From positions 930,001-994,000 of the forward strand of contig NZ_CP041186.1 in NCBI RefSeq assembly GCF_006517175.1: a stretch of DNA of 64,000 bases. The letters run 5' to 3'. Of this stretch, positions 1 to 64,000 are shown piece by piece. Each line of letters begins with the position of its first letter. Position 1 is the stretch's first letter. The notes under the pieces are model-generated. The model saw only the letters and a list, made by a program, of their open reading frames with translations. It ran no database searches and was not told the DNA's origin. Both the position numbers and the translations under genes were made by a program. Source of the DNA: Persicimonas caeni (lineage in GTDB: Bacteria > Myxococcota_A > Bradymonadia > Bradymonadales > Bradymonadaceae).

Positions 1-2
1 TC

Positions 3-266
3 GGCCGGGCGCTTGTTCACCCCGCGCTGCTCTCACTCACCTCCGAGTTGAGCGAGCGTTCCGACGAAACCGGCAAGCTGATGGGTGTCTTGCAGTCCTT
101 TGGCAGTCTGGCGCGCATTATCGGCCCCGGGCTAGGTGGCCTGATCTTCCAATACGTCGCCATCGAGGCGCCGTTTTGGATCGCCGGGTTCCTCCTCTTC
201 CTCGCCGGCATCTGGTGGTTGGGCGCGACGTCCTCGGAAATGGGCGCCGCCGCCGAGTCGACCTGA
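3..266 (+). CDS. MFS transporter, C-terminal fragment (5' end outside window)
   Basis: Open from the window edge to a TGA at 264-266. The visible 87 residues read like the last two transmembrane helices of a major facilitator superfamily drug or sugar exporter. The segment GVLQSFGSLARIIGPGLGG matches the motif-C-like glycine/proline helix of 12-TMS antiporters. It is followed by a hydrophobic helix ending in IWWL and a short polar tail. The family call rests on this helix pattern alone and the substrate cannot be told. About 150 bp separate it from the next gene on the same strand, so it probably ends its own transcription unit. Confidence 0.7.
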   Translation, partial: GRALVHPALLSLTSELSERSDETGKLMGVLQSFGSLARIIGPGLGGLIFQYVAIEAPFWIAGFLLFLAGIWWLGATSSEMGAAAEST

Positions 267-418
267 ACGTCCTTTCTGAGAAATTGCGCCCTCACCCCAA
301 GGGTTTTCTTCCGTGCAGTAAGTGACGTCGACGCGCAGTCGCTATCGAGATATTTGCCAACGACGGCGACCACCACTATCGTCGCGGCCAAGTCGACTCG
401 ATCATTGGGAGAGTATTC

Positions 419-5185
<4,767 letters not shown>

Positions 5186-5249
5186 ACTCCCGACATTCCC
5201 TCTAGTCAAAGCCATCCGGATTTGGTACCCACTTATCGGCGCACACGGA

Positions 5250-5274
5250 GCGAATGAATCGTGATTCATTTCGC
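5250..5274. promoter_or_regulatory. Inverted repeat upstream of the act operon
   Basis: AATGAATC (5253-5260) and GATTCATT (5263-5270) are perfect 8-bp arms around a 2-nt centre. They extend by GCG/CGC with one bulged T. It lies in the 320-bp gene-free stretch between the kinase and actA, about 130 bp before the promoter-like sequence. It could be an operator or a weak terminator; there is no T-run. Apart from this and the promoter candidate, I see nothing else in the stretch. Confidence 0.35.
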
Positions 5275-5400
5275 CCCGTTGACCACGCAATATTTTCGGT
5301 CAGTGTGCATTTTTTTCGCTTGCTGGAGTCCCCCCGGTAACCATCTTGGAGCCGCTGGATAGGGGCCCGCAATAGGCGCTACGAGCGCTGTAAGTATTTA

Positions 5401-5429
5401 TTGACAAGCCGTTCCAGTGATGGGATAGA
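5401..5429 (+). promoter_or_regulatory. Candidate sigma-70-type promoter for the act operon
   Basis: A perfect TTGACA (5401-5406) is followed after 17 nt by GATAGA (5424-5429), a 3-of-6 match to the -10 consensus. It sits about 80 bp before the chosen actA start in the only sizeable gap upstream of the operon. The -35 match and spacing are good; the -10 is weak. Confidence 0.4.
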
Positions 5430-5506
5430 AGGGCCGGTTTTCGACGGGCCCGCGCGCAATTGGCGATGCGTCCCGCGCCAGCCTGATGTCGTCACCTGGA
5501 GTCAGC

Positions 5507-6040
5507 ATGCATGTTCCCATGAAGACCCGCTTCCTCTCCGCACTCGGAATCCTCGTTCTCGCGCTGCTTATTGGCTTTGCCGCGTGTGTTAACCCTCGTG
5601 AGGGATACGCACCCGAGCAGCCAATTGCGTTCAGTCACCAACTGCACGCAGGCGTCAACCAGATTCCGTGCCAATATTGTCACGTGAGCGTCGGCGAGAG
5701 CCACAAGGCCTCGATTCCCGGCGTGAACACCTGCATGAATTGTCACAGCCAGGTCTCCGGGCGTACCCCCGAGGGCAAGCGCGAGATCCAGAAGATCCGC
5801 AACGCTTGGAAGACCGGCGACCCGATCGACTGGGTCAAAGTTCACGACCTTCCCGACCATGTGCGCTTCAGTCACCAGCCCCACATCATGGCTGGCAAAG
5901 ACTGCACCGAGTGCCACGGTCAGGTGAACACGATGGACGTGGTGGCCACGCAAAACGAGCTCAACATGGGCTGGTGCGTCAACTGCCACCGGCAGCCTGA
6001 GAACAACGCGCCCATCGAGTGCTTCACCTGCCATTATTGA
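5507..6040 (+). CDS. actA: Alternative complex III pentaheme cytochrome c subunit ActA
   Basis: This 177-residue protein has an N-terminal membrane anchor ending in FAAC, possibly a lipobox with an unusual Phe at -3. It carries five CxxCH heme c motifs: CQYCH, CMNCH, CTECH, CVNCH and CFTCH. That is the heme count of ActA, the periplasmic multiheme subunit of alternative complex III, which passes electrons from the iron-sulfur subunit to downstream cytochromes. I chose ATG 5507 because GGAG at 5498-5501 lies 5 nt before it; ATG 5486 and ATG 5519 are also possible. It is the first gene of the act cluster, followed by actB after about 105 bp. Confidence 0.93.
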   Translation: MHVPMKTRFLSALGILVLALLIGFAACVNPREGYAPEQPIAFSHQLHAGVNQIPCQYCHVSVGESHKASIPGVNTCMNCHSQVSGRTPEGKREIQKIRNAWKTGDPIDWVKVHDLPDHVRFSHQPHIMAGKDCTECHGQVNTMDVVATQNELNMGWCVNCHRQPENNAPIECFTCHY

Positions 6041-6145
6041 GGTCCGAGAGGAATCGATTCCGCTGGAATCTGATCCGGCAACTCATCACACAGTCGAGCG
6101 GGCCGATTTGCAGTGCCCCTCGACGCAACAAGCAAGATTGTCGTC

Positions 6146-9100
6146 ATGAGTAAGAAGCCTAACGCCTCCGATCTCCCGAGACACGCCAAGACTGACCCCG
6201 GCGCGGAGATCACCATGCGCTCCCGCCAAGACGGCGGGGTGACGGTCAGCTTTTCGGATGGTTCCGATGATCTGAACGTGTCGCGTCGCGAGTTCATGCG
6301 CATCTCGGGTGTCGCAGCAGCCACCGCCGCCATGGCGGGCGCTGCATGCCGCAACCCCAAAGAGTACGTCTCCCCTTACGTCGACCGGCCCGAAGAGATC
6401 CGTATCGGCAAAGGGAACTACTACGCCACGGTCTGCTCGGGTTGCTCGACCGGCTGCGGCGTGCTCGTCGAGACGCGCGCGGGTCGCCCCATCAAGATCG
6501 AGGGTAACCCGGACCACCCGGTCAGCCGCGGTGGCACGTGTGCGCGAGGCCAAGCCTCCTACCGTCGCCTGTACGACCCGGATCGGCAGAAATCGCCGCT
6601 CAAGGTCAGCCAGGACGACCGTCACCAAGAACTCGACTGGAAGACGCTCGACCAAGAGGTGATCAACTCCCTCGGCAAGGTCAAGCAAGGCGGCAGCGTC
6701 GGCATCTTGACGACCACGCTGACCGGCAGCGCGCAGGCCGCGCTCATCGACCAGATCACCGGTGCGGTCGCCAACGCCAAGCACTACACCTACGACCCGC
6801 TCAACTCGCAGGCGCTGACCATGGCCAGCGAGTTGGCCTACGGCAACGCCCATGTGCCCCACTATCGCATCGACCAGGCGGACGTCATCGTCTCGCTGGG
6901 CAGCGACTTCTTGGGCACCTGGCTGTCACCGGTCGAGTTCACCAAAATGTTCTCGAGCCGGCGCAACCTGGCCGACTTCGAGTACGGTGAAAAGCACGAC
7001 CAGACCCCCGACATGTCGCGCCTGGTCGCCTTCGAGGGTTACCTGACCCTGACGGGCGCCAACGCCGACGACCGCTACCGCGTTCGCTACACCGACCTGC
7101 CCTACGTGGCGCTGGCCCTGGCCAACGTCGTCGCGCAGAAGAGCCCGGCCGGTAACTCCGCGATTCGCGGCGCGCTCAAGGCGTTCACGCCCGAGGCCGT
7201 CGCCAAGACGACCGGCGTGCCCGCCGACGTGTTCAACAAGTTGGGCGCCGAGCTGCTGCAGAATCAGGGCAAGAGCCTCATCATCGCCGGCGGCAACGCC
7301 AGCGCGACCGACAACGGCATCGAGCTCGAGACCGCCGTCGCCCTGCTCAACTTCCTTTTGGGCAACGTGGGCAAGACCGTCGAGCGCGACCGCCCGAGCC
7401 GTCAGGTAGCCGGTGGATTCGGCGATCTGGCCACCTTGGTCGAGGACATCGAGGCCGGCAACGTCGACGTGCTCATCATCGACCGCGCCAACCCGGTCTA
7501 CTCGGCTCCGCCCGAGCTCAAGATCGCCGAGGCCATCGACAAAGTTCCGATGGTCATCAGCACCAGCGACCGCGTCGACGAGACGGCGGTTCTGGCCGAC
7601 TACCTGGCCACCGGCACCCACGAACTGGAAGCCTGGGGCGATTCGAACCCCTTCGCAGGCGTGTACTCCATCCAGCAGCCGGCGATTCGGCCGCTGTACG
7701 AGACCCGCGCTTTCGAAGAAAGCCTGATGGTCTGGTTCGGCCAAAGTGGACTCGTTCCCGCGCTCGAGCCCTTCTTGAAGGCTCCCGACGCACCGAACAC
7801 GAACCGTCCGGGCAACGCCCCGACCCACGACGCCGGCGCTTGGTACCGCTTCCTGCGCAACCACTGGCAGCAAGACCTGTTCCCGAAGGCCGACACCTTT
7901 GCTGATTTCGACGCCTTTTGGGAGTCGGTGCTTCGCGAGGGTGTCTGGGTGCAGTCGACCTACCAGCCCAAGCCGGCCAACATGAACGTGGCGGCAGCCC
8001 TTCAGGCGCTTCCCAAGCAGCTTCCCAAGCCCAAAACCCGCAAGCCGGGCGACCTGGGCAGCAAAGAACTGCACATGTTCGCCAGCATTCCGCTGGGCGA
8101 CGGTCGCCTTGCCAACGACGGCCACCTCCAGGAGCTTCCCGACCCGATCAGCAAGCACACCTGGGGCTCGTACGTCTTGGTCAGCCCGAAGACCTTCAAC
8201 GACGCCGGTCTCGAGCTGGGCGACATCATCAGCATCACGGTGAAGAACGCCGGCCAGACCTACACGCACAACTTCCCGGTGATCATGCAGCCCGGCATGC
8301 ACGACGACGTCGTGGCCATTCCGCTGGGTTACGGACGCACTCGCGCCGGCGTGGTCGGCTCCGATATCGGCGCCAACGGCTTCGAATTCTCGACGGTCGT
8401 CGAGAAGCGCCAGATTCTGTCGGGCCTCGAAGCCGCCTTGAAGAACACCGGCGAGAACGAAGAACTGTCGATTCCGCAGGGCGGGCACGTCATCGACCTG
8501 CACAAGCGCCCCTACATGGCATCGACGACCCTGGCCGCCTACCAAAAGGACCCGGAGGCGGGCGTGCACGCGCACCCGCCGCTCAAGGACCTGTGGGAGG
8601 ACCACGACTACGGCAACCTCAAGTGGGGCATGTCCATCGACATGACCAAATGCACCGGCTGCAACGCCTGTGTGACCGCTTGTCAGGAAGAGAACAACGT
8701 GCCGGTGGTCGGACGCCAAGGCGTCATTGAAGGCCGCGAGATGCACTGGCTTCGCATCGACCGCTACTACATGCTCCCCAAGACCGACGAGGTCCACGAG
8801 GAGCGGCACAGTCCAGTCGGCGATCCGATGTACGCCGAGCATCCGTACATTGCCTTCTCCAAATACATGGACAACCCGCGCGTGCTGATGCAGCCGATGC
8901 TGTGCCAGCACTGCGAGAACGCCCCTTGCGAGACGGTCTGCCCGGTCGCGGCGACCATGCACAGCTCCGATGGCCTCAACCAGATGGCCTACAACCGCTG
9001 TGTCGGTACCCGCTACTGCGCCAACAACTGTCCGTACAAGGTGCGTCGATTCAACTGGTACAACTACTCCGAAGACCGCAGCGACTTCTTCCTGGCCCGG

Positions 9101-9475
9101 ATTTTCCCGGAGATGGAAGAGCACGCACGACTCAACGTCGAGGAACCCCTGCCCCTGGGCATGAACCCCGACGTGTTGGTGCGCAGCCGCGGTGTCATGG
9201 AGAAATGCACCTTCTGCGTGCAGCGCATCCGACAGGCCAAATGGCAGGTCCAGCGCGAAGGCCGCAGCGAACTACGCGATGGCGACGTCGTCACCGCCTG
9301 TCAGCAGGCGTGCCCGGCCGATGCCATCAAGTTCGGCAACCTGCTCGACGACCAGGCCGTGGTGGCCAAAGATCACCGCTCGCCGCGCGCTGTATCTCCG
9401 CTGGAGGAGGTCGGCACCGAGTCGTCGATCGCCTACCTGTCGAGTGTCTGGAACACCGACACCGATAAGGCTTAA
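6146..9475 (+). CDS. actB: Alternative complex III iron-sulfur subunit ActB (B1-B2 fusion)
   Basis: About 1109 residues. A Tat motif SRREFMR near residue 50 marks export of a folded protein. The N-terminal half resembles the molybdopterin oxidoreductase catalytic fold. The C-terminal quarter is a four-cluster ferredoxin domain of the NrfC/PsrB type: CTGCNAC (from about residue 836), CQHCENAPC, CVGTRYCANNC and CTFC followed by CQQAC. In alternative complex III this subunit wires the quinol-oxidising membrane part to heme subunits. The B1 half here keeps a complete Cx2Cx3Cx27C motif (C97, C100, C104, C132), typical of the proximal cluster of true Mo enzymes. ATG 6146 was chosen; ATG 6214, with GGAG 6 nt upstream, is a serious alternative and would still keep the Tat motif. 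Confidence 0.92.
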   Translation: MSKKPNASDLPRHAKTDPGAEITMRSRQDGGVTVSFSDGSDDLNVSRREFMRISGVAAATAAMAGAACRNPKEYVSPYVDRPEEIRIGKGNYYATVCSGCSTGCGVLVETRAGRPIKIEGNPDHPVSRGGTCARGQASYRRLYDPDRQKSPLKVSQDDRHQELDWKTLDQEVINSLGKVKQGGSVGILTTTLTGSAQAALIDQITGAVANAKHYTYDPLNSQALTMASELAYGNAHVPHYRIDQADVIVSLGSDFLGTWLSPVEFTKMFSSRRNLADFEYGEKHDQTPDMSRLVAFEGYLTLTGANADDRYRVRYTDLPYVALALANVVAQKSPAGNSAIRGALKAFTPEAVAKTTGVPADVFNKLGAELLQNQGKSLIIAGGNASATDNGIELETAVALLNFLLGNVGKTVERDRPSRQVAGGFGDLATLVEDIEAGNVDVLIIDRANPVYSAPPELKIAEAIDKVPMVISTSDRVDETAVLADYLATGTHELEAWGDSNPFAGVYSIQQPAIRPLYETRAFEESLMVWFGQSGLVPALEPFLKAPDAPNTNRPGNAPTHDAGAWYRFLRNHWQQDLFPKADTFADFDAFWESVLREGVWVQSTYQPKPANMNVAAALQALPKQLPKPKTRKPGDLGSKELHMFASIPLGDGRLANDGHLQELPDPISKHTWGSYVLVSPKTFNDAGLELGDIISITVKNAGQTYTHNFPVIMQPGMHDDVVAIPLGYGRTRAGVVGSDIGANGFEFSTVVEKRQILSGLEAALKNTGENEELSIPQGGHVIDLHKRPYMASTTLAAYQKDPEAGVHAHPPLKDLWEDHDYGNLKWGMSIDMTKCTGCNACVTACQEENNVPVVGRQGVIEGREMHWLRIDRYYMLPKTDEVHEERHSPVGDPMYAEHPYIAFSKYMDNPRVLMQPMLCQHCENAPCETVCPVAATMHSSDGLNQMAYNRCVGTRYCANNCPYKVRRFNWYNYSEDRSDFFLARIFPEMEEHARLNVEEPLPLGMNPDVLVRSRGVMEKCTFCVQRIRQAKWQVQREGRSELRDGDVVTACQQACPADAIKFGNLLDDQAVVAKDHRSPRAVSPLEEVGTESSIAYLSSVWNTDTDKA

Positions 9476-9548
9476 GGACGGCGCGCACTTTTTGGAAGTA
9501 ACGCGCAATTTGTGATTGTCGTATTCTCTCGCTCGAAAGAGTTCAGGC

Positions 9549-10997
9549 ATGGAAAGTAGCGAACTCACCGGACTACCGCACTACCACGAGGGCGAAGGCC
9601 CCTTGGGTGGCCCGAAGGGCAAACGCGAGCCGCTGGTAACCGGCAACAAGACCTACAGCGACGTCTCAGACGACGTGGCTATTCACACCGAACGCTTCCC
9701 CACCAAGATGTGGTGGGCGGCGTTCATCCCCTCGGTCTTGCTTTTGCTGGTCTTCTTGGCCGGCCTCGCCTTCGACGTCCTCGTGGGTGTCGGCACCACC
9801 GGCATCAACCACCCGGTCGGCTGGGGTGTCTTCATTGTCACCTTCGTCTTCTGGATCGGTATCGGTCACGCAGGAACGCTGATTTCAGCGATTTTGTTCC
9901 TGTTCAATCAGACCTGGCGAACGGCAATTAACCGTTCTGCGGAGGCCATGACCATCTTCGCGGTCATGACGGCGGGTATCTTCCCGCTGATGCACACCGG
10001 TCGGCCCTGGTTTGCCTACTGGCTGTTCCCGCTCCCCAACGGGCGTGGACCGCTGTGGGTCAACTTCAACTCGCCGCTGTTGTGGGATGTCTTCGCCGTC
10101 TCGACCTACGCCACGATCTCGATCGTGTTCTGGTACATCGGCCTGATTCCCGACTTGGCCACCCTTCGTGACCGCGCCAAGCACCCGCTGCGCAAGAAGC
10201 TTTACGGCGTGCTCAGCTTGGGTTGGACCGGCGGCAACCGCGCCTGGCGTCACTACGAGTCGGCCTACCTGATGCTGGCCGGCCTGGCGACTCCGCTGGT
10301 TTTGTCGGTGCACACCATCGTTTCGTTCGACTTCGCCGTCTCGGTCATTCCGGGCTGGCACACCACGATTTTCCCGCCCTACTTCGTCGCTGGAGCTATC
10401 TTCTCCGGCTTCGCAATGGTGCTCACGCTCACGATCATCATGCGTGTGGTCTTCGACTTGAAAGACTACATCACGATGAACCACATCGAGGCGATGGCCA
10501 AAGTCGTGCTGCTGACCAGCATGGTCGTCGGCATCGCGTACGCCACCGAGTTCTTCATCGCTTACTACTCGGGCACCACCGGCGAGCGCTATCACTTCGG
10601 CAACCGTATGTTCGGCCCCTACATGTGGTCGGCGATTCTGATGTACGGCCCCAACGTCTTGTGCCCGCAACTGCTGTGGTTCAAGAAGATTCGCCGTAAC
10701 ATCCCGGTGCTGTTCGTCCTGTCGATTCTCATCAACGTCGGCATGTGGTTCGAGCGCTACGTCATCACCGTGTCGTCGCTGCACCGTGACTATCTGCCGA
10801 GTTCGTGGGGCGTATACAACTTCAAGATGACAGACTTCATGCTCCTTTGGGGCTCGTTCGGCATGTTCATGACGCTGTTCCTCTTGTTCTGCCGCGTACT
10901 GCCGACCATCACCATCTTCGAGGTCAAGGCAGTCATGAACCACGACAAGGCCGTCGACCTGGCCAGAGAGAGGAGGAAGGAGGCCACCCGTGGGTAA
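9549..10997 (+). CDS. actC: Alternative complex III membrane subunit ActC (NrfD/PsrC family)
   Basis: A 482-residue polytopic protein with about ten transmembrane helices, starting with the segment around [17 protein letters not shown]. It belongs to the NrfD/PsrC family of quinone-interacting membrane subunits. [16 protein letters not shown] and the helix with [10 protein letters not shown] are typical of ActC. In the complex it should form a quinol site next to the ActB ferredoxin domain. ATG 9549 has AAAGAG about 7 nt upstream and is preferred over an upstream TTG. The last codons overlap actD by 8 nt, and a strong AGGAGGAAGGAGG inside its 3' end serves as the actD ribosome site, so translation is probably coupled. 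Confidence 0.93.
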
Positions 10998-11949
10998 CAA
11001 CAAAGACGAAAAGAAAGAGCAGGAAGAGCAGACTCCCGAAGAAGAAGAGCAACAAGAGGAAGAAGAGCTGGCTGCGACCGGCTCCGAAGCCTCCGAAGAC
11101 GAGGAGTCCGACGCCGACGACGACGCTTCCGACGAGGAAAGCACCGAGGGCGACGACGCTTCCGACCAAGAAGACACGACCGAGGACGACGAGTCGTCCG
11201 AAGATGCCTCCGAGGAGACGACTTCTGACGAAGAAGACGCTTCCGACGAGGACGCCGACGAAGAAGTCGGTGCCGCAGGCGCCGCCGCTCCGGCCGAAGA
11301 GGCCGACGAGGACGCCGACGAGGAGAGCGAAGTGGCTGAGACTGAAGAGCAAGCCGAAAAAGAGGCCGCAGACGCCGAAGCAGGCGCGGCCGACGTCGAG
11401 GTCGACTCGACCGGCGAGCCGATTTCGGTGCACACGCTCGAGGGCGTCGCCGCCTTCTTCGAGCACCCCAAGCACCTCTTGGCCGCCGCGACATATGCAC
11501 GTGACTCCGATTACGAGGAGTTCGACGCCTACTCGCCCTTCCCCATCCACGGGATGGACGAAGCGATGGGCCTGGGTCGCTCCTGGATTCCCTGGGTGAC
11601 CTTCGGCGCCGGCGTGACCGGCTTCATCTTGGCCAACGCGCTGCAGTTCGGCACGATGACCTTCGACTGGCCGATGATTATCGGCGGCAAGCCTTTTGCC
11701 CCGTGGCCGTCGTTCGTGCCCATCATGTTCGAGCTGACCGTGCTTTTGGCTGGTGTGACCACCGCGGTGGTTATGCTCAAGGCAGCCGGCTGTTTCAAAA
11801 AGCCGATGATCATCGACCCCAGCATCACCGACGACCGGTTCGTGCTGTGGATCTCGGCCGAAGACAACAAATTCAACGTGGACGAAGTCATCGATTTCCT
11901 CGAAGACCTCAATCCGCTGGAAGTCCGCAAGATCGTCAAGGACGCGTAA
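10990..11949 (+). CDS. actD: Alternative complex III subunit ActD with long acidic N-terminal extension
   Basis: A 319-residue protein. The C-terminal part (about residues 140-319) is a normal ActD/DUF3341 subunit: a soluble start around [12 protein letters not shown], two transmembrane helices ([15 protein letters not shown] and [15 protein letters not shown]) and a conserved cytoplasmic end with DDRFVLWI. The first 135 residues are low-complexity Glu/Asp/Ser/Ala with almost no basic residues after position 9. Family members usually lack this tract and are nearer 180 residues. GTG 10990 overlaps actC and has a very strong Shine-Dalgarno, so the extension is probably translated. The acidic arm might dock a partner or bind cations; that is inference. 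Confidence 0.9.
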
Positions 11950-11951
11950 CC

Positions 11952-12578
11952 ATGCGTAACGCGAGCAAAAAGACATTGACAGTGCGCGCCGCGGTCGTGC
12001 TTTCGGCCTGCGCGCTCCTCAGCGCCTGCGTCGAGGTGGGTATCCCGGCCGATGGCGACAAGCCGTGGGGCGAACTCAACCCGATTCAGGGCATGCACAG
12101 CACGCCCGATTACCGGGACCAGGAGGCTCAGCCGCGATATGACGGCCAGCCCCCCGGCATGCGCACCCCGCCGCCGGAAACGGCGCCGGTGTCGTATCGG
12201 CCCTTCGCCTATCACGACGCGCCCGACGAAGCTGCACAGCTTCAGAACCCGGTGCCGATCAACGACGAGACGCTGCGCTACGGCAAGCTCTCCTACGACA
12301 CGACCTGCGTGGTCTGTCACGGCGAAAAGGGTCAGGGCCAGGGCTACGTGGTCGGCGAGCAAAAGTATCCGCTGCCGCCGAGTCTGACGACTCAGCGCGC
12401 CCGGAACATGACCGACGGCCAGATTTACTACATCATCACACACGGCCAAGCCCGTATGTGGAGCTATAAGAGCCAGCTGTACCCGATCGAGCGCTGGGCG
12501 GTGGTCAACTATGTGCGCGCCTTGCAGCGTGCCGACTACCCGGAACCTCAGGACCAGCAACTCCTGAGCGAGAAGTAA
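11952..12578 (+). CDS. actE: Alternative complex III monoheme cytochrome c subunit ActE
   Basis: A 208-residue lipoprotein cytochrome c. The signal peptide ends in the lipobox LLSAC, so it should be anchored by lipid on the outer face of the inner membrane. The single heme motif CVVCH is followed by the axial Met candidate in QARMWSY and a C-terminal cytochrome c helix (AVVNYVRAL). The pre-heme segment with YRPFAYHDAP is typical of ActE. It starts 2 nt after the actD stop, so the two are tightly coupled. Its role is electron exit from the Act complex, together with ActA. Confidence 0.92.
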   Translation: MRNASKKTLTVRAAVVLSACALLSACVEVGIPADGDKPWGELNPIQGMHSTPDYRDQEAQPRYDGQPPGMRTPPPETAPVSYRPFAYHDAPDEAAQLQNPVPINDETLRYGKLSYDTTCVVCHGEKGQGQGYVVGEQKYPLPPSLTTQRARNMTDGQIYYIITHGQARMWSYKSQLYPIERWAVVNYVRALQRADYPEPQDQQLLSEK

Positions 12579-12637
12579 TCCGAGCGCCCAGTTTGGCGGC
12601 AGTATCTGAATTCGAATGAGTTAGCGAGGCGAAAGCC

Positions 12638-13930
12638 ATGGCTGCAGCACAACACGATCACCACGATCTGACACCCCCGAAAAAGGTCGAGATCGGCAAA
12701 AATTTCTACGTCATCGGGGCCGTCCTCGCCGCGATCGGAGCGCTCGCCTTTTTGGGCGGACTCTTCGGCGGCATGGCGAATCGCGCGTGGCAGGGTTATA
12801 TCATCGGCTGGTGGTTCATCTTGAGCCTCAGCCTTGTCGGGCCCTTCTTCATCGCCACTCAGTACCTGAGCGGCGCCGGATGGAGCACGTCCATTCGCCG
12901 CGTCGGCATGGCGCTGGGCTACGGCCTGTTCCCGGCGGCCGTCTTCGGTCTGCTCGGACTGCTCGGCATCCACGAGCTGTACCACTGGTCGCACGCCGAG
13001 GCTGCCCAAGACCCGATCCTGGCCAAGAAGCTCGGCTTCTTGAACACCCCCGGGATGGCGTTCACCACCGTGGCCGCGTTCATTCTGTGGATCGGTGGCT
13101 TCTGGATGATGCGTCGCACCTCGGTCAAGCAGGACGAGACCGGCGATCCGAAGGCGTACGATCGGGGCAAGATCTGGAGCGCCATCTTCGCGGTGTTCTT
13201 CACCGTGGGCTTCTCGTTCATGACCTGGTACTGGATCATGTCGCTCGAGGCGCACTGGTTCAGCACCATGTTCCAGGTCTACACCTTCGCCGCCGCCTTC
13301 CAGGCCGGCCTGGCGCTGATGACCATCATCATTCTGTACCTGCGTGACGAAGGCTACTTCGGCTCGTTCATCAGCCTCCAGCAGGTACACGCGATGGGCA
13401 AGTTCGTCTTCGCCTTCACCGTGTTCTACGCCTACATCGCCTTCAGCCAGTTCCTCCTCATCTGGTACGCCAACATCCCCGAGGAAGACATCTGGTTCGT
13501 CCACCGCATCGAAGAAGCCGGTGGCTGGGGCTGGTTCATCGCCATGTTCACGGTCAAGTTCATCATCCCGTTCTTCGCGCTGCTTCCGCGCGACAACAAG
13601 ATGAACAAGTACAACGTGCTTCGCTACACCTGCTACGGCCTGGTTTTCACCCTGGCCTTCGAAATCTGGTGGTGGGTCGGCTTTGCCGAGCACCATGGCG
13701 AAGTCCACGTGGTCGCTCCCTGGCTCGAGATGCTCATCACCGTCGGTTTTGCCGGTATCTTCATGATTGCCGTCGCCAAGGGTCTGACCTCGGCGAACCT
13801 GGTGCCCATCAAAGACCCGTTTTTGCACGAGTCGATGCCGCACCACGACCACGGCGAGCTGCCCGAGCCCGAGGTCGGGGTCGAGGATATGCCCCAGGCC
13901 GATGATCGCAAAGTTGACCGAGAAGACTGA
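12638..13930 (+). CDS. actF: Alternative complex III membrane subunit ActF
   Basis: A 430-residue polytopic membrane protein, the second NrfD-like subunit of alternative complex III. About ten helices are visible, starting at FYVIGAVLAAIGALAFLGGL, with conserved stretches such as GWWFILSLSLVGPFF and FSQFLLIWYANIPEE. The latter is close to the diagnostic ActF sequence. A short His/Glu/Asp-rich tail ends the protein. It follows actE by 59 nt. The intergenic region contains GTTTGGCGGCA, repeated before the next gene. With ActC it forms the membrane part; published structures place the quinol site mainly in ActC. Confidence 0.92.
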   Translation: MAAAQHDHHDLTPPKKVEIGKNFYVIGAVLAAIGALAFLGGLFGGMANRAWQGYIIGWWFILSLSLVGPFFIATQYLSGAGWSTSIRRVGMALGYGLFPAAVFGLLGLLGIHELYHWSHAEAAQDPILAKKLGFLNTPGMAFTTVAAFILWIGGFWMMRRTSVKQDETGDPKAYDRGKIWSAIFAVFFTVGFSFMTWYWIMSLEAHWFSTMFQVYTFAAAFQAGLALMTIIILYLRDEGYFGSFISLQQVHAMGKFVFAFTVFYAYIAFSQFLLIWYANIPEEDIWFVHRIEEAGGWGWFIAMFTVKFIIPFFALLPRDNKMNKYNVLRYTCYGLVFTLAFEIWWWVGFAEHHGEVHVVAPWLEMLITVGFAGIFMIAVAKGLTSANLVPIKDPFLHESMPHHDHGELPEPEVGVEDMPQADDRKVDRED

Positions 13931-13987
13931 TCTCGACACCCACAGGATGGCCCGTTTGGCGGCAATCCCTTCGTCGAAGTAAAAACC

Positions 13988-15520
13988 ATGAAAGACGAAA
14001 CACTCGCAAAAATTCTTAAAGTCGCCCTCATCGTCGGAGGCATCTCCGCGGTGGCGCCGATGGTCAGCGCTCAAGGTATCGGGGTGCGTGAGCTCCAGAA
14101 GATGATGGTGCCCACCCCCCAAAAGATCGAGCGTGGCGAAACGCTGTACGAGCAAAATTGTGCGGCGTGTCACGGCGAGAAGGGACAGGGCATGGCCAAC
14201 GTCAAGCTGGCCGATGCACCCGGCAAGACGTTCCAGACCACCGATTTGACCGAGGCGAACTATCGGTATGGTGGTGGACCGCTGCAGGTCTACAACGCGA
14301 TCACCTATGGACTCGAAGAGGCCGTGGCTGGACAACAGCCTGCCGCCGACGCTCAGGCCCCCGCGGCCCAGCAGCCGACGACTCAGGCTCCGCCGCACCC
14401 CAAGTTCCAGCACCTGCCCTATCAGTCGCGCTGGGATATCGTGCACTACGTACGCAGCCTGGGCCCGACCGGCGAGATGACCGATCCGACCGCGGTGGTC
14501 GAGAAGGCTCGGGAGCGAGCCGTGAAAGGTGTCTGCGACGAGGAGATCAAGGCCTCCATCGCCGACAAGGTCGCCCCCAAGGGTCAAGAGCAGTTGGACA
14601 AGGGCGCCGAACTCTACGCCCAGCAGTGCGTGTCGTGCCACGGCGAGAAAGGCGCCGGTGACGGCCCCGCTGCAGGTGCGCTGCAACCGCCTCCGCGTAA
14701 CTTCGTCGGCGCCAAGCGCGAAGACTACACCAACTCGCCCAGCCCGCTGGGCATCTTCAACACGCTGCAGCAAGGTATCGAAGGCACCTCGATGGCCTCG
14801 TACGCCAACCTGTCTGAAGACGAGTTGTGGGCGTTGACGCACTACACCCTCTCAATCGTGCCCGATGACGTCGAAATTGAGGCCGGTGAAGAGCAAATCG
14901 TCGATGCATGCCGCGCCCTGAGCGCCCCCGAGAAGCCCGAGGCCATTCCGGTCGACGTGGCGATGAAGGCGCTGATCAAAGATCAGGTCGAAGAGCGCGT
15001 CATCCGCCTGACAGAATACGGCGCCCCGCGCATCAACCCGGCTGCCGATCCGCAGGCCGGCCAAGACCTGTACGTCGAAAACTGCGTCTCCTGCCACGGA
15101 GTTGCCGGAGCAGGCCGCCTCAAGGGGCCCTACGGCGCGCAGCCGCCCTACTTCTACATGAAGATCGATCGCCTGGTTCCGGCCATGGCGGGCGGAAGCA
15201 CCGAGGAGTTCGCCGAGCGCTCTTACGCCGGCGTCCACGCCACCCTGCCGAGCATGACCCCCGCGTCGATGCTCTCCAAGAAAGAGTGGCGCGATCTGCA
15301 CGCATACGTGGCCACCTTCGACGGCGAAGGCAAAGATCAAGTCATCGTGGAATCGCCCGAGGCCACCGATCAGGGAGCCACACCCGAGGGCGCTCCCGCC
15401 GCAGGTGAAGGCCAGGGACAGCAGCCCGCTCCGCAGCAGCCTGCCGATCAGCAGGGCCAGCAGCAGCCGGCCGAGCAGCAACCCGCTGGCGGTGCACCTC
15501 AGGGTACGCCCGACCAGTAA
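13988..15520 (+). CDS. Triheme cytochrome c protein downstream of actF
   Basis: A 510-residue exported protein with an N-terminal hydrophobic signal ending at VSAQ. It has three class I cytochrome c domains with heme motifs CAACH (C58), CVSCH (C214) and CVSCH (C366). Domains 2 and 3 have Met-ligand candidates (GTSMASY, LPSMTP). In domain 1 that place reads KFQHLPYQS, with a His instead of a Met, and a Gln/Ala/Pro-rich insert precedes it. The C-terminal 60 residues are Gln/Pro/Gly/Ala-rich and probably disordered. Its position between actF and the terminator before coxB suggests an electron carrier bridging the Act complex and the oxidase. No standard gene name applies. Confidence 0.85.
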   Translation: MKDETLAKILKVALIVGGISAVAPMVSAQGIGVRELQKMMVPTPQKIERGETLYEQNCAACHGEKGQGMANVKLADAPGKTFQTTDLTEANYRYGGGPLQVYNAITYGLEEAVAGQQPAADAQAPAAQQPTTQAPPHPKFQHLPYQSRWDIVHYVRSLGPTGEMTDPTAVVEKARERAVKGVCDEEIKASIADKVAPKGQEQLDKGAELYAQQCVSCHGEKGAGDGPAAGALQPPPRNFVGAKREDYTNSPSPLGIFNTLQQGIEGTSMASYANLSEDELWALTHYTLSIVPDDVEIEAGEEQIVDACRALSAPEKPEAIPVDVAMKALIKDQVEERVIRLTEYGAPRINPAADPQAGQDLYVENCVSCHGVAGAGRLKGPYGAQPPYFYMKIDRLVPAMAGGSTEEFAERSYAGVHATLPSMTPASMLSKKEWRDLHAYVATFDGEGKDQVIVESPEATDQGATPEGAPAAGEGQGQQPAPQQPADQQGQQQPAEQQPAGGAPQGTPDQ

Positions 15521-15541
15521 GATCAGCTGATCTCCGAACCG

Positions 15542-15573
15542 AGGCAGCCTGGCGATCCAGGCTGCCTTTTTTT
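15542..15573 (+). terminator. Intrinsic terminator after the act operon
   Basis: Perfect 11-bp arms AGGCAGCCTGG (15542-15552) and CCAGGCTGCCT (15557-15567) surround a 4-nt loop and are followed by a T-run. It lies 22 nt after the triheme cytochrome stop and separates the act and cox transcription units. Confidence 0.92.
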
Positions 15574-15602
15574 GTGAAATGAGGCCCGTCTGGACCCGCA
15601 AC

Positions 15603-15624
15603 ATTTGCGCAATTTTGCGCAAAT
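15603..15624. promoter_or_regulatory. 22-bp palindrome upstream of the cox operon
   Basis: ATTTGCGCAA (15603-15612) and TTGCGCAAAT (15615-15624) are perfect 10-bp arms around TT. A further TTGCG follows at 15626. This is shaped like a dimeric-regulator operator. It lies in the 447-bp gap between the triheme gene and coxB, right after the terminator. No convincing -35/-10 pair was found in the rest of the gap. Confidence 0.45.
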
Positions 15625-15967
15625 CTTGCGAATCGGGGAATACGCGCTCCATCGGGCAGAGTCTGCCCTTGCCTACCCTAGATCGGGGTTGACTTTCCTC
15701 ACGGGCTTATGCACCGTTAGCACGCCAGAAATGGGGACTTTACAATGTATAAGGCAATCACCTAATCGTCTCCATGACATCGATCATATCGGCCCGAAAA
15801 AGGCCTGCAAAACCTGCGGGGTCAGATGCACGTTTTTCCGGCCCTCAGAACGAATGAAAGATCGACTGACTTTTGCCACGCAAAGGTGGATTGACGGCGC
15901 TGACCTGTTGTTGACCAGACTGTTTCTGCAGCTCGCCGAACCTCCACATGCCGAAGTAGAAAATACG

Positions 15968-17608
15968 ATGAGCGTCCACACAGATCCGACAAGACTCCGT
16001 AAAGCCCTCCTTACCGTTGCCGCCGTACTCGTGGCGATATTGCTCCCGGTGGTGGCATTCGCCATCCCCGGCTCGGGCGACTTCGTTGCTCTCGAGTCAC
16101 CCAGCGCGCGTGACATCACGGGCCTCTACAACATCATCGCCAAAATCTGCTTGGTGATTCTGATTATTGTCGAGGCCGTGCTGTTCGTGGCGATTATCAA
16201 GTTCCGCCGACGCTCGGAGGACGAGCAGCCGGTGCAGAACCACGGCAACCTCAAGCTCGAGCTCGGCTGGACCCTGGCGGCGATCGTCGCCCAGGTCTAC
16301 ATCGGCTTCATCACCATCGACGTGATGTTCGAGGTCGAAACGATGCCGGAGACGGAGATGACCGTCGAAGCGATCGCTTATCAGTGGGACTGGGAGTTCC
16401 GCTATCCCGACCACGGCGGCATCGTCCACGAGGACTTGGTCGTGCCGGCCAACACCAACATCAAGCTGGAGGTCACCTCGCGTGACGTCATCCACTCGAT
16501 TTTCATGCCCGAGTTGGGCGTCAAAATCGACGCGGTGCCCGGTCGATTCAACTACTGGTGGTTCAACGCCGACGGGCCGGTCAACGCGACGGGCATCGCC
16601 GGACGTACCACCCAGCAGCCCGAGCGCATCGAGCAGGTGACCACGCGTCCGGACTGGTGGAAGTACTTCACCGGCGAGTTCTTGCCCGAGCCGGGTGAGA
16701 AGTTCTACGAGCCGCCCCAGCAAAACGGTGGTTCGAAGCTCGAGCGCCGCGTCTCCTACCTCGGTGCGAGCCGCGATGCGACGACCTCGCCGTACGAGAA
16801 GTACAACGCCACCGAGTACCGCGGTATGTGCACCGAGCTTTGCGGTAAGGATCACTGGGACATGTACTTCCGCACGGTCGCCATGACCAAGTCGGACTTC
16901 GCCCAGTGGCTCGAAGACAAGAAGACGGGCGGCACCGGCGAAGTCGACGGCGCTCAGATTTACACCAAAAACTGCGCGTCGTGCCACGGCGCCGAAGGTC
17001 AGGGCACCCCGGGGACCTACCCGCCCCTCAAAGGCGCCAAATGGACCACCCAAGAAGACATGCAGCGTGACCACATCAGCGTCGTGCTCAACGGCCTCCA
17101 AGGCGAGATCACCGTCCTGGGCCAGACCTACAACGGCGTCATGCAGCCCTTCGGCCAGAAGCTCAACGACGCGCAGGTCGCTGCGGTCGTCAACCACGAG
17201 CGTACCAGCTGGGGCAACAACGGAGGCGAGGTCTCTGAAGAGCTCGTCGCCGAGGTTCGCGCCGAGCTTGGCCTGCCGCCCTTCCCGGCCGGTGGCGCCG
17301 AGCCCGTGCCGCAAGACGAGCTGATGAAAGTCGGTGACCGCGTGTACGGCGCGTGTGTCAGTTGCCACGGCGCCGATGGCGAAGGTCTCGACGACGTGCG
17401 CAGCCTGGCCAACAACCCCACCGTCATCGGTGACGTGGCTCAGACGGTCGCCGTACTCCACGGCGCCGAGGGTCACCCGGCCATGGGTAAGCCGCTGAGC
17501 GCGCGCCAACTGGCGGGCGTGCTGACCTACATGCGCAACTCGTTTGGCAATGAGGCCAGCGCGGTACAGCCCGAGGAAGTCGAGCGCATCCGCACTGAAT
17601 TGAAGTAA
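15968..17608 (+). CDS. coxB: Cytochrome c oxidase subunit II with two C-terminal cytochrome c domains
   Basis: 546 residues. An N-terminal hydrophobic segment and a two-helix hairpin are followed by the CuA cupredoxin domain. The CuA ligands are visible as DVIHSIFMPELG and CTELCGKDHWDM. Two cytochrome c domains follow, with motifs CASCH (about residue 337) and CVSCH (about 462) and Met candidates GVMQPFG and HPAMGKPL. A caa3-type subunit II usually has one such domain, so two is unusual. The frame stays open upstream to 15605, but ATG 15968 (MSVHTDPTR) puts the signal helix at the usual place; its Shine-Dalgarno is weak. Inner membrane, with CuA and hemes facing the periplasm. Confidence 0.92.
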   Translation: MSVHTDPTRLRKALLTVAAVLVAILLPVVAFAIPGSGDFVALESPSARDITGLYNIIAKICLVILIIVEAVLFVAIIKFRRRSEDEQPVQNHGNLKLELGWTLAAIVAQVYIGFITIDVMFEVETMPETEMTVEAIAYQWDWEFRYPDHGGIVHEDLVVPANTNIKLEVTSRDVIHSIFMPELGVKIDAVPGRFNYWWFNADGPVNATGIAGRTTQQPERIEQVTTRPDWWKYFTGEFLPEPGEKFYEPPQQNGGSKLERRVSYLGASRDATTSPYEKYNATEYRGMCTELCGKDHWDMYFRTVAMTKSDFAQWLEDKKTGGTGEVDGAQIYTKNCASCHGAEGQGTPGTYPPLKGAKWTTQEDMQRDHISVVLNGLQGEITVLGQTYNGVMQPFGQKLNDAQVAAVVNHERTSWGNNGGEVSEELVAEVRAELGLPPFPAGGAEPVPQDELMKVGDRVYGACVSCHGADGEGLDDVRSLANNPTVIGDVAQTVAVLHGAEGHPAMGKPLSARQLAGVLTYMRNSFGNEASAVQPEEVERIRTELK

Positions 17609-17684
17609 TTATTTTTAGACGCAAGGCGTAGAGCATCCGGAGCAGTTCTCCGAGAACACCGGACCTTTTGACGAGCGAAGTAAT

Positions 17685-19355
17685 ATGGGCACTCACAGTA
17701 AATACGGCTACCTTTCTCCGCTGACGGATAAGGCCAGCAAGTCGGCACTCCACTATGTCAAGGAGTGGTTCTACACCACCGACGCCAAGCGCATCGGTGT
17801 AATGTATACCCTCTTTGGCCTGATGATGGGCTTTCTGGGCGGGGTTCTGTCGATCCTCATCCGGCTCGAGCTTGTTCAGGCGGGCCCCGACTTCATGAAC
17901 GCGGAGTTCTACGCCACCCTGCCGGGCATGCACGCGTCGTTGATGATCTTCTTTTTCATCATCCCGCTCTTTACCGGCGTCGGTAACTTTATCGTACCGG
18001 TTCAGGTGGGCGCGCCCGACATGGCCTTCCCCAAGCTCAACTTGGTGGGCTTCTGGCTGCTGCCTCCGGCGGCGCTCATGGCGATCAGCTCCTATTTCCT
18101 GACCGCCCCCGGCTTCGGCTGGACCGGCTATCCGCCGCTGTCCAACTCCATCTACTCGCCGCAACTGGGCGCCGACTTGTGGATCATGGCGGTCATCATC
18201 GTCGGTACGAGTTCGACGATGGCCGCGGTCAACTTCCTGGCGACCGTCTTCAACATGCGCTGCAAGAACATGACGTTCTTCCAGATGCCGCTGTTCACCT
18301 GGTCGGTCGTCGTGACCAGCTTCCTGATCCTCGCCTCGACCCCCGTGCTCACCAGCGCGCTGCTCATGCTTCAGCTCGAGCGCACGTTCCCGGGCGCGTT
18401 CCAGTTCTTCGCCCCCGAGGGCGGCGGTGACCCGATTCTGTACCAGCACTTGTTCTGGTTCTACTCGCACCCCGCCGTCTACATCATGATTCTGCCCGGC
18501 TTCGGCATGATCAACGAGATCATCCCGACCTTCTCGCGCAAGCCGATCTTCGGCTACGCGGTCATGGCATGGTCGATGGCGGCCATCGCCGTGCTCGGCT
18601 TCGTGGTCTGGGCGCACCACATGTTCACCACCGGTATCGCGCTGAAAGTCCGCGTGGGCTTCATGTTCCTGACGATGCTCATCGCGGTGCCCACCGGCAT
18701 CAAGATCTTTAGCTGGCTGGCCACCCTTTGGGGCGGCAGCCTCAAGTTCGACACACCCATGCTCTACTCGCTGGGTTTCCTGGCGATGTTCACCATCGGC
18801 GGCCTGTCGGGCGTCGTGCTGGCGTCGGTGCCCGTCGATATCGAGCTTCACGACACTTACTATGTCGTCGCTCACATCCACTACGTGCTCGTGGCCGGCT
18901 CGGTGATGACCATCTTTGCGGGACTCTACTACTGGTTCCCGAAGATGACCGGGCGCATGTACAACGAAATGCTCGGCAAGGTGCACTTCTGGCTGACCGC
19001 CATCTTCATCAACGTCACCTTCTTTGGCATGCACTACATGGGTGTCAAAGGCATGCCGCGCCGCTACTTCGACTACGACCCGCAGTTTGAGATGCTCAAC
19101 GTCGTCTCCAGCGTGGGCTCGTTCGTGCTGTTCGCCGCGCAGTTTATCTGGGTCTTCAACTTCCTTTGGAGCCTCAAGTACGGCAAGGAAGTCGGCAAGA
19201 ACCCGTGGAAGGACGGCACGCACCTGGAGTGGCACACCACCTCGCCGCCCCAGCACCACAACTTCCCGGAACCTCCGGTCTGGACGCCGATTGTGCGTCA
19301 CCACGGCCCGCACCGCGAAGCCGACGAGCTGACCGAGCCGGTGCCGGCAGAATAA
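17685..19355 (+). CDS. coxA: Cytochrome c oxidase subunit I, A2 type
   Basis: A 556-residue, roughly 12-helix catalytic subunit. The low-spin heme His is in [10 protein letters not shown]. CuB and Tyr ligands are in [11 protein letters not shown] and WAHHMFTTG, and the high-spin heme His is in HIHYVLVAG. The D-channel glutamate of A1 enzymes (HPEVY) is absent. The YSHPAVY motif instead defines the A2 family, known from Rhodothermus and Thermus caa3 oxidases. A His-rich tail ends the protein. A perfect hairpin lies between this gene and coxC. Confidence 0.96.
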
Positions 19356-19392
19356 GAAGTATATTGAATCTTTGAATTGACCGACTGTACTG

Positions 19393-19417
19393 GCGCTCCG
19401 CCCCGACGGCGGAGCGC
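19393..19417 (+). promoter_or_regulatory. Intercistronic hairpin coxA-coxC
   Basis: GCGCTCCGCC (19393-19402) and GGCGGAGCGC (19408-19417) form a perfect 10-bp stem with a 5-nt loop, without a T-run. It lies between the coxA stop and the coxC start. It may stabilise or attenuate the message rather than terminate it. Confidence 0.5.
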
Positions 19418-19442
19418 GCCGAAGACGTAAACAGGTTTAGAC

Positions 19443-20078
19443 ATGGCAACGCATCAAGCCACCGAGGCCGCACCGAATACCGGTGCCGAATCGTTGGGGG
19501 TCACCAACGGCAAAATCGGCATGTGGACCTTCCTCGTCATGGACGCCATGACGTTTGCAGGGTTCCTGGCCGGCTACGCCCGCCTTCGCTGGTCGCCCGA
19601 GAGCGGCTGGCCCAACCCCTATACCGAATTCGGCGTGATCGGCATTCAGCTGACCGCCTTCAACACCTTCGTGCTCATCTGCAGTAGCGTTTCGATGGTC
19701 CACGTGCTCTCGGAGACCATCCGAGGCAACATGGACCGCGCGCGCAAGTGGATGCTGGCGACCATCATCGGCGGCCTCATCTTCGTGGGCATTCAGGGCT
19801 ACGAGTGGACGCACCTGATTTTGGATAAATGGCCCTACTTGGTCGGCGGCGAGGGGGTGGACTACAACACCAACTTCGCGTCCACCTTCCTGAGCCTGAC
19901 CGGCTTTCACGGTCTGCACGTGTCCGTGGGTGTGATCTACAACCTGATCATCTACCTGGGCATGAAGCGCGGCAAGATCGGCAAGCACAACTCCTCGATC
20001 ATCGAGATCGCCGGGTTGTACTGGCACTTTGTCGACCTCATCTGGATTCTGGTCTTTACGTTTGTTTACCTCATCTGA
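19443..20078 (+). CDS. coxC: Cytochrome c oxidase subunit III
   Basis: 211 residues, five-helix form of subunit III. The first helix begins MWTFLVMDAMTFAGFLAGY, and the end carries GLYWHFVDLIWILVFTFVYL, the conserved WHFVDxxW signature. FLSLTGFHGLHV is also characteristic. It is structural and supports proton uptake and stability of the oxidase core. It lies between coxA and coxD in the same direction, with hairpins in both flanking gaps. Confidence 0.95.
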   Translation: MATHQATEAAPNTGAESLGVTNGKIGMWTFLVMDAMTFAGFLAGYARLRWSPESGWPNPYTEFGVIGIQLTAFNTFVLICSSVSMVHVLSETIRGNMDRARKWMLATIIGGLIFVGIQGYEWTHLILDKWPYLVGGEGVDYNTNFASTFLSLTGFHGLHVSVGVIYNLIIYLGMKRGKIGKHNSSIIEIAGLYWHFVDLIWILVFTFVYLI

Positions 20079-20115
20079 CGCCACTTCATCGGAGGCAGAC
20101 CTTCCAGGTCTGGTA

Positions 20116-20180
20116 CCGGGGCGCCAAGCCCCGGCTCCGACGTACCGGCCCGGAACGAAACATCCGAAACCTTCGGTTTT
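20116..20180 (+). promoter_or_regulatory. Two hairpins between coxC and coxD
   Basis: CCGGGGC/GCCCCGG (20116-20122 and 20128-20134) is followed by CCGAA-ACC-TTCGG-TTTT (20164-20180), only 5 nt before the coxD ATG. The second is a very short terminator-like stem close to the ribosome site. It may lower coxD expression relative to coxAC. Confidence 0.4.
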
Positions 20181-20185
20181 AGAAA

Positions 20186-20530
20186 ATGCAGACACTCGAA
20201 GAAGTTGAAGAAAAAAGCTGGTTCGGCATCTCGTGGCTCAAGGCCGACTATATGTGGGTCTGGGTCGCCCTGCTGGTGCTGACCATCGTCGAGGTCATCG
20301 TGCCCGAACCCCAGCTGATCGGACTCGCCGAGTTCCCGGATCTGCTGTTTTTCGAGGCGCGCACCCTCCAGGTCATCTCCCTGATCGTGTTGGCCATCGT
20401 CAAGACGTTCCTGGTCGCCTGGTACTACATGCACCTTGTTAGCGAGCGCCCCTCGATTATCTTGATTGCGTGCGCTCCGTTCATCTTCTCGGTCTTTTTG
20501 ACCATCGGCCTGTTCCCTTGGCCGGTATAA
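20186..20530 (+). CDS. coxD: Cytochrome c oxidase subunit IV (prokaryotic, COX4-like)
   Basis: 114 residues with three hydrophobic helices, including MWVWVALLVLTIVEVIVPEP and LIVLAIVKTFLVAWYYMHL. The AxYMHL-type end of the second helix is typical of the small bacterial subunit IV (CtaF/COX4 family). Its position directly after coxC supports the call. It is an accessory, stabilising subunit. Confidence 0.88.
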   Translation: MQTLEEVEEKSWFGISWLKADYMWVWVALLVLTIVEVIVPEPQLIGLAEFPDLLFFEARTLQVISLIVLAIVKTFLVAWYYMHLVSERPSIILIACAPFIFSVFLTIGLFPWPV

Positions 20531-20582
20531 GCGCTGCGAGGTGACGGGAGGCACGCTCCCCGAGCCAAGCAAGGACGAACCC

Positions 20583-21617
20583 ATGGGCAGTGTCACAACC
20601 ACAAGCAACTCGGCCGGCTCCATCGGCCAAAAGGCGCTCGATTACTACCGGCTGGTCAAGCCGGGCATCTTGCGCCTTTTGGTGGTCACCGCCTTCTGCA
20701 CCATGCTGGTAGCAGCCAGAGGCATGCCTGACCTGTGGCTGGTCTTCTGGACCATCTTGGGCACGGTGCTCATCTGTGGCAGCGCCAACGTGTTCAACAT
20801 GGTCTGGGATCGCGATATCGATCCCGTCATGAAGCGCACCCAGGAGCGCCCCATCCCCCAGGGCCGCATCGATCCGCAAAACGCGCTCATCTTTGCCGGC
20901 GTGCTCGGCTTCTCGGCCGTGCTCATCCTGACCTACTTCGTCAATCCGCTCGCCGCGCTCATGGGCATCTGCGGTCACGCCTACTACGTGATCATCTACA
21001 CCATGTGGCTCAAGCGACGCACGCCGCACAATATCGTCATCGGCGGCGGCGCAGGCGCCTTCCCCGCCCTCATCGGTTGGGCGGCGGTCACCGGCGACCT
21101 GAGCATGACGGCCTGGATCATCTTCGCCATCGTCTTCCTGTGGACCCCGCCCCACTTCTGGGCGCTCGCGCTCTACAAAGACGTCGAGTACCACAAGGCC
21201 AATATCCCGATGATGCCGGTGGTGCGCGGAAAGCACGTCACCAAGTTCCAGATGCTGCTCTACACCGCGCTCCTCTTGGGCGCGACCACGCTCCTGGCGA
21301 TCGTCGGCATGATGGGCATCATCTATCTCGTCGCCTCGGTCGTGCTGGGCGCCGTGTTCGCCTACATGTGCATCCGCACCGCCTTCGACACCACGGACAA
21401 GTGGGCCAAGCGCACCTTTGCCTACTCGATTCTGTACCTCGCCCTGCTCTTCGGGGCGATGTCGGTCGACAGCTTCAACACCCACCACTTCACCGAGCAC
21501 CGCTACCTTGCCGGCATCGAGCAGCAAGCCGAGCGGATGCGCGCGGAACAAGACAAGGAAGAGCTGCGTTCTCTGCATAACGGGGAATTGCCGGCTCCCA
21601 AGACGTCGCAGCAGTAA
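20583..21617 (+). CDS. ctaB: Protoheme IX farnesyltransferase (heme O synthase)
   Basis: 344 residues, UbiA-type prenyltransferase with about eight to nine helices. The first Asp-rich motif is NVFNMVWDRDIDPVMKRT and the second is YKDVEYHKANIPMMP. Both are diagnostic of CtaB/COX10, which adds farnesyl to heme b to make heme O, the precursor of heme A. ATG 20583 has AAGGA 8 nt upstream and replaces an upstream in-frame GTG. The C-terminal 30 residues after THHFTEHRYL are charged and probably soluble. No heme A synthase (ctaA) is in this window. Confidence 0.95.
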   Translation: MGSVTTTSNSAGSIGQKALDYYRLVKPGILRLLVVTAFCTMLVAARGMPDLWLVFWTILGTVLICGSANVFNMVWDRDIDPVMKRTQERPIPQGRIDPQNALIFAGVLGFSAVLILTYFVNPLAALMGICGHAYYVIIYTMWLKRRTPHNIVIGGGAGAFPALIGWAAVTGDLSMTAWIIFAIVFLWTPPHFWALALYKDVEYHKANIPMMPVVRGKHVTKFQMLLYTALLLGATTLLAIVGMMGIIYLVASVVLGAVFAYMCIRTAFDTTDKWAKRTFAYSILYLALLFGAMSVDSFNTHHFTEHRYLAGIEQQAERMRAEQDKEELRSLHNGELPAPKTSQQ

Positions 21618-21674
21618 TCTGCAGCGCGACGTCGACTCTGTAGTCAATCAGCTAGCTGAACGTGAAGAATAGCC

Positions 21675-22322
21675 ATGGCCGAGCACCAAGAACAGACGAC
21701 TCCCAACGACGTCAACGAGTCTGCTGAGCCCGCGCGCCCGACCCAGGAAATGGTCGAGAACAACAAGCGCACCGGCAAGAAGATGCTTGCCTTCATCGCG
21801 TTCATGTTCTTGGTCGCCGCGGCCTCGATTCCCCTCTACCGCATCGTCTGCGTCGCCATCGACCCGGGCGGCTCGTCGTGGCAAAACGGCGAGACCGACT
21901 CGTACGAAGGCGTCACCGTCGACAAGTCGCGCAAGGTCAAAGTGCGCTTTGCCGCCGAGGTCAACCGCCAGCTGCCGTGGCGCTTCGAGCCCACCGAGTA
22001 CAGCGTGACGGTCCACCCTGGCGAAAAGCGCCTGACCAAGTTCGTCTCGGAGAACCTCGACGGCGCTCGCGCCATCAAGGGCCAGGCGGTCTACGACATC
22101 AACCCGCCCGAGGCCGGCCAGTACTTCAAAAAGATCGAGTGCTTCTGCTTCACCGAGCAGACCCTCGAGCCGGGTGAGCAGGTCGACATGCCGCTGTACT
22201 TCTGGTTCGACCCGGACATGCCCGACCACATCAAAGAGATTACGCTGGCCTACACGTTCTTCAACGCCGATACGTCGCGAAAGCGTGCCGGCGAGACTGC
22301 CGCCATCACACCCGGCAAGTAA
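21675..22322 (+). CDS. ctaG: Cytochrome c oxidase assembly protein CtaG (Cox11 family)
   Basis: 215 residues: a charged N-terminus, one transmembrane helix (MLAFIAFMFLVAAASIPLY) and a periplasmic Ig-like domain. The copper-binding motif IECFCFTEQ, followed by LEPGEQVDMPLYFWFDPDM, is diagnostic of Cox11/CtaG, which delivers copper to CuB of subunit I. The Cys in YRIVC near the membrane is also conserved in the family. It sits inside the oxidase assembly block after ctaB. Confidence 0.95.
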   Translation: MAEHQEQTTPNDVNESAEPARPTQEMVENNKRTGKKMLAFIAFMFLVAAASIPLYRIVCVAIDPGGSSWQNGETDSYEGVTVDKSRKVKVRFAAEVNRQLPWRFEPTEYSVTVHPGEKRLTKFVSENLDGARAIKGQAVYDINPPEAGQYFKKIECFCFTEQTLEPGEQVDMPLYFWFDPDMPDHIKEITLAYTFFNADTSRKRAGETAAITPGK

Positions 22323-22352
22323 TCAGCCCCGGCAAGTAGTGGAGGTCTAGAG

Positions 22353-22514
22353 ATGTCCGACAACGTCGAGCAGCACCCGCAAGGAAGCACCGAGGGATTC
22401 ACCGAGCCGTCCGAAGACGTCAAACGGCGCAACCGAATCACCGGATTCGTCTTCATGTTCATCATCTTCGGAATGATCGCGCTCGCCATGATCGTGCGCG
22501 CCTACGGCCAGTGA
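22353..22514 (+). CDS. Small single-helix membrane protein, 53 residues
   Basis: ATG 22353 is preceded by a strong GGAGG (22341-22345). The product has a polar N-terminal half and one transmembrane helix (GFVFMFIIFGMIALAMIV) ending in RAYGQ. Its TGA overlaps the GTG of surf1 in a GTGA arrangement, which supports real, coupled translation. I do not recognise a named family. By place and size it could be a small oxidase subunit or assembly factor, similar in style to CcoQ-like or CtaF-like peptides. Confidence 0.75.
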   Translation: MSDNVEQHPQGSTEGFTEPSEDVKRRNRITGFVFMFIIFGMIALAMIVRAYGQ

Positions 22515-23311
22515 CTCAAAAGACTTCCCGCCGCTTTCAACTCCGCTTCTGGCCCACTCTGGGCACCCTGGTGGGCCTCGCCATCCTGATCAGCCTGGGA
22601 ACCTGGCAGCTCACCCGCTACCTCGAAAAGCTCGACCTCGAAGCCCAACGCAGCGAACGCCTCGACGAAGACATCGTCGAGGTCGAGTCGCTCGACGCCT
22701 TCGAGGCCAACGCCGGCGCCTACAACGCCGTGGCCGTTCGCGGCCGACTCGATCCCCGCTACACATTTCTGTTCAAACACCGCGTACACGACGGTAAGCC
22801 GGGCTACTGGCTCGGCGGGGTCCTCCGCTTCGCCGAAGGCGACGGCGGCGTCCTCGTCAATCGTGGCTGGGTTCACCGCGAACACGCCGCCGAGGTCGCC
22901 AAGCAGGCCCCTCCGACCCAGACACGCACGTATCTCGGCCTCGTCCACGCCCCCAACCGCATCGTCGCCGACACGGCAACGCGCCAGGCGCTCGAGGCGG
23001 GAGAGGTCGAACTGCAGAACAACGTGGTCGAGTGGGACACCTACGACCTCGAAGCCATCGCCGACGCCTTGCCCTACGAGACGCCCGCCGACCCGATGAT
23101 CGTCGTCCTCAGCCCCGAACACTCCCGCGAGCCCTACCCGATTGCGAGCTTCGACTACGTCACCGAGCCGTACCTGACCTCCGAGCGGCACCTCGGCTAC
23201 GTCCTCTTTTGGTACGCCACCGCCATCGCGCTGCTGTCGATGTACCTGGCCGCCGGCTTCGGCTACCTGGGCTCCTCGAAACGCCCGCCCCGCCCGGATG
23301 CGGACGCCTGA
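22511..23311 (+). CDS. SURF1-family cytochrome oxidase biogenesis protein
   Basis: 266 residues with the SURF1 layout of two transmembrane helices flanking a periplasmic domain. The first helix has the conserved GTWQLTRYLEK. VLVNRGWVHRE lies mid-protein, and the last helix contains HLGYVLFWYATAIALL. SURF1/Shy1 proteins help insert heme A into subunit I. It starts with GTG overlapping the preceding small gene by 4 nt. A charged RPPRPDADA tail ends it, and it is the last recognisable gene of the cox block. Confidence 0.93.
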   Translation: MTQKTSRRFQLRFWPTLGTLVGLAILISLGTWQLTRYLEKLDLEAQRSERLDEDIVEVESLDAFEANAGAYNAVAVRGRLDPRYTFLFKHRVHDGKPGYWLGGVLRFAEGDGGVLVNRGWVHREHAAEVAKQAPPTQTRTYLGLVHAPNRIVADTATRQALEAGEVELQNNVVEWDTYDLEAIADALPYETPADPMIVVLSPEHSREPYPIASFDYVTEPYLTSERHLGYVLFWYATAIALLSMYLAAGFGYLGSSKRPPRPDADA

Positions 23312-23360
23312 CCGTCCCCTCCGGCCCCCGACTTGCGTAGCGTGCTTCGGTACGCGAATT

Positions 23361-23487
23361 GTTCGGTGCGTGGGCAAATTGCCCTCGTCTGCGAGAGCTG
23401 GAAGCACTCGCACAGAATGCACGCGACGGGTTCGGTGCGTGGGCATCTTGCCCTCGTCAGCGAGAGCTGGAAGCTCTCGCACCGAAC
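23361..23487. repeat. Two copies of a 52-58 bp three-way-junction palindromic element
   Basis: Copy 2 (23430-23487) has outer arms GTTCGGTGCG (23430-23439) and CGCACCGAAC (23478-23487). They enclose the hairpin GGGCA-TCT-TGCCC and the hairpin CGAGAGCT-GGA-AGCTCTCG. Copy 1 (23361-23418), 69 bp upstream, keeps the same layout, but its first hairpin reads GGGCAA-A-TTGCCC and its right outer arm is imperfect. Hairpin 1 changes on both sides and still pairs, which suggests the structure matters. It lies in the roughly 630-bp gene-free stretch after surf1. It could be a REP/MITE-like repeat or an RNA element. Confidence 0.65.
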
Positions 23488-23613
23488 ACATATCGCGAAA
23501 GTCTCCCGCGAATCCATTTGGGTGTTCCCGCTTTGGTTGCAGGCCTTGCTGGCTAGCGGCGCCCGCTATTGACGGCGCCCCCAACGGCGGGCGCGAACTA
23601 CGATTGAGGGGCG

Positions 23614-23727
23614 GACGAGCTGTAGCTCCCGAGCGAGGCGGTCGTATGGACGACGAGGCACGTGGGCTTTGCTTTCCCACTTGGAGACAGCCGCATGGGT
23701 CACATCGAGCAGGGCGGTCGTACACAA
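23614..23727 (-). pseudogene. Possible remnant of an XRE-type helix-turn-helix gene
   Basis: The minus strand encodes a stretch containing LLDVTHAAVSKWESKAHVP followed by RRPYDRLARELQL. This has the spacing of an XRE/Cro HTH recognition helix and following helix (xVSKWE...P...LAxxL). The rest of the domain is not recognisable upstream, and the frame runs on into unlikely sequence rich in Trp and Arg. I read it as a decayed or partial gene, with a chance match as the alternative. A long-loop GC hairpin (GCGCCCGC/GCGGGCGC, 23559-23594) lies just downstream on this strand. Confidence 0.3.
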
Positions 23728-23873
23728 TCGAAAGCCGATAATCATCACCTGGGACCTTCCTGTGAATCGGCCCCAACACGCCATTCCTGAGTTTTTGACC
23801 CCATCGGAGCCTTGAGCGCGACAGTTCTCGTGCCGGAGAACCTCGCGGCCGAGCATACCGCAGGCCCACGCCA

Positions 23874-23908
23874 ACAAAAAAAGACGCCCCGCTCACGCAG
23901 GGCGTCTT
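23874..23908 (-). terminator. Intrinsic terminator, minus strand
   Basis: AAGACGCCC (23881-23889) and GGGCGTCTT (23900-23908) form a perfect 9-bp stem with a 10-nt loop. Read on the minus strand, a T-run (plus-strand A-run at 23876-23882) follows it. It lies 35 nt after the stop of the unknown gene at 23943-24722 and should end that transcript. Confidence 0.9.
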
Positions 23909-23942
23909 CTTCTGAGTCATCCATCCTCGACAACCGACGAAG

Positions 23943-24722
23943 CTACGCCTCCACCGGCTCGACCACGTCGTCGCCGGTCGCGGGGGCGTCGCCCGCCTCG
24001 GGTGGCTCGGCCTTGCCCTGCGAGCTGCGCATCGTCGGGCGTACGCGCTCGGCGAGGTCGGGGCGGCCGGCAAGCAGGTACAGTCCGCTCAGAACCTGCG
24101 CGGTGCCGCGGTAGGTCTGCTCCCAGCGCTCGACGGTGGCGTCGCGCTTGGCGCGGGCGGCGTGGGCCTGGCGGGTCTCCTCGTCGACCGACTGCAGTGC
24201 CTGTTCGAGGGAGTCGCACGCACTCTGGAGCGCGCCGACAATCTTCTGGGTGTCGACGGTGTTGCCAAAGATGTCCTGCTCGACGCGCGGGTTCTTCTCG
24301 AGCAAGTGCATGCTGTTGCGCGCGAACGTCAGCAAATCGTCGGGCGCCGACGGCGGAGTGGACGCGAGCCCGTATTCGTCGGCGGCCTCTTCGTCGAAGG
24401 CGGTCTGCACGGCCCCGCGTCCCTTGTACATGCGGTCGCGAAGTTCACCGACCTGGGCGTCTCGCCGGTCGCGCGCCCGACCGTCGTCGGCCATCTCCTC
24501 GGTCAACTCGAGCTCGGTCTGGCTCATCTCGACGGTCATCGCCTCGAGGCGCGCCATCAATACCTCGGGCAGCGCCGCGAACAGGCCATCGATATACGAG
24601 TCGTACGAGCTGTACTTCTGGTCCAGCTCGGCTTCGACATCCGCCTGATTGACGCTCACTGACGACTGCACGAAACGATTCCACTGGACGCGATTGGCGA
24701 CCTGGGTGCTGATTTCTGCCAT
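23943..24722 (-). CDS. Unknown soluble, mostly alpha-helical protein
   Basis: 259 residues. I do not recognise the family. The start (MAEISTQVANRVQWNRF) has GGAGGG 7 nt upstream, and a clear terminator follows the stop. There is no signal peptide or transmembrane helix. The sequence is rich in Glu, Ala, Arg and Gln, with heptad-like stretches around SLEQALQSVDEETRQAHAARA that suggest coiled coils. The last 30 residues are Pro/Ala/Glu-rich. It points the same way as the xdh genes upstream but is about 390 bp away, beyond their terminator, so it is probably a separate transcript. It is probably cytoplasmic. Confidence 0.8.
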   Translation of the reverse strand: MAEISTQVANRVQWNRFVQSSVSVNQADVEAELDQKYSSYDSYIDGLFAALPEVLMARLEAMTVEMSQTELELTEEMADDGRARDRRDAQVGELRDRMYKGRGAVQTAFDEEAADEYGLASTPPSAPDDLLTFARNSMHLLEKNPRVEQDIFGNTVDTQKIVGALQSACDSLEQALQSVDEETRQAHAARAKRDATVERWEQTYRGTAQVLSGLYLLAGRPDLAERVRPTMRSSQGKAEPPEAGDAPATGDDVVEPVEA

Positions 24723-24934
24723 AACATCCCTCCAAGGTGTTAGGGTGTACCCACAGGGAGCGCACGACGCCGGAACGGCGTTCGCGCCGAGCGCAGACGC
24801 CTCGCCTACGGCTCCCAAACCATGTTGCTTCCAAGTAACCCGACTATAGAAGCTCCCGGATGACCTCGCCACCCCGGATCGCGATTTTTTCGCCGAACTT
24901 GCCTTCCGGCTCACAAAGATGGCCTCGGATTTTT

Positions 24935-24971
24935 CTCCCGGGCCTTCTTTGTCAGCCAGAAGCCCTGGGAG
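24935..24971. repeat. Second copy of the xdhC terminator hairpin
   Basis: CTCCCGGGCCTTCT (24935-24948), loop TTGTCAGCC and AGAAGCCCTGGGAG (24958-24971) repeat the hairpin at 25100-25134 almost exactly, with the identical 9-nt loop, 165 bp away. The 24723-25115 gap otherwise holds only fragments resembling these arms and no gene that I can support. Confidence 0.65.
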
Positions 24972-25080
24972 AAACCGCCGAGGCCTCGTTTGTCACAAAG
25001 AACGCCTCTCCGGCCGCGCCCGACCGTTCGGCGAGAGAAAGATGGTGTGGGAGATTCTCGGCAGACGATCTTTGGCAGCA

Positions 25081-25134
25081 AGAAGGCTCGGGAGAAAAAT
25101 CCCGGGCCTTCTTTGTCAGCCAGAAGCCTCGGGA
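25081..25134 (-). terminator. xdhC terminator with alternative stems; stop codon in the loop
   Basis: On the minus strand, an arm at 25134-25122 pairs with 25112-25100 around a 9-nt loop that contains the xdhC TGA (25118-25116), and TTTTT follows (25099-25095). The same middle arm can instead pair with 25093-25081 across the T-run, with one wobble. The two stems exclude each other, so this may be a bistable terminator. Confidence 0.6.
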
Positions 25135-26129
25135 GGCTGCGGGCGAGCGGGTTTGGCGTGCGGGAAGAGGGTTTCGCGCTCTCGGAGCAGCTCGGCGGCG
25201 ATGCTGATGGCGATTTCCTCGGGGGTGTTGCTCGTCATCGGGAGCCCGATGGGCGCGTACACGCGCTCGAAGAGCGCCGGGTCGACGCCGGCGGCCGCCA
25301 GATCCTCGCGGATCTTGGCGAGCTTCGCCTCGCTGCCCATCACGCCGACATAGGGGAAGGGGCCGTCGAGGGTGCCCAGAAGCGCGCGCACGTCGCCGGG
25401 TTGGCCCATCGTCATGACGATCACGTGGGTGAGCTCGGGGTGGTCGATGTGCTCGCCGGCCTCGGCGAAGTCGTCGACGGCGACCTTGTAGCGGGCGTGG
25501 TCGTTTTCAACGAAGGTGAAGACGTCGTCGCGGGTGTCGAAGATGGTGACCTCGTAACCCAGATTCGCGAGCACGCGCGACAGCGCCAGCCCACAGTGGC
25601 CGCCGCCGATGATGGCGGCGCGCTTCCAGTTGAGGAGCTGCTCTTCGTAGAGCCAGGCGCCCTCATCTTGGACAAGCCGAATGGGCGCACGCTCGCGGCT
25701 GATGGTCGCTTCGTCGACCAACCGCACGCCAAAACTGCCCACCTGAAGCAGCCCCGGCTCGTCGCGCTCGAGGCGCGCGACGACCTCGCGCAGCACCTCG
25801 AGGTCGCGGTCGGGTTCACATACGAAATAGACGTTGGTCTGATGGCCGGCGCAGATGAGGCCGGACTTGTCGCCCTTGCCCTTCGCGCGGTGGTAGAGCA
25901 CCTGAAAGTCGGGCGCGAAGTCGCCCTCCGAGAGCGCCTCGACGCCCATCTCGCTGATGTCGGCCTCCATCACGCCGCCGCCGATGGTGCCGCCGGTGGT
26001 GCCGTCGGGGCGAACGAAGATCTTGGCGCCGCGCGTGCCCGGCGAATGGGCCGTGTTGTCGGCCACCAGCCCCACAAAGGCGGGCTCGCCGGACTCGAGA
26101 TGTTCGAGAAGTGTCGTCCAGAACTGCAT
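25116..26129 (-). CDS. xdhC: XdhC/CoxI-family molybdenum cofactor maturation protein
   Basis: 337 residues. The N-terminal domain has GTRGAKIFV and the glycine stretch GGTIGGGVMEADI of XdhC. The C-terminal half is a Rossmann domain with AAIIGGGHCGLALSRVL. XdhC proteins bind the molybdenum cofactor, favour its sulfuration and insert it into xanthine dehydrogenase. The gene follows xdhB by 6 nt, the usual last position of xdhABC operons, with AGGG 4 nt before ATG. Its final codons lie inside the stem of the terminator. Confidence 0.93.
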   Translation of the reverse strand: MQFWTTLLEHLESGEPAFVGLVADNTAHSPGTRGAKIFVRPDGTTGGTIGGGVMEADISEMGVEALSEGDFAPDFQVLYHRAKGKGDKSGLICAGHQTNVYFVCEPDRDLEVLREVVARLERDEPGLLQVGSFGVRLVDEATISRERAPIRLVQDEGAWLYEEQLLNWKRAAIIGGGHCGLALSRVLANLGYEVTIFDTRDDVFTFVENDHARYKVAVDDFAEAGEHIDHPELTHVIVMTMGQPGDVRALLGTLDGPFPYVGVMGSEAKLAKIREDLAAAGVDPALFERVYAPIGLPMTSNTPEEIAISIAAELLRERETLFPHAKPARPQPPEASG

Positions 26130-26135
26130 ACTGCC

Positions 26136-28457
26136 CTACTCCGCGACGATGGGCGCGGCCGATTCTTCGTCGGTGCTGCTCACGCTCGTAGCGTCCCCGC
26201 CGCCGAGCACGTGGCCGTGCAGGCCCATGAGCACCTTTTCGGGGGTGATGGGCGCGTCGAATTCGTAGTCACGTTCGGCAAACGCGCGCATGGCATCGCG
26301 AATGGCGAAGTACACCCCGATGCCGTACATCAGCGGCGGCTCGCCGACGGCCTTCGAGCCGCGCGGGCCCGACGGGTTGTCGATGGTGCGCATCTTGACC
26401 TGCATGTCGTCGGGGAGCGCATAGACGTCGGGCGCCTTGTAGGTCGACAGCGCGTTCGACAGCAGCCGCCCCTCTTCGTCGTAGGCGAGCTCCTCGAGCG
26501 TCATCCAGCCCAGGCCCTGGGCCAGGCCGCCTTCGATCTGGCCCAGGTCGACGACCTCGTTGATCTGGCGGCCCAGGTCGTGGACCACGCGCACCGTGTC
26601 GATGTCGTAGCGCCCGCGCAGACAGTCGACCGTCACCTGGGTGATGGCCGTGCCGTAGACGTGATAGGCGAACGGGCGCCCCTTCTCCTCGTCGGTGTCG
26701 AAGTGGATGCCCGGCGTGGCGTAGAAGCCGTGCGCCGACAGGCCCACGCGGTTGATATAGGCGTGGTTGACCACCTTCTCCCAGGTCCAGTCGGTCTCCT
26801 CACCGTCGACGAGGACCGTCTCGTCGACGATGGAGATCTGGTCGGGCTCACAGTCGATCTCCGGGGCGAGCATCGTTCGGAAGCGATCCAAGATCTCGTT
26901 CGTCGCCAAGATGGTCGCGTTGCCGTTCAGGTCGGTCGTCGCACTCGCCGCGCTCGGCGACATATTGGCGATGCGGGTGGTGTTGGTCGACTCGATCTTG
27001 CAGCGCTCGCGCGCAATGCCGAACTCGGCGGCGGCGATCTCGGCGATATTCGTCGTCACGCCCTGCCCCATCTCGACGCCGCCGGTCGACACGCTCACGC
27101 TGCCGTCGGTGTAGATGTGGACGAGCGCCGACGCCTGGTTCAAAAAGATCTTGGTGAACGAGATGCCAAAGCAAATCGGCATCACCGCCAGACCCTTCTT
27201 GGTGGTGTCGTGGCTGGCGTTGTACGCCTCGACCGCCTCGCGCATGCCGGCGAGGTCGAACGTCTCGACCGCGTCGTCCCAGCAGGCCTTGGCCTGCGCA
27301 CTCTCGACGGTCTGGCCGTACGGAAAGACGTCGCCGTCGGTGAGCAGGTTTTCGTACTGGAGCTCCTCGCGGCCCATGCCCATCGCCTCGGCCGCCTTGG
27401 CCAGCGCCGACTCGACCACGAACATCGCCTGCGGGCCGCCGAAGCCGCGAAACGCGGTGTGCGGCTGCAGGTTCGTGCGACACGGCGCCGCGTAGATGCG
27501 CGCGTTGGGAATGGCGTACGAGTTGGTCGCGTGAAAGAGGCTGCGCTCGAGCACCGCGGTCGACAGGTCGGCCGCCGCGCCCGAGTTTTGGTACATCTTG
27601 CAGTCGAACGCCTCGATGGTGCCGTCCTCGCGCAGGCCGATCTTGAAATCGGCCGAGTACGGGTGGCGCTTTCCGGTCATCTGCATGTCGTCGAGGCGAT
27701 GCAGCACCAGCTCGACGGGCTTTCGCAAGATGCGCGCGGCCATCACGACCATGCACGCCCAGTGGGTCGCCTGGTCTTCCTTGCCGCCAAAGCCGCCGCC
27801 CAGGCGTTTGACGTCGATCTCGATCTTGTGGTGGGGCACCCCGCAGATGCGCGCACACGACTTCTGGACCGCGTACGGACTCTGCGTCGACGAGAAGCAC
27901 TTGACCCGGTCGCCCTCCTCGGGGATGGCGCGCGCCCGGTTCGTCTCCAGATACAGGTGCTCCTGCCCGGCAATCTCGCACTCGCCCTCGACGATGACAT
28001 CACAATTCTCGAAGGCGGCGTCGACGTCGCCCAACGAGAAGGTGCGCGGCGTGTCGATAAAATGCCCCTTGGCGTGCGCTTCGCGCGGGTCGACCACGAT
28101 CGGAAGCTCGTCGACCTCGATATCGACCAGCTCGACCGCCTCCCGGGCAATCTCGGGCGTCTTCGCCACGACAAACGCCACGGGCTGCCCGATATAGCCG
28201 ACCTTGTCCTCGGCGAGCAGCACCTCACCCTTGAGAATCGGCCCGATTTCGTTTTCGCCGGGGATATCCTCGGCGGTAAAGACCGCCACCACCCCATCGG
28301 CGGCGAGCGCGCGGCTCACGTCGAGCTTGCGAATGTCGCCGTGGGCGAACGGGGAGCCGACGACGGCGGCGTGGAGCATCCCGTCGGGCGCCGGGTTATC
28401 GTCGACGTAGAGGGACTCGCCGCGGGTGTGAAACGGTGCGTCTAGGTGCTTGCTCAT
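26136..28457 (-). CDS. xdhB: Xanthine dehydrogenase, molybdopterin-binding subunit
   Basis: 773 residues from MSKHLDAPFHTRGES. Family motifs: the a/b hammerhead domain near the N-terminus, GGGFGGKEDQATHW (Mo cofactor), RGFGGPQAMFVVE (substrate loop Arg), GGVEMGQGVTTNIAEIAA and the active-site Glu in GSKAVGEPPLMYG. This is the catalytic subunit that hydroxylates hypoxanthine/xanthine in the XdhA-XdhB complex. The specific purine substrate is inferred from family and context. The frame extends upstream to about 28532, but that would overlap xdhA, so ATG 28457 is preferred. Its ribosome site is weak, and it lies 55 nt after xdhA. Confidence 0.93.
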   Translation of the reverse strand: MSKHLDAPFHTRGESLYVDDNPAPDGMLHAAVVGSPFAHGDIRKLDVSRALAADGVVAVFTAEDIPGENEIGPILKGEVLLAEDKVGYIGQPVAFVVAKTPEIAREAVELVDIEVDELPIVVDPREAHAKGHFIDTPRTFSLGDVDAAFENCDVIVEGECEIAGQEHLYLETNRARAIPEEGDRVKCFSSTQSPYAVQKSCARICGVPHHKIEIDVKRLGGGFGGKEDQATHWACMVVMAARILRKPVELVLHRLDDMQMTGKRHPYSADFKIGLREDGTIEAFDCKMYQNSGAAADLSTAVLERSLFHATNSYAIPNARIYAAPCRTNLQPHTAFRGFGGPQAMFVVESALAKAAEAMGMGREELQYENLLTDGDVFPYGQTVESAQAKACWDDAVETFDLAGMREAVEAYNASHDTTKKGLAVMPICFGISFTKIFLNQASALVHIYTDGSVSVSTGGVEMGQGVTTNIAEIAAAEFGIARERCKIESTNTTRIANMSPSAASATTDLNGNATILATNEILDRFRTMLAPEIDCEPDQISIVDETVLVDGEETDWTWEKVVNHAYINRVGLSAHGFYATPGIHFDTDEEKGRPFAYHVYGTAITQVTVDCLRGRYDIDTVRVVHDLGRQINEVVDLGQIEGGLAQGLGWMTLEELAYDEEGRLLSNALSTYKAPDVYALPDDMQVKMRTIDNPSGPRGSKAVGEPPLMYGIGVYFAIRDAMRAFAERDYEFDAPITPEKVLMGLHGHVLGGGDATSVSSTDEESAAPIVAE

Positions 28458-28512
28458 GGGGTTTGGGGGCTCGGTTTTCGGGGTTTCGGGATTTCGGCGA
28501 CGGCGCAGAGAG

Positions 28513-29955
28513 TCAGCTTGCCAGCTCGGCAAAGCGTACGCGCTCGGGGTAGCACTCGGTGAAGTGCGCGATCAGGAACTGGCGCACGAGCAAGCGCTTG
28601 TAGTCGGCGCTGCCCCGTACGTCGCTGATCGGGCTCGCCTCGCCCATCGCAATCTTCGTCGCCTCGCGCACTGTGTCGCAGTCGATCGTGCGGCCCACCA
28701 AAAACTCGCAGGTCTCCTCGAGATACAGCGGCGTCGGCGCGACCCCGCCCATCGAGATGCCCACCTCTTCGATGACGCCATCCGCGCTGGCTTCGCAGCG
28801 AAACCCGCTGCAAACCGTGGCGATGTCGAGCGCCTTTCGCTTCGACAGCTTCTCGAAGTTGATGCGCGTGGCGTCGGTCCCCTCGGGAAAGACAATCTCG
28901 GTGATGAGCTCGGCGGGACGCCGGTCGAGGACCTTGTAGTCCAAAAAGAAGTCCTTCATCGCGACTTCGCGCTCGGCCTCCCCGTCGCTCAGCACCAGCC
29001 GCGTGCCCAGGGCGAGCAGCATATTGGTCATGTCGCCGATGGGAGAGGCGTTGACGATATTTCCGCCCAGAGTCGCCCGGTTGCGGATATGCAGCGAGGC
29101 GATCAGGAACATGAAGTCGTCGATGCGCGGGATGAGCCCCTGGATGCCCTCGTCGGCGCGAAACTCCTCGAAGGTCGTCAGCGCGCCCACGCGAAACTCG
29201 CCTTTCTCGCGGCGGACGCCACGCATCAACGGCAGGTGATTGAGCATCTTGACGCTCGCACCGGGGATGCGCTCGCCCTGCTGGACGTAGATATCGGTGC
29301 CGCCAGCGACGAAAAAGTCGGTGATGTCCCCGTCGTGCTCGAGCTCGGGCGCTTCGATCTGGCGAAGGCGCTCGGGCATCTCCGTGAAATAGGCGGGAAG
29401 CATCTCGGCGTCGACGAGCGCGCTGACGCGATCATCGGCGGCCCAGATATCGGCCCACGGGCCGCTCTCGCCGAATTTGTCGACCAGGCTCTCGCTGGCG
29501 CGGTTGATGGAGGCATAGCCCGTGCAACGGCAAAGGTTGCCGCTGATGGCTCGCTGCATGCCCTCCAAAGTCGGCTCGCCCTGCTCGGCCATCAGGTACC
29601 AGGTCATCGAGACGATAAAGCCCGGCGTGCAGTAGCCACACTGGGTGCCGCCGAAGTCGACCACCGCCTGTTGAACGGGCGACAGCCCCTCGAGGTTGAT
29701 GCCCTCGATGGTCACCACGTGCCGCCCCTGCATCTCGCCGAGCGGAACAAGGCACGAGGTCACCGGCTCGTAGCGTACGCCGTCGCCGTCGAGGCGCCCG
29801 ATGAGGATGGCACAGGCGCCGCAGTCGCCCTCTTTGCAGCCCTCTTTGGTGCCGACCAAGTGCTCGTGTCGGCGCAGGTAATCGAGAACCAAAAGCCCCT
29901 GCGGGGCGTCGGTCGATACAAGTTGGTCATTCAGCCAAAATTCAGTCGTCGCCAT
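28513..29955 (-). CDS. xdhA: Xanthine dehydrogenase, iron-sulfur and FAD subunit
   Basis: 480 residues. The N-terminal 2Fe-2S ferredoxin domain has CKEGDCGAC. The helical 2Fe-2S domain has GTQCGYCTPGFI and GNLCRCTGY. The FAD-binding domain starts near FFVAGGTDIYVQQGE, and NRATLGGNIVNASPIGD is the FAD signature. Electrons from XdhB pass through these clusters to FAD and NAD+. ATG 29955 (MATTEFWLNDQ) was chosen because family members begin close to this point; the ribosome site is poor. It heads the xdhABC operon. Confidence 0.93.
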   Translation of the reverse strand: MATTEFWLNDQLVSTDAPQGLLVLDYLRRHEHLVGTKEGCKEGDCGACAILIGRLDGDGVRYEPVTSCLVPLGEMQGRHVVTIEGINLEGLSPVQQAVVDFGGTQCGYCTPGFIVSMTWYLMAEQGEPTLEGMQRAISGNLCRCTGYASINRASESLVDKFGESGPWADIWAADDRVSALVDAEMLPAYFTEMPERLRQIEAPELEHDGDITDFFVAGGTDIYVQQGERIPGASVKMLNHLPLMRGVRREKGEFRVGALTTFEEFRADEGIQGLIPRIDDFMFLIASLHIRNRATLGGNIVNASPIGDMTNMLLALGTRLVLSDGEAEREVAMKDFFLDYKVLDRRPAELITEIVFPEGTDATRINFEKLSKRKALDIATVCSGFRCEASADGVIEEVGISMGGVAPTPLYLEETCEFLVGRTIDCDTVREATKIAMGEASPISDVRGSADYKRLLVRQFLIAHFTECYPERVRFAELAS

Positions 29956-30018
29956 GGTTATCCGTGAGCGAGAGATTCCGATGCTTTTTTGCACGCCGAC
30001 GACCATAACAAACGGGGT

Positions 30019-31500
30019 TTAGAAGCGCCACCGTACGCCGGCCATCGCACCGCCGCGAAGCGGGGTCGCCTCCAAGCTCACGGCGGCATCCGACGGGCGC
30101 CGCTCGGGCGACACAAGACGCCACAAGCCCCAGCTCGCCAGACCGAGGCCGGCGGCGATCGAGCCGTACCCGGCGACGCGAGCGACAGTCACCTCGGACT
30201 CGGCCTGCTCGAGCTCGGCCTGGTCGGCGAACGTAATGACTGTGACGCCATCACAATCGGCCGCGCTCGTCCCGTAATCGGTGTCGGGCGAGCACTCGAC
30301 CTCGAGGGCGCGGTTTTCGGCCGCCAGCGCCACCCAGGTGCCCACGCCGACCACCGCGACGCCGCCGCCGACGAGCGACCAGCCCAGCCAATCCGTCTCG
30401 CCGGCGTCGTCATCGACCACCGGAAGCTCACCGTCGCCCACGTTCTGGCGGTATTGCGGCAACACCCGCGCCAGCCCACGGCTGATGGCCCGCTCGTCGG
30501 TATTATCACTCCAGACCGCCTCGCCATGCGACTCCACGCGAACGAAGAGGATGGACTCCTCTGCTTCGGTGGCCGCCGAGCGGGTCACGCCCAGCACCCG
30601 CGGCGCACCGCTCCAGAACGCGACCAGCCGAAGATACGCCTCGGCCTTGCGACGCTGGCGATAGTCACCGCTGGTCATGACCACCGACAGCGGGTCCTCC
30701 GACGACACCGGCGCGACCACCTTTTGCCCCTCGGCGAGCTCGAGCTTCCACACCGGCGCCGTCGACCCACCACAATCCATCGTGACCATGTACTCGACGC
30801 CGGCGGCGACCGGATAGGGCCGCTTCTCGACCGGACTTCCGTTGATGAACGCGGTGCAGTCCTTGCCGTCGATCATCTCGACCTCGAGGGTGGCGCCCCC
30901 CTTGGCGAGCTCCTTTCTCTGCTCTTTGATGAACCGAATGATTGTGGGCGGCGAGGTTGCCGCCGACGGCTCCAGCCCCGGCAACGACTTGACCAAGAGC
31001 TGCGCGACGGCCTTGGCATTGTCTTCTTGGCCGAGGTTTTTGTACGCCCGAATCATGACCAAACCGGCCTGATAGATCTGGTCGGCAAAGTCAGGCCGCC
31101 TGGCCAAGACCTCAGGATTGGCCATCCCCATGTCGAACACCGGCGACAACTTGGCGATCGCGGCCTCGTTGCCCTTGTAGAAGAACTGCTCGACGCCGTC
31201 GGCGATGACGTTCGCCAGCCCCGAGAACTTCGAGGCCACCGCCGCCCGCGGCACAGCCACCTTGCGCTCATCGAGCACCGCCTCGAGCCGATCGCCCATC
31301 ATCACGTCGAACCTCGCCCCGTCCAGAAGCCCCGACACCGTCTGCATCACCCCACCGGAGTGCGCCCCCTCGTCGAGCGCGACCACCGCCACCCGGTGCT
31401 GCACCTCATCATCCGCAGCCACCGGCGGCGCCGCGACGACGACAGCCGGCACGAGCCCCGCCACGGCGACCAATATCCACATCCAAATCTTCATCATCAT
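30019..31500 (-). CDS. Exported protein with C-terminal membrane module, function unknown
   Basis: 493 residues starting MMMKIWMWI with AGGTGG just upstream. A cleavable-looking signal peptide is followed by VAVVALDEGAHSGGVMQTVSGLL, a stretch typical of deltaproteobacterial proteins that handle a TPR-like or peptidoglycan-linked envelope function. There is a helical middle part and a Cys-containing PEGA-like beta segment (CTAFINGSPVEKRPYPV). The C-terminus has two hydrophobic helices (WSLVGGGVAVVGVGTWVAL and GYGSIAAGLGLASWGLWRL) and ends in Phe. The same module ends the protein at 35436-36185. It is probably an envelope protein. Transcription probably starts from the shared element at 31534-31592. 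Confidence 0.75.
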   Translation of the reverse strand: MMMKIWMWILVAVAGLVPAVVVAAPPVAADDEVQHRVAVVALDEGAHSGGVMQTVSGLLDGARFDVMMGDRLEAVLDERKVAVPRAAVASKFSGLANVIADGVEQFFYKGNEAAIAKLSPVFDMGMANPEVLARRPDFADQIYQAGLVMIRAYKNLGQEDNAKAVAQLLVKSLPGLEPSAATSPPTIIRFIKEQRKELAKGGATLEVEMIDGKDCTAFINGSPVEKRPYPVAAGVEYMVTMDCGGSTAPVWKLELAEGQKVVAPVSSEDPLSVVMTSGDYRQRRKAEAYLRLVAFWSGAPRVLGVTRSAATEAEESILFVRVESHGEAVWSDNTDERAISRGLARVLPQYRQNVGDGELPVVDDDAGETDWLGWSLVGGGVAVVGVGTWVALAAENRALEVECSPDTDYGTSAADCDGVTVITFADQAELEQAESEVTVARVAGYGSIAAGLGLASWGLWRLVSPERRPSDAAVSLEATPLRGGAMAGVRWRF

Positions 31501-31533
31501 CTCGTCCACCTAAGAGTACAGTTGTTCGTGCCC

Positions 31534-31592
31534 CTCATTACGGTTTTCGGCAAAAAGCCCCAAATCGTTGCGTACTTTTTGAAAAAAGTTTT
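31534..31592 (-). promoter_or_regulatory. Shared upstream element, copy A
   Basis: This 59-bp sequence begins CTCATTACGGTTTTCGGCA on the plus strand. It recurs at 38970-39027 with about 80 percent identity by eye. It contains the palindrome ACTTTTT-GA-AAAAAGT (31574-31589) and a conserved TCGTTGCGT. It lies 34 nt before the ATG of the 30019-31500 gene, directly after the terminator of the lipoprotein operon. It is probably a promoter plus operator. Confidence 0.55.
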
Positions 31593-31603
31593 GCTCTACA
31601 CAC

Positions 31604-31638
31604 AAAAATCGGCCCGTGAACACTGTCACGGGCCGATT
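31604..31638 (-). terminator. Intrinsic terminator of the lipoprotein operon
   Basis: AATCGGCCCGTGA (31607-31619) and TCACGGGCCGATT (31626-31638) are perfect 13-bp arms with a 6-nt loop. On the minus strand, TTTTT (plus-strand A at 31604-31608) follows. It lies about 135 nt after the stop of the 31773-32822 gene. No comparable terminator lies between the upstream genes back to 38889. Confidence 0.9.
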
Positions 31639-31772
31639 CTTGGAATGCTGCGAATTGTGGTTCTCTGTTTGGATCTTTCGGGCGGGATGAGTGTTCACCG
31701 AGCCCTTATGGAGTTCGAAACGACCTCGATGCGAGCGCTTCTAGCTCTCGATGAGCCGGGCGAAGTCGTGGT

Positions 31773-32822
31773 TCAGGAGCCTCCACAGTACTTGTCACCA
31801 GTCGGACCGCCACACGAGATACTGCCGGGACATTGAGCGCCGAGAGAGCAAGCGTAAGAACATCGGTCTGTAAGCGTCCCTACCTGCTCACAACGTCCAT
31901 CGTCCTGCCCCGAAACCCCACAGTCCGCATTCGACGCACAGGAAGTATCCTGGACCAAATCCACCACCGCTTCACACGTCGTCATCGACTCGACGATACC
32001 GCAGTAGCTATCCTCCGGTGCTCCCGACACACTGGCGCGAGTAATCACCACCGCTCCGTAGGGACGACTACACCCACTCGACACCGTCTTCAAACAATAC
32101 CCATCCGGCAACGCCGTCCCATCGAAATTCATCTCGATGCACGCATGGTTCGCCACACACTCACTATCCGCCTTGCACTTCCCACACGTCCCGACCGTGC
32201 CACGCTCGGTCTGCGTGCACGTGTTCGTCGCCGGGTCGCACGAGTACTCACCACACGCCGTCTCATCGTCGACCGTACACTCCACACACGTTCCACCGGC
32301 ACACACCCCGGCGCCATCCACGCTCGCGCACTGACTGTCGTCGTCGCAGGGCACGCACTCGTTGCTCGCACTGCACTTGGCCGCCCCGGGCGCATCACAA
32401 TGCCCGTCGCTCAGGCACTCCACACACTTGCCTGCGCCGACATCGCATACCGCAGAGTGGCACTGGCCGTCTTCATAACAGTCCACACACTCGTTGCTGG
32501 GACTGCATATCCCGATCGTGCAGTCGCCATCGCGCAGACACGCCACGCACTCACCGCTCGCCTCGTCGCACACCGGCGTCGGATGGGCGCACGTCTGGCC
32601 GCACGGGCCACTATCGGGCTCCACGTCTTCTTCGACATCCTGCGGGCGGGTGTCCTCGGGGCCCGAGTCGGCCGCGTCGGGCGTGAGTTCGGCGTCGGAA
32701 GCGTCCGCGCTCGTCACCTCTGCGTCTCGCTCCTGGACCGTTCCGCCGTCGAAACAAGCGGCGAGGACCAGGCAACACATGCAAATGACGCCGAGGAGTG
32801 CTCTTCGTGTGCTCGCAGACAT
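31773..32822 (-). CDS. Cys-rich Asp-rich lipoprotein, tandem copy 1
   Basis: 349 residues. Signal peptide with lipobox LVLAAC, an Asp/Glu/Pro-rich linker of about 60 residues, then about eight short modules of the form CxxCxxDxxC (for example CVACLRDGDC, CVECLSDGHC, CVPCDDDSQC) resembling Dickkopf-N or EGF-like cysteine ladders. The C-terminal domain of about 95 residues starts at CSRPYGAVV and ends DKYCGGS. ATG 32822 has AGGA 8 nt upstream. Nearly identical to the next gene except in the last 95 residues. Expected to be lipid-anchored with a disulfide-rich stalk on the cell surface or outer membrane. Partner unknown. Confidence 0.82.
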   Translation of the reverse strand: MSASTRRALLGVICMCCLVLAACFDGGTVQERDAEVTSADASDAELTPDAADSGPEDTRPQDVEEDVEPDSGPCGQTCAHPTPVCDEASGECVACLRDGDCTIGICSPSNECVDCYEDGQCHSAVCDVGAGKCVECLSDGHCDAPGAAKCSASNECVPCDDDSQCASVDGAGVCAGGTCVECTVDDETACGEYSCDPATNTCTQTERGTVGTCGKCKADSECVANHACIEMNFDGTALPDGYCLKTVSSGCSRPYGAVVITRASVSGAPEDSYCGIVESMTTCEAVVDLVQDTSCASNADCGVSGQDDGRCEQVGTLTDRCSYACSLGAQCPGSISCGGPTGDKYCGGS

Positions 32823-33020
32823 GTCATTCATCCTCAAAAGCAACTCGTCCCCCTCGCGCGAGGACGAAAGATTGTCGTTCAACCCACGCTACGGATTGGG
32901 CGAAGTGAAAGAAATGCGAGGCGGTGACTCCTTTCGGCCAGCCAAGGCTCTCGGTCAAAACACAACTCTGAGCCGAGTCTTTACCCAGCGAACAGCGCCT
33001 TTCGATATGGGGGTCACTGC
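32823..33020 (-). repeat. Duplicated leader region of lipoprotein copy 1
   Basis: This 198-bp gap matches the gap at 34077-34274 almost base for base, including GGCCGAAAGGAGTCACC and the AGGATGAATGACATG start region. Together with the genes it forms a tandem unit with a period of about 1255 bp. The two copies differ most at the edge near the upstream gene's stop and in a short AT-rich patch at 32951-32973. Confidence 0.75.
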
Positions 33021-34076
33021 TCAAGAGCCTCCACAGTACTCGTCTCCCGTTGGCCCATTACATGTTCTACCCGACGGACAGTCATCACTAGTACCACAGG
33101 AGTAGGTGCAGCGATTTGAAAACGCCCCCACCGTTTCACATCGCCCATCTCCTCGATTAACGGCGCCGCACTCGGAGTCGTTTCCACCGGCACATTCAGT
33201 ACTATCGAGAAAATCACGAACTGCCTCACAACTCGTAACAGATTCGGCAATTCCGCAGTATTCGTCTTCGGGGGCACCTGACAGGCTTGCACGAGTAATC
33301 ACAACCGCTCCGTAGGGACGACTACACCCACTCGACACCGTCTTCAGACAATACCCATCCGGCAACGCCGTCCCATCGAAGTTCATCTCGATGCACGCAT
33401 GGTCCGCCACACACTCACTGTCCGCCTTGCACTTCCCACACGTCCCAACCGTGCCACGCTCGGTCTGCGTACACGTGTTCGTCGCCGGGTCGCACGAGAA
33501 CTCACCACACGCCGCCTCATTGTCGACCGTACACTGCACACACGTGCCGCCGGCACACACCCCGGCGCCATCCACGCTCGCGCACTGGCTGTCGTCGTCG
33601 CAGGGCACGCACTCGTTGCTCGCACTGCACTTTGCCGCCCCGGGCGCATCACAATGCCCGTCGCTCAGGCACTCCACACACTTGCCTGCGCCGACATCGC
33701 ATACCGCAGATTGGCACTGGCCGTCTTCATAGCAGTCCACACACTCGTTGCTGGGACTGCATAGCCCAATCGTGCAGTCGCCATCGCGCAGACACGCCAC
33801 GCACTCACCGCTCGCCTCGTCGCACACCGGCGTCGGATGCGCGCACGTCTGGTCGCACGGGCCACTATCGGGCTCCACGTCTTCTTCGACATCTTGCGGG
33901 CGGGTGTCCTCGGGCCCCGTGTCGGCCGCGTCGGGCGTGAGCTCGGCGTCGGAAGCGTCCGCGCTCGTCACCTCGGCGTCGCGCTCCTGAACCGTTCCGC
34001 CGTCGAAACAAGCGGCGAGGACCAGGCAACACATGCAAATGACGCCCAGGAGTGCTCTTCGTGCGCTTTCAGACAT
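33021..34076 (-). CDS. Cys-rich Asp-rich lipoprotein, tandem copy 2
   Basis: 351 residues with the same signal peptide, lipobox LVLAAC, Asp-rich linker and cysteine ladder as copy 1. For most of the ladder only scattered residues differ, for example CTIGLCSPSNEC against CTIGICSPSNEC. From about residue 280 the C-terminal domain diverges (SCEAVRDFLDSTECAGGND), while its cysteine frame and final YCGGS stay. ATG 34076 was chosen by the AGGA 8 nt upstream. It is in the middle of the minus-strand operon, without its own terminator. Confidence 0.82.
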   Translation of the reverse strand: MSESARRALLGVICMCCLVLAACFDGGTVQERDAEVTSADASDAELTPDAADTGPEDTRPQDVEEDVEPDSGPCDQTCAHPTPVCDEASGECVACLRDGDCTIGLCSPSNECVDCYEDGQCQSAVCDVGAGKCVECLSDGHCDAPGAAKCSASNECVPCDDDSQCASVDGAGVCAGGTCVQCTVDNEAACGEFSCDPATNTCTQTERGTVGTCGKCKADSECVADHACIEMNFDGTALPDGYCLKTVSSGCSRPYGAVVITRASLSGAPEDEYCGIAESVTSCEAVRDFLDSTECAGGNDSECGAVNRGDGRCETVGAFSNRCTYSCGTSDDCPSGRTCNGPTGDEYCGGS

Positions 34077-34274
34077 GTCATTCATCCTCAGAGGTAACTC
34101 GTCCCCCTCGAGCGAGGACGATAGATTGTCGTTCAACCCACGCCACGGCTGGGGCGAAGTGAAAGAAATGCGAGGCGGTGACTCCTTTCGGCCAGCCAAG
34201 AATCTTGATCTAAAATACAATTCTGAGCCGAGCCTTTACCCAGCGAACAGCGCCTTTCGGTACAGTTACGCTGT
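34077..34274 (-). repeat. Duplicated leader region of lipoprotein copy 2
   Basis: Second copy of the leader described at 32823-33020. The gap upstream of copy 3 is unrelated, so copies 1 and 2 arose together while copy 3 is older or was replaced at its 5' end. Confidence 0.7.
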
Positions 34275-35354
34275 TCAAGAGCCTCCACAGTACTTGTCGC
34301 CAGTCGGACCTGCACACGAGATACTGCCGGGACACCTCGCTCCCGTAGTGCATGAATATGTGCAGCGGTTGGACAAACCTAGAACGGTTTCGCAACGACC
34401 ATCAGACTCTCCATTCAACCCACACTCCGCGTCAGTTCCATTCGGACATGCGACGTTATCAATGAGATCAAGTACAGCATCACAAGTAGTTACTGATTCA
34501 TTTACGCCACAATAGTTTTCACTAGTTGCCCCAGATAGGCTCTCGCGGTCCACGATACCCGTGTAAGGCTCCACACACCCACTCGACATCGTCTTGAGGC
34601 AATACCCATCCGGCAACCCCATCCCCTTGAAGTTCATCGGCACACACCGATGTCCCGAACCACACTCACTGTCCGCCTTGCACTTCCCACACGTCCCGAC
34701 CGTGCCCCGCTCGGTCTGCGTGCACGTGTTCGTCGCCGGGTCGCACGAGAACTCGTTGCACGCCGCCTCATTGTCGACCGTACACTGCACACAGGTCCCA
34801 CCGGCACACACCCCGGCGCCATCCACGCTCGCGCACTGACTGTCGTCGTCGCAGGGCACGCACTCGTTGCTCGCACTGCACTTGGCCGCCCCGGGCGCAT
34901 CACATTGCCCGTCGCTCAGGCACTCCACACACTCGCCCGGGTTGGTTTTGCACACCAGCCCGGTACCGCACTGGCCGTCTTCATAGCAGTCCACACACTC
35001 GTTACTGGGACTGCATATCCCAATCGAGCAGTCGCCATTGACCAGACACGCCACGCACTCACCGCTCGCCTCGTCGCACACCGGCGTCGGATGCGCGCAC
35101 GTCTGGCCGCACGGGCCACTATCGGGCTCGACGTCTTCTTCGACATCCTGCGGGCGGGTGTCCTCGGAGCCCGTGTCGGCCGCGTCCGGCGTGAGCTCGG
35201 TGTCGACCGTATCCGAGACATCCTCGCTTTCGACGCCGGTATCACGGCTGTCGTAGTTGCCAGGGTCACTGCAGGCGGAAGAGAAGAGAACAAACAAACA
35301 TCCAACAATCAGCGTCAAAACAGGCGCAGTTCTGCCAAGCATAGCTCCGTCCAT
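34275..35354 (-). CDS. Cys-rich Asp-rich lipoprotein, divergent copy 3
   Basis: 359 residues if ATG 35354 is used; ATG 35342 (MLGRTAPVL) is equally plausible, and neither has a clear ribosome site. The signal peptide is unrelated to copies 1-2 (VLFSSAC lipobox). The linker differs, then becomes identical to them from about ELTPDAADTG onward. One ladder module is changed (CGTGLVCKTNPGEC). The C-terminal domain has its own sequence (CVEPYTGIVDRESLSG) but ends GARCPGSISC...YCGGS, closer to copy 1 than copy 2. Such mosaicism suggests recombination among the three genes. Confidence 0.8.
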   Translation of the reverse strand: MDGAMLGRTAPVLTLIVGCLFVLFSSACSDPGNYDSRDTGVESEDVSDTVDTELTPDAADTGSEDTRPQDVEEDVEPDSGPCGQTCAHPTPVCDEASGECVACLVNGDCSIGICSPSNECVDCYEDGQCGTGLVCKTNPGECVECLSDGQCDAPGAAKCSASNECVPCDDDSQCASVDGAGVCAGGTCVQCTVDNEAACNEFSCDPATNTCTQTERGTVGTCGKCKADSECGSGHRCVPMNFKGMGLPDGYCLKTMSSGCVEPYTGIVDRESLSGATSENYCGVNESVTTCDAVLDLIDNVACPNGTDAECGLNGESDGRCETVLGLSNRCTYSCTTGARCPGSISCAGPTGDKYCGGS

Positions 35355-35435
35355 TCGGCAAATTTACGTGAACTCCCCCCGTCGCATGTAGCGGGACTAC
35401 GGGGATTCATCTGTGATGGTACCCGCGTAGGATAC

Positions 35436-36185
35436 TCAGAAGCGCAGCTCGAGTTCAACCCCCATCCCGCCGTTCGCGTCGAACGTCGCGCGAAGCTCCG
35501 GCGAGGTGACCTGGGAAGTTGCTCGCGCCGGGGCTTCGGCGCCAGCCAGGCGGTAGATGCCCCAACCAAGTGCGCTGATGCCGACGGCGCTCAAACCTGC
35601 GCCGACAACGCGGTAAGTCGTGACGCCCGTACGCTTCTGGTCGAACTGCTCGGCGCTCAGTTGGCTATAAGCATCGACGCCTGCGCAACCTGACTTGTCG
35701 GCGTTCGACTGATTGGAGCAGCGCAATCTCTCGGCTTCTCCCTCGGCATAGACCAACGAGGCGATTCCTCCGGCGACCAGAGCAGTCCCGCCGCCGACGA
35801 GCGACCAGCCGAAGACGTCGGCCTCGCTTGTGGTGTGGTCTTCGCTCTGGGCGAGTTGCTGGCGCAGACGCTGCTCGAGCACGGCGACGTTTTCGACATC
35901 GGGAGCGCCGGCCAGCTGATCGCGGTAGTCATCGAGGACGTCGAGGGCGAGTTGTAATTCCCCCATCTTCTCGAGCACGAGAATGCGCCGGTGGATGAAG
36001 CGAGGCTGGGGTTCGGCGCGGTAGGCCAACTCGAGCAGCTCGAGCGCCTCGTTATATTTACCGACCTGCTCGGCCTCCATGGCTCTCTGGAAATGCCCGT
36101 CCGCTGTGGGCCCCGCGGCAAACGCCAAACCGGCAATCAGCAGACCAGCGATGGTCAACATCAAGATTCGCATGTATCGCAACAT
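35436..36185 (-). CDS. TPR-containing exported protein with C-terminal membrane module
   Basis: 249 residues. The signal peptide (MLRYMRILMLTIAGLLIAG...AFA) is followed by two TPR-like helical pairs (FQRAMEAEQVGKYNEALELLELAYRAEP and a second one around ILVLEKMGELQLALDVL). Two hydrophobic helices follow (VFGWSLVGGGTALVAGGIASLVY and VVGAGLSAVGISALGWGIYRL), and the end is ELELRF. The helix pair matches the one in the 30019-31500 protein. Lies 81 nt before lipoprotein copy 3 in the same operon. A scaffold role for the lipoproteins is inference. Confidence 0.78.
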   Translation of the reverse strand: MLRYMRILMLTIAGLLIAGLAFAAGPTADGHFQRAMEAEQVGKYNEALELLELAYRAEPQPRFIHRRILVLEKMGELQLALDVLDDYRDQLAGAPDVENVAVLEQRLRQQLAQSEDHTTSEADVFGWSLVGGGTALVAGGIASLVYAEGEAERLRCSNQSNADKSGCAGVDAYSQLSAEQFDQKRTGVTTYRVVGAGLSAVGISALGWGIYRLAGAEAPARATSQVTSPELRATFDANGGMGVELELRF

Positions 36186-36214
36186 GATATTTCAACTCCG
36201 CACTGTGAAGAGGC

Positions 36215-37576
36215 TCACTGGCATTCTTGGGTTCGCTGAACGACACTGCTGTCACACTCGTACCAGGAACAGGAATCTAAGGCGCAGTTCGTACCAACTG
36301 ATGAACAGATCTGGTAATCCCCCGTGGCACCGCACCCCCAGAGGTTATTCGAGACCCAGCCGGCAGTTCCCGTACATTGCTTACCCACGTTGAGTTGCTG
36401 ACAAGAGGCCCCGGTATTCGTCCACCGGTAGTCGATGGTGCCATCGCAGTCGTAGTCCCAATCCTCAACTTGGACTGCATAGGGATCTGGGCCCATAGGT
36501 TGGTCAAACCAAGCCGTTTGACCTGGATAAGCGTCTGCAACCGCGTCGTTACAGTCGGTTGAATTCCCTCCACCAGGTCGAACGTCGGTCCAAGTCGCAG
36601 TGGACGTGCCACATCCGGTTGACGCGGTAGGCATCGTGCAGGACGGGCGCCCACCAGAAGCACCAGCGGAGAAGCCATCGCCATCACAGTCGATGTACCA
36701 AGTCTTGACGTCGACTGCTGTACTGTCATCGACGCGCCCATCGCAGTCATTATCCACGCCGTCGCCACACATCTCGTCGGCATTTGGGTGAACCGCAGCG
36801 ACCGTGTCGTCACAATCACCCGCGTTTTCGCTGCTCAAGTAACCATCTGGCAGTGTGCCGTCCGTACAAAGCGTCTGCACACCTCCCGTGGTGTAGCCGT
36901 CACCATCCGAGTCGACATAGCCGCTCACCGAAATGTATTTTGCCGAATCGTTATCATCGCAATCAGTATCGTCGCTGACGTAGCCCGAGGGCGGTTCACA
37001 AGCGATTGTCGAGACGCTGGGATCGCCAAAGCCATCGCCGTCGCTGTCGGCAAACCAAGTGGGAGCATCGACGGCGTCATCCTCATCGGTCGCACCATCG
37101 CAGTCATTGTCAATCCCATCGCCGCAAAGCTCATCGATGGGGGTTCCGGGCGTCGCGTTGCATGATGCGGTCTGGTCGTCGATGCACTCATACTGACCTG
37201 TCGCCTGACAGGCTCCCACGCCGACAGTGCATTCTCCGGACAAGAACCCATTGTCGACCTCACCGTCGCAGTCGTTATCAACTCCGTCACACAGCTCAGC
37301 GGTTGGCTGACAGACGTCTTCGGCACGCACATCTAGAGCGACATCATTCTCGCGCACATCTAGATGCGCGGTATCTTCGGCGGCTACCGTAGTATCTGTT
37401 GTGGCGGCGTCCTCCTCATCGCTGTCTCGAGATGACTCGCCGTCCCGGACGTCGCTGGCATAGACTGCAGCGTCGGTTTGACGGGCGTCACTTCCCGCGT
37501 CGAAGCATCCCCAAGCCGCCCACAGCATGACTTGCGAGATCGTCAAAAGTCGCAAAACACTCCAAAATCTTTGCAT
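36215..37576 (-). CDS. DNDCDG-repeat (MopE-type metal-binding motif) lipoprotein 1
   Basis: 453 residues. A signal peptide ends around AAWGC, followed by an Asp-rich linker. Repeated metal-binding-type motifs follow: LCDGVDNDCDGEVD, CGDGIDNDCDGATDE, DTDCDDNDS, DSDGDGYTTG and CGDGVDNDCDGRVDD. These belong to the putative metal-binding motif found in MopE and many myxobacterial surface proteins. The last 100 residues are Cys-rich without the motif and end RTQECQ. ATG 37576 has GGAGG 8 nt upstream. It is 14 nt after its paralogue's stop, so they are cotranscribed. Calcium binding is likely by motif but not proven. Confidence 0.85.
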   Translation of the reverse strand: MQRFWSVLRLLTISQVMLWAAWGCFDAGSDARQTDAAVYASDVRDGESSRDSDEEDAATTDTTVAAEDTAHLDVRENDVALDVRAEDVCQPTAELCDGVDNDCDGEVDNGFLSGECTVGVGACQATGQYECIDDQTASCNATPGTPIDELCGDGIDNDCDGATDEDDAVDAPTWFADSDGDGFGDPSVSTIACEPPSGYVSDDTDCDDNDSAKYISVSGYVDSDGDGYTTGGVQTLCTDGTLPDGYLSSENAGDCDDTVAAVHPNADEMCGDGVDNDCDGRVDDSTAVDVKTWYIDCDGDGFSAGASGGRPSCTMPTASTGCGTSTATWTDVRPGGGNSTDCNDAVADAYPGQTAWFDQPMGPDPYAVQVEDWDYDCDGTIDYRWTNTGASCQQLNVGKQCTGTAGWVSNNLWGCGATGDYQICSSVGTNCALDSCSWYECDSSVVQRTQECQ

Positions 37577-37590
37577 AGCTCGGCCCTCCC

Positions 37591-38889
37591 TTAGTGGCAC
37601 TCTTGAGTCTTGGAAACGACACTGTCGTTACAGTACGACGGGTTGAAAGAGCAGTTCTGGTAATCCGCGGTCTGCCCACAAGACGGCGTATAGTCAGCGA
37701 CCCAGCCTGAGCTGTCCTCGCTGCTAAGTCCGCAATTGCCGCAACTAGCGCCGTCGGAAGTGAATCGCTTGTCGACATACCCATCGCAGTCGTAGTCCCA
37801 CTTTTCGTTGTAGTTCGCGCCAGTCATTGGTCCCGAGAAGTAGCTCGTCTGACCCGGGAAGGCGTCCGCCATGTCGTCGTTGCAGTCGACGTTGCTTTGA
37901 GACGTCGGACGTGTCTGGGTCCAGTCAGGGTTCGTCGTCGAGCAGCCAGGGTTGACGGTCGGTTTGTCGCAGGAGAGGACGCTGGCGACCGTATCAGCCG
38001 CAAACCCATCCCCATCGCAGTCGACGTACCAGGTGACCGCATCATCCGCAGTGGACTCGTCGGTGGTTCCGTCGCAGTTGTTGTCTTTGCCGTCGCATAC
38101 CTCGGTGATGCTGGGGTTTGCGGAGGCGTCCGCGTCGTCACAATCACCGGCCCTTTCGGAGGCCACGTAGCCGTCGGGCAGTGTGCCATCGGTGCATAGT
38201 GTCTGCTCGCTGCCTGCCGTATAACCGTCGCCGTCTTGGTCGGCCCATCCGCTGACGAGCGTATACAAACCCGCGTCAGTGTCGTCACAATCGGTGTCGT
38301 TGGCGACGTAGTCGGCGGGCTGCTCGCAGGCCGTCGTCGAGACGGCCGCATCGCCGTAACCATCTCCGTCGCTGTCGGCGTACCAGGTCGCCGCTCCGGG
38401 CGCGTCCTCTTCGTCGGTCTCACCGTCGCAGTCGTTGTCGACTCCATCGGAGCAGACTTCGTCGGCCGGCGTCCCCGGCGTGGCGTTGCATTCGGTGGTG
38501 CCGTCCTGCGCACACACGTATGTTCCGTCGGACTCACACGCGCCCACGCCCACCGAGCAGGACGTGCCCAGGTCGAAATCCTCGTCGACCTCGCCATCGC
38601 AGTCATTGTCCAGCGCGTCACACAGTTCGACGCCTCCGTTCGAAGGCTGACACGATTCGACGTCCTCCTGCGTCTGGCTGTCCTGCAACTCGGCGTCCCG
38701 CTGCGACTCGCCATCGGTCCCAGTATCCACAGGCTGCTCCGCATCTTGCGGGTCGGCGTCCGGTAGGCTGCCGTCTTGCTCGGCCAGGCCCCCCGTGTCC
38801 TTGTCCTTGTCGACGATCGCTCCTCCGTCGAAGCAGGCACCCGCTCCCAGGCACCAGATCCAAATACACAGCAATCCCAGTCGTCTCAT
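37591..38889 (-). CDS. DNDCDG-repeat (MopE-type metal-binding motif) lipoprotein 2
   Basis: 432 residues, a paralogue of the next gene with the same module order: signal with lipobox GAGAC, Asp-rich linker, CDALDNDCDGEVDEDF, CSDGVDNDCDGETDE, DSDGDGYGD, DQDGDGYTAG and CDGKDNNCDGTTDES, then a Cys-rich end with KTQECH. The tail CFDGG after the lipid Cys is shared with the Cys-rich lipoproteins. GAGG lies 7 nt before ATG. It is the first gene of the minus-strand envelope operon that seems to run to the terminator at 31604, and the shared upstream element copy B lies 81 nt before it. Confidence 0.85.
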   Translation of the reverse strand: MRRLGLLCIWIWCLGAGACFDGGAIVDKDKDTGGLAEQDGSLPDADPQDAEQPVDTGTDGESQRDAELQDSQTQEDVESCQPSNGGVELCDALDNDCDGEVDEDFDLGTSCSVGVGACESDGTYVCAQDGTTECNATPGTPADEVCSDGVDNDCDGETDEEDAPGAATWYADSDGDGYGDAAVSTTACEQPADYVANDTDCDDTDAGLYTLVSGWADQDGDGYTAGSEQTLCTDGTLPDGYVASERAGDCDDADASANPSITEVCDGKDNNCDGTTDESTADDAVTWYVDCDGDGFAADTVASVLSCDKPTVNPGCSTTNPDWTQTRPTSQSNVDCNDDMADAFPGQTSYFSGPMTGANYNEKWDYDCDGYVDKRFTSDGASCGNCGLSSEDSSGWVADYTPSCGQTADYQNCSFNPSYCNDSVVSKTQECH

Positions 38890-38969
38890 TACTCGTCCTC
38901 GACTCCACGAAGATGTCTCGTTTGCCTCAGTAATGGGGGCGGAGCCACTGACCAGGCACGACCGCCCCT

Positions 38970-39027
38970 CTCATTACGGTTTTCGGCAGAGCACCCCGAT
39001 TCGTTGCGTCTTTTTTGGAAAAAACTT
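38970..39027 (-). promoter_or_regulatory. Shared upstream element, copy B
   Basis: It matches copy A (31534-31592): CTCATTACGGTTTTCGGCA, a CCCC block, TCGTTGCGT and a T-run/A-run dyad (TTTTTT-GG-AAAAAA). It lies upstream of the first gene of the minus-strand operon. The rest of the 38890-39349 gap holds a short inverted repeat GATCCAA/TTGGATC (39082-39101) and nothing else that I can name. Confidence 0.55.
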
Positions 39028-39349
39028 TTCAGCCCGCGAACAAAAACGGCAACAACCCCCTGAGCTCACGCACTTTTTCAAGATCCAAAAAATCTTGGAT
39101 CATTTTCGTTTCTCTGTTTGGCTCGAAGCCGGATCATGGCAGGTCGAGCTGGGGCGGGACGACGGCGGTCGACCGCGAGGAGTCCCCAGAAATGACGGTT
39201 CTGTTTCCACGGCGGAGGGGTGGCGTGACGGGTGTATTCAGATTAGACGAGGAAAATTGTGGAAATAGCCACGAATTTTTGACAAGGTAGGGGTTAGGTT
39301 TTCACTAAGACTGCCAATCCTTGGGATGATGTAGATGGAGATTCGAGCA

Positions 39350-40471
39350 ATGAACCGGTGGGCGCTGTTGTGTATCGCGCTGTGCCTTGGTGCAGCAGGC
39401 TTGAGCGGATGTTCCGACGACGACGACACGAACAACGTCACGATCGATCCGAACCCCGACACGTCGACTCCCGACACCCGCCAGCCGGATACGGGCGATG
39501 TGGGGGAGGACGTCGCTGAGGACGTCGGCGACGACGCCACGGATACGGACGACGCCGGAGGCGACGCGGACACCGGCGAGCAGGTCGGGGATCTGTGTGA
39601 GGTGGTCAATGACCTCGGTCTGATCGAGGCCAATGGCGGTGCGACAGCTACCGGCACGACCTCGGGAGGCACGAACCTCATCAACCCGTCGTGCGGCTCG
39701 GATGACGTGCGCGAAGTTGTCTATCAGTTCAGCGTCGACGCACCGGCGCGCGTCACTGCCCAGGTGCAGTCCCAAGACACCGACAACTGGACGCTGGGGC
39801 TCTACAGCGGCGACTGTGACAACCCTCAGCGCGTCAAATGCGAGGACGTCAACGCCGACGTCTTTATCGCCGAGCCGGGCGTGACCTACTTCCTGTCGGT
39901 CGAGCCGCGTGACGTCGAGGACGCTTCGTTCTCGCTGTCGCTTTCGATGACTCAAATCGCCTGCGCGCCCATGGGCTCGACCGAGTGCGACGGCGAAAGC
40001 GTGGTGCGCTGCGAGAGCGGGTTCACCGAAGTCACCTACAGTTGCGCCTACGCCTGTGACAGCGGCGCCTGCGGTGCCGATATCTGCGACAACGCCATCG
40101 AGGTCACAGGCGCCGGCTCGCACAACTTCACCGGCTCGTATACCGGTTATGGAAACGACTTTAACTTCCAGAACCGCGACGACTGCACCAGCGCCAGCGT
40201 CGGCGTCAACACGCCGGGCCAAGACCTGGTCTTCTACCTGCCGGGCCTCAGCCAAGGTCAAACCTTGACGATTGACGCCGCTGCCGACGACTTCCAAGAG
40301 GGAATCTTCGTCTTCGAAGGCGCCTGTTCCCAGCAAGCGCCCTGTGCTGCCGGCAACCTCGTCGTCAACGGAATCCTCGACTGGACCGTCGACGCCGACG
40401 GCGACTACTACGTGGTGGTCGACCTTCTCGAGCAGCAGACTGGCAACTTTGACATTACGATTACCCGCTAA
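39350..40471 (+). CDS. PPC-like secreted lipoprotein 1
   Basis: 373 residues. The signal peptide ends in the lipobox LSGC, followed by an Asp/Thr-rich linker (about residues 20-75) and two beta-rich domains resembling bacterial pre-peptidase C-terminal (PPC) domains. Each ends with a phrase of that family: EPGVTYFLSVEPRD and VDADGDYYVVVD. A small Cys-rich link (CDGESVVRCESGF...CAYACDSGAC) separates them. ATG 39350 has GGAG (39337-39340) at good distance and is preferred to ATG 39335. It starts the plus-strand half of the envelope island. The binding partner is unknown. Confidence 0.82.
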   Translation: MNRWALLCIALCLGAAGLSGCSDDDDTNNVTIDPNPDTSTPDTRQPDTGDVGEDVAEDVGDDATDTDDAGGDADTGEQVGDLCEVVNDLGLIEANGGATATGTTSGGTNLINPSCGSDDVREVVYQFSVDAPARVTAQVQSQDTDNWTLGLYSGDCDNPQRVKCEDVNADVFIAEPGVTYFLSVEPRDVEDASFSLSLSMTQIACAPMGSTECDGESVVRCESGFTEVTYSCAYACDSGACGADICDNAIEVTGAGSHNFTGSYTGYGNDFNFQNRDDCTSASVGVNTPGQDLVFYLPGLSQGQTLTIDAAADDFQEGIFVFEGACSQQAPCAAGNLVVNGILDWTVDADGDYYVVVDLLEQQTGNFDITITR

Positions 40472-40504
40472 GCGAAAGCCTCAAACGGACTTCAGGATTT
40501 AGCC

Positions 40505-41659
40505 GTGACCAAGTCAACCAAGCTCGCATTCGTCTGCATCTTCGTGCTGCTCTTCGCCGCCTGCGGTGATGATGGCGACCTCAACAACGGCCCGGGCATC
40601 CCGCCCGCCGATAGCGGTACCGGAGAAGACACGGGCGTCGACGCCGACATGGGCGTCGACGTCGGCCCCGATGCTCCCGACCCCGACACCGGCGATCCCG
40701 ATACTGGCGATCCTGACACCGGCGGCACCGACGCAGACACCGGCACGCCGGCCGAGGGCGCGAGTTGCACGAGTCCCACGGATCTGGGCAGTCTGGCGGC
40801 CGGCCAAGAGCACGTATTCGACACGAGCCTGCTCGAGCCGGCGTCGACACTCGACACGAGCTGCGATCTCGGCTCGACCGGCTCCGGGGTGCGCGTGTTC
40901 GCCCTCCAGGTCGACGTCACCTCCCGCGTGGAGTTCTGGACCAGCTTGAGCCCCTCACGCCTCGACCTGCGTGATGGCGGCTGCTCGAGCCCCACCGAAG
41001 TCATCACGTGCACCGACGGCGGCACCTACACCGCCACACTCGAGGCAGGCAAGACCTACCATCTGGCCGTCTGGGGCGACTTCAATGTCGGCGACTTCCA
41101 GATGCGCGCCAACGTCCAAGAGGCCCTGTGCAACCCGAGCGAGCCTAACTGGTGTGACAGCGGCGAACTCAACGAGTGCAACCGCGGCACGAGCATCAAC
41201 ACCTACGCCTGCGCGGCGAGCACGTGCGCCGACGGGGCGAGCTGCAGCGGCGATGCCTGCTCGGCGGCGACCGCCGTCGATTTGTCGGCGGGCACCGCGG
41301 TCACCGTCTCCGGCGACACCGGCGGCTACACGGGCACCTGGACCTCCAATCAAATGACCAACTGCGGGTTCAGCCAGGGCGCCAGCGGACTCGACACGCC
41401 GTATGCCGAGATGTTCTTCGAGGTCAGCGGCCTGCAACGAAACGACCAGCTCGTCGTCGAATCAACCAGCCAGGGCGACTACGCGTTCTTCGTGCTCGAC
41501 GCCTGCGGCGCCACCGAATGTTTGGCGGCGGTCGACGATTCCGACACCGGTGCGCAGCGCCTCGACTGGCGTATTCCGCAAGACGGCACGTACTTCGTGG
41601 TGATCGAGTCGCTCGCCGCCGGCGATCGTTCGTTCGACTTCGAGTTCAGCACACAGTGA
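40505..41659 (+). CDS. PPC-like secreted lipoprotein 2 (paralogue)
   Basis: 384 residues with the same architecture as the preceding gene: lipobox LFAAC, a linker containing three DPDTGD-like units, PPC-like domain 1 (LEAGKTYHLAVWGD), a Cys-rich link (WCDSGELNECNRG...CADGASCSGDAC) and PPC-like domain 2 ending PQDGTYFVVIESLA. GTG start with AGGA 7 nt upstream. It begins 33 nt after the first, so they form one unit. The two are clearly homologous but far less similar than the tandem minus-strand lipoproteins. Confidence 0.82.
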   Translation: MTKSTKLAFVCIFVLLFAACGDDGDLNNGPGIPPADSGTGEDTGVDADMGVDVGPDAPDPDTGDPDTGDPDTGGTDADTGTPAEGASCTSPTDLGSLAAGQEHVFDTSLLEPASTLDTSCDLGSTGSGVRVFALQVDVTSRVEFWTSLSPSRLDLRDGGCSSPTEVITCTDGGTYTATLEAGKTYHLAVWGDFNVGDFQMRANVQEALCNPSEPNWCDSGELNECNRGTSINTYACAASTCADGASCSGDACSAATAVDLSAGTAVTVSGDTGGYTGTWTSNQMTNCGFSQGASGLDTPYAEMFFEVSGLQRNDQLVVESTSQGDYAFFVLDACGATECLAAVDDSDTGAQRLDWRIPQDGTYFVVIESLAAGDRSFDFEFSTQ

Positions 41660-41717
41660 TGCCTCCCGACGAGCAGTGAGTGGGATTTTCTGCCGGTTGA
41701 GCTTGAAATGAGAGCCA

Positions 41718-41753
41718 GCAACAATTGTGTATTCGCACACAAGTTGCTACAAT
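41718..41753 (+). promoter_or_regulatory. Palindrome-overlapped promoter upstream of VWA protein 1
   Basis: TTGTGT (41725-41730) and TACAAT (41748-41753) are 17 nt apart and fit a sigma-70 promoter. A dyad GCAAC-aa-TTGTGT-attcgc-ACACAA-GTTGC (41718-41747) covers the -35 and spacer. A repressor or activator could bind there. Confidence 0.5.
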
Positions 41754-41842
41754 GCCTTTTGGGTCAGCTCAATTGATTATGGCAGGTTTCCCTCTCACTG
41801 CCCCATTCGCCTCCTCGAGGCGTAAGGGCAAGGGTGGCGGCA

Positions 41843-44800
41843 ATGAATCACAAAGGCGTTATAGGCGTATTCACGAGCTCTCTAGCGCTCGTTATGGCAA
41901 TGGGTGCAGCGTCTCCGGCGATGGCCGCCGGTGAGTGGAAGGCTCCAGACGTCACGATCTTTTTGGGACCCGACTTCGTCGATGACGGGCAGACCGACAA
42001 GGGCGGCCCGACGATGAACGAGACCATCTCCAACTACTACTTTGCTGGAGATTGCACCTACGACCCGGTAACGCTAGAGCCGTCTGACACCTGCGATCGT
42101 CTGCGTTACGGCTTGACGATGTATCGGGGAGCCGACGAAGACCTGGCGAATAACCCCGGCTACTGCCCCACCCCCTACGCCGCGCTCGTCCCCCCGCAAG
42201 AAGACGGCGGCGGCAAGCTCATCAACGACGGCGAGCCGTACAAGATGTCACAGCTGCAGACCGATGCGGGTACCGCCTACTGCAGCGACTATTCTCAGCG
42301 CACCTACGGCACCTCGATGCTGGCCTATCGAGACTACCGTTTCGGCACCGAGCTCGGCACCAACTGGCCCGATCGCCCGCAGCTCAGCGTGACGATGATC
42401 GAAAAGCTTCCGCAGACCAACGACACCACCCAAGATCAAGTGCGTGAGTCGCTGTTGGCGGCTTGTGAGCTGTACGAAGGCAACGGAAACCAGCATCTGT
42501 CGATGCCAACTTGGGTAATGCTCTCCCCGCTTGCGACGGATGACGCGACGCTTTACGGAGGCATGCTCGCCGCGGCCGGCGGCACAGGCCAGTGCTGCTA
42601 CGCCAGCACGCTCGGCGGTACCTGCGACCCCAGCGATCCGACTCAGGTGATCGACATGTGCGATCACCTGCGTCAACTATCGTCGGGAACTGCCGTGCAC
42701 ACCGAGTCGAAGCTTCGCTCTGAGATCACCGCTGACCGCTACGCTTGCACGGCGACCGGTCAGCCGGCGGGACCGGGTGCGATGCAAAATAGCAACTTCA
42801 GCGATATGAAGTGCCACCTTCAGGGCAGCCCGTGCGACGACAGTGTCGCCAACCCCGCCCACTTGTGGCCTATCTTCTCGTGCATCCAGCTGCGCCCGTC
42901 GAATATCCCTGCCGACCAGCTCTCGGTAGAGTACTGTGGATTGATCGATGGCCAACCCATCGACTCCACCCATGGCGACAAAGACGGCGACGGTTGCATC
43001 ACGCTGACGCCCGGCAACGGCATCGAGTTCGTCGACGAGAACAAGAACCTCTACTACTTCACTCGCGGCGGCAGCGAGCTCTGCCAGAGTATTGGCAGCG
43101 GCGACTCGTACACCACGGTCACCTGCCCCAACCTCAATAAGTTGTGCGATCTGAACGACGGCAGTCAGTGCTCGCTGGGCCGGATTGCCTGCATCAACGA
43201 CCAAGAAGTGTGCGAGCGCTTCCCCGGCAACGACAGCTGCGACTCGGTTGCCTGTGGCAAAGAGTCGATCCACCAGACCGGACTGGTGCAGCCCAACGTG
43301 CAGTTCGTGGTCGACCGCTCCGGCTCGATGAGCGGCGACCGGTGGACCTCGGCCAAGGCCGTCACCAAGAACCTGGCCAGCTGGAGTTACAAGGGCAGCG
43401 GATGCGACGACGACGGCCAGCACTGTGACCGAGTGCGTCTGGGCGTACACTTCTGGAGCTCGTACCCTGCTTATGCCTACGGCGCCCAAGAGGACCTGAC
43501 CGGCACGATGGTCGAGGATGCGTTCGACGACAACACGCCGAACGGCGGCACCGACTTCCACGTGGCCGCCCAGCAACTGCGAGACGAGACGGCCCTGCAA
43601 GACGATAATCGGCCAAACACCGGCGTCTTCGTGACCGACGGTATTCCGAACCACGCCTTTACGACTCGCGAAGCTGTCCGACTGCTGTGTGACATCAAAA
43701 AGCGCCCCGGCTCGCCGGTGGCGACCTACGCGGTGGGCTATCAGGATGGCAACCAGAACCTGAACTCATTGGTGGCTGCCGCCGGTGGCACGGGATCGTG
43801 CTGCTTTGCCGGCGATGGCACCTGCGACACCGAGCGCGAAAAGTCACCCTGTGACATGTACCAGTACGAGTTGGATAACGGCGCGCGTATCGTCACCGAG
43901 TTCGAGACGTGGCTGCAAACCCACGGCACGCTCAGCTACTCCGCCTGGGTCGAGATCACCGACTCGCACGAATCCCGCGGCCACACCACGGACGCTTACC
44001 GAACCGGCACGGTCGCCGATGACCTGGACATGGTCTACGACGTGGCGGCCTTCGCCTACGACCACTTGGTCGGAGATCCCGACACGATCGACTGCGCATC
44101 GAACTCGGGCGACCCGAACGCGACCTCGGCAAACCCCGGTGCGTTCTTCCGCTACATTCTCTGTGAGATGGAACCCACCCTCTCGCACGTGGTGCGCCAG
44201 CGCTACGACGACAACAAGCTTCCCGATGAGTACGGCTCTCTGGCCGACTACTGGAAACTCAAGCGAGTCGACGACGACTCGGCGTTCCTCGACAACAACT
44301 ACGTATGCACCGGCGCGAAATTCGCCGACGACCAAAACGCCCTCTACACCGAGTTGCAGGGCATCCTGTCGAATATGGAGTGCACCTACCCGCTGTCGCT
44401 TCTCGCCGACATGGATAGCGCCCCCGAGTGGCCCGATGCCACCCAGGTCAAGCTCTACCTGCCGGGATTGGGTGACGTGGTCCCCGTGCCGCATATCGAC
44501 GACACAGCCGCGCAAAGCGACTTCCGAGACAGCTTGTGCACCCTCGGAATCGCCAACTGTGACAACTATTTGGACGATGGTTGGAGCTTTGCCAACCAGG
44601 GCCGCACCGCTATCAAGCTCTCTGCAGAGTTGTGCGACTTGACCAAGACCCCGGATGTTCAGCGAGTGACCACCCAGGTCTGCCGCATGTGCAACCCCGA
44701 CTTGGTGGGTACCGCCTGCGACTACGTCGCCTGCACGCCCGACGCGCCGCCCGCGAGCCCGACGGTGGGTGACACTGCCTACACGGCCGCCGGCGAGATG

Positions 44801-45379
44801 TGCGCCTGGAAAGAGTACCCCTGCCCGGAGAACCCGGACCGTACCTGCAGCGGATGGACCAAGACCGGCCGCTGCGGCATGGGCGCCTACGCCTGTGACG
44901 AAGACGGCTTCCCGTACTGCGACCAGAACCGCAGCCGGATGCCCGAGATCTGCAACAACGTCGACGATGATTGCGACGGCTCCATCGATGACCTGGCGGA
45001 GAACCTGGAGGAGTGGGACGATCCCCAGTACAGCATCGCCGGCGAAGAATACGATGGTTGGTACTGCAGCTACCGTGATTCGTGCACTTGTCCTCCGGGC
45101 CACACCGACTCAATCGGCGGCACCAAAGCCGACGGTCCGGACGAATTCACCCGGATGATGGAGCACCAGCAGCAGAACGGTCTGTGCCAGTGTGGAGAGG
45201 GCATCGTCACAGGCGGCAACACCGCCTACGAGCCCACCCGCACCTGGGCGCCCGACGAGCCCGCAGGCGAGCCCCAGGCCGCTTGTTCGGCGAGTGGGGA
45301 TAACGCGCCCACCGGTCTGGGTGCCGCGCTTGTCGCCCTGCTCTTTGGTCTTGCCGGTTGGCGCCGGCGTCGCAACTGA
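41843..45379 (+). CDS. Secreted VWA-domain protein with C-terminal sorting tail, copy 1
   Basis: 1178 residues. A signal peptide ends near PAMAAG. Residues about 30-340 form a VWA-like half without a MIDAS. Residues about 485-720 form a full VWA domain: FVVDRSGSMSG (MIDAS), FVTDGIPNHAF, then AAAGGTGSCCF. Further Cys-rich regions follow, and CNNVDDDCDGSIDD at about 1034 is the metal-binding-type motif. The tail is Cys-Ser, then a hydrophobic helix (GAALVALLFGLAG) and WRRRR, like MYXO-CTERM/GlyGly-CTERM sorting signals. ATG 41843 was chosen over GTG 41834. Probably a surface adhesin or large binding protein; the ligand is unknown. Confidence 0.85.
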   Translation: MNHKGVIGVFTSSLALVMAMGAASPAMAAGEWKAPDVTIFLGPDFVDDGQTDKGGPTMNETISNYYFAGDCTYDPVTLEPSDTCDRLRYGLTMYRGADEDLANNPGYCPTPYAALVPPQEDGGGKLINDGEPYKMSQLQTDAGTAYCSDYSQRTYGTSMLAYRDYRFGTELGTNWPDRPQLSVTMIEKLPQTNDTTQDQVRESLLAACELYEGNGNQHLSMPTWVMLSPLATDDATLYGGMLAAAGGTGQCCYASTLGGTCDPSDPTQVIDMCDHLRQLSSGTAVHTESKLRSEITADRYACTATGQPAGPGAMQNSNFSDMKCHLQGSPCDDSVANPAHLWPIFSCIQLRPSNIPADQLSVEYCGLIDGQPIDSTHGDKDGDGCITLTPGNGIEFVDENKNLYYFTRGGSELCQSIGSGDSYTTVTCPNLNKLCDLNDGSQCSLGRIACINDQEVCERFPGNDSCDSVACGKESIHQTGLVQPNVQFVVDRSGSMSGDRWTSAKAVTKNLASWSYKGSGCDDDGQHCDRVRLGVHFWSSYPAYAYGAQEDLTGTMVEDAFDDNTPNGGTDFHVAAQQLRDETALQDDNRPNTGVFVTDGIPNHAFTTREAVRLLCDIKKRPGSPVATYAVGYQDGNQNLNSLVAAAGGTGSCCFAGDGTCDTEREKSPCDMYQYELDNGARIVTEFETWLQTHGTLSYSAWVEITDSHESRGHTTDAYRTGTVADDLDMVYDVAAFAYDHLVGDPDTIDCASNSGDPNATSANPGAFFRYILCEMEPTLSHVVRQRYDDNKLPDEYGSLADYWKLKRVDDDSAFLDNNYVCTGAKFADDQNALYTELQGILSNMECTYPLSLLADMDSAPEWPDATQVKLYLPGLGDVVPVPHIDDTAAQSDFRDSLCTLGIANCDNYLDDGWSFANQGRTAIKLSAELCDLTKTPDVQRVTTQVCRMCNPDLVGTACDYVACTPDAPPASPTVGDTAYTAAGEMCAWKEYPCPENPDRTCSGWTKTGRCGMGAYACDEDGFPYCDQNRSRMPEICNNVDDDCDGSIDDLAENLEEWDDPQYSIAGEEYDGWYCSYRDSCTCPPGHTDSIGGTKADGPDEFTRMMEHQQQNGLCQCGEGIVTGGNTAYEPTRTWAPDEPAGEPQAACSASGDNAPTGLGAALVALLFGLAGWRRRRN

Positions 45380-45409
45380 CGCCCGTTAAATCATCACAAA
45401 CGAAGCAAG

Positions 45410-45441
45410 AGCCCGGAGGCTGTAGTCCTCCGGGCTTTTTT
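45410..45441 (+). terminator. Intrinsic terminator after VWA protein 1
   Basis: AGCCCGGAGG (45410-45419) and CCTCCGGGCT (45427-45436) form a perfect 10-bp stem with a 7-nt loop and a following T-run. It lies 30 nt after the stop, so the second VWA gene must have its own promoter. Confidence 0.93.
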
Positions 45442-45485
45442 GTGTTTGAAGGCTCGAGAACTGTGGCAAGCCCCCCAAAAAAGAT

Positions 45486-45513
45486 CTGTTGTGTGCTTGC
45501 AGGGGAATACAAT
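45486..45513 (+). promoter_or_regulatory. Candidate promoter of VWA protein 2
   Basis: A TACAAT -10 (45508-45513) has CTGTTG 16 nt upstream. TTGTGT also occurs here (45489-45494), as in the copy 1 promoter, but at only 13 nt spacing. The 95 nt to the ATG contain an A/T-rich patch. Support is weak beyond the good -10 and the need for a promoter after the terminator. Confidence 0.3.
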
Positions 45514-45608
45514 CCCCACTAAGCTGACGATGTCACATACTCAAATCAAAAAAGTATATTTTTTTACTGATGCGCACTGCAGGCGCATCGACGACACAGG
45601 GTCAGAAA

Positions 45609-48600
45609 ATGGGGAATCAACGTTTCAAGCAGACGCTCTTGGGGGCCGTCACGCTGGGCACCTTCCTAGCATTTGCCCCGAGTGCGCACGCAGACGGGGA
45701 GTGGAAGGCGCCGGACGTCACGATCTTGTTAGGCGCTGATATCTTTTCGGGAGGCCAGACCGACAAGTCAGGCCCGATGCTCAACACGACGATCAGCAAC
45801 TACTGGGAGGATGGGGCGTGCACCTACGACCAAAACGGTGTGCCCAGTTCGGACTGCGATCGCTTGCGCTTCGGCCTGACGATGTTTCGTGGCCCGAATA
45901 CGTCAAATAACATCTGTCCGGACCCGATCGCGCCGCTGTCACCGCCCCAAGAAGACGGTGGCGGCCAGCTTACCACGGGCGGCCCCTACCACGTCGCCCA
46001 ACTCCAGAGCGACGCCGGTGATCTGTATTGCGACGATTTCAAGCAGCGGACCCTCGGCGAGGCGATGCTCGAGTATCGAGACAATCGCTTCAACAACGAA
46101 TTGGGTACGAACTGGCCTGACCGCCCCCAATTGACGCTGCAACTCATCAAGAACCTGCCACAGACCAACAATGCCACCCAGGACCAGGTGCGCGAAGCAC
46201 TCTTGGCCGCCTGCGAATTGTACCAAGGCAATGGCGGCCAACATCTCTCGTTGCCGACCTGGGTGATGACCTCGCCGCTGGCTGACGCCGACGCGGAGCT
46301 GTTCGGGGGCATGCTCGCAGCAGCCGGGGGAACCGGGCAATGCTGTTACAAGCCGGCATTTGCGGGCAGCTGCGATCCGACCGATTCGAGCCAGACGCTC
46401 GACATGTGTGAGCATCTGCTCGAGCAGAATAGCAGCGGGATCGTCCACACCGAAACGCGCCTTCGCAGCGACATCGACGACGCGAAGTACAATTGCACGG
46501 CCACCGGCAAGCCTGCTGCGCCCGGTGCGATGAAGCACGACAAGTTCAGCGACATGAAGTGTAACTTGCAGGGAAGCCCCTGTAGCGGCAACCACCCCGG
46601 AGAGCCGGCCTATCTGTGGCCGGTGTTCTCGTGCATCCAGCTGCGCCCGTCGAATATCCCTCCCGACCAGCTCTCCGTGGAGTACTGCGGTGAGATCGAC
46701 GGCGAGCCCATCGACGCGTCGCACGGCGACAAAGATGGCGACGGCTGCATTACGCTGACGCCGGGCAACGGCATCGAATTCGTCGATGAGAACAAGAATC
46801 TCTATTACGTGTCGCAAGGCGGCAGTTCGCTTTGCCAGAGCATCGGTAGCGGTGACTCGACGATCAACGTCAACTGCCCGAACCTCAACGAGCTTTGCGA
46901 CCTGAACGACGGCAGCCAGTGCACGCTGGGTCAATACCAGTGCATCAACAACCGACAGGTATGTGAGCGCTTTCCGGGCAACGACAGTTGCGACTCGGCC
47001 GCCTGTGGCCAGGAGCAGGTCCACGACGTCGGCCTCGTGCAGCCCAACGTGCAGTTCGTGGTCGACCGCTCCGGCTCGATGTCTGGCAACCGTTGGACTT
47101 CGGCCGAGCAAGTCACCGAGAACCTGGCCACCTGGAGCTACGAGGGGGCAGGTTGTGAGGACGACGGAACCTATTGCGACAAAGTTCGCCTCGGCGTGCA
47201 CTTCTGGAGCTCTTACCCGGCCTACGCGTACGGGGCTCAGGAAGACATGACGGGCACCATGATCGACGACGCCTACGACGACAACGCTCCCAGCGGCGGC
47301 ACCGCGTTCCACGTCGCCGCCCAACAGCTTCGTGATGAAGCAGCGCTGCAAGACTCGACGCGGCCCAACGCCGGTATCTTCGTGACCGATGGTGCGCCCG
47401 ACCAGGCGTTCACCACGCGCGAAGCGGTACGACTGCTGTGTGACCTGAAGACGCGCTCCGGCTCGCCGGTGGCCACCTACTCGGTGGGCTATCAGGACGG
47501 CAACCAGCAGCTCAACTCGCTCATCGCCGCGGCCGGCGGCACGGGCAGCTGCTGCTTCGCCAGCGATGGTACCTGCGACACCGAGCGTGAAGCTTCGCCG
47601 TGCGAGATGTACCGCTACGAGCAAGACAACGGCCAGCGCATCGTCAACGAGCTCGAGACCTGGCTGCAGACCTACGAGCCGGTCTGGTACGCCGGTTGGC
47701 GAGAAATCGTCGATTCGCACGCGGCCCGCGGGCACACCAAGGACTCGTATCGCACCGGTACAGTCGCTGATGATCTCGACATGGCGCTCGACTTCTCGAT
47801 GTTTGCGTACGCCAACCTTGTGGGGAACCCCGACAACATCGACTGCGATTCGAACGCCGGCAACCCCAACGCCACGGGCAGCAACCCGGGCGCCTTCTAC
47901 CGCTACATGATTTGCGAGATGGAGGACACATTGTCGTATGTCGTCCGTCAACGCTACGACTGGGGCAACGACAGGGCTGAAGAATACGACAGCAGCGAGT
48001 ATACCGCGCTCAAGCGCGTCCAGGACGACTCGGCCTTCTTGGACAACGACTACGTGTGCACCGGCTCGAAGTTTGCCGACGATGAGAACGCGCTCTACGC
48101 CGAGCTGCAGGCCATCTTGTCGAGCATGGAATGCACCTACCCGCTTTCACTGCTCGACGGCATGGACTCGGCGCCCCAATTCACCGACGCCACCCGCGTC
48201 AAGCTGTACGTGCCGAGCCTGGGCACTGTCGTTGACGTGCCGCACACCGATGACACCGATGCACAGCGCGACTTCAAAGACGAATTGTGCAACCTGGGCA
48301 TCGCCAACTGCGCGAGCTATCAGGATGATGGCTGGAGCTTTTCGAACGAAGGACGCACTTCCGTCAAGCTGACCCCCGAGTTGTGTGACCTGACCAAGAC
48401 CGACCTCGTCGAACAGCTGACCACCCAGGTCTGCCGCATGTGCGACCCCGATCTGGTCGGCACCTCCTGTGACTACGTCGCTTGCACGCCCAGTTCGCCG
48501 CCGTCGAACCCGACCACCGGCGACACCGCCTACACGGCCGACGGCGAGATGTGTGAGTTCACCGAGTTCCCCTGTGCGGACAACCCGGACGATACTTGCA

Positions 48601-49133
48601 GCGGATGGACCAAGACCGGTCGCTGCGGCATGGGCGCCTACGCCTGCGACGCCGACGGCTTCCCCTACTGCGAGCAAGTTCGCAGCCGGATGCCCGAGAT
48701 CTGCAACAACGTCGACGACGATTGCGATGGCTCCATCGACGACCTTTCCGAGAACCTGGACGAGTGGGACGAGCCTCAGTACAGCATCGCCGGCGAAGAG
48801 TACGACGGCTGGTACTGCAGCTACCGCGACACCTGCACCTGCCCTCCGGGTCACACCGACTCGGTCGGCGGCACCAAAGCCGACGGCGCAGACGAGTTCA
48901 CCAAGATGATGGAGCACCAACAGCAGTACGGCGAGTGCCAGTGTGGTGAGGGCATGGTCTCGGGAGAGAACACCGCCTACGAGCCCACCCGCACCTGGGC
49001 GCCCAGCAAGCCCGAGGGCGAGCCTCAGGCCGCCTGCTCGGCGGCCGGTGACAACGCCCCCACCGGCTTGGGTGCAGCGATCGCCGCCCTGCTCTTCGGC
49101 TTGGTTGGCTGGCGACGACGCCGCGACGGCTAA
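45609..49133 (+). CDS. Secreted VWA-domain protein with C-terminal sorting tail, copy 2
   Basis: 1174 residues, collinear with copy 1. The signal peptide ends near SAHA. The N-terminal VWA-like half (DVTILLGADIFSGG where a MIDAS would be) is followed by a full VWA domain at about 480-715 (FVVDRSGSMSGN, FVTDGAPDQAF), then CNNVDDDCDGSIDD and the tail CSAAGDNAPTG, hydrophobic helix, WRRRRDG. Similarity is highest in the VWA and C-terminal parts. ATG 45609 (MGNQRFKQ) was chosen because the signal peptide starts there. It converges with radA, 6 nt apart. Confidence 0.85.
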   Translation: MGNQRFKQTLLGAVTLGTFLAFAPSAHADGEWKAPDVTILLGADIFSGGQTDKSGPMLNTTISNYWEDGACTYDQNGVPSSDCDRLRFGLTMFRGPNTSNNICPDPIAPLSPPQEDGGGQLTTGGPYHVAQLQSDAGDLYCDDFKQRTLGEAMLEYRDNRFNNELGTNWPDRPQLTLQLIKNLPQTNNATQDQVREALLAACELYQGNGGQHLSLPTWVMTSPLADADAELFGGMLAAAGGTGQCCYKPAFAGSCDPTDSSQTLDMCEHLLEQNSSGIVHTETRLRSDIDDAKYNCTATGKPAAPGAMKHDKFSDMKCNLQGSPCSGNHPGEPAYLWPVFSCIQLRPSNIPPDQLSVEYCGEIDGEPIDASHGDKDGDGCITLTPGNGIEFVDENKNLYYVSQGGSSLCQSIGSGDSTINVNCPNLNELCDLNDGSQCTLGQYQCINNRQVCERFPGNDSCDSAACGQEQVHDVGLVQPNVQFVVDRSGSMSGNRWTSAEQVTENLATWSYEGAGCEDDGTYCDKVRLGVHFWSSYPAYAYGAQEDMTGTMIDDAYDDNAPSGGTAFHVAAQQLRDEAALQDSTRPNAGIFVTDGAPDQAFTTREAVRLLCDLKTRSGSPVATYSVGYQDGNQQLNSLIAAAGGTGSCCFASDGTCDTEREASPCEMYRYEQDNGQRIVNELETWLQTYEPVWYAGWREIVDSHAARGHTKDSYRTGTVADDLDMALDFSMFAYANLVGNPDNIDCDSNAGNPNATGSNPGAFYRYMICEMEDTLSYVVRQRYDWGNDRAEEYDSSEYTALKRVQDDSAFLDNDYVCTGSKFADDENALYAELQAILSSMECTYPLSLLDGMDSAPQFTDATRVKLYVPSLGTVVDVPHTDDTDAQRDFKDELCNLGIANCASYQDDGWSFSNEGRTSVKLTPELCDLTKTDLVEQLTTQVCRMCDPDLVGTSCDYVACTPSSPPSNPTTGDTAYTADGEMCEFTEFPCADNPDDTCSGWTKTGRCGMGAYACDADGFPYCEQVRSRMPEICNNVDDDCDGSIDDLSENLDEWDEPQYSIAGEEYDGWYCSYRDTCTCPPGHTDSVGGTKADGADEFTKMMEHQQQYGECQCGEGMVSGENTAYEPTRTWAPSKPEGEPQAACSAAGDNAPTGLGAAIAALLFGLVGWRRRRDG

Positions 49134-49139
49134 CGCCGA

Positions 49140-50561
49140 TTAGCTCAAGACGTCTTTTCCGAACACGGCACGGATGACGTCGGCGAGCGTGCGAGCGAAG
49201 TCGAGCTTGAAGCCGGCAAAAGGCGTGTTGTCCGGCGTGGAAACCTCTTCGATCTCGGAGACGTTTCCACGCGGCAACACGCCTCGCTCGAAGCCCAACT
49301 TCTTTGCCTCTCCAAGGCGCGCCAGCGCCTGAGTCACCGCGCGGACCTCGCCGGTGAGCCCCACCTCTCCAAACGCCACCGTATTCGACGGCACACCTCG
49401 ATCGAGGTAGCTCGACAAGATCGCCACGGCGATCCCCAAGTCGGCCGCCGGCTCGGAGACCCGTGCGCCACCGGCGACGTTGACGAAGACGTCGTGGCCG
49501 GCGACTTTGAGCCCGGTGCGCTTTTCAATGATATTGAGCAGCAGCATCACGCGGTTCTGATCGACGCCGATGCTGGTGATGCGTGGCGGCCCGTAGTTGC
49601 TCGGGCTGACGAGCGCCTGGATCTCGACGAGCAGGGGTCTTGTCCCCTCCACAATCGGCACGACTGCGCTACCAGAAGCTTTCTCGGGGCGCTCGGCAAG
49701 GAACATGGCCGACGGGTTCAACACCTCGTGCAGGCCCGAGCCGCGCATCTCGAACACGCCGATCTCGTTGGTCGAGCCGTACCGGTTCTTGACCGCCCGC
49801 AGCACCCGGTAGTTCATGCCCGGCTGGCCCTCGAAGTACAGCACGGTGTCGACCATGTGCTCGAGTACCTTGGGCCCGGCGATGGCGCCCTCTTTGGTGA
49901 CGTGGCCGATGAGGACCGTGGGGATATTGAGTCCTTTGGCCAACTGCGTGAGCGCGCTGGTGACCTCACGAAGCTGCGCGACACTCCCCGGTGACGAGGT
50001 CAGACGCTCGGTCGACAAGGTCTGGATGGAGTCGACCACAAATAGATCGGGCTTCTTGTCGCGCAGGCGCTTCTCGGCGCGCTCGAGGATCGTCTCGCCG
50101 ACGACCCACACGTTGTCGGCGTCGATGGTGAGCCGCTCCGCACGCATCCTGAGTTGGGAGAGGCTCTCCTCACCCGAGACGTACAGAACGTCCAGCTCCC
50201 GCTCGGCGAAGTGGCCTGCGACCTGCAACGACAGCGTCGACTTGCCGATACCCGGATCGCCGCCCAACAAGACGACGCTTCCGGGCACGAAGCCCCCGCC
50301 GAGGACCCGGTCGAACTCCGAGATGCCGCTGTGGACGCGGTTTTCGTCGGTAAACTCCACCTCGCTCATACGCACCGGCTCGGCGCCGCCCTCGGCGCCG
50401 TAGCCCGCCTTGGCGCTGCCACCCGACGGCTTGTCGTTGTCCCCTCCACGGATCTCCTCGACGAGCGTGTTCCACTCGTCGCAGCCCTTGCACTTGCCGC
50501 CCCACTTGTGGTGTTCGTGACCGCAGCTCTGGCACACGTAGATCGTTCTTGGCTTTGCCAT
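49140..50561 (-). CDS. radA: DNA repair protein RadA (Sms)
   Basis: 473 residues. The N-terminal C4 zinc finger is CQSCGHEHHKWGGKCKGC. The RecA-like core has the Walker A motif GGDPGIGKST and the RadA signature as KNRYGSTNEIG (KNRFG in most members, so Phe to Tyr). A Lon-type C-terminal domain has TGEVRAV and EVGLTG. RadA helps branch migration in recombination repair. ATG 50561 has GGAGG 4 nt upstream. It lies downstream of the OmpA-family gene with a long hairpin in between. Confidence 0.96.
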   Translation of the reverse strand: MAKPRTIYVCQSCGHEHHKWGGKCKGCDEWNTLVEEIRGGDNDKPSGGSAKAGYGAEGGAEPVRMSEVEFTDENRVHSGISEFDRVLGGGFVPGSVVLLGGDPGIGKSTLSLQVAGHFAERELDVLYVSGEESLSQLRMRAERLTIDADNVWVVGETILERAEKRLRDKKPDLFVVDSIQTLSTERLTSSPGSVAQLREVTSALTQLAKGLNIPTVLIGHVTKEGAIAGPKVLEHMVDTVLYFEGQPGMNYRVLRAVKNRYGSTNEIGVFEMRGSGLHEVLNPSAMFLAERPEKASGSAVVPIVEGTRPLLVEIQALVSPSNYGPPRITSIGVDQNRVMLLLNIIEKRTGLKVAGHDVFVNVAGGARVSEPAADLGIAVAILSSYLDRGVPSNTVAFGEVGLTGEVRAVTQALARLGEAKKLGFERGVLPRGNVSEIEEVSTPDNTPFAGFKLDFARTLADVIRAVFGKDVLS

Positions 50562-50602
50562 CGTTCCTCCAAAAGACCACGGAAAGGGCCACAAGAAAAG
50601 CA

Positions 50603-50656
50603 AGTGGGCGAGCCACTCGCACTGAACACAGGTTCAGCACTTGTAGCTCGCCCACT
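50603..50656 (-). terminator. Long hairpin between the OmpA-family gene and radA
   Basis: AGTGGGCGAGC (50603-50613) pairs with GCTCGCCCACT (50646-50656), with an inner stem CTGAAC/GTTCAG. On the minus strand it starts 23 nt after the OmpA-family stop and is followed by TTGCTTTTC. Probably a terminator, though the T-run is broken. Confidence 0.6.
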
Positions 50657-50678
50657 CGAACGGCGTCAAGCGACCGAA

Positions 50679-52934
50679 TTATTTCTCGTCGCCCTTCTCT
50701 TCGAGTCCCTGGTCGACAATGCGGAACTCGACGCGTCGGTTCAACGAGCGGTTGCGGTCCGAAGCGTTGGGGACCAGCGGCTGGGACTCGCCGAAGCCTT
50801 TGGCCTCGATGCGCTCTTGGCTGATGCCCTGCTCGATGAGGTACTTGCGCACGCTATCGGCGCGACTCTGTGACAGCTCGAGGTTGTAGTCCTCGGCGCC
50901 CACGTCGTCGGTGTGGCCTTCGATGCGAAGCTGCTCGATACGCGGGGTCTCCAGAAGGACCGAGGCGACCTGGTTGAGCACATCGTAGGAGCGCGGCAGA
51001 ATCTTGGCCTTGCCCGTCTCGAAGAAGACCTTCTGCTTGATGCGGATACGGTCTTCCTGAACCTCGACGAGCTTCTCTTTGGGCTCGGGCTTGAGGGTGA
51101 TCTCGAGCTGGAGCTCTTTGTTGCTGGCGACCTCGGCGTCACGACCGCCGGTCAGAAAGCCCTCGGCGCTGGCAGCGACGGTATAGTCGCCGGCCGCGAC
51201 TTCTTTTTCGAACTTGCCGGTCACGCCGGTGGTCACTTCGACGGCGTCCGGTCCGGTCAGCTTGATGGTCGCGTTCGGAATCGGATTGCCCTCTTGGTCG
51301 ATGACCGTGCCGCCGACGGTGCCCTGCTTGGGAATCGGGTCGAGCGAGACAGCCAGCTCGACCTGGCCCTCCCCGTCGATCATCTGGCGCGCTTCCGTTG
51401 CGTGGTAGTCGGGATGGCTGACCTTGATCTGGACTTCTTTGCCCGGGTCGAAGCCGTACGAAAGGAAGGTTCCCTGCGGGCTGGTAGCCTGCGGGGTCTT
51501 CTTGCCCTCGACCATGTAGCGGATCACCGCGCCGCCGATGGGCTCGCCGGTCTTCTTGTCGGTGACGGTGCCGACGATGAAGCCCTGCGGGGGCATCTTC
51601 TCGACGACCTTTTCCTTTTCGACGACCTTCTCGACGTACTCGATCTTCGGCTCGGGATCGATCGCCCAACTCGCGCCGACGATCATTTGCCAGGGCGGCG
51701 TCACCGGAATGCCATTGACGTCGGCGCCGGTCAGCCCGATGTCGACGCCGGCGGTCAGACCGAGGTTCTCGATCGGCTCACCGCGCACGCCCAAGCTCAG
51801 CGTGTCGGGGAAGGCAGCGAAGCCCTCGTCGGTCAGACATGGCAGTGTGGCCGCCTCGGCGCACACCCCGGCGTCCGGGTTGACCGGCACGTCGAGGTTC
51901 CACGCCAAAAACGGCGAGACGTAAGGCAGCGCGTACTCGAAGCCGAGGCCGAACTGCAAGTAGTCGTAGGCGCTGATATTGTGCGCGAAGCGCTCGACGC
52001 GGGTCGGGCGCAGCCCGTCGGGCACGAGCGACGAGCTGTTGTCGAACAAGAATCCGAAGTTGAAGTGTGCCGTCAGCGGCACCTTCTTGCCGTTGGCCTC
52101 GGGCAAAAACTCGCCGAGCTCGGCGGTCGCGAGCATGCGCGGCCGGAAGCTCGTAGCGCTGGCGTCGAGTCCCGCCGAGGAAAACCCGGTCGGGAAAAAG
52201 ACGGTCATGTCGCCGGCGACGTGAAAGCCGGGCTGCGGCACATAGTGGCCGCGAACGCCCAGATGAACGTCACCCTGGGCGAGCATGGCCTGCGGTCGGC
52301 CGAACGTGTTGACGTTGTTGGTGGCCCGCACGCCGATATTGGCCGACAGGTATTCGAGAATGGTCGCCTGGAACAACAAGTTCCCGCCGACGAACTCGTT
52401 TTCGTCCTGGTAGCGAATGACGTCGGAGCCCTTGGTGAAGTTTCCAAGGAAGCCCACATGGTAGGTGTTGGGCTTGCCGGCGATCGCCGAGGTGATGTGC
52501 TGGAAGCCGCGCGCGCCCTCGATGTTGATGCCGGGAGCGGCAAAGCGGGTATCGTCTTCGGCCGAGGCGTCGCCGGCTTCGGCGTCGGCAGGCGCTTCGA
52601 CGGTCTCGGAGCCCTCTTCGTCGCTGGCAGCCTCCGGCTCGGTCGTCTCTTCAGCCGGCTGGGTTGCCTCGGCTTCGCTCTCGCCCGCGTCCTCGGCCTC
52701 GGGGGGCGCTTCGGGCTGCTCGGGCTCGGTCGGCTCCTCTTGGGCAGGAGCTTCGGGCTCGACCTCCTCGTCGGTCGGCTGCTCGGACTCCAAATCGTCG
52801 GCGGTAGGAAGCCCCTGCGCCGAAACGCCCGCAGGAGCGGCGGCCAGCGCAACGACCGCTGCAAACGCCAGGGCCTTTAGCCGCGCCGAGATGCCGGCGG
52901 TTCCATGCTTCCCTTCGAAGTCACGACCTTTCAT
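50679..52934 (-). CDS. OmpA-family outer membrane protein with carboxypeptidase-regulatory-like domains
   Basis: 751 residues. The signal peptide ends PAGVSAQG. A Glu/Pro/Ala-rich acidic tract spans about 30-115. A beta-rich region of about 300 residues follows, probably a barrel (FLGNFTKGSDVIRYQDENEF, LAWNLDVPV). A short EKVVEKEKVVEKM linker leads to two CarboxypepD-regulatory-like folds (GTVTDKKTGEPIGGAVIRY and GTVIDQEGNPIPNATIKL). The OmpA C-terminal peptidoglycan-binding domain (about 625-745) has IEGHTDDVGAEDYN, LSQSRADSVRKYL and NRRVEFRI. ATG 52934 has GGGAG 7 nt upstream. Probably anchors the outer membrane to peptidoglycan. Confidence 0.9.
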   Translation of the reverse strand: MKGRDFEGKHGTAGISARLKALAFAAVVALAAAPAGVSAQGLPTADDLESEQPTDEEVEPEAPAQEEPTEPEQPEAPPEAEDAGESEAEATQPAEETTEPEAASDEEGSETVEAPADAEAGDASAEDDTRFAAPGINIEGARGFQHITSAIAGKPNTYHVGFLGNFTKGSDVIRYQDENEFVGGNLLFQATILEYLSANIGVRATNNVNTFGRPQAMLAQGDVHLGVRGHYVPQPGFHVAGDMTVFFPTGFSSAGLDASATSFRPRMLATAELGEFLPEANGKKVPLTAHFNFGFLFDNSSSLVPDGLRPTRVERFAHNISAYDYLQFGLGFEYALPYVSPFLAWNLDVPVNPDAGVCAEAATLPCLTDEGFAAFPDTLSLGVRGEPIENLGLTAGVDIGLTGADVNGIPVTPPWQMIVGASWAIDPEPKIEYVEKVVEKEKVVEKMPPQGFIVGTVTDKKTGEPIGGAVIRYMVEGKKTPQATSPQGTFLSYGFDPGKEVQIKVSHPDYHATEARQMIDGEGQVELAVSLDPIPKQGTVGGTVIDQEGNPIPNATIKLTGPDAVEVTTGVTGKFEKEVAAGDYTVAASAEGFLTGGRDAEVASNKELQLEITLKPEPKEKLVEVQEDRIRIKQKVFFETGKAKILPRSYDVLNQVASVLLETPRIEQLRIEGHTDDVGAEDYNLELSQSRADSVRKYLIEQGISQERIEAKGFGESQPLVPNASDRNRSLNRRVEFRIVDQGLEEKGDEK

Positions 52935-53160
52935 CCACATACTCCCTTCGCCGCTGTGCCCGGATCTAACAGGTTCGAGCGGCCAGCAAGACTCGTCTTA
53001 CGCAAAGATCTAACGTCCCTCAGTGCTAACTGGAGTTGGCACGCAGGTCAAGAAACCGGCGCGCCCATTAAAACGGGATCGTCGTCGCATCGCCAGCGCA
53101 GGCTCATTTCTCCAAAACGCGCCTAAGATTAGGACGCGCGAGCAAATTAGGAAAGCGGCA

Positions 53161-53547
53161 TCAAAGATCGTAGTAGGATCCGTAACCGAAACCGCCGGGC
53201 GTGCCGTTTTCCCAGGCGTTGTTCAGCGCCCATTGAGCGGCGCTGGGCCCCATCCCCACAAAGAGCGTGTAGAACATGACCGGCGAGCGCATCACCGGCG
53301 GCACGCCCCAGGCGCGTTGGACCTGCACGAGGGCTTCACACAAACGCCACCAATACCACAGCCCCCACACCCCGCAGGTGAGCACGGTCAACAACAGCTC
53401 GCGGCGCCCGTCGAACTCCTCGAGGCCCAGCCCGCGGTTGATGTCGCGTGGCAGCGCGAAGAACACGAACCACACCGCGTAGAGACAACAGGTGAGGACC
53501 GAGAGCCACAGCATTTGGATCGGATGTCGGGTTTCGCCACGTTGCAT
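53161..53547 (-). CDS. Small membrane protein, DUF4234-like
   Basis: 128 residues with three or four hydrophobic helices. SVLTCCLYAVWFVFFALPRDIN and TVLTCGVWGLWYWWRLCEAL follow the repeated (L/I)TCGxxxxxW pattern of DUF4234 proteins. The function of that family is unknown. ATG 53547 has AGGAG about 8 nt upstream. It is alone, 230 bp from the OmpA-family start and divergent from the small lipoprotein gene. Confidence 0.7.
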   Translation of the reverse strand: MQRGETRHPIQMLWLSVLTCCLYAVWFVFFALPRDINRGLGLEEFDGRRELLLTVLTCGVWGLWYWWRLCEALVQVQRAWGVPPVMRSPVMFYTLFVGMGPSAAQWALNNAWENGTPGGFGYGSYYDL

Positions 53548-53705
53548 GGTCGTGCTCCTGAGTTATCGGAAGCCCTCGCCAAGTAGTTTTACCGAAAGCT
53601 CGTGCATTGCAACACCGCCATGGAACATCGGCCGGATGCGCTTGTCTGTAAGTGTGAACTTATTCAACAGCGAGCCCATACAATAACGAGAAAGGAGATG
53701 TCCCG

Positions 53706-54134
53706 ATGCGAATGGTCCCAATGCTGATGTGTTGCGGCTTGATCTGCGCCGCAAGTGCCTGCGGCTACCTCGACGATGATATCACCATGTCGGACGAAGA
53801 GTTCGAGGCCAGCTTTGGCAGGATAGCGGGGGGACAATCGCTCGGCGGTTACGGCCGAGGCTACACTCGCGGATGCGGCATTGGCATCGGAACCGCCAGG
53901 GTGCTTGGAGGCCACGGAACGCTCGGCCAGCCTCACGTTCACCGCCGCCCCGACTCCGTGGTGCTCGAGATGGGTCCCACCCACATTACCGCCTCCGTCG
54001 CCCAAAGTGCAGCCGGCAGCGCGCGACTGGCGGTGCTCGACCACGAGCAGGACAGCTCCCCCATCTATTCAGCCGGCGAGCTCGACACGTGGGGCGACTA
54101 CCTCGAGGCCGAGCTGCACCGCGCGAGGCGCTGA
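53706..54134 (+). CDS. Small lipoprotein of unknown function
   Basis: 142 residues. A signal peptide with lipobox AASAC (lipid Cys about residue 19) is followed by a Gly-rich stretch (GGQSLGGYGRGYTRGCGIGIG) and a beta-rich half. ATG 53706 has GGAG 8 nt upstream. No family is recognised. It is the only gene between DUF4234 and lgt; the 160-bp gap to lgt holds no clear signal. Confidence 0.7.
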   Translation: MRMVPMLMCCGLICAASACGYLDDDITMSDEEFEASFGRIAGGQSLGGYGRGYTRGCGIGIGTARVLGGHGTLGQPHVHRRPDSVVLEMGPTHITASVAQSAAGSARLAVLDHEQDSSPIYSAGELDTWGDYLEAELHRARR

Positions 54135-54298
54135 AGGTAATTCGAAGAAAGAGCAAATAAACGAGCGGCCTCGTCCGTTAGTAGGCTCGACCCAATGTTG
54201 AGGTAATAGCGCAACTGCGGTAGGTGTGCCGCATGGCGTTATGCCCGATTTGCTCGGGTTCGCCTCACTCTGGATGAGAATTACGCTCGGAGCTGATT

Positions 54299-55234
54299 AT
54301 GAACATGCTTGCCGCCCTGCCCTATTGGCAATTTGGGCCGTGGACGCTAGTCGAAAGCCTGCCCATCATCGATAAACCCCTGCAGGTTCACTCCTTCGGC
54401 ATGCTGGTGGCCATCGGTCTGATCGCCTGTTTGACGGCGGCCAGTTGGCGCGGCGAGAAGAAACTCGGCGTCAGCGGTGAATCGGTCCAAAACTTCGGCA
54501 TCTTCCTGATCATCTTCGGGTGGATCTTCTCGCACATGTTCAACGTGGTGTTCTACGAGCCCGAGAAGCTCGCCGAGAACCCGTGGATCCTGTTCGAGGT
54601 ATGGGGCTCGATTTCGAGCTACGGCGGTCTTCTGGGCGGCATCATCGCCGTATTTATCTGGAAGGCGACCCACAAGGACATGGACCTGCTCATGTGGGCC
54701 GACCACGCTGCTTGGTCCATTCCGATCGCCTGGTTCTTCGGGCGCATGGGCTGCGCGTCGGTTCACGACCACCCGGGCGCCATCGCACCGGAGAGTTGGC
54801 CGCTGGCGTTCCAGTTCCCCGACGGCACCATCCGCCACGACCTGGGCTTTTACGAGATGATCTGGTGGGCCGTCATCGTCGCCGCCGTCTTCTGGTTCGA
54901 CCGCAAGCCGCGGCCCAAAGGCTTCTTCTTGGGCCTCGTCTTCATGATGTACGCCCCGGTGCGCTTCATCCTCGACTTCATGCGCGTGTGGCCGCAGTCG
55001 GCCCGCGGCGACATCGACGTCAACCCGGTGGTGGGCTTTTTCCTCGACCTGTTGCACGTCCAGCCGGAGGTCTACACCTACGGCGGCGACGCGCGTTACC
55101 TGGGTCTGACCCCCGCCCAATACGTCTCCATCGGCATCTTTACGGCAGGCTTGGTGATCTTCTTGAAGGTCAAAGACAACCCTCCGATGGAGTGGAAGCA
55201 GTTCAAGCGCAAGCCACGTGACGAACAGAAGTAA
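54299..55234 (+). CDS. lgt: Prolipoprotein diacylglyceryl transferase
   Basis: 311 residues with about seven membrane helices. The Lgt fold is supported by QVHSFGMLVAIGL near the N-terminus, SSYGGLLGGIIAVFIW with the conserved Y-GG, and GRMGCASVHDHPGA in place of the common GRxGNFxNxE signature. This variant occurs in deltaproteobacteria. Lgt transfers diacylglycerol to the lipobox Cys, which matters in a window with so many lipoproteins. GGAG lies 6 nt before ATG. The copper ATPase follows 22 nt later in the same direction. Confidence 0.9.
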   Translation: MNMLAALPYWQFGPWTLVESLPIIDKPLQVHSFGMLVAIGLIACLTAASWRGEKKLGVSGESVQNFGIFLIIFGWIFSHMFNVVFYEPEKLAENPWILFEVWGSISSYGGLLGGIIAVFIWKATHKDMDLLMWADHAAWSIPIAWFFGRMGCASVHDHPGAIAPESWPLAFQFPDGTIRHDLGFYEMIWWAVIVAAVFWFDRKPRPKGFFLGLVFMMYAPVRFILDFMRVWPQSARGDIDVNPVVGFFLDLLHVQPEVYTYGGDARYLGLTPAQYVSIGIFTAGLVIFLKVKDNPPMEWKQFKRKPRDEQK

Positions 55235-55256
55235 CCAAGCGCGCAACGGTACCTTG

Positions 55257-58229
55257 ATGACAACATTGCAGTTCAACGTGGAGGGGATGACGTGCGGCAA
55301 GTGCAGCTCACGCGCCGAGAACGCCATCCTCGAGTTGGGTGATTTTCCTCGCGTCGAAGTCGACCACGAGACCAACAGCGCCACTGTGGACCTCGGGGAC
55401 GACTCCGGCCAAGACCACGAGGCGTTGGCCGCAGCCATCACTGCCGCGTTGACCGAAATCGGCTATCCCGCCGAGCGTTCCAACGAGGAACACGCCGAAA
55501 GTGCTCCCCCCGATAACGACGACGAGGCCCAGCCGACCACGCTGACCTTCGACGTCGAAGGCATGACCTGCGGCAAGTGCAGCTCGCGAGTCGAAAACGC
55601 CATCCTCGAATTGGGCGATTTTCGCCGCGTGGAGGTCGACCACGACCAAGATCGCGCCGTGGTCGAGCTCGACGCCGCTGATGACCTCGACGTCGACGCG
55701 CTGGCGGCGAAGATCGCCGAGGCGGTCGGGGATGTGGGATATCCCGCAAAACTGAAAATTGGGGCGACGGATTCCGCAGACCCGGTGCCGGATTCCGCAG
55801 ACCCGGTGCCGGATTCCGCAGACCCGGTGCCGGATTCCGCAGACCAGGTGCCGGATTCCGCAGACCCGGTGCCGGATTCCGCAGACCCGGTGCCGGATTC
55901 CGCAGACCCGGTGCCGGATTCCGCAGACCCGGTGCCGGATTCGGTTGCCGAAAAAGCTACCGCCGACGACGGCGCCGAAGTGCGCTTTGACGTGGGTGGG
56001 ATGACCTGTGCGTCGTGCGTGGCGAGCGTCGAACACGCTCTCGAGGATGTCGAGGGTGTGGCTGGCGTACGCGTGAACTTTGCCACCGAGCGGGCCTCCG
56101 TCCGGCTCGGCAAAGACCGCGCCGACGACTCCGACATCGAGCGACTCAAAAAGGCGATTGAAGGCGTCGGCTACGAAGTACGCGACGTCGAGGCGCCCAC
56201 CGCCGATGCGAGCGCGGTCGCCCAGGCCCCCGCCCCGGCCGAGCAGCAGCGCAGCCGCATGAGCGAGCGCCGCGAAGAAGAGGCGCGCGAGTGGAAGCAA
56301 CGCTGGGTCACCGGCCTGGTGCTCACCGTGCCCATCCTGTTCATGCAAATGGGCCCGATGTGGTTCGACTTCATGCTGTCGGGCACCGCAGAGGCGTGGC
56401 GCCTAGGCCTGCTCGGCTACCTGACCACCATCGTCTTCGCCTACGTCGGCAAGCCCTACCTCGAGGGCGCGTGGAAGAACCTCAAGCATTTCCGCGCCAA
56501 CATGGACACCCTCATCGCCATGGGTTCGTCGGTCGCCTGGGGCTTCTCGATGGTCGTGGCCGTCGCGGCGCTCTTTGGCACCACCATCGCCGAGGGCGAA
56601 GTCTACTTCGACGGCGCGGCGATGATCCTGACGCTCATCTCGGTCGGAAAATGGCTCGAAGCGCGCGCCAAGGGTAAGGCCGGCGCCGCCATCGAGGCGC
56701 TCCTCGACCTGGCCGCATCGACCGCACGGGTGCGACGAGGCAGCGAATGGGTCGAAGTCCCCGTCGCCCAGCTCCAACACGGCGACGAGATGCTCGTCAA
56801 ACCGGGCGAGAAGATCCCCACCGACGGCGTCGTGGCCGAAGGACGCGCCGACGTCGACGAGTCGATGCTCACCGGCGAATCGGTGCCCGTGACCCGCGAA
56901 GAAGGCGACGAGGTCATCGGCTCGACCATCAACACCGACGGCCGCCTCGTCGTGCGCGCCACGCGCGTCGGCGGCGAGACCGCCCTGGCTCAGATCATCG
57001 AGCTCGTCGAGCGCGCCCAGGAGTCGAAGGCCGACATCCAGCGCCTCGCCGACCGCGTCTCCTCGGTGTTCGTACCCGTGATCATCGTCATCGCGATCAT
57101 CACCTTCGCCGCCTGGCTCATCTGGGGCGCGAGCCTCGCCACCGCCGTGCTCCCGGCGGTCGCCGTGCTCATCGTCGCCTGCCCCTGCGCGCTCGGCCTG
57201 GCCACGCCCACCGCCATCATGGTCGGCACCGGCAAGGGCGCCAATATGGGCATCCTCATCCGCGACGCCCAGGCCCTCGAGCAAGCGCGCGACCTGAACG
57301 CGGTGGTCTTCGACAAGACCGGCACCCTGACCACAGGCCAGATGGGGGTCACCGACGTACGCTCGCGCATCATGGAAGAGGAGTTCCTGCGCCTTGGAGC
57401 CTCCCTCGAGGCCCCCAGCGAGCACCCCATCGCCGAGGCGATCGTGCGCCACGCCGAAGAGGCCGGCATCGAGCTCGAAGAAGTCGACGAGTTCCGCTCG
57501 GTCGCCGGCGACGGCGTCGAGGCGGTCATCGGCGGCCGCGAGCTTCGCATCGGCAAGCCCTCCTGGATTCTGGGCGACGACGAGGCCAAGCACACCGACG
57601 AAATCCTCTCCATGCAGAAGGACGGCAAGACCGTCGTGGCATTGGCCGAGGGCGACCAGCTCCTGGGGCTCTTCGGCGTGCGCGACGAAATCAAGGAGGA
57701 GTCGAAGAAGACGGTCGCCTGGCTCGAGAAACGCGACGTCGAAGTCTGGATGATCACCGGCGACAACGAGGCCACCGCGGCCGCCGTCGCCAAAGAGATC
57801 GGCATCGCCCCCGAGCACGTCAAAGCCGGCGTTCGCCCCGAGGACAAAGCCGACGCCGTCAAAGAGTTGCAGCAAGGCGGCAAGCGCATCGTCGGCATGG
57901 TCGGCGACGGCATCAACGACGCCCCTGCGCTGGCTCAGGCCGACCTGGGCATCGCCATCGGCACCGGCACCGACGTCGCCATCGAGTCGTCCGACATCAC
58001 GCTCGTCTCCGGCGATATCAAAGGCGTGCGCCGAGCCGTCGAGCTGTCGCGCAGCACCTACTCGAAGATCAAGCAGAACCTGTTCTGGGCCTTTGTCTAC
58101 AACACGCTTCTGGTCCCCGTGGCCGCCTTCGGCTTCCTCATCCCGGCGATGGCCGCCGGCGCGATGGCGCTCTCCAGCGTGAGCGTGGTGAGCAACTCGC
58201 TTCTGCTCAAGCGCCGCAAGATTGCGTGA
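55257..58229 (+). CDS. copA: Copper-transporting P1B-type ATPase with three metal-binding domains
   Basis: 990 residues. Two heavy-metal-associated domains with GMTCGKCSSR (about residues 10 and 100) are followed by a linker of eight SADPVPD units, then a third domain with GGMTCASCV. The core has MLTGESVPVT, the CPC metal site (about 642), DKTGT (D686), SEHPIAEAI and GDGINDAPAL. The last helix carries MALSSVSVVSNS, typical of Cu(I) ATPases. Exports copper and may serve oxidase metallation. ATG 55257 was preferred to a GTG at 55218 that overlaps lgt. Confidence 0.95.
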   Translation: MTTLQFNVEGMTCGKCSSRAENAILELGDFPRVEVDHETNSATVDLGDDSGQDHEALAAAITAALTEIGYPAERSNEEHAESAPPDNDDEAQPTTLTFDVEGMTCGKCSSRVENAILELGDFRRVEVDHDQDRAVVELDAADDLDVDALAAKIAEAVGDVGYPAKLKIGATDSADPVPDSADPVPDSADPVPDSADQVPDSADPVPDSADPVPDSADPVPDSADPVPDSVAEKATADDGAEVRFDVGGMTCASCVASVEHALEDVEGVAGVRVNFATERASVRLGKDRADDSDIERLKKAIEGVGYEVRDVEAPTADASAVAQAPAPAEQQRSRMSERREEEAREWKQRWVTGLVLTVPILFMQMGPMWFDFMLSGTAEAWRLGLLGYLTTIVFAYVGKPYLEGAWKNLKHFRANMDTLIAMGSSVAWGFSMVVAVAALFGTTIAEGEVYFDGAAMILTLISVGKWLEARAKGKAGAAIEALLDLAASTARVRRGSEWVEVPVAQLQHGDEMLVKPGEKIPTDGVVAEGRADVDESMLTGESVPVTREEGDEVIGSTINTDGRLVVRATRVGGETALAQIIELVERAQESKADIQRLADRVSSVFVPVIIVIAIITFAAWLIWGASLATAVLPAVAVLIVACPCALGLATPTAIMVGTGKGANMGILIRDAQALEQARDLNAVVFDKTGTLTTGQMGVTDVRSRIMEEEFLRLGASLEAPSEHPIAEAIVRHAEEAGIELEEVDEFRSVAGDGVEAVIGGRELRIGKPSWILGDDEAKHTDEILSMQKDGKTVVALAEGDQLLGLFGVRDEIKEESKKTVAWLEKRDVEVWMITGDNEATAAAVAKEIGIAPEHVKAGVRPEDKADAVKELQQGGKRIVGMVGDGINDAPALAQADLGIAIGTGTDVAIESSDITLVSGDIKGVRRAVELSRSTYSKIKQNLFWAFVYNTLLVPVAAFGFLIPAMAAGAMALSSVSVVSNSLLLKRRKIA
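55770..55937 (+). repeat. Eight 21-bp tandem repeats inside copA
   Basis: GATTCCGCAGACCCGGTGCC plus G is repeated eight times, seven identical and one (fourth) with CCAGG instead of CCCGG. It encodes eight SADPVPD/SADQVPD units between the second and third metal-binding domains. Near-perfect identity means recent expansion or gene conversion, and the copy number probably varies between strains. Confidence 0.97.
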
Positions 58230-58285
58230 GCGTGACGTCCACGCACCGCTCTTGTTGGCGCCCATTATTAGCGCCCCGTAGTTAG

Positions 58286-58314
58286 CGCCCCGCAGTTGAA
58301 GCTGCGGGGCGTTT
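58286..58314 (+). terminator. Terminator-like hairpin after copA
   Basis: CGCCCCGCAG (58286-58295) and CTGCGGGGCG (58302-58311) are perfect 10-bp arms with a 6-nt loop, followed by TTT. Two shorter GCGCCCC/GCGCCC blocks precede it. The T-run is short, so efficiency is uncertain. Confidence 0.7.
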
Positions 58315-58386
58315 GAGCTTTACCCACATATCTAGCGGTTAAATTTGGTTCCGAGCGAGTCACTTCCCGGCGAGCGAGGCCAAATC

Positions 58387-59535
58387 ATGACCACCGAGCA
58401 GCAGAAACCGACAATCGTGATGACCGGATGTAGCGGGTTCATCGGCGAGGCGCTCATCGAGCGTCTGTCGGACGATTATAATATCGTGGGGCTCGACGTG
58501 GTCGGCCCGCCCGAGGGTGACGTCGACTTCGTCGAGTTCGACATCACCTCCGACGACAGCGTGCGCGAGGGCCTCGGGCATGTGCGCGACGAATACGGCG
58601 ACACCATCGCCTCGGTGATCCACCTGGCAGCGTTCTACGACTTTTCGGGAGCGCCCAGCCCCAAATACCAAGAGATCACCATCGAGGGGACCGAGCGTCT
58701 GCTCGACACCCTTCAGGACTTCGACGTCGAGCAGTTCATCTTTACGAGCACGATGCTCGTTCACGAGGCGTGCGAGCCGGGGCAGCGCATCGACGAGGAC
58801 TCGCCGCTGGAGGCCAACTGGCCCTATCCCGAGTCGAAGATCGAGGCCGAACAGGTCATCGAGGAGCACCGCGGCGACATCCCGGCGCTGATCTTGCGCA
58901 TCGCCGGCGTCTACAACGACGAGGGCAACTCGCCGCCCATCGCCAGCCAGATCCGGCGCATCTTCGAGCGGCGCGTGACCGCCAACGTCTACCCGGGCGA
59001 CCTGAACCGCGGCCAATCCTTTTTGCACCTCGACGACCTGGTCGACGCGGTCGACGCAGCCGTCGAGCGCCGCGAGACCCTGCCCGAGCACCTGCCCATC
59101 TTGCTCGGCGAGCCTGTAGTCATCGGCTACGGTGAGCTCCAGCAACTCATCGGCCAAGAGCTACGCGACGGCGGCTGGAACACCCTTCGCGTGCCCAAAC
59201 CCCTGGCCAAGGTGGGCGCGTGGATCCAAGACCGCACGCCCATCGCCGGCGACCCGTTCATCAAGCCGTGGATGGTCGATCTGGCCGACGATCACTACGC
59301 GCTCAACATCGACCGGGCGCGCAAATACCTGGGCTGGGAGCCCAAGCGCAGTCTGCGCGACACGATCCCCAAGATCATCGACTCGCTGCGCAGCGACCCG
59401 CTCGCCTGGTACGAGCGCCACGACTTCGAGCCGCCGAAGTTTTTGGAGGAAAAAGAAAAGGAACGCCGCGAGCATGCAGGCGTTCCCAGTGGCCCCAAGA
59501 GTGAACCCGAGGGACAAGAGCGACCGCGCGCGTGA
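58387..59535 (+). CDS. NAD(P)-dependent epimerase/dehydratase (extended SDR family)
   Basis: 382 residues. Rossmann glycine motif TGCSGFIGEAL near the N-terminus, an HLAAFYDF segment, the catalytic pair in WPYPESK (Tyr147, Lys151) and LRIAGVYNDEG are those of extended SDRs such as sugar-nucleotide epimerases. ALNIDRARKYLGWEPKRSLRDTI near the end is also typical. The substrate is not clear. A charged tail ends the protein. ATG 58387 has GAGG 7 nt upstream. It converges with the macrodomain gene, whose stop is immediately adjacent. Confidence 0.85.
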   Translation: MTTEQQKPTIVMTGCSGFIGEALIERLSDDYNIVGLDVVGPPEGDVDFVEFDITSDDSVREGLGHVRDEYGDTIASVIHLAAFYDFSGAPSPKYQEITIEGTERLLDTLQDFDVEQFIFTSTMLVHEACEPGQRIDEDSPLEANWPYPESKIEAEQVIEEHRGDIPALILRIAGVYNDEGNSPPIASQIRRIFERRVTANVYPGDLNRGQSFLHLDDLVDAVDAAVERRETLPEHLPILLGEPVVIGYGELQQLIGQELRDGGWNTLRVPKPLAKVGAWIQDRTPIAGDPFIKPWMVDLADDHYALNIDRARKYLGWEPKRSLRDTIPKIIDSLRSDPLAWYERHDFEPPKFLEEKEKERREHAGVPSGPKSEPEGQERPRA

Positions 59536-60078
59536 TTACATCAACGCCCTTTCGTACTCCTGAAGGTCGTCGACCGAGAACAACACCATCCGCACCTCGT
59601 CGAAGGTGTCGGGGTGGTTCTCCAAAAACTCGCGAATCGTCTCGATGGCCACCTCGGCCGCCTCTTCGATGGGAAAGCCGTAGGCGCCCGTCGAGATCGA
59701 CGGGAACGCCACCGTCTTCAGCCCGTGCTCGGCGGCCTGCTCGAGGCTGTGGCGGTAGGCATTGGCGAGCAACTCGTACTCGCCTGCATCGCCTCCCTTC
59801 CAGACCGGCCCGACGGTGTGAATGACCTTCTCGACTGGCATGTTGCCGGCGGTCGTCGTGACCGCCTCGCCGGTCGGAAGCTTCGCGCCGCCCATCTCCT
59901 CGCGCACCTTCTTGCACGCCTCGAGAATCTCCGGACCGCCCTTTCGATGAATCGCTCCGTCGACCCCGCCGCCGCCCATCAACGACGAGTTGGCCGCGTT
60001 GACCACCGCGTCGACGCGCTGGTTGGTGATGTCGCCCTGGACGAGCCGGAGCGTCGTACCGTTGACTTCGACGTGCAT
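59536..60078 (-). CDS. Macrodomain protein (ADP-ribose/O-acetyl-ADP-ribose hydrolase type)
   Basis: 180 residues, a single macrodomain. QGDITNQRVDAVVNAANSSL with the catalytic-type Asn/Asp loop, MGGGGVDGAIH, and PSISTGAYGFP are the phosphate- and ribose-binding loops of MacroD-type hydrolases such as YmdB. These remove ADP-ribose from proteins or deacetylate O-acetyl-ADP-ribose. AGGAGGG precedes the ATG. The natural substrate is unknown. It converges with the SDR gene; the small exported-protein gene lies 50 nt upstream. Confidence 0.93.
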   Translation of the reverse strand: MHVEVNGTTLRLVQGDITNQRVDAVVNAANSSLMGGGGVDGAIHRKGGPEILEACKKVREEMGGAKLPTGEAVTTTAGNMPVEKVIHTVGPVWKGGDAGEYELLANAYRHSLEQAAEHGLKTVAFPSISTGAYGFPIEEAAEVAIETIREFLENHPDTFDEVRMVLFSVDDLQEYERALM

Positions 60079-60128
60079 GCTTCCCTCCTGATGGTGTCGT
60101 ATTCGCTATTGTTGTTCTTGTGAGGTTT

Positions 60129-60734
60129 TTACGGGGAGGCCGATTGCAGCAAGCCCAACTCGACGTTCGCATACGGCTCGCCCGAGCGCAGCACGTGGAT
60201 GCGTTCGGGAAGACCGGCGACGCCGAGCTCACCGGAAAGCCGAAACTCCCAAGTGTGCTCGCCCGACTTAGCCGTGATGCGCCGGATGCGGGCCAAATCG
60301 CGGCTCAACGCGACCTGAGGCGAGTCGCCCCACACGTACACGAAGTGGCCGTCGAGCGTCTCGATCTTCGTGCGAGACGTGTCGATCTTGCCCACGTGCT
60401 CCTGCAGGGCCGTGATCGGCTCCTTGGCGGTCAGAAGCGCGTAGACCACCTTCCAGGGAAGCGCGCCGCCGGCGCCGAGCGCCAACGACGCCTCGCCGCG
60501 AGTCGCGGGCAACTTCAGCCCCGTGGACTCGCCGAGCCCCACGCCGGACTTGGCGTAGCTGGCCAAGCTGCCGGCGGTGACGGTGACCGTGATGTCGAGC
60601 TTGGCCTTCGACGCCTCTTTACGAAGCGCCTGTTGGCGTTGCTTGGCCGTCTTCAGGGGCGGCACGGCCGCAGACGCAGCCGTGCTGCCAAAGAGGAGCA
60701 GCGCCGAGACCAAGATCGTCACCCAACGACGCAC
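60129..60734 (-). CDS. Exported protein of unknown function, 201 residues
   Basis: Signal peptide (WVTILVSALLLFGSTAASA) with a cleavage-like site, then a soluble domain that I do not recognise. Lys-rich helix first, then mixed sequence with TLDGHFVYVWGDSPQVAL and RRITAKSGEHTWEFRLSGE, which suggests a beta-rich fold similar in style to LolA-like or outer-membrane-associated proteins. GTG start with GGGAG 9 nt upstream. It begins 1 nt after the galU stop, so it is probably cotranscribed with galU. Confidence 0.75.
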   Translation of the reverse strand: MRRWVTILVSALLLFGSTAASAAVPPLKTAKQRQQALRKEASKAKLDITVTVTAGSLASYAKSGVGLGESTGLKLPATRGEASLALGAGGALPWKVVYALLTAKEPITALQEHVGKIDTSRTKIETLDGHFVYVWGDSPQVALSRDLARIRRITAKSGEHTWEFRLSGELGVAGLPERIHVLRSGEPYANVELGLLQSASP

Positions 60735-60735
60735 C

Positions 60736-61620
60736 TTAGATATCTCCCTTCTCGAACTTGCGGCGCAGGTACTCTTTGAGCTTCTCGCCGATCTCTTCGT
60801 GGCGCAGCGCGTAGCTGATATTCGCCGTCAAAAAGCCGAGCTTGTCGCCGATATCGTGGCGCATGCCGGTGAACTCGTAGCCCACGATGGCCCGCTCGCG
60901 CGCCAGGCGCGACAAGGCGTCGGTGAGCTGGATTTCGCCCGACTCGTCGGGCTTGGCCTCGGCGAGGTAGTCGAAGATGATCGGCGGCAGCAGATAGCGG
61001 CCGATGATGGCCAGCTGCGACGGTGCAATCTCCGGCTCGGGCTTCTCGATGAGCGTGCGGATGCGGTGCAGGCCCGGCGCCCACGATTCGCCGGCGACGA
61101 TACCGTAGCGATTGGTCTCCTCGGCGGGCACCTCCAGCAGGCTGACGACCGCCTGGCCGTATTTCTCGAACACGTCGATCATCTCACGGGTGCACGGCGG
61201 GTCGCTCGAGATGATGTCGTCGGGCAGGAGCACCATGAAGTGCTCGTCGCCGATGACCTCGCGTGCGCAGTAGATGGCGTGGCCCAGGCCGAGCGGCTTT
61301 TTCTGACGCACGGCGATGGTGCGGATCATCCCGCTGATCTTTCGCACCTTCTCGAGCTCCTCGTATTTGCCGCGCTCTTCGAGCAGCTTCTCGAGCTCGT
61401 AGTGGTAGTCGAAGTGGTCTTCGATGCCGCCTTTGCCGCGGCCGGTGATGAAGACGACCTCTTCGATGCCCGACTCGATGCACTCCTCGACGATGACCTG
61501 AATGGCGGGCACGTCGACGATGGGCAGGAGTTCTTTGGGTACCGACTTGGTCACCGGCAGCAGACGTGTTCCGAAGCCGGCCACCGGAATGACGGCCTTG
61601 CGTACCTGTTTGGTGTTCAT
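60736..61620 (-). CDS. galU: UTP-glucose-1-phosphate uridylyltransferase
   Basis: 294 residues. AVIPVAGFGTRLLPVTKSVPK is the nucleotidyltransferase loop (GxGTRxxPxTKxxPK). EELVFITGRGK-like EVVFITGRGK, VLLPDD, TLIEKPEP and GRYLLPPIIFD follow the GalU order. It makes UDP-glucose for envelope polysaccharide. ATG 61620 (MNTKQVRKAV) is preferred to a start 45 nt upstream because the core begins there. Divergent from the J-domain gene. Confidence 0.95.
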   Translation of the reverse strand: MNTKQVRKAVIPVAGFGTRLLPVTKSVPKELLPIVDVPAIQVIVEECIESGIEEVVFITGRGKGGIEDHFDYHYELEKLLEERGKYEELEKVRKISGMIRTIAVRQKKPLGLGHAIYCAREVIGDEHFMVLLPDDIISSDPPCTREMIDVFEKYGQAVVSLLEVPAEETNRYGIVAGESWAPGLHRIRTLIEKPEPEIAPSQLAIIGRYLLPPIIFDYLAEAKPDESGEIQLTDALSRLARERAIVGYEFTGMRHDIGDKLGFLTANISYALRHEEIGEKLKEYLRRKFEKGDI

Positions 61621-61792
61621 GTTGTATGGTCCGTTTGGGTAACTATTACTCGGCGACGATACCAACCGCGCGACAAAAGTAAAAAGTGAACGAGCAAAAA
61701 AGTCATTTGGCTCTCCTTCACTCCTCTATGCCTTCGCTGCTATAACGTCGCGAGCGCTACAGTTCATGCCTTCTCGAGACGGGAAGCTTACG

Positions 61793-62683
61793 ATGCAACA
61801 AATCCTCATCGCCTGCGGGGACGTCGACCTCCTGCGCAAGATTGTCTCGGACCTGCCCGAGGGCAAGTTCAAACCGATTGCGACCAAGACAGGCGCCGGC
61901 ATCGCCCAAAAAATTGCCGGGCGCAACGTGCCTGTGGCCATCGTCCACGAAGAGCTGGCCGACGGCACCGCCGCCCAGTTGTGCGGCCAGCTTCGCCAAC
62001 AGGCGGACGGGCCCAATATCTTGTGGCTGTCGAGCGACACGCCCCCGGCCGAAGGCCCCTTCGATCGCGCCCTGAAATATCCGGTGCCCGGGCCGGTCTT
62101 CCGCAACGCGCTCGGCCAACTGGTCGACACCTCGGCGGGCGCCCAAGACCTGGAAAAGTGGCGCCTCTTCTACCGCGAGCTCAACGCGCGCCTCGAGCCT
62201 ATCGAGCAGCAGAGCTACTTCCAGATTCTGGGCATCCCCAAGGACGCGCCGCACCACCGGTTGGTCAAGGCGTACGACCTGCTCAGCCAGCGCTACCACC
62301 CGGACCGCTACCGCCAATATCGCCACGAGAAGTGGGGCAAGGCGATCCACGAAAAGGCGACAAAGCTTTACAAGGCGATGACCGAAGCGTATCAGGTCTT
62401 GGCCGACCGCAAGCTGCGCGCGGCCTACGAGGACGCCATCAAACGCGGCGAGCTTCGCCTGAGCGCCGAGGATCAAGCCGGCAAAGACACCGGCCCCAAA
62501 TCGCTGGTCGACATCGGCGAGACGGCGGCCTCCAAGAAGTTTTTGAAGCTCGCCCAGAGCGACATCGCCGGCCAAAATTTGACCAGCGCGCTCCAGAATC
62601 TCAAATTTGCTAAGAGCATGGAGCCGAATAACACGGCCATTGCAGACAAGATCGCCGAAATCGAACAGAAGCTAGGCGGCTAG
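61793..62683 (+). CDS. Protein with receiver-like N-terminal domain fused to a J domain
   Basis: 296 residues. Residues about 1-115 (QQILIACGDVDLLRKIV, VPVAIVHEELADGTAAQL) have the strand-helix rhythm of a CheY-like receiver domain but lack a clear phosphoacceptor Asp/Lys set. Residues about 139-215 are a DnaJ J domain with the HPD motif (RYHPDRY, about 169), which stimulates DnaK-type ATPases. A helical TPR-like end (LAQSDIAGQNLTSALQNLKFAKSMEPNN) follows. ATG 61793 has GGGAAG 6 nt upstream and is preferred to ATG 61766. I do not know the client. Confidence 0.8.
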   Translation: MQQILIACGDVDLLRKIVSDLPEGKFKPIATKTGAGIAQKIAGRNVPVAIVHEELADGTAAQLCGQLRQQADGPNILWLSSDTPPAEGPFDRALKYPVPGPVFRNALGQLVDTSAGAQDLEKWRLFYRELNARLEPIEQQSYFQILGIPKDAPHHRLVKAYDLLSQRYHPDRYRQYRHEKWGKAIHEKATKLYKAMTEAYQVLADRKLRAAYEDAIKRGELRLSAEDQAGKDTGPKSLVDIGETAASKKFLKLAQSDIAGQNLTSALQNLKFAKSMEPNNTAIADKIAEIEQKLGG

Positions 62684-62746
62684 CCTCTCGACACCGGCCC
62701 GACGGCGCGCCCCGAGCGCGCCCTCCTCTCCACCGACGTCGTATCC

Positions 62747-63583
62747 ATGGAAAAAAAGCGTTCCAATCTCGTTACGCGGGTGCTCACGGCGATCGTCGCC
62801 ATCCCACTCTTGTTGGCGATCATCTTTATGGCGCCGCCATGGGGCACGTTCTTGCTGGTGGCCTTCGCCGGCATGGCCTCGGTGTGGGAGTACTGCAGCA
62901 TCACCTACGGCGACGAGAATCGCCTGGCCAAGGTCGTCTCGGTGCTGGTCGCCGCGGGCATCTCCGCGGTGCTCTACTTTGTGTCCGAGTGGTTCGTCGA
63001 GGCCACCGCGGTCGCTTTCTTGCTGATTTTCATCGTCTTTTTGTTCAGCTACGACGACCAGGAACGCGTCAGCCACCAGATCGGCTCGAGTATCACCGGA
63101 ATCCTGTACGGCGGAGTGGTGTTGACCACACTGTCGCTGCTCGTGCGTGATGCGGGCATTGCGGGGCCCTACTGGATTTTGATGGCCATGGGCGTGACGT
63201 GGGGCTCGGATACGGGCGCCTACTTCGCGGGCCGCGCCTTCGGAAAGCACAAGCTGTACGAGGCGGTCAGCCCCAACAAGACCATCGAGGGCTCGCTGGG
63301 CGGCATCGCCGCGAGCATCGGCTTTGGGTTTTTGTTCAACTACCTGTTTTCCTTCGACGCGGCATGGACCAGCCTCGAGGTATGGCAGGTGCTGGTGATG
63401 GCGATTCCGGCCAATATCTTGGCGCAGCTCGGCGACCTGAGTGAGAGCCTCATCAAACGAGCTCACGGCATCAAGGACAGCGGAAATATCCTTCCGGGTC
63501 ACGGCGGCATGCTCGACCGCATCGACGGTCTGATCTTCGCCTCGCCCTGGTTCTACATCTTCTTTACTCATTTCGTGCTCTAA
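62747..63583 (+). CDS. cdsA: Phosphatidate cytidylyltransferase
   Basis: 278 residues with about eight membrane helices. The C-terminal signature SLIKRAHGIKDSGNILPGHGG followed by MLDR fits the CDP-diglyceride synthase pattern (SxxKRxxxxKDxxxxxPGHGGxxDR). YFAGRAFGKHKL and SPNKTIEGSLGG are also conserved. It makes CDP-diacylglycerol for phospholipid synthesis in the inner membrane. It is followed 54 nt later by rseP, but dxr and uppS, often present in this neighbourhood, are missing. Confidence 0.96.
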   Translation: MEKKRSNLVTRVLTAIVAIPLLLAIIFMAPPWGTFLLVAFAGMASVWEYCSITYGDENRLAKVVSVLVAAGISAVLYFVSEWFVEATAVAFLLIFIVFLFSYDDQERVSHQIGSSITGILYGGVVLTTLSLLVRDAGIAGPYWILMAMGVTWGSDTGAYFAGRAFGKHKLYEAVSPNKTIEGSLGGIAASIGFGFLFNYLFSFDAAWTSLEVWQVLVMAIPANILAQLGDLSESLIKRAHGIKDSGNILPGHGGMLDRIDGLIFASPWFYIFFTHFVL

Positions 63584-63637
63584 AGCGGCGCCCATGCGCG
63601 CCTCGGGCGCGACGGCCAACCCGGCACACGATCGCTC

Positions 63638-64000
63638 ATGAGTTTCGTCTATTTCATCATCCTCATCGGTGTCCTGATCTTCGTCCACGAGTTGGGACAC
63701 TTCATCTTCGCCAAGCTCTTCGACGTGAAGGTCTTGCGCTTCTCGATCGGGATGGGCCCGACTCTGGTCAGCTACACCAAAGGCGAGACCGAGTACGTGA
63801 TCTGCGCGCTGCCGCTGGGCGGCTACGTGCGCATGCTCGGCTACGAGCTGGGCGAGGTCGAAGAGATTGCCGACGAGGACCGCGATCGCGCGTTGATGAT
63901 GAAGCCCATCTGGCAGCGCTCGCTCATCGCGCTGGCCGGCCCGGTCTTCAACCTGATTCTGCCGGTGGTCATCTACTTCGTGGCCACCATGGCCCAGGGC
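63638..64000 (+). CDS. rseP: RseP-type site-2 intramembrane zinc protease, N-terminal part (runs off window)
   Basis: ATG 63638 opens a frame to the window edge (121 codons). The first membrane helix contains the zinc-binding motif VHELGHF (HExxH). KVLRFSIGMGPTL and ALPLGGYVRMLGYE follow as in RseP/MucP. The second helix AGPVFNLILPVVIY (NxxLP region of the family) is seen at the end. These proteases cut transmembrane anti-sigma factors or leftover signal peptides. The PDZ domains and second catalytic motif lie outside the window. Confidence 0.95.
   Translation, partial: MSFVYFIILIGVLIFVHELGHFIFAKLFDVKVLRFSIGMGPTLVSYTKGETEYVICALPLGGYVRMLGYELGEVEEIADEDRDRALMMKPIWQRSLIALAGPVFNLILPVVIYFVATMAQG

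Follow-up and report, generated by a model that had tools for sequence, protein, structure and literature searches.

Across 19 kb of the genome under study the envelope genes fall into five sets of neighbouring paralogues, an arrangement that an earlier note on this DNA had taken for one dedicated surface system. Do the five sets belong together, or do separate gene groups simply lie side by side? The stretch is part of a 64-kb window, by which we mean the whole piece of DNA analysed (G000:C1:930001-994000; G-codes denote genomes, and G000, the host's own, comprises 8.05 Mb in a single contig). It divides into a minus-strand Module A at 30.0-38.9 kb (TPR/TM-hairpin proteins, Cys-rich lipoproteins and MopE-motif lipoproteins) and a plus-strand Module B at 39.3-49.1 kb (two PPC-like lipoproteins and two VWA proteins). 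The helix proteins are labelled helA and helB, the MopE-motif lipoproteins mopA and mopB, and the host's family f1. The features are as follows.

23312-49139, no strand: block between SURF1 and radA that is missing in G003 and G005 (gene-order comparison)
30019-31509, minus: helA, Module A, exported, with a C-terminal TM hairpin and an aromatic C-terminal end (homologues 31-36% identical in 8 relatives, aligned)
31773-32882, minus: Cys-rich lipoprotein 1, Module A, with lipobox LAAC and an Asp-rich linker (likely start 32831)
33021-34220, minus: Cys-rich lipoprotein 2, Module A (likely start 34085)
34275-35354, minus: Cys-rich lipoprotein 3, Module A
35436-36185, minus: helB, Module A, exported TPR protein with a C-terminal TM hairpin as in helA (TPR matches slightly below cut-off)
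36215-37600, minus: MopE-motif lipoprotein 2, Module A (PF11617, E 9e-16, three stretches)
37591-38889, minus: MopE-motif lipoprotein 1, Module A (PF11617, E 8e-18, three stretches; 10-bp overlap with MopE-motif lipoprotein 2)
38890-39334, no strand: divergent intergenic region between Modules A and B (sequence read)
39335-40471, plus: PPC-like lipoprotein A, Module B, class II, the partner class of MIDAS-type VWA (45-row tree; AlphaFold2)
40505-41659, plus: PPC-like lipoprotein B, Module B, class I, the partner class of MIDAS-less VWA (tree, support 100/99)
41834-45379, plus: VWA protein 1, Module B, comprising signal peptide, MIDAS-less half, MIDAS half, Cys-rich region with a sub-threshold MopE motif, and MYXO-CTERM tail
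41897-43153, plus: MIDAS-less (type I) half of VWA protein 1 (type-I profile 336 bits; DxSxS replaced around GQTDKGGP)
43244-43891, plus: MIDAS (type II) VWA domain of VWA protein 1, with DRSGSM (PF00092, E 7e-7; type-II profile 287 bits)
45281-45373, plus: MYXO-CTERM sorting tail of VWA protein 1 (TIGR03901)
45570-49133, plus: VWA protein 2, Module B, a tandem duplicate with the architecture of VWA protein 1 (likely start 45609)

All five reported paralogue sets are present where they had been placed. The helix proteins (30019-31509 and 35436-36185) share 34% identity over 138 C-terminal residues (E 2e-14), the Cys-rich trio 71-86% (its closest pair 93% at the DNA level over 917 bp), the MopE or "DNDCDG" pair about 49%, the PPC-like pair 25% over the whole length (E 8e-21) and the VWA pair, with open reading frames of 1181 and 1187 aa, 72%. 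The claim that all are exported is borne out by the translations, read by eye, in which the Cys-rich, MopE and PPC-like proteins show lipobox-type signals and the helix and VWA proteins Sec-type ones. The Asp-rich linkers ascribed to most of them come after the lipobox in all three lipoprotein sets and are absent from the helix proteins; acidic linkers are frequent among lipoproteins of the host lineage. The DNDCDG motif, said to recur in the VWA proteins, could be traced as a half motif in VWA protein 1, but at 19.6 bits it stays below the Pfam cut-off of 27, which mopA (58 bits) and mopB (65 bits) both exceed. Genome-wide, the host carries the MopE motif at 120 places and the MYXO-CTERM tail 50 times above cut-off, so that sharing either feature ties no genes together. 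A shared control region had been proposed at about 38.9-39.35 kb; the divergent gap (38890-39334) is real, but it gave no sign of shared control, with no Rfam match, no RNA element and weak sites only in a promoter and terminator scan.

Gene neighbourhoods in relatives, the comparison that the earlier note had suggested, separate the two modules. Relatives were searched with one protein per set, and 54 neighbourhoods were fetched and read; many relatives are drafts whose flanks are interrupted at contig ends, and their genes were called with a home-made caller and six-frame profiles. No joint recurrence of the five sets was found. In the flanks of 34 other PPC-VWA loci, homologues of the Cys-rich and MopE-type proteins and of helA were not found, and helB (TPR) was matched just twice and weakly (G002:C316 and G017:C97). 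Conversely, a PPC-VWA pair is missing from all 20 loci that had been chosen for a Cys-rich, helix or MopE gene. Compared with these 54 other loci, this window alone has both modules side by side. PPC-like and VWA genes co-occur in nearly every genome of f1 without the other three sets. In G005 the MopE, helA, helB and Cys-rich genes form a complete set at 2.340-2.349 Mb and the PPC-VWA copies lie elsewhere, at 1.904, 2.274 and 2.736 Mb. Since the five sets do not recur together, one dedicated system is unsupported; what stands of that proposal is a two-part lipoprotein-VWA module within the stretch. Judged from gene order, the paralogue sets appear to form two independent modules that merely meet in the window, and in these genomes neither neighbouring paralogue sets nor common acidic or MopE-type motifs are a good argument for one system. 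The family-specific lipoprotein-VWA surface module is the gain from an observation that was sound but over-joined in its interpretation.

Each VWA protein of the window is an internal duplication, missed by the earlier reader, in which a MIDAS-less half precedes a MIDAS half. Because an alignment of full VWA proteins put the MIDAS-less single proteins on the C-terminal half, the halves were classed with a separate profile for each. Further profiles covered the lipoprotein, the C-terminal Cys-rich/MopE segment and the segment that follows the MIDAS VWA domain. In VWA protein 1 PF00092 matches residues 488-650 (30 bits; cut-off 23.8), and the DxSxS of the MIDAS reads VVDRSGSM in the C-terminal half of both copies. 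In their N-terminal halves it is absent, replaced by GPDFVDDGQTDKGGP / GADIFSGGQTDKSGP. Relatives have NGQSxNxGP-like letters there, and the MIDAS type is marked by DxSGSM; in genomes from several genera the motif position of the MIDAS-less type reads like GGxxxxNGQSxNxGP, and this recurring replacement argues for a conserved change, not random decay. The structural model of the MIDAS-less half has a mean pLDDT of only 55, which leaves the profile match as the main ground for assigning it a VWA fold; the model weakly matched the VWA domains of TRAP, factor B and VWF A2 with E of about 1e-3 to 1e-2 (best 8e-4).

Among all proteins found, the two halves are joined in the window's two proteins only. 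MIDAS-less VWA proteins occur in 6 of the 21 genomes of the host family and in 0 of 358 others in the phylum. A contig search with the MIDAS-less alignment returned four loci, two in a Lujinxingiaceae MAG and two in "Myxococcales" sediment MAGs; a contig search with a single VWA protein as query returned no relatives. Between the window's copies dN is 0.20 and dS about 1.1 (dN/dS about 0.18), which indicates that the duplication is old and under purifying selection.

The PPC-like lipoproteins are a family-wide feature. Their profile is present in 21/21 genomes of the host family, and in 358 other genomes of the phylum no full-length match was found, only partial matches inside longer proteins. 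The AlphaFold2 model of lipoprotein A (mean pLDDT 82) shows a disordered acidic N-terminal tether followed by two all-beta (beta-sandwich) domains, and the lipoproteins have 13 invariant cysteines. The best PDB match of the model is the tandem collagen-binding domain pair s3as3b of ColG (5iku; E 8e-10), likewise two tandem beta-sandwiches. With a whole-model TM-score of only 0.24 we claim a resemblance of fold alone, which is the sole sense of "PPC-like"; the lipoprotein differs from ColG in its 14% identity, its invariant cysteines and the lack of a Pfam PPC match, the Pfam search of both lipoproteins giving nothing beyond chance level.

Of the 31 VWA units that were informative, 30 have a lipoprotein gene directly upstream on the same strand (counting the window's pair of VWA genes once and excluding a VWA gene at a contig start); the exception is a MIDAS-less VWA gene without a lipoprotein neighbour (G006:C102). 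The tree of 45 lipoproteins resolves three groups. Class I (support 100/99) unites 6/6 partners of MIDAS-less VWA proteins with the window's lipoprotein B. Class II (support 82/65) holds all partners of MIDAS-type VWA proteins, the upstream members of two-lipoprotein loci and the window's lipoprotein A, and a third clade contains the downstream "second lipoprotein" of the other two-lipoprotein loci (11/11). Lipoprotein B is the sole second lipoprotein in class I, and its placement in the downstream group was rejected (AU p 0.023, one test with long branches present). At the 18 single-lipoprotein loci all six MIDAS-less partners fall inside one clade and all twelve MIDAS partners outside it, so that VWA type changes once on the tree, a result equalled by 1 of 2000 label shuffles. 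G000, G005 and G006 hold both VWA types and their lipoproteins follow the type, hence the match is not one of genome relatedness. Given that the window's VWA proteins are fusions of type I and type II, one lipoprotein per class beside them is as expected, and we regard this match as the strongest sign that the pairing may be functional. A simple rule by which the number of lipoproteins equals the number of VWA halves was rejected: two lipoprotein genes lie upstream of several of the single MIDAS-type VWA genes, and two VWA proteins of 905-947 aa have one each. The agreement of class and type suggests that lipoprotein and VWA protein act together on the cell surface.

Both window VWA proteins end in MYXO-CTERM tails, also missed by the earlier reader. 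Against the TIGR03901 cut-off of 20 bits they scored 21.2 (VWA protein 1) and 19.5 (VWA protein 2), and in the genome scan both were above cut-off (29.3 and 26.9 bits). MIDAS-less single proteins with a complete end have a tail of Cys and hydrophobic helix in 6/6 cases, with a clear Arg-rich end in 4/6; among MIDAS-type VWA proteins some carry a tail and most do not. MYXO-CTERM surface proteins such as TraA of Myxococcus xanthus are sorted by the myxosortase MrtX (PMC11980579). The window's VWA proteins resemble TraA in signal peptide, Cys-rich ectodomain and C-terminal Cys, hydrophobic helix and Arg run. They differ in that the ectodomain consists of two VWA domains, a dedicated lipoprotein gene adjoins, and many MIDAS-type homologues lack the tail. 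An MrtX-like protease match in the host genome and most relatives reaches 95.9 bits, below the curated cut-off of 180. A second parallel comes from Streptococcus sanguinis, whose type IV pilus carries a VWA minor pilin at its tip (PMC12075869), likewise a surface protein whose VWA domain has a MIDAS; the window's VWA proteins, however, have no pilin-type N-terminus and no nearby pilus genes, and they add a MIDAS-less paralogous half and a lipoprotein partner. At the "second lipoprotein" loci L087, L089, L120-L122, L124, L126, L128 and L132 the VWA proteins have no MYXO-CTERM tail (L076 is an exception), as if the second lipoprotein replaced it.

We consider it probable, if only just, that the stretch comprises two independent envelope modules, locally duplicated and lying in a variable slot, of which the plus-strand one encodes cognate lipoprotein-VWA surface complexes. 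A lipoprotein with an acylated Cys, an acidic tether and two disulphide-rich beta-sandwich domains is made beside a secreted, disulphide-rich VWA protein, each lipoprotein class going with one VWA type. In the host genome a MIDAS-less and a MIDAS unit have fused into a single chain, about 1180 residues long, that ends in a myxosortase-type tail, one lipoprotein per class being kept. The sequences establish the pairing of the genes, the agreement of class and type, the fusion, the restriction to the family and the sorting signals. Beyond this, the two partners would bind each other at the outer surface. There the lipoprotein may dock or hold the VWA protein (a tail is missing from several MIDAS-type VWA proteins), and the MIDAS half may serve adhesion or cell-cell recognition by binding a metal-dependent ligand. 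The sequence data thus far predict cognate surface complexes in adhesion or recognition, and such a role is plausible.

Alternatively, the pair could be linked by inheritance only, with separate actions (a protease-like or scavenging lipoprotein, a free adhesin) and with the tandem copies as neutral amplification. Operon-like tandem duplication alone would carry the pairs along, and the match in copy number is imperfect. Yet at a divergence of about 0.5-2 changes per site the classes still match the VWA types, and beside the fused VWA protein both classes have been retained, with one lipoprotein each. Joint duplication alone accounts for some of this agreement; it does not account for the continued adjacency of 30 of 31 pairs across 21 genomes. 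We judge this explanation unlikely, though it deserves to be taken seriously.

The cognate-complex reading could be carried further. Bradymonabacteria are contact-dependent predators (PMC11509652, PMC7460792) with kin discrimination in the absence of a type VI secretion system (PMC11509652), and the host is consistent with a predatory member of this group; no paper that we found on their contact killing or kin discrimination names the surface proteins involved, and a literature search for VWA proteins in Bradymonadales returned nothing relevant. The lipoprotein-VWA pairs might be a bradymonabacterial recognition system, matched and diversified by duplication and fusion, that mediates prey contact or kin discrimination; we put this forward as a speculation with a low chance of being right. 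As a two-gene surface module that is family-wide, missing in that form from the other sampled genomes of the phylum, and whose parts co-segregate by class, the pairs provide a short, testable list of candidates for contact killing and kin recognition, and the fused VWA proteins with one lipoprotein per class are a natural experiment on pairing specificity.

That metal binding (copper or calcium) is the main function, with the VWA and lipoprotein parts as a surface metal store, seems very improbable. In its favour, mopA and mopB both pass the cut-off for the MopE-type motif (Pfam "Cu-binding_MopE", PF11617), each in three stretches, and the VWA proteins carry it at a sub-threshold score; DxDxDG-like loops and a conserved Cys-rich C-terminal region point the same way. 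Still, the motif is a generic module in the host genome, very common in the phylum (up to 176 places per genome) and present in one sub-threshold copy per VWA protein, and nothing links mopA or mopB to copper. Least probable of all is a single surface system that unites the five families around a shared divergent promoter, for which adjacency, a divergent layout around a 445-bp gap, general export and shared linkers and motifs would speak, since the neighbourhoods largely refute it and the shared features are usual in this genome and lineage.

The minus-strand module may be a variant of a Cys-rich-lipoprotein/TPR-hairpin cluster that at other loci has Ser/Thr kinases as neighbours. Two loci of G012 (C5, C17) have helA immediately next to a Cys-rich gene, and in G004 helA and helB are adjacent. 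Cys-rich pairs lie beside TPR proteins with a similar hairpin in the host genome at 0.27 Mb, in G004:C12 and in G005 at 4.24 Mb, in each case also beside Ser/Thr-kinase-like genes (L101, L108, L109), and one of these hairpin-bearing TPR proteins has a PEGA match. A Cys-rich lipoprotein of G005 (L094:14465-15655) carries MopE-type DNDCDG motifs and is a fusion of two families, which supports a tie between the Cys-rich and MopE families of Module A. The trio (31773-35354) is a mosaic: synonymous divergence is mostly low in the core (0.04-0.3 between copies 1 and 2) and saturated in nearly all comparisons over the last ~80 residues. The simplest reading is that gene conversion has recently homogenised the core and left the variable end alone. 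Cys-rich lipoprotein 1 was rejected as a TraA (NF033759), with 36.6 bits against the 750 needed, Cys-rich repeats only and no tail. helA, helB and many homologues have a short strand-like end whose last residue is Phe (WRF, LRF, GRF), reminiscent of the signal at the C-terminus of outer-membrane barrels, though a TM hairpin alone is evident.

In G003 and G005, two related genera, the gene order is cox genes, SURF1, radA, ompA, with SURF1 adjoining radA. The window shows this gene order too, but 25.8 kb (23312-49139) separates SURF1 from radA (region 22511-50603), containing xanthine-dehydrogenase-type genes and then both modules. G004 has three other genes between SURF1 and radA, and in G006 SURF1 is directly followed by helA; these differing contents mark the site as a variable slot. 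As for marks of a mobile genomic island, the 64-kb window contains no tRNA, and no recombinase was recognised among its called genes. Within the respiratory gene cluster of the window a protein encoded at 10990-11949 has a very acidic, low-complexity N-terminal stretch (Glu/Asp/Ser).

Follow-up and report, generated by a model that had tools for sequence, protein, structure and literature searches.

Probable segmental gene conversion of the cysteine ladder in tandem genes for predicted lipoproteins of Persicimonas caeni

Three tandem genes for predicted cysteine-rich lipoproteins, designated c1, c2 and c3, were analyzed in a window of 64,000 nucleotides from Persicimonas caeni (NCBI RefSeq assembly GCF_006517175.1, contig NZ_CP041186.1, positions 930,001 to 994,000). 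From the pattern of sequence divergence, we consider it probable (about 0.6) that these genes are old tandem paralogues in which gene conversion between neighbours homogenises a central cysteine ladder, while the C-terminal domains (here called tips) stay distinct. In order from the N-terminus, members of the family are predicted to have a lipid anchor, an Asp-rich linker, a Cys-repeat ladder with 25 aligned cysteines, a hinge and a C-terminal domain rich in cysteine. Gene conversion among neighbours, presumably through RecA-type homologous recombination, would repeatedly overwrite the ladder; between c1 and c2 it would also take in the upstream DNA and the signal peptide, and the C-terminal domains would stay distinct under purifying selection. 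We infer that conversion, rather than an exchange of tips, was the event.

All genes of the array and its surroundings described here lie on the minus strand. The first in transcription order, c3 (34275–35354), encodes 359 residues, with an upstream region and a signal peptide of its own, the latter with a lipobox-like FSSAC sequence. The products of c2 (33021–34085) and c1 (31773–32831) comprise 354 and 352 residues, respectively, when counted from an MNDMS start. The lipobox candidates, LAAC in c1 and c2 and SSAC in c3, were identified by eye. The reading frames of c1 and c2 open upstream at a TTG, but translation of the lipoprotein more probably begins at an ATG, either that at 32831 in c1 and 34085 in c2 or another one three codons downstream. 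The intergenic gaps c1–c2 and c2–c3 measure 189 nt each. In transcription order, the array is preceded by two lipoprotein-like proteins with MopE-type motifs (36215–38889, Pfam match to PF11617) and a TPR protein (35436–36185), and is followed by a protein encoded at 30019–31509. The C-terminal parts of the latter and of the TPR protein are similar (34% identity over 138 residues), and the C-terminal half of the TPR protein is, by eye, of the membrane type. Similar TPR proteins are found near the family at three other loci out of nine listed (L050, L006 and L052), two of them with PEGA domains, which hints at an envelope module. No Pfam family matches c1–c3 at E up to 1; PF11617 was found in the two MopE-type neighbours only, and in none of c1–c3. 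P. caeni is a predatory member of the Bradymonadales; its genus is represented by a single genome, which contains five family members in all. Scans of genome collections gave 0 and 1 locus, and no close relative was found in them.

The cysteine ladder is common to the three genes at 90–96% DNA identity, and the tips, about 90–100 residues long, are 59–62% identical. Each of the three full-length comparisons has a significant change point between the two regimes (0 of 2000 permutations in each case). The best tract between c1 and c2 covers codons 7–264 of 352, with 96% identity inside and 62% outside, a contrast reached by none of 2000 codon permutations. Beyond the coding part it takes in some 180 nt of intergenic DNA upstream, reaching approximately 33007 in c1 and 34262 in c2, and begins about 15 nt past the stop codon of the preceding gene. 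With this upstream DNA, the signal peptide, the Asp-rich linker, the ladder and the hinge, the tract occupies 32040–33007 on the c1 side (about 96% in the coding part) and 33294–34262 on the c2 side, with approximate edges. An earlier sequence-only reading had described copies 1 and 2 as nearly identical through the signal peptide, linker and ladder and diverging over the last 95 residues. The tract bears out this outline: the sharp break leaves 87–88 residues on its C-terminal side, not far from the proposed 95. The same reading correctly assigned a different signal peptide to copy 3: c3 is distinct in the upstream DNA, the signal peptide and the early part of the linker (43% nucleotide identity), and the part in common with c1 and c2 comprises only the end of the linker and the ladder (codons 46–225, 92%), after which hinge and tip diverge. 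On the DNA, this tract lies at 34658–35216, is 90–92% identical to c1 and c2, and has approximate edges. The wider proposal of that reading, duplication and recombination with a fixed stalk, different tips and a mosaic copy 3, is supported. Two nearby tandem pairs used as controls, MopE1/MopE2 and lipo1/lipo2, have no near-identical tract; in a further control pair, VWA1/VWA2, the last third is the more alike.

The tips correspond to 31773–32039 in c1, 33021–33293 in c2 and 34275–34578 in c3. The c1 tip is diverged from those of c2 and c3, with saturated synonymous sites. All ten tip cysteines are kept in c1–c3, and the cysteine pattern and YCGGS end that the sequence-only reading had noted for copies 1 and 2 are confirmed. 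Each tip is closest to the other two, at 57–62% identity versus at most 54% to any other member. No foreign donor was found for the tips, nor was one found among the five family members of the same genome. Within these saturated tips, a 3'-terminal patch of c3 (34278–34333) matches c1 at 31776–31831 over 56 nt with 94.6% identity (11 of 2000 permutations), and is likely a second, short conversion tract. No comparable terminal tract joins c1 to c2 or c2 to c3 (556 and 1344 of 2000 permutations, respectively). The suggestion that the C-terminus of copy 3 is closer to copy 1 thus applies to the last 18 residues or so, but not to the whole c3 tip, which is equally far from c1 (0.58) and c2 (0.57).

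The same architecture recurs in other genomes. We defined a pair as mosaic when a tract no shorter than 150 nt was at least 85% identical and the last 90 codons were at most 65% identical, and counted such pairs in a set of 61 family proteins that came from 24 genomes. The count was confined to pairs with 120 or more aligned codons, and nine ORFs, by name, and G300b, which is cut by a contig end, were left out. The definition applies to 9 of 79 within-genome pairs, from six genomes, and to none of 1750 between-genome pairs. The nine comprise c1/c2, c1/c3 and c2/c3, and others in G001, G010, G017 (two), G136 and G194. The tract lies in the ladder in most of them, and is N-terminal in G010. The G136 pair has a tract of 403 nt (90% identity inside, 47% outside) and the G194 pair one of 183 nt (91% inside, about 50% outside); these two genomes are distant, and both ends differ in each pair. 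The pairs of G010 and G017 sit on separate contigs of draft genomes, so a mixture of strains could mimic paralogy there. The remaining 70 within-genome pairs fall outside the definition, among them many tandem pairs with no tract (for example the L006 own-genome pair, G010c and G006); in G298 and G136b a tract is present, but the tips are alike too. The excess of body over tip identity in c1/c2, c2/c3 and c1/c3 is exceeded by none of 936 between-genome pairs. A Mann-Whitney test in this comparison gives p 3e-5, which serves as a guide only because within-genome pairs are not independent. GC-biased conversion was considered as the source of the GC-rich ladders: G000 and G136 give a suggestive signal and G194 and G010 a weaker one, and it is absent from G001 and G017. 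With a median body-minus-tip GC3 of 0.022 in 15 tract-bearing rows versus 0.015 in 30 others, it is not claimed.

Such a pattern could also arise if the tips had diversified under accelerated selection after duplication, with no recombination. The dN of c1/c2, 0.34 in the tip versus 0.02 in the ladder, speaks for this explanation. The sequence-only reading had anticipated a sharp nonsynonymous rise at the break. The rise is present, but synonymous change saturates at the same place. In codon-aligned windows of 30, c1/c2 show dS of 0.05–0.23 and dN of 0–0.06 up to codon column 270, and dS from 1.7 to saturation with dN of 0.24–0.53 past it. By region, pS is 0.09 for the ladder and 0.70 for the tip, with pN of 0.02 and 0.27 and a Jukes-Cantor dS of 0.10 and 2.1, respectively. 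Because dS and dN jump together, the break is better explained as a recombination boundary between sequences of different age than by diversifying selection. The saturated dS and a tip pN/pS near 0.4 (0.37–0.39) indicate that the tips are old and constrained and that the stalk is recent. Orthologues from sister species agree: the tips of two genes compared between G012 and G013 diverge like the rest of the gene, and in G040/G036 the tip pN is only slightly higher (0.14–0.18 versus 0.04–0.10 elsewhere). Selection as the sole cause is, on these grounds, very improbable. A fast-changing tip is not supported by these comparisons, and hypervariable tips were rejected as a general property of the family. 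The G040/G190 pair is diverged throughout, and the tip is the more diverged part in the G017a/b copies of one draft genome.

A more serious alternative, which we nevertheless regard as unlikely, is a recent duplication followed by replacement of the tips through recombination with diverged or foreign relatives. This is in essence the view of the sequence-only reading, a fixed stalk with a changeable tip. In its favour, c1 and c2 stay near-identical over a stretch that starts about 180 nt upstream and ends at codon 264, and the tip alone differs. The c1/c2 pair is in itself neutral, since recent duplication with tip replacement fits it equally well. Base composition also speaks for replacement: GC3 in c1, c2 and c3 is 0.58, 0.42 and 0.44 in the tips versus 0.77, 0.77 and 0.82 in the ladders, and is mostly 0.8–0.9 in neighbouring genes (0.60 in the neighbour MopE1). 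To judge by the sequence, low tip GC3 could reflect either imported tips or GC-rich conversion of the ladder within an AT-leaning locus. Likewise, ladder relatives cluster in the body tree, where c1–c3 form one clade (100/99) and G010a/b another (100/100), and some tips, such as those of G010a and G010b, scatter in the tip tree, which recovers neither clade and has weak support. However, AU tests do not reject tip monophyly (p 0.33 for c1–c3, 0.43 for G010 and 0.18 for G194), and the tip tree therefore neither proves nor excludes exchange. Against replacement stand the mutual proximity of the c1–c3 tips and the failure to find a donor in the same genome. In the comparison of c3 with c1/c2 and in the G136 and G194 pairs, only the middle is common and both ends differ: a single ladder conversion suffices, whereas tip exchange needs two events, with a swap of both ends. 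In these sequences it seems to be the stalk, and not the tip, that moves.

Polymorphic lipoprotein toxins of the SitA type, with a conserved carrier, a variable toxic C-terminus and an adjoining immunity gene, occur in this phylum, according to the parts of the literature consulted (PMC8546572, PMC5562445), and c1–c3 resemble them as predicted lipoproteins with a common front and different ends. The resemblance goes little further. No cognate immunity gene lies beside the copies, where the 189-nt gaps are too short for an ordinary one; the C-terminal domains throughout the phylum belong to a single conserved Cys-rich family and are not exchanged folds; and c1–c3 have no Pfam match at E up to 1. 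It would be most surprising if the array belonged to this class.

For old paralogues with a converted ladder, the closest precedent by analogy is the segmental concerted evolution of the outer-membrane paralogues babA/babB and homA/homB in Helicobacter pylori, where, in the part of the source consulted (PMC2795765), one segment is homogenised within a strain and another diverges, a pattern ascribed to gene conversion and shown for the 3' segment across 24 strains. Both cases concern paralogues of the same genome, for surface proteins there and putative surface proteins here, with one homogenised and one diverged segment. As far as that source was consulted, the proteins are unrelated, and in the present family the homogenised segment is a central lipoprotein ladder, compared across genomes instead of strains. 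The two hallmarks of segmental concerted evolution are found here: one segment is closer within than between genomes, as seen in the count of mosaic pairs and in the body and tip trees, and synonymous sites follow the same boundary, as seen in the c1/c2 pS. Segmental concerted evolution itself is known; a ladder as the homogenised part appears undescribed in the literature searched.

A second comparison concerns TraA, the myxobacterial outer-membrane exchange receptor, whose Cys-rich repeats have been proposed, in the portion of the source consulted (PMC6372800), to form a stalk displaying a polymorphic recognition domain. The similarity of c1 to the TraA profile NF033759 is weak (36.8 bits) and confined to the ladder (profile positions 282–442 of 666); c2 and c3 score 23.8 and 26.7 bits, and with a cut-off of 750 bits none of the three is assigned to TraA. 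No protein of the P. caeni genome exceeds this cut-off. In TraA, the variable PA14-like domain stands at the N-terminus and a MYXO-CTERM motif at the C-terminus, whereas c1–c3 have a predicted lipid anchor at the N-terminus and the variable domain at the C-terminus; Pfam detected no PA14-like N-terminal domain in them at E up to 1. The short Cys-rich repeat Myxo_Cys_RPT (TIGR04201) gives weak matches to c2 and c3 (12.3 and 16.5 bits, cut-off 25).

Searches with c2 as the query gave matches at E up to 1e-10 in 10 of the order's 26 genomes, at E up to 1e-15 in 19 of 282 genomes sampled across the phylum, and at E up to 1e-12 in 18 of 33 genomes from a different taxonomic family of this phylum; two more such families gave 1 of 1 and 6 of 10. 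There is overlap among the sets, and the last three taxonomic families were picked because they had matches. Seven ORFs (duplicates or other kinds) were dropped from the list of relatives before alignment, and the ORF starts of relatives were assigned mechanically. The C-terminal domain can be aligned across all members, and 21 tips share 15 invariant columns, 14 of them cysteine. Pfam matches of these tips are weak, the best being Dickkopf_N (E 0.0045, in 4 of 21). The tip profile retrieved no solved structures; a match to the SAKe6AR chain at E 0.012 was taken as chance. AlphaFold models reached mean pLDDT values of 43.5 and 44.0 and were unusable. We found no Pfam model for this Myxococcota-wide lipoprotein family, which appears undescribed in the literature searched.

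The combination of a lipid anchor, an acidic linker, a Cys ladder and a Cys-rich end suggests, by analogy, a stalk that presents a binding domain. The proteins would sit at the outer membrane, the ladder serving as the stalk, and each tip may bind a different ligand, such as prey, kin or matrix. Speculatively, and with considerable doubt, the family might provide predatory and social Myxococcota with a multi-ligand repertoire of stalk-tip receptors in which conversion keeps the stalks interchangeable and each tip has its own ligand, as a TraA-like display of reversed polarity for prey or kin. A conserved stalk with diverged tips is naturally misread as a sign of a fast tip; it can mean instead that the stalk is rewritten. 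The homogenisation of the ladder in several lineages marks these putative surface proteins as worth study in bacteria that attack their prey by cell contact.

The three tandem Cys-rich lipoprotein genes of the array (c1–c3; 31773–35354, minus strand) change in base composition along their length, with a GC3 of 0.42–0.58 in the tips, the diverged C-terminal Cys domains, against 0.77–0.82 in the ladders, the shared central Cys-repeat parts. Most genes near the array, at 0.8–0.9, also lie far above the tips. The tandem pair G136a of a distant genome (locus L038) displays the same drop (0.71/0.51 and 0.77/0.57). The proteins that bracket the array (30019–31509 and 35436–36185) have a C-terminal part in common, with 34% identity over 138 residues, and are otherwise unlike each other.

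Elsewhere in the genome of P. caeni, a protein kinase gene (L006:2059–3870) adjoins both the second family pair and a TPR-PEGA protein. A further locus (C1:1951105–1951791) matches the TraA profile weakly, at 26.7 and 24.2 bits, with a TGA inside one of the two matched stretches.

The product of 55218–58229, presumably a P-type ATPase-like protein, carries a run of DSADPVP repeats that separates N-terminal metal-binding-like domains. Two tandem proteins of 1181 and 1187 residues (41834–49133), which we take to be VWA-type, resemble each other most closely over the final third, with pS of 0.31–0.43 at codons 960–1140 versus 0.6–0.7 at the start, and possibly represent another partly homogenised pair.
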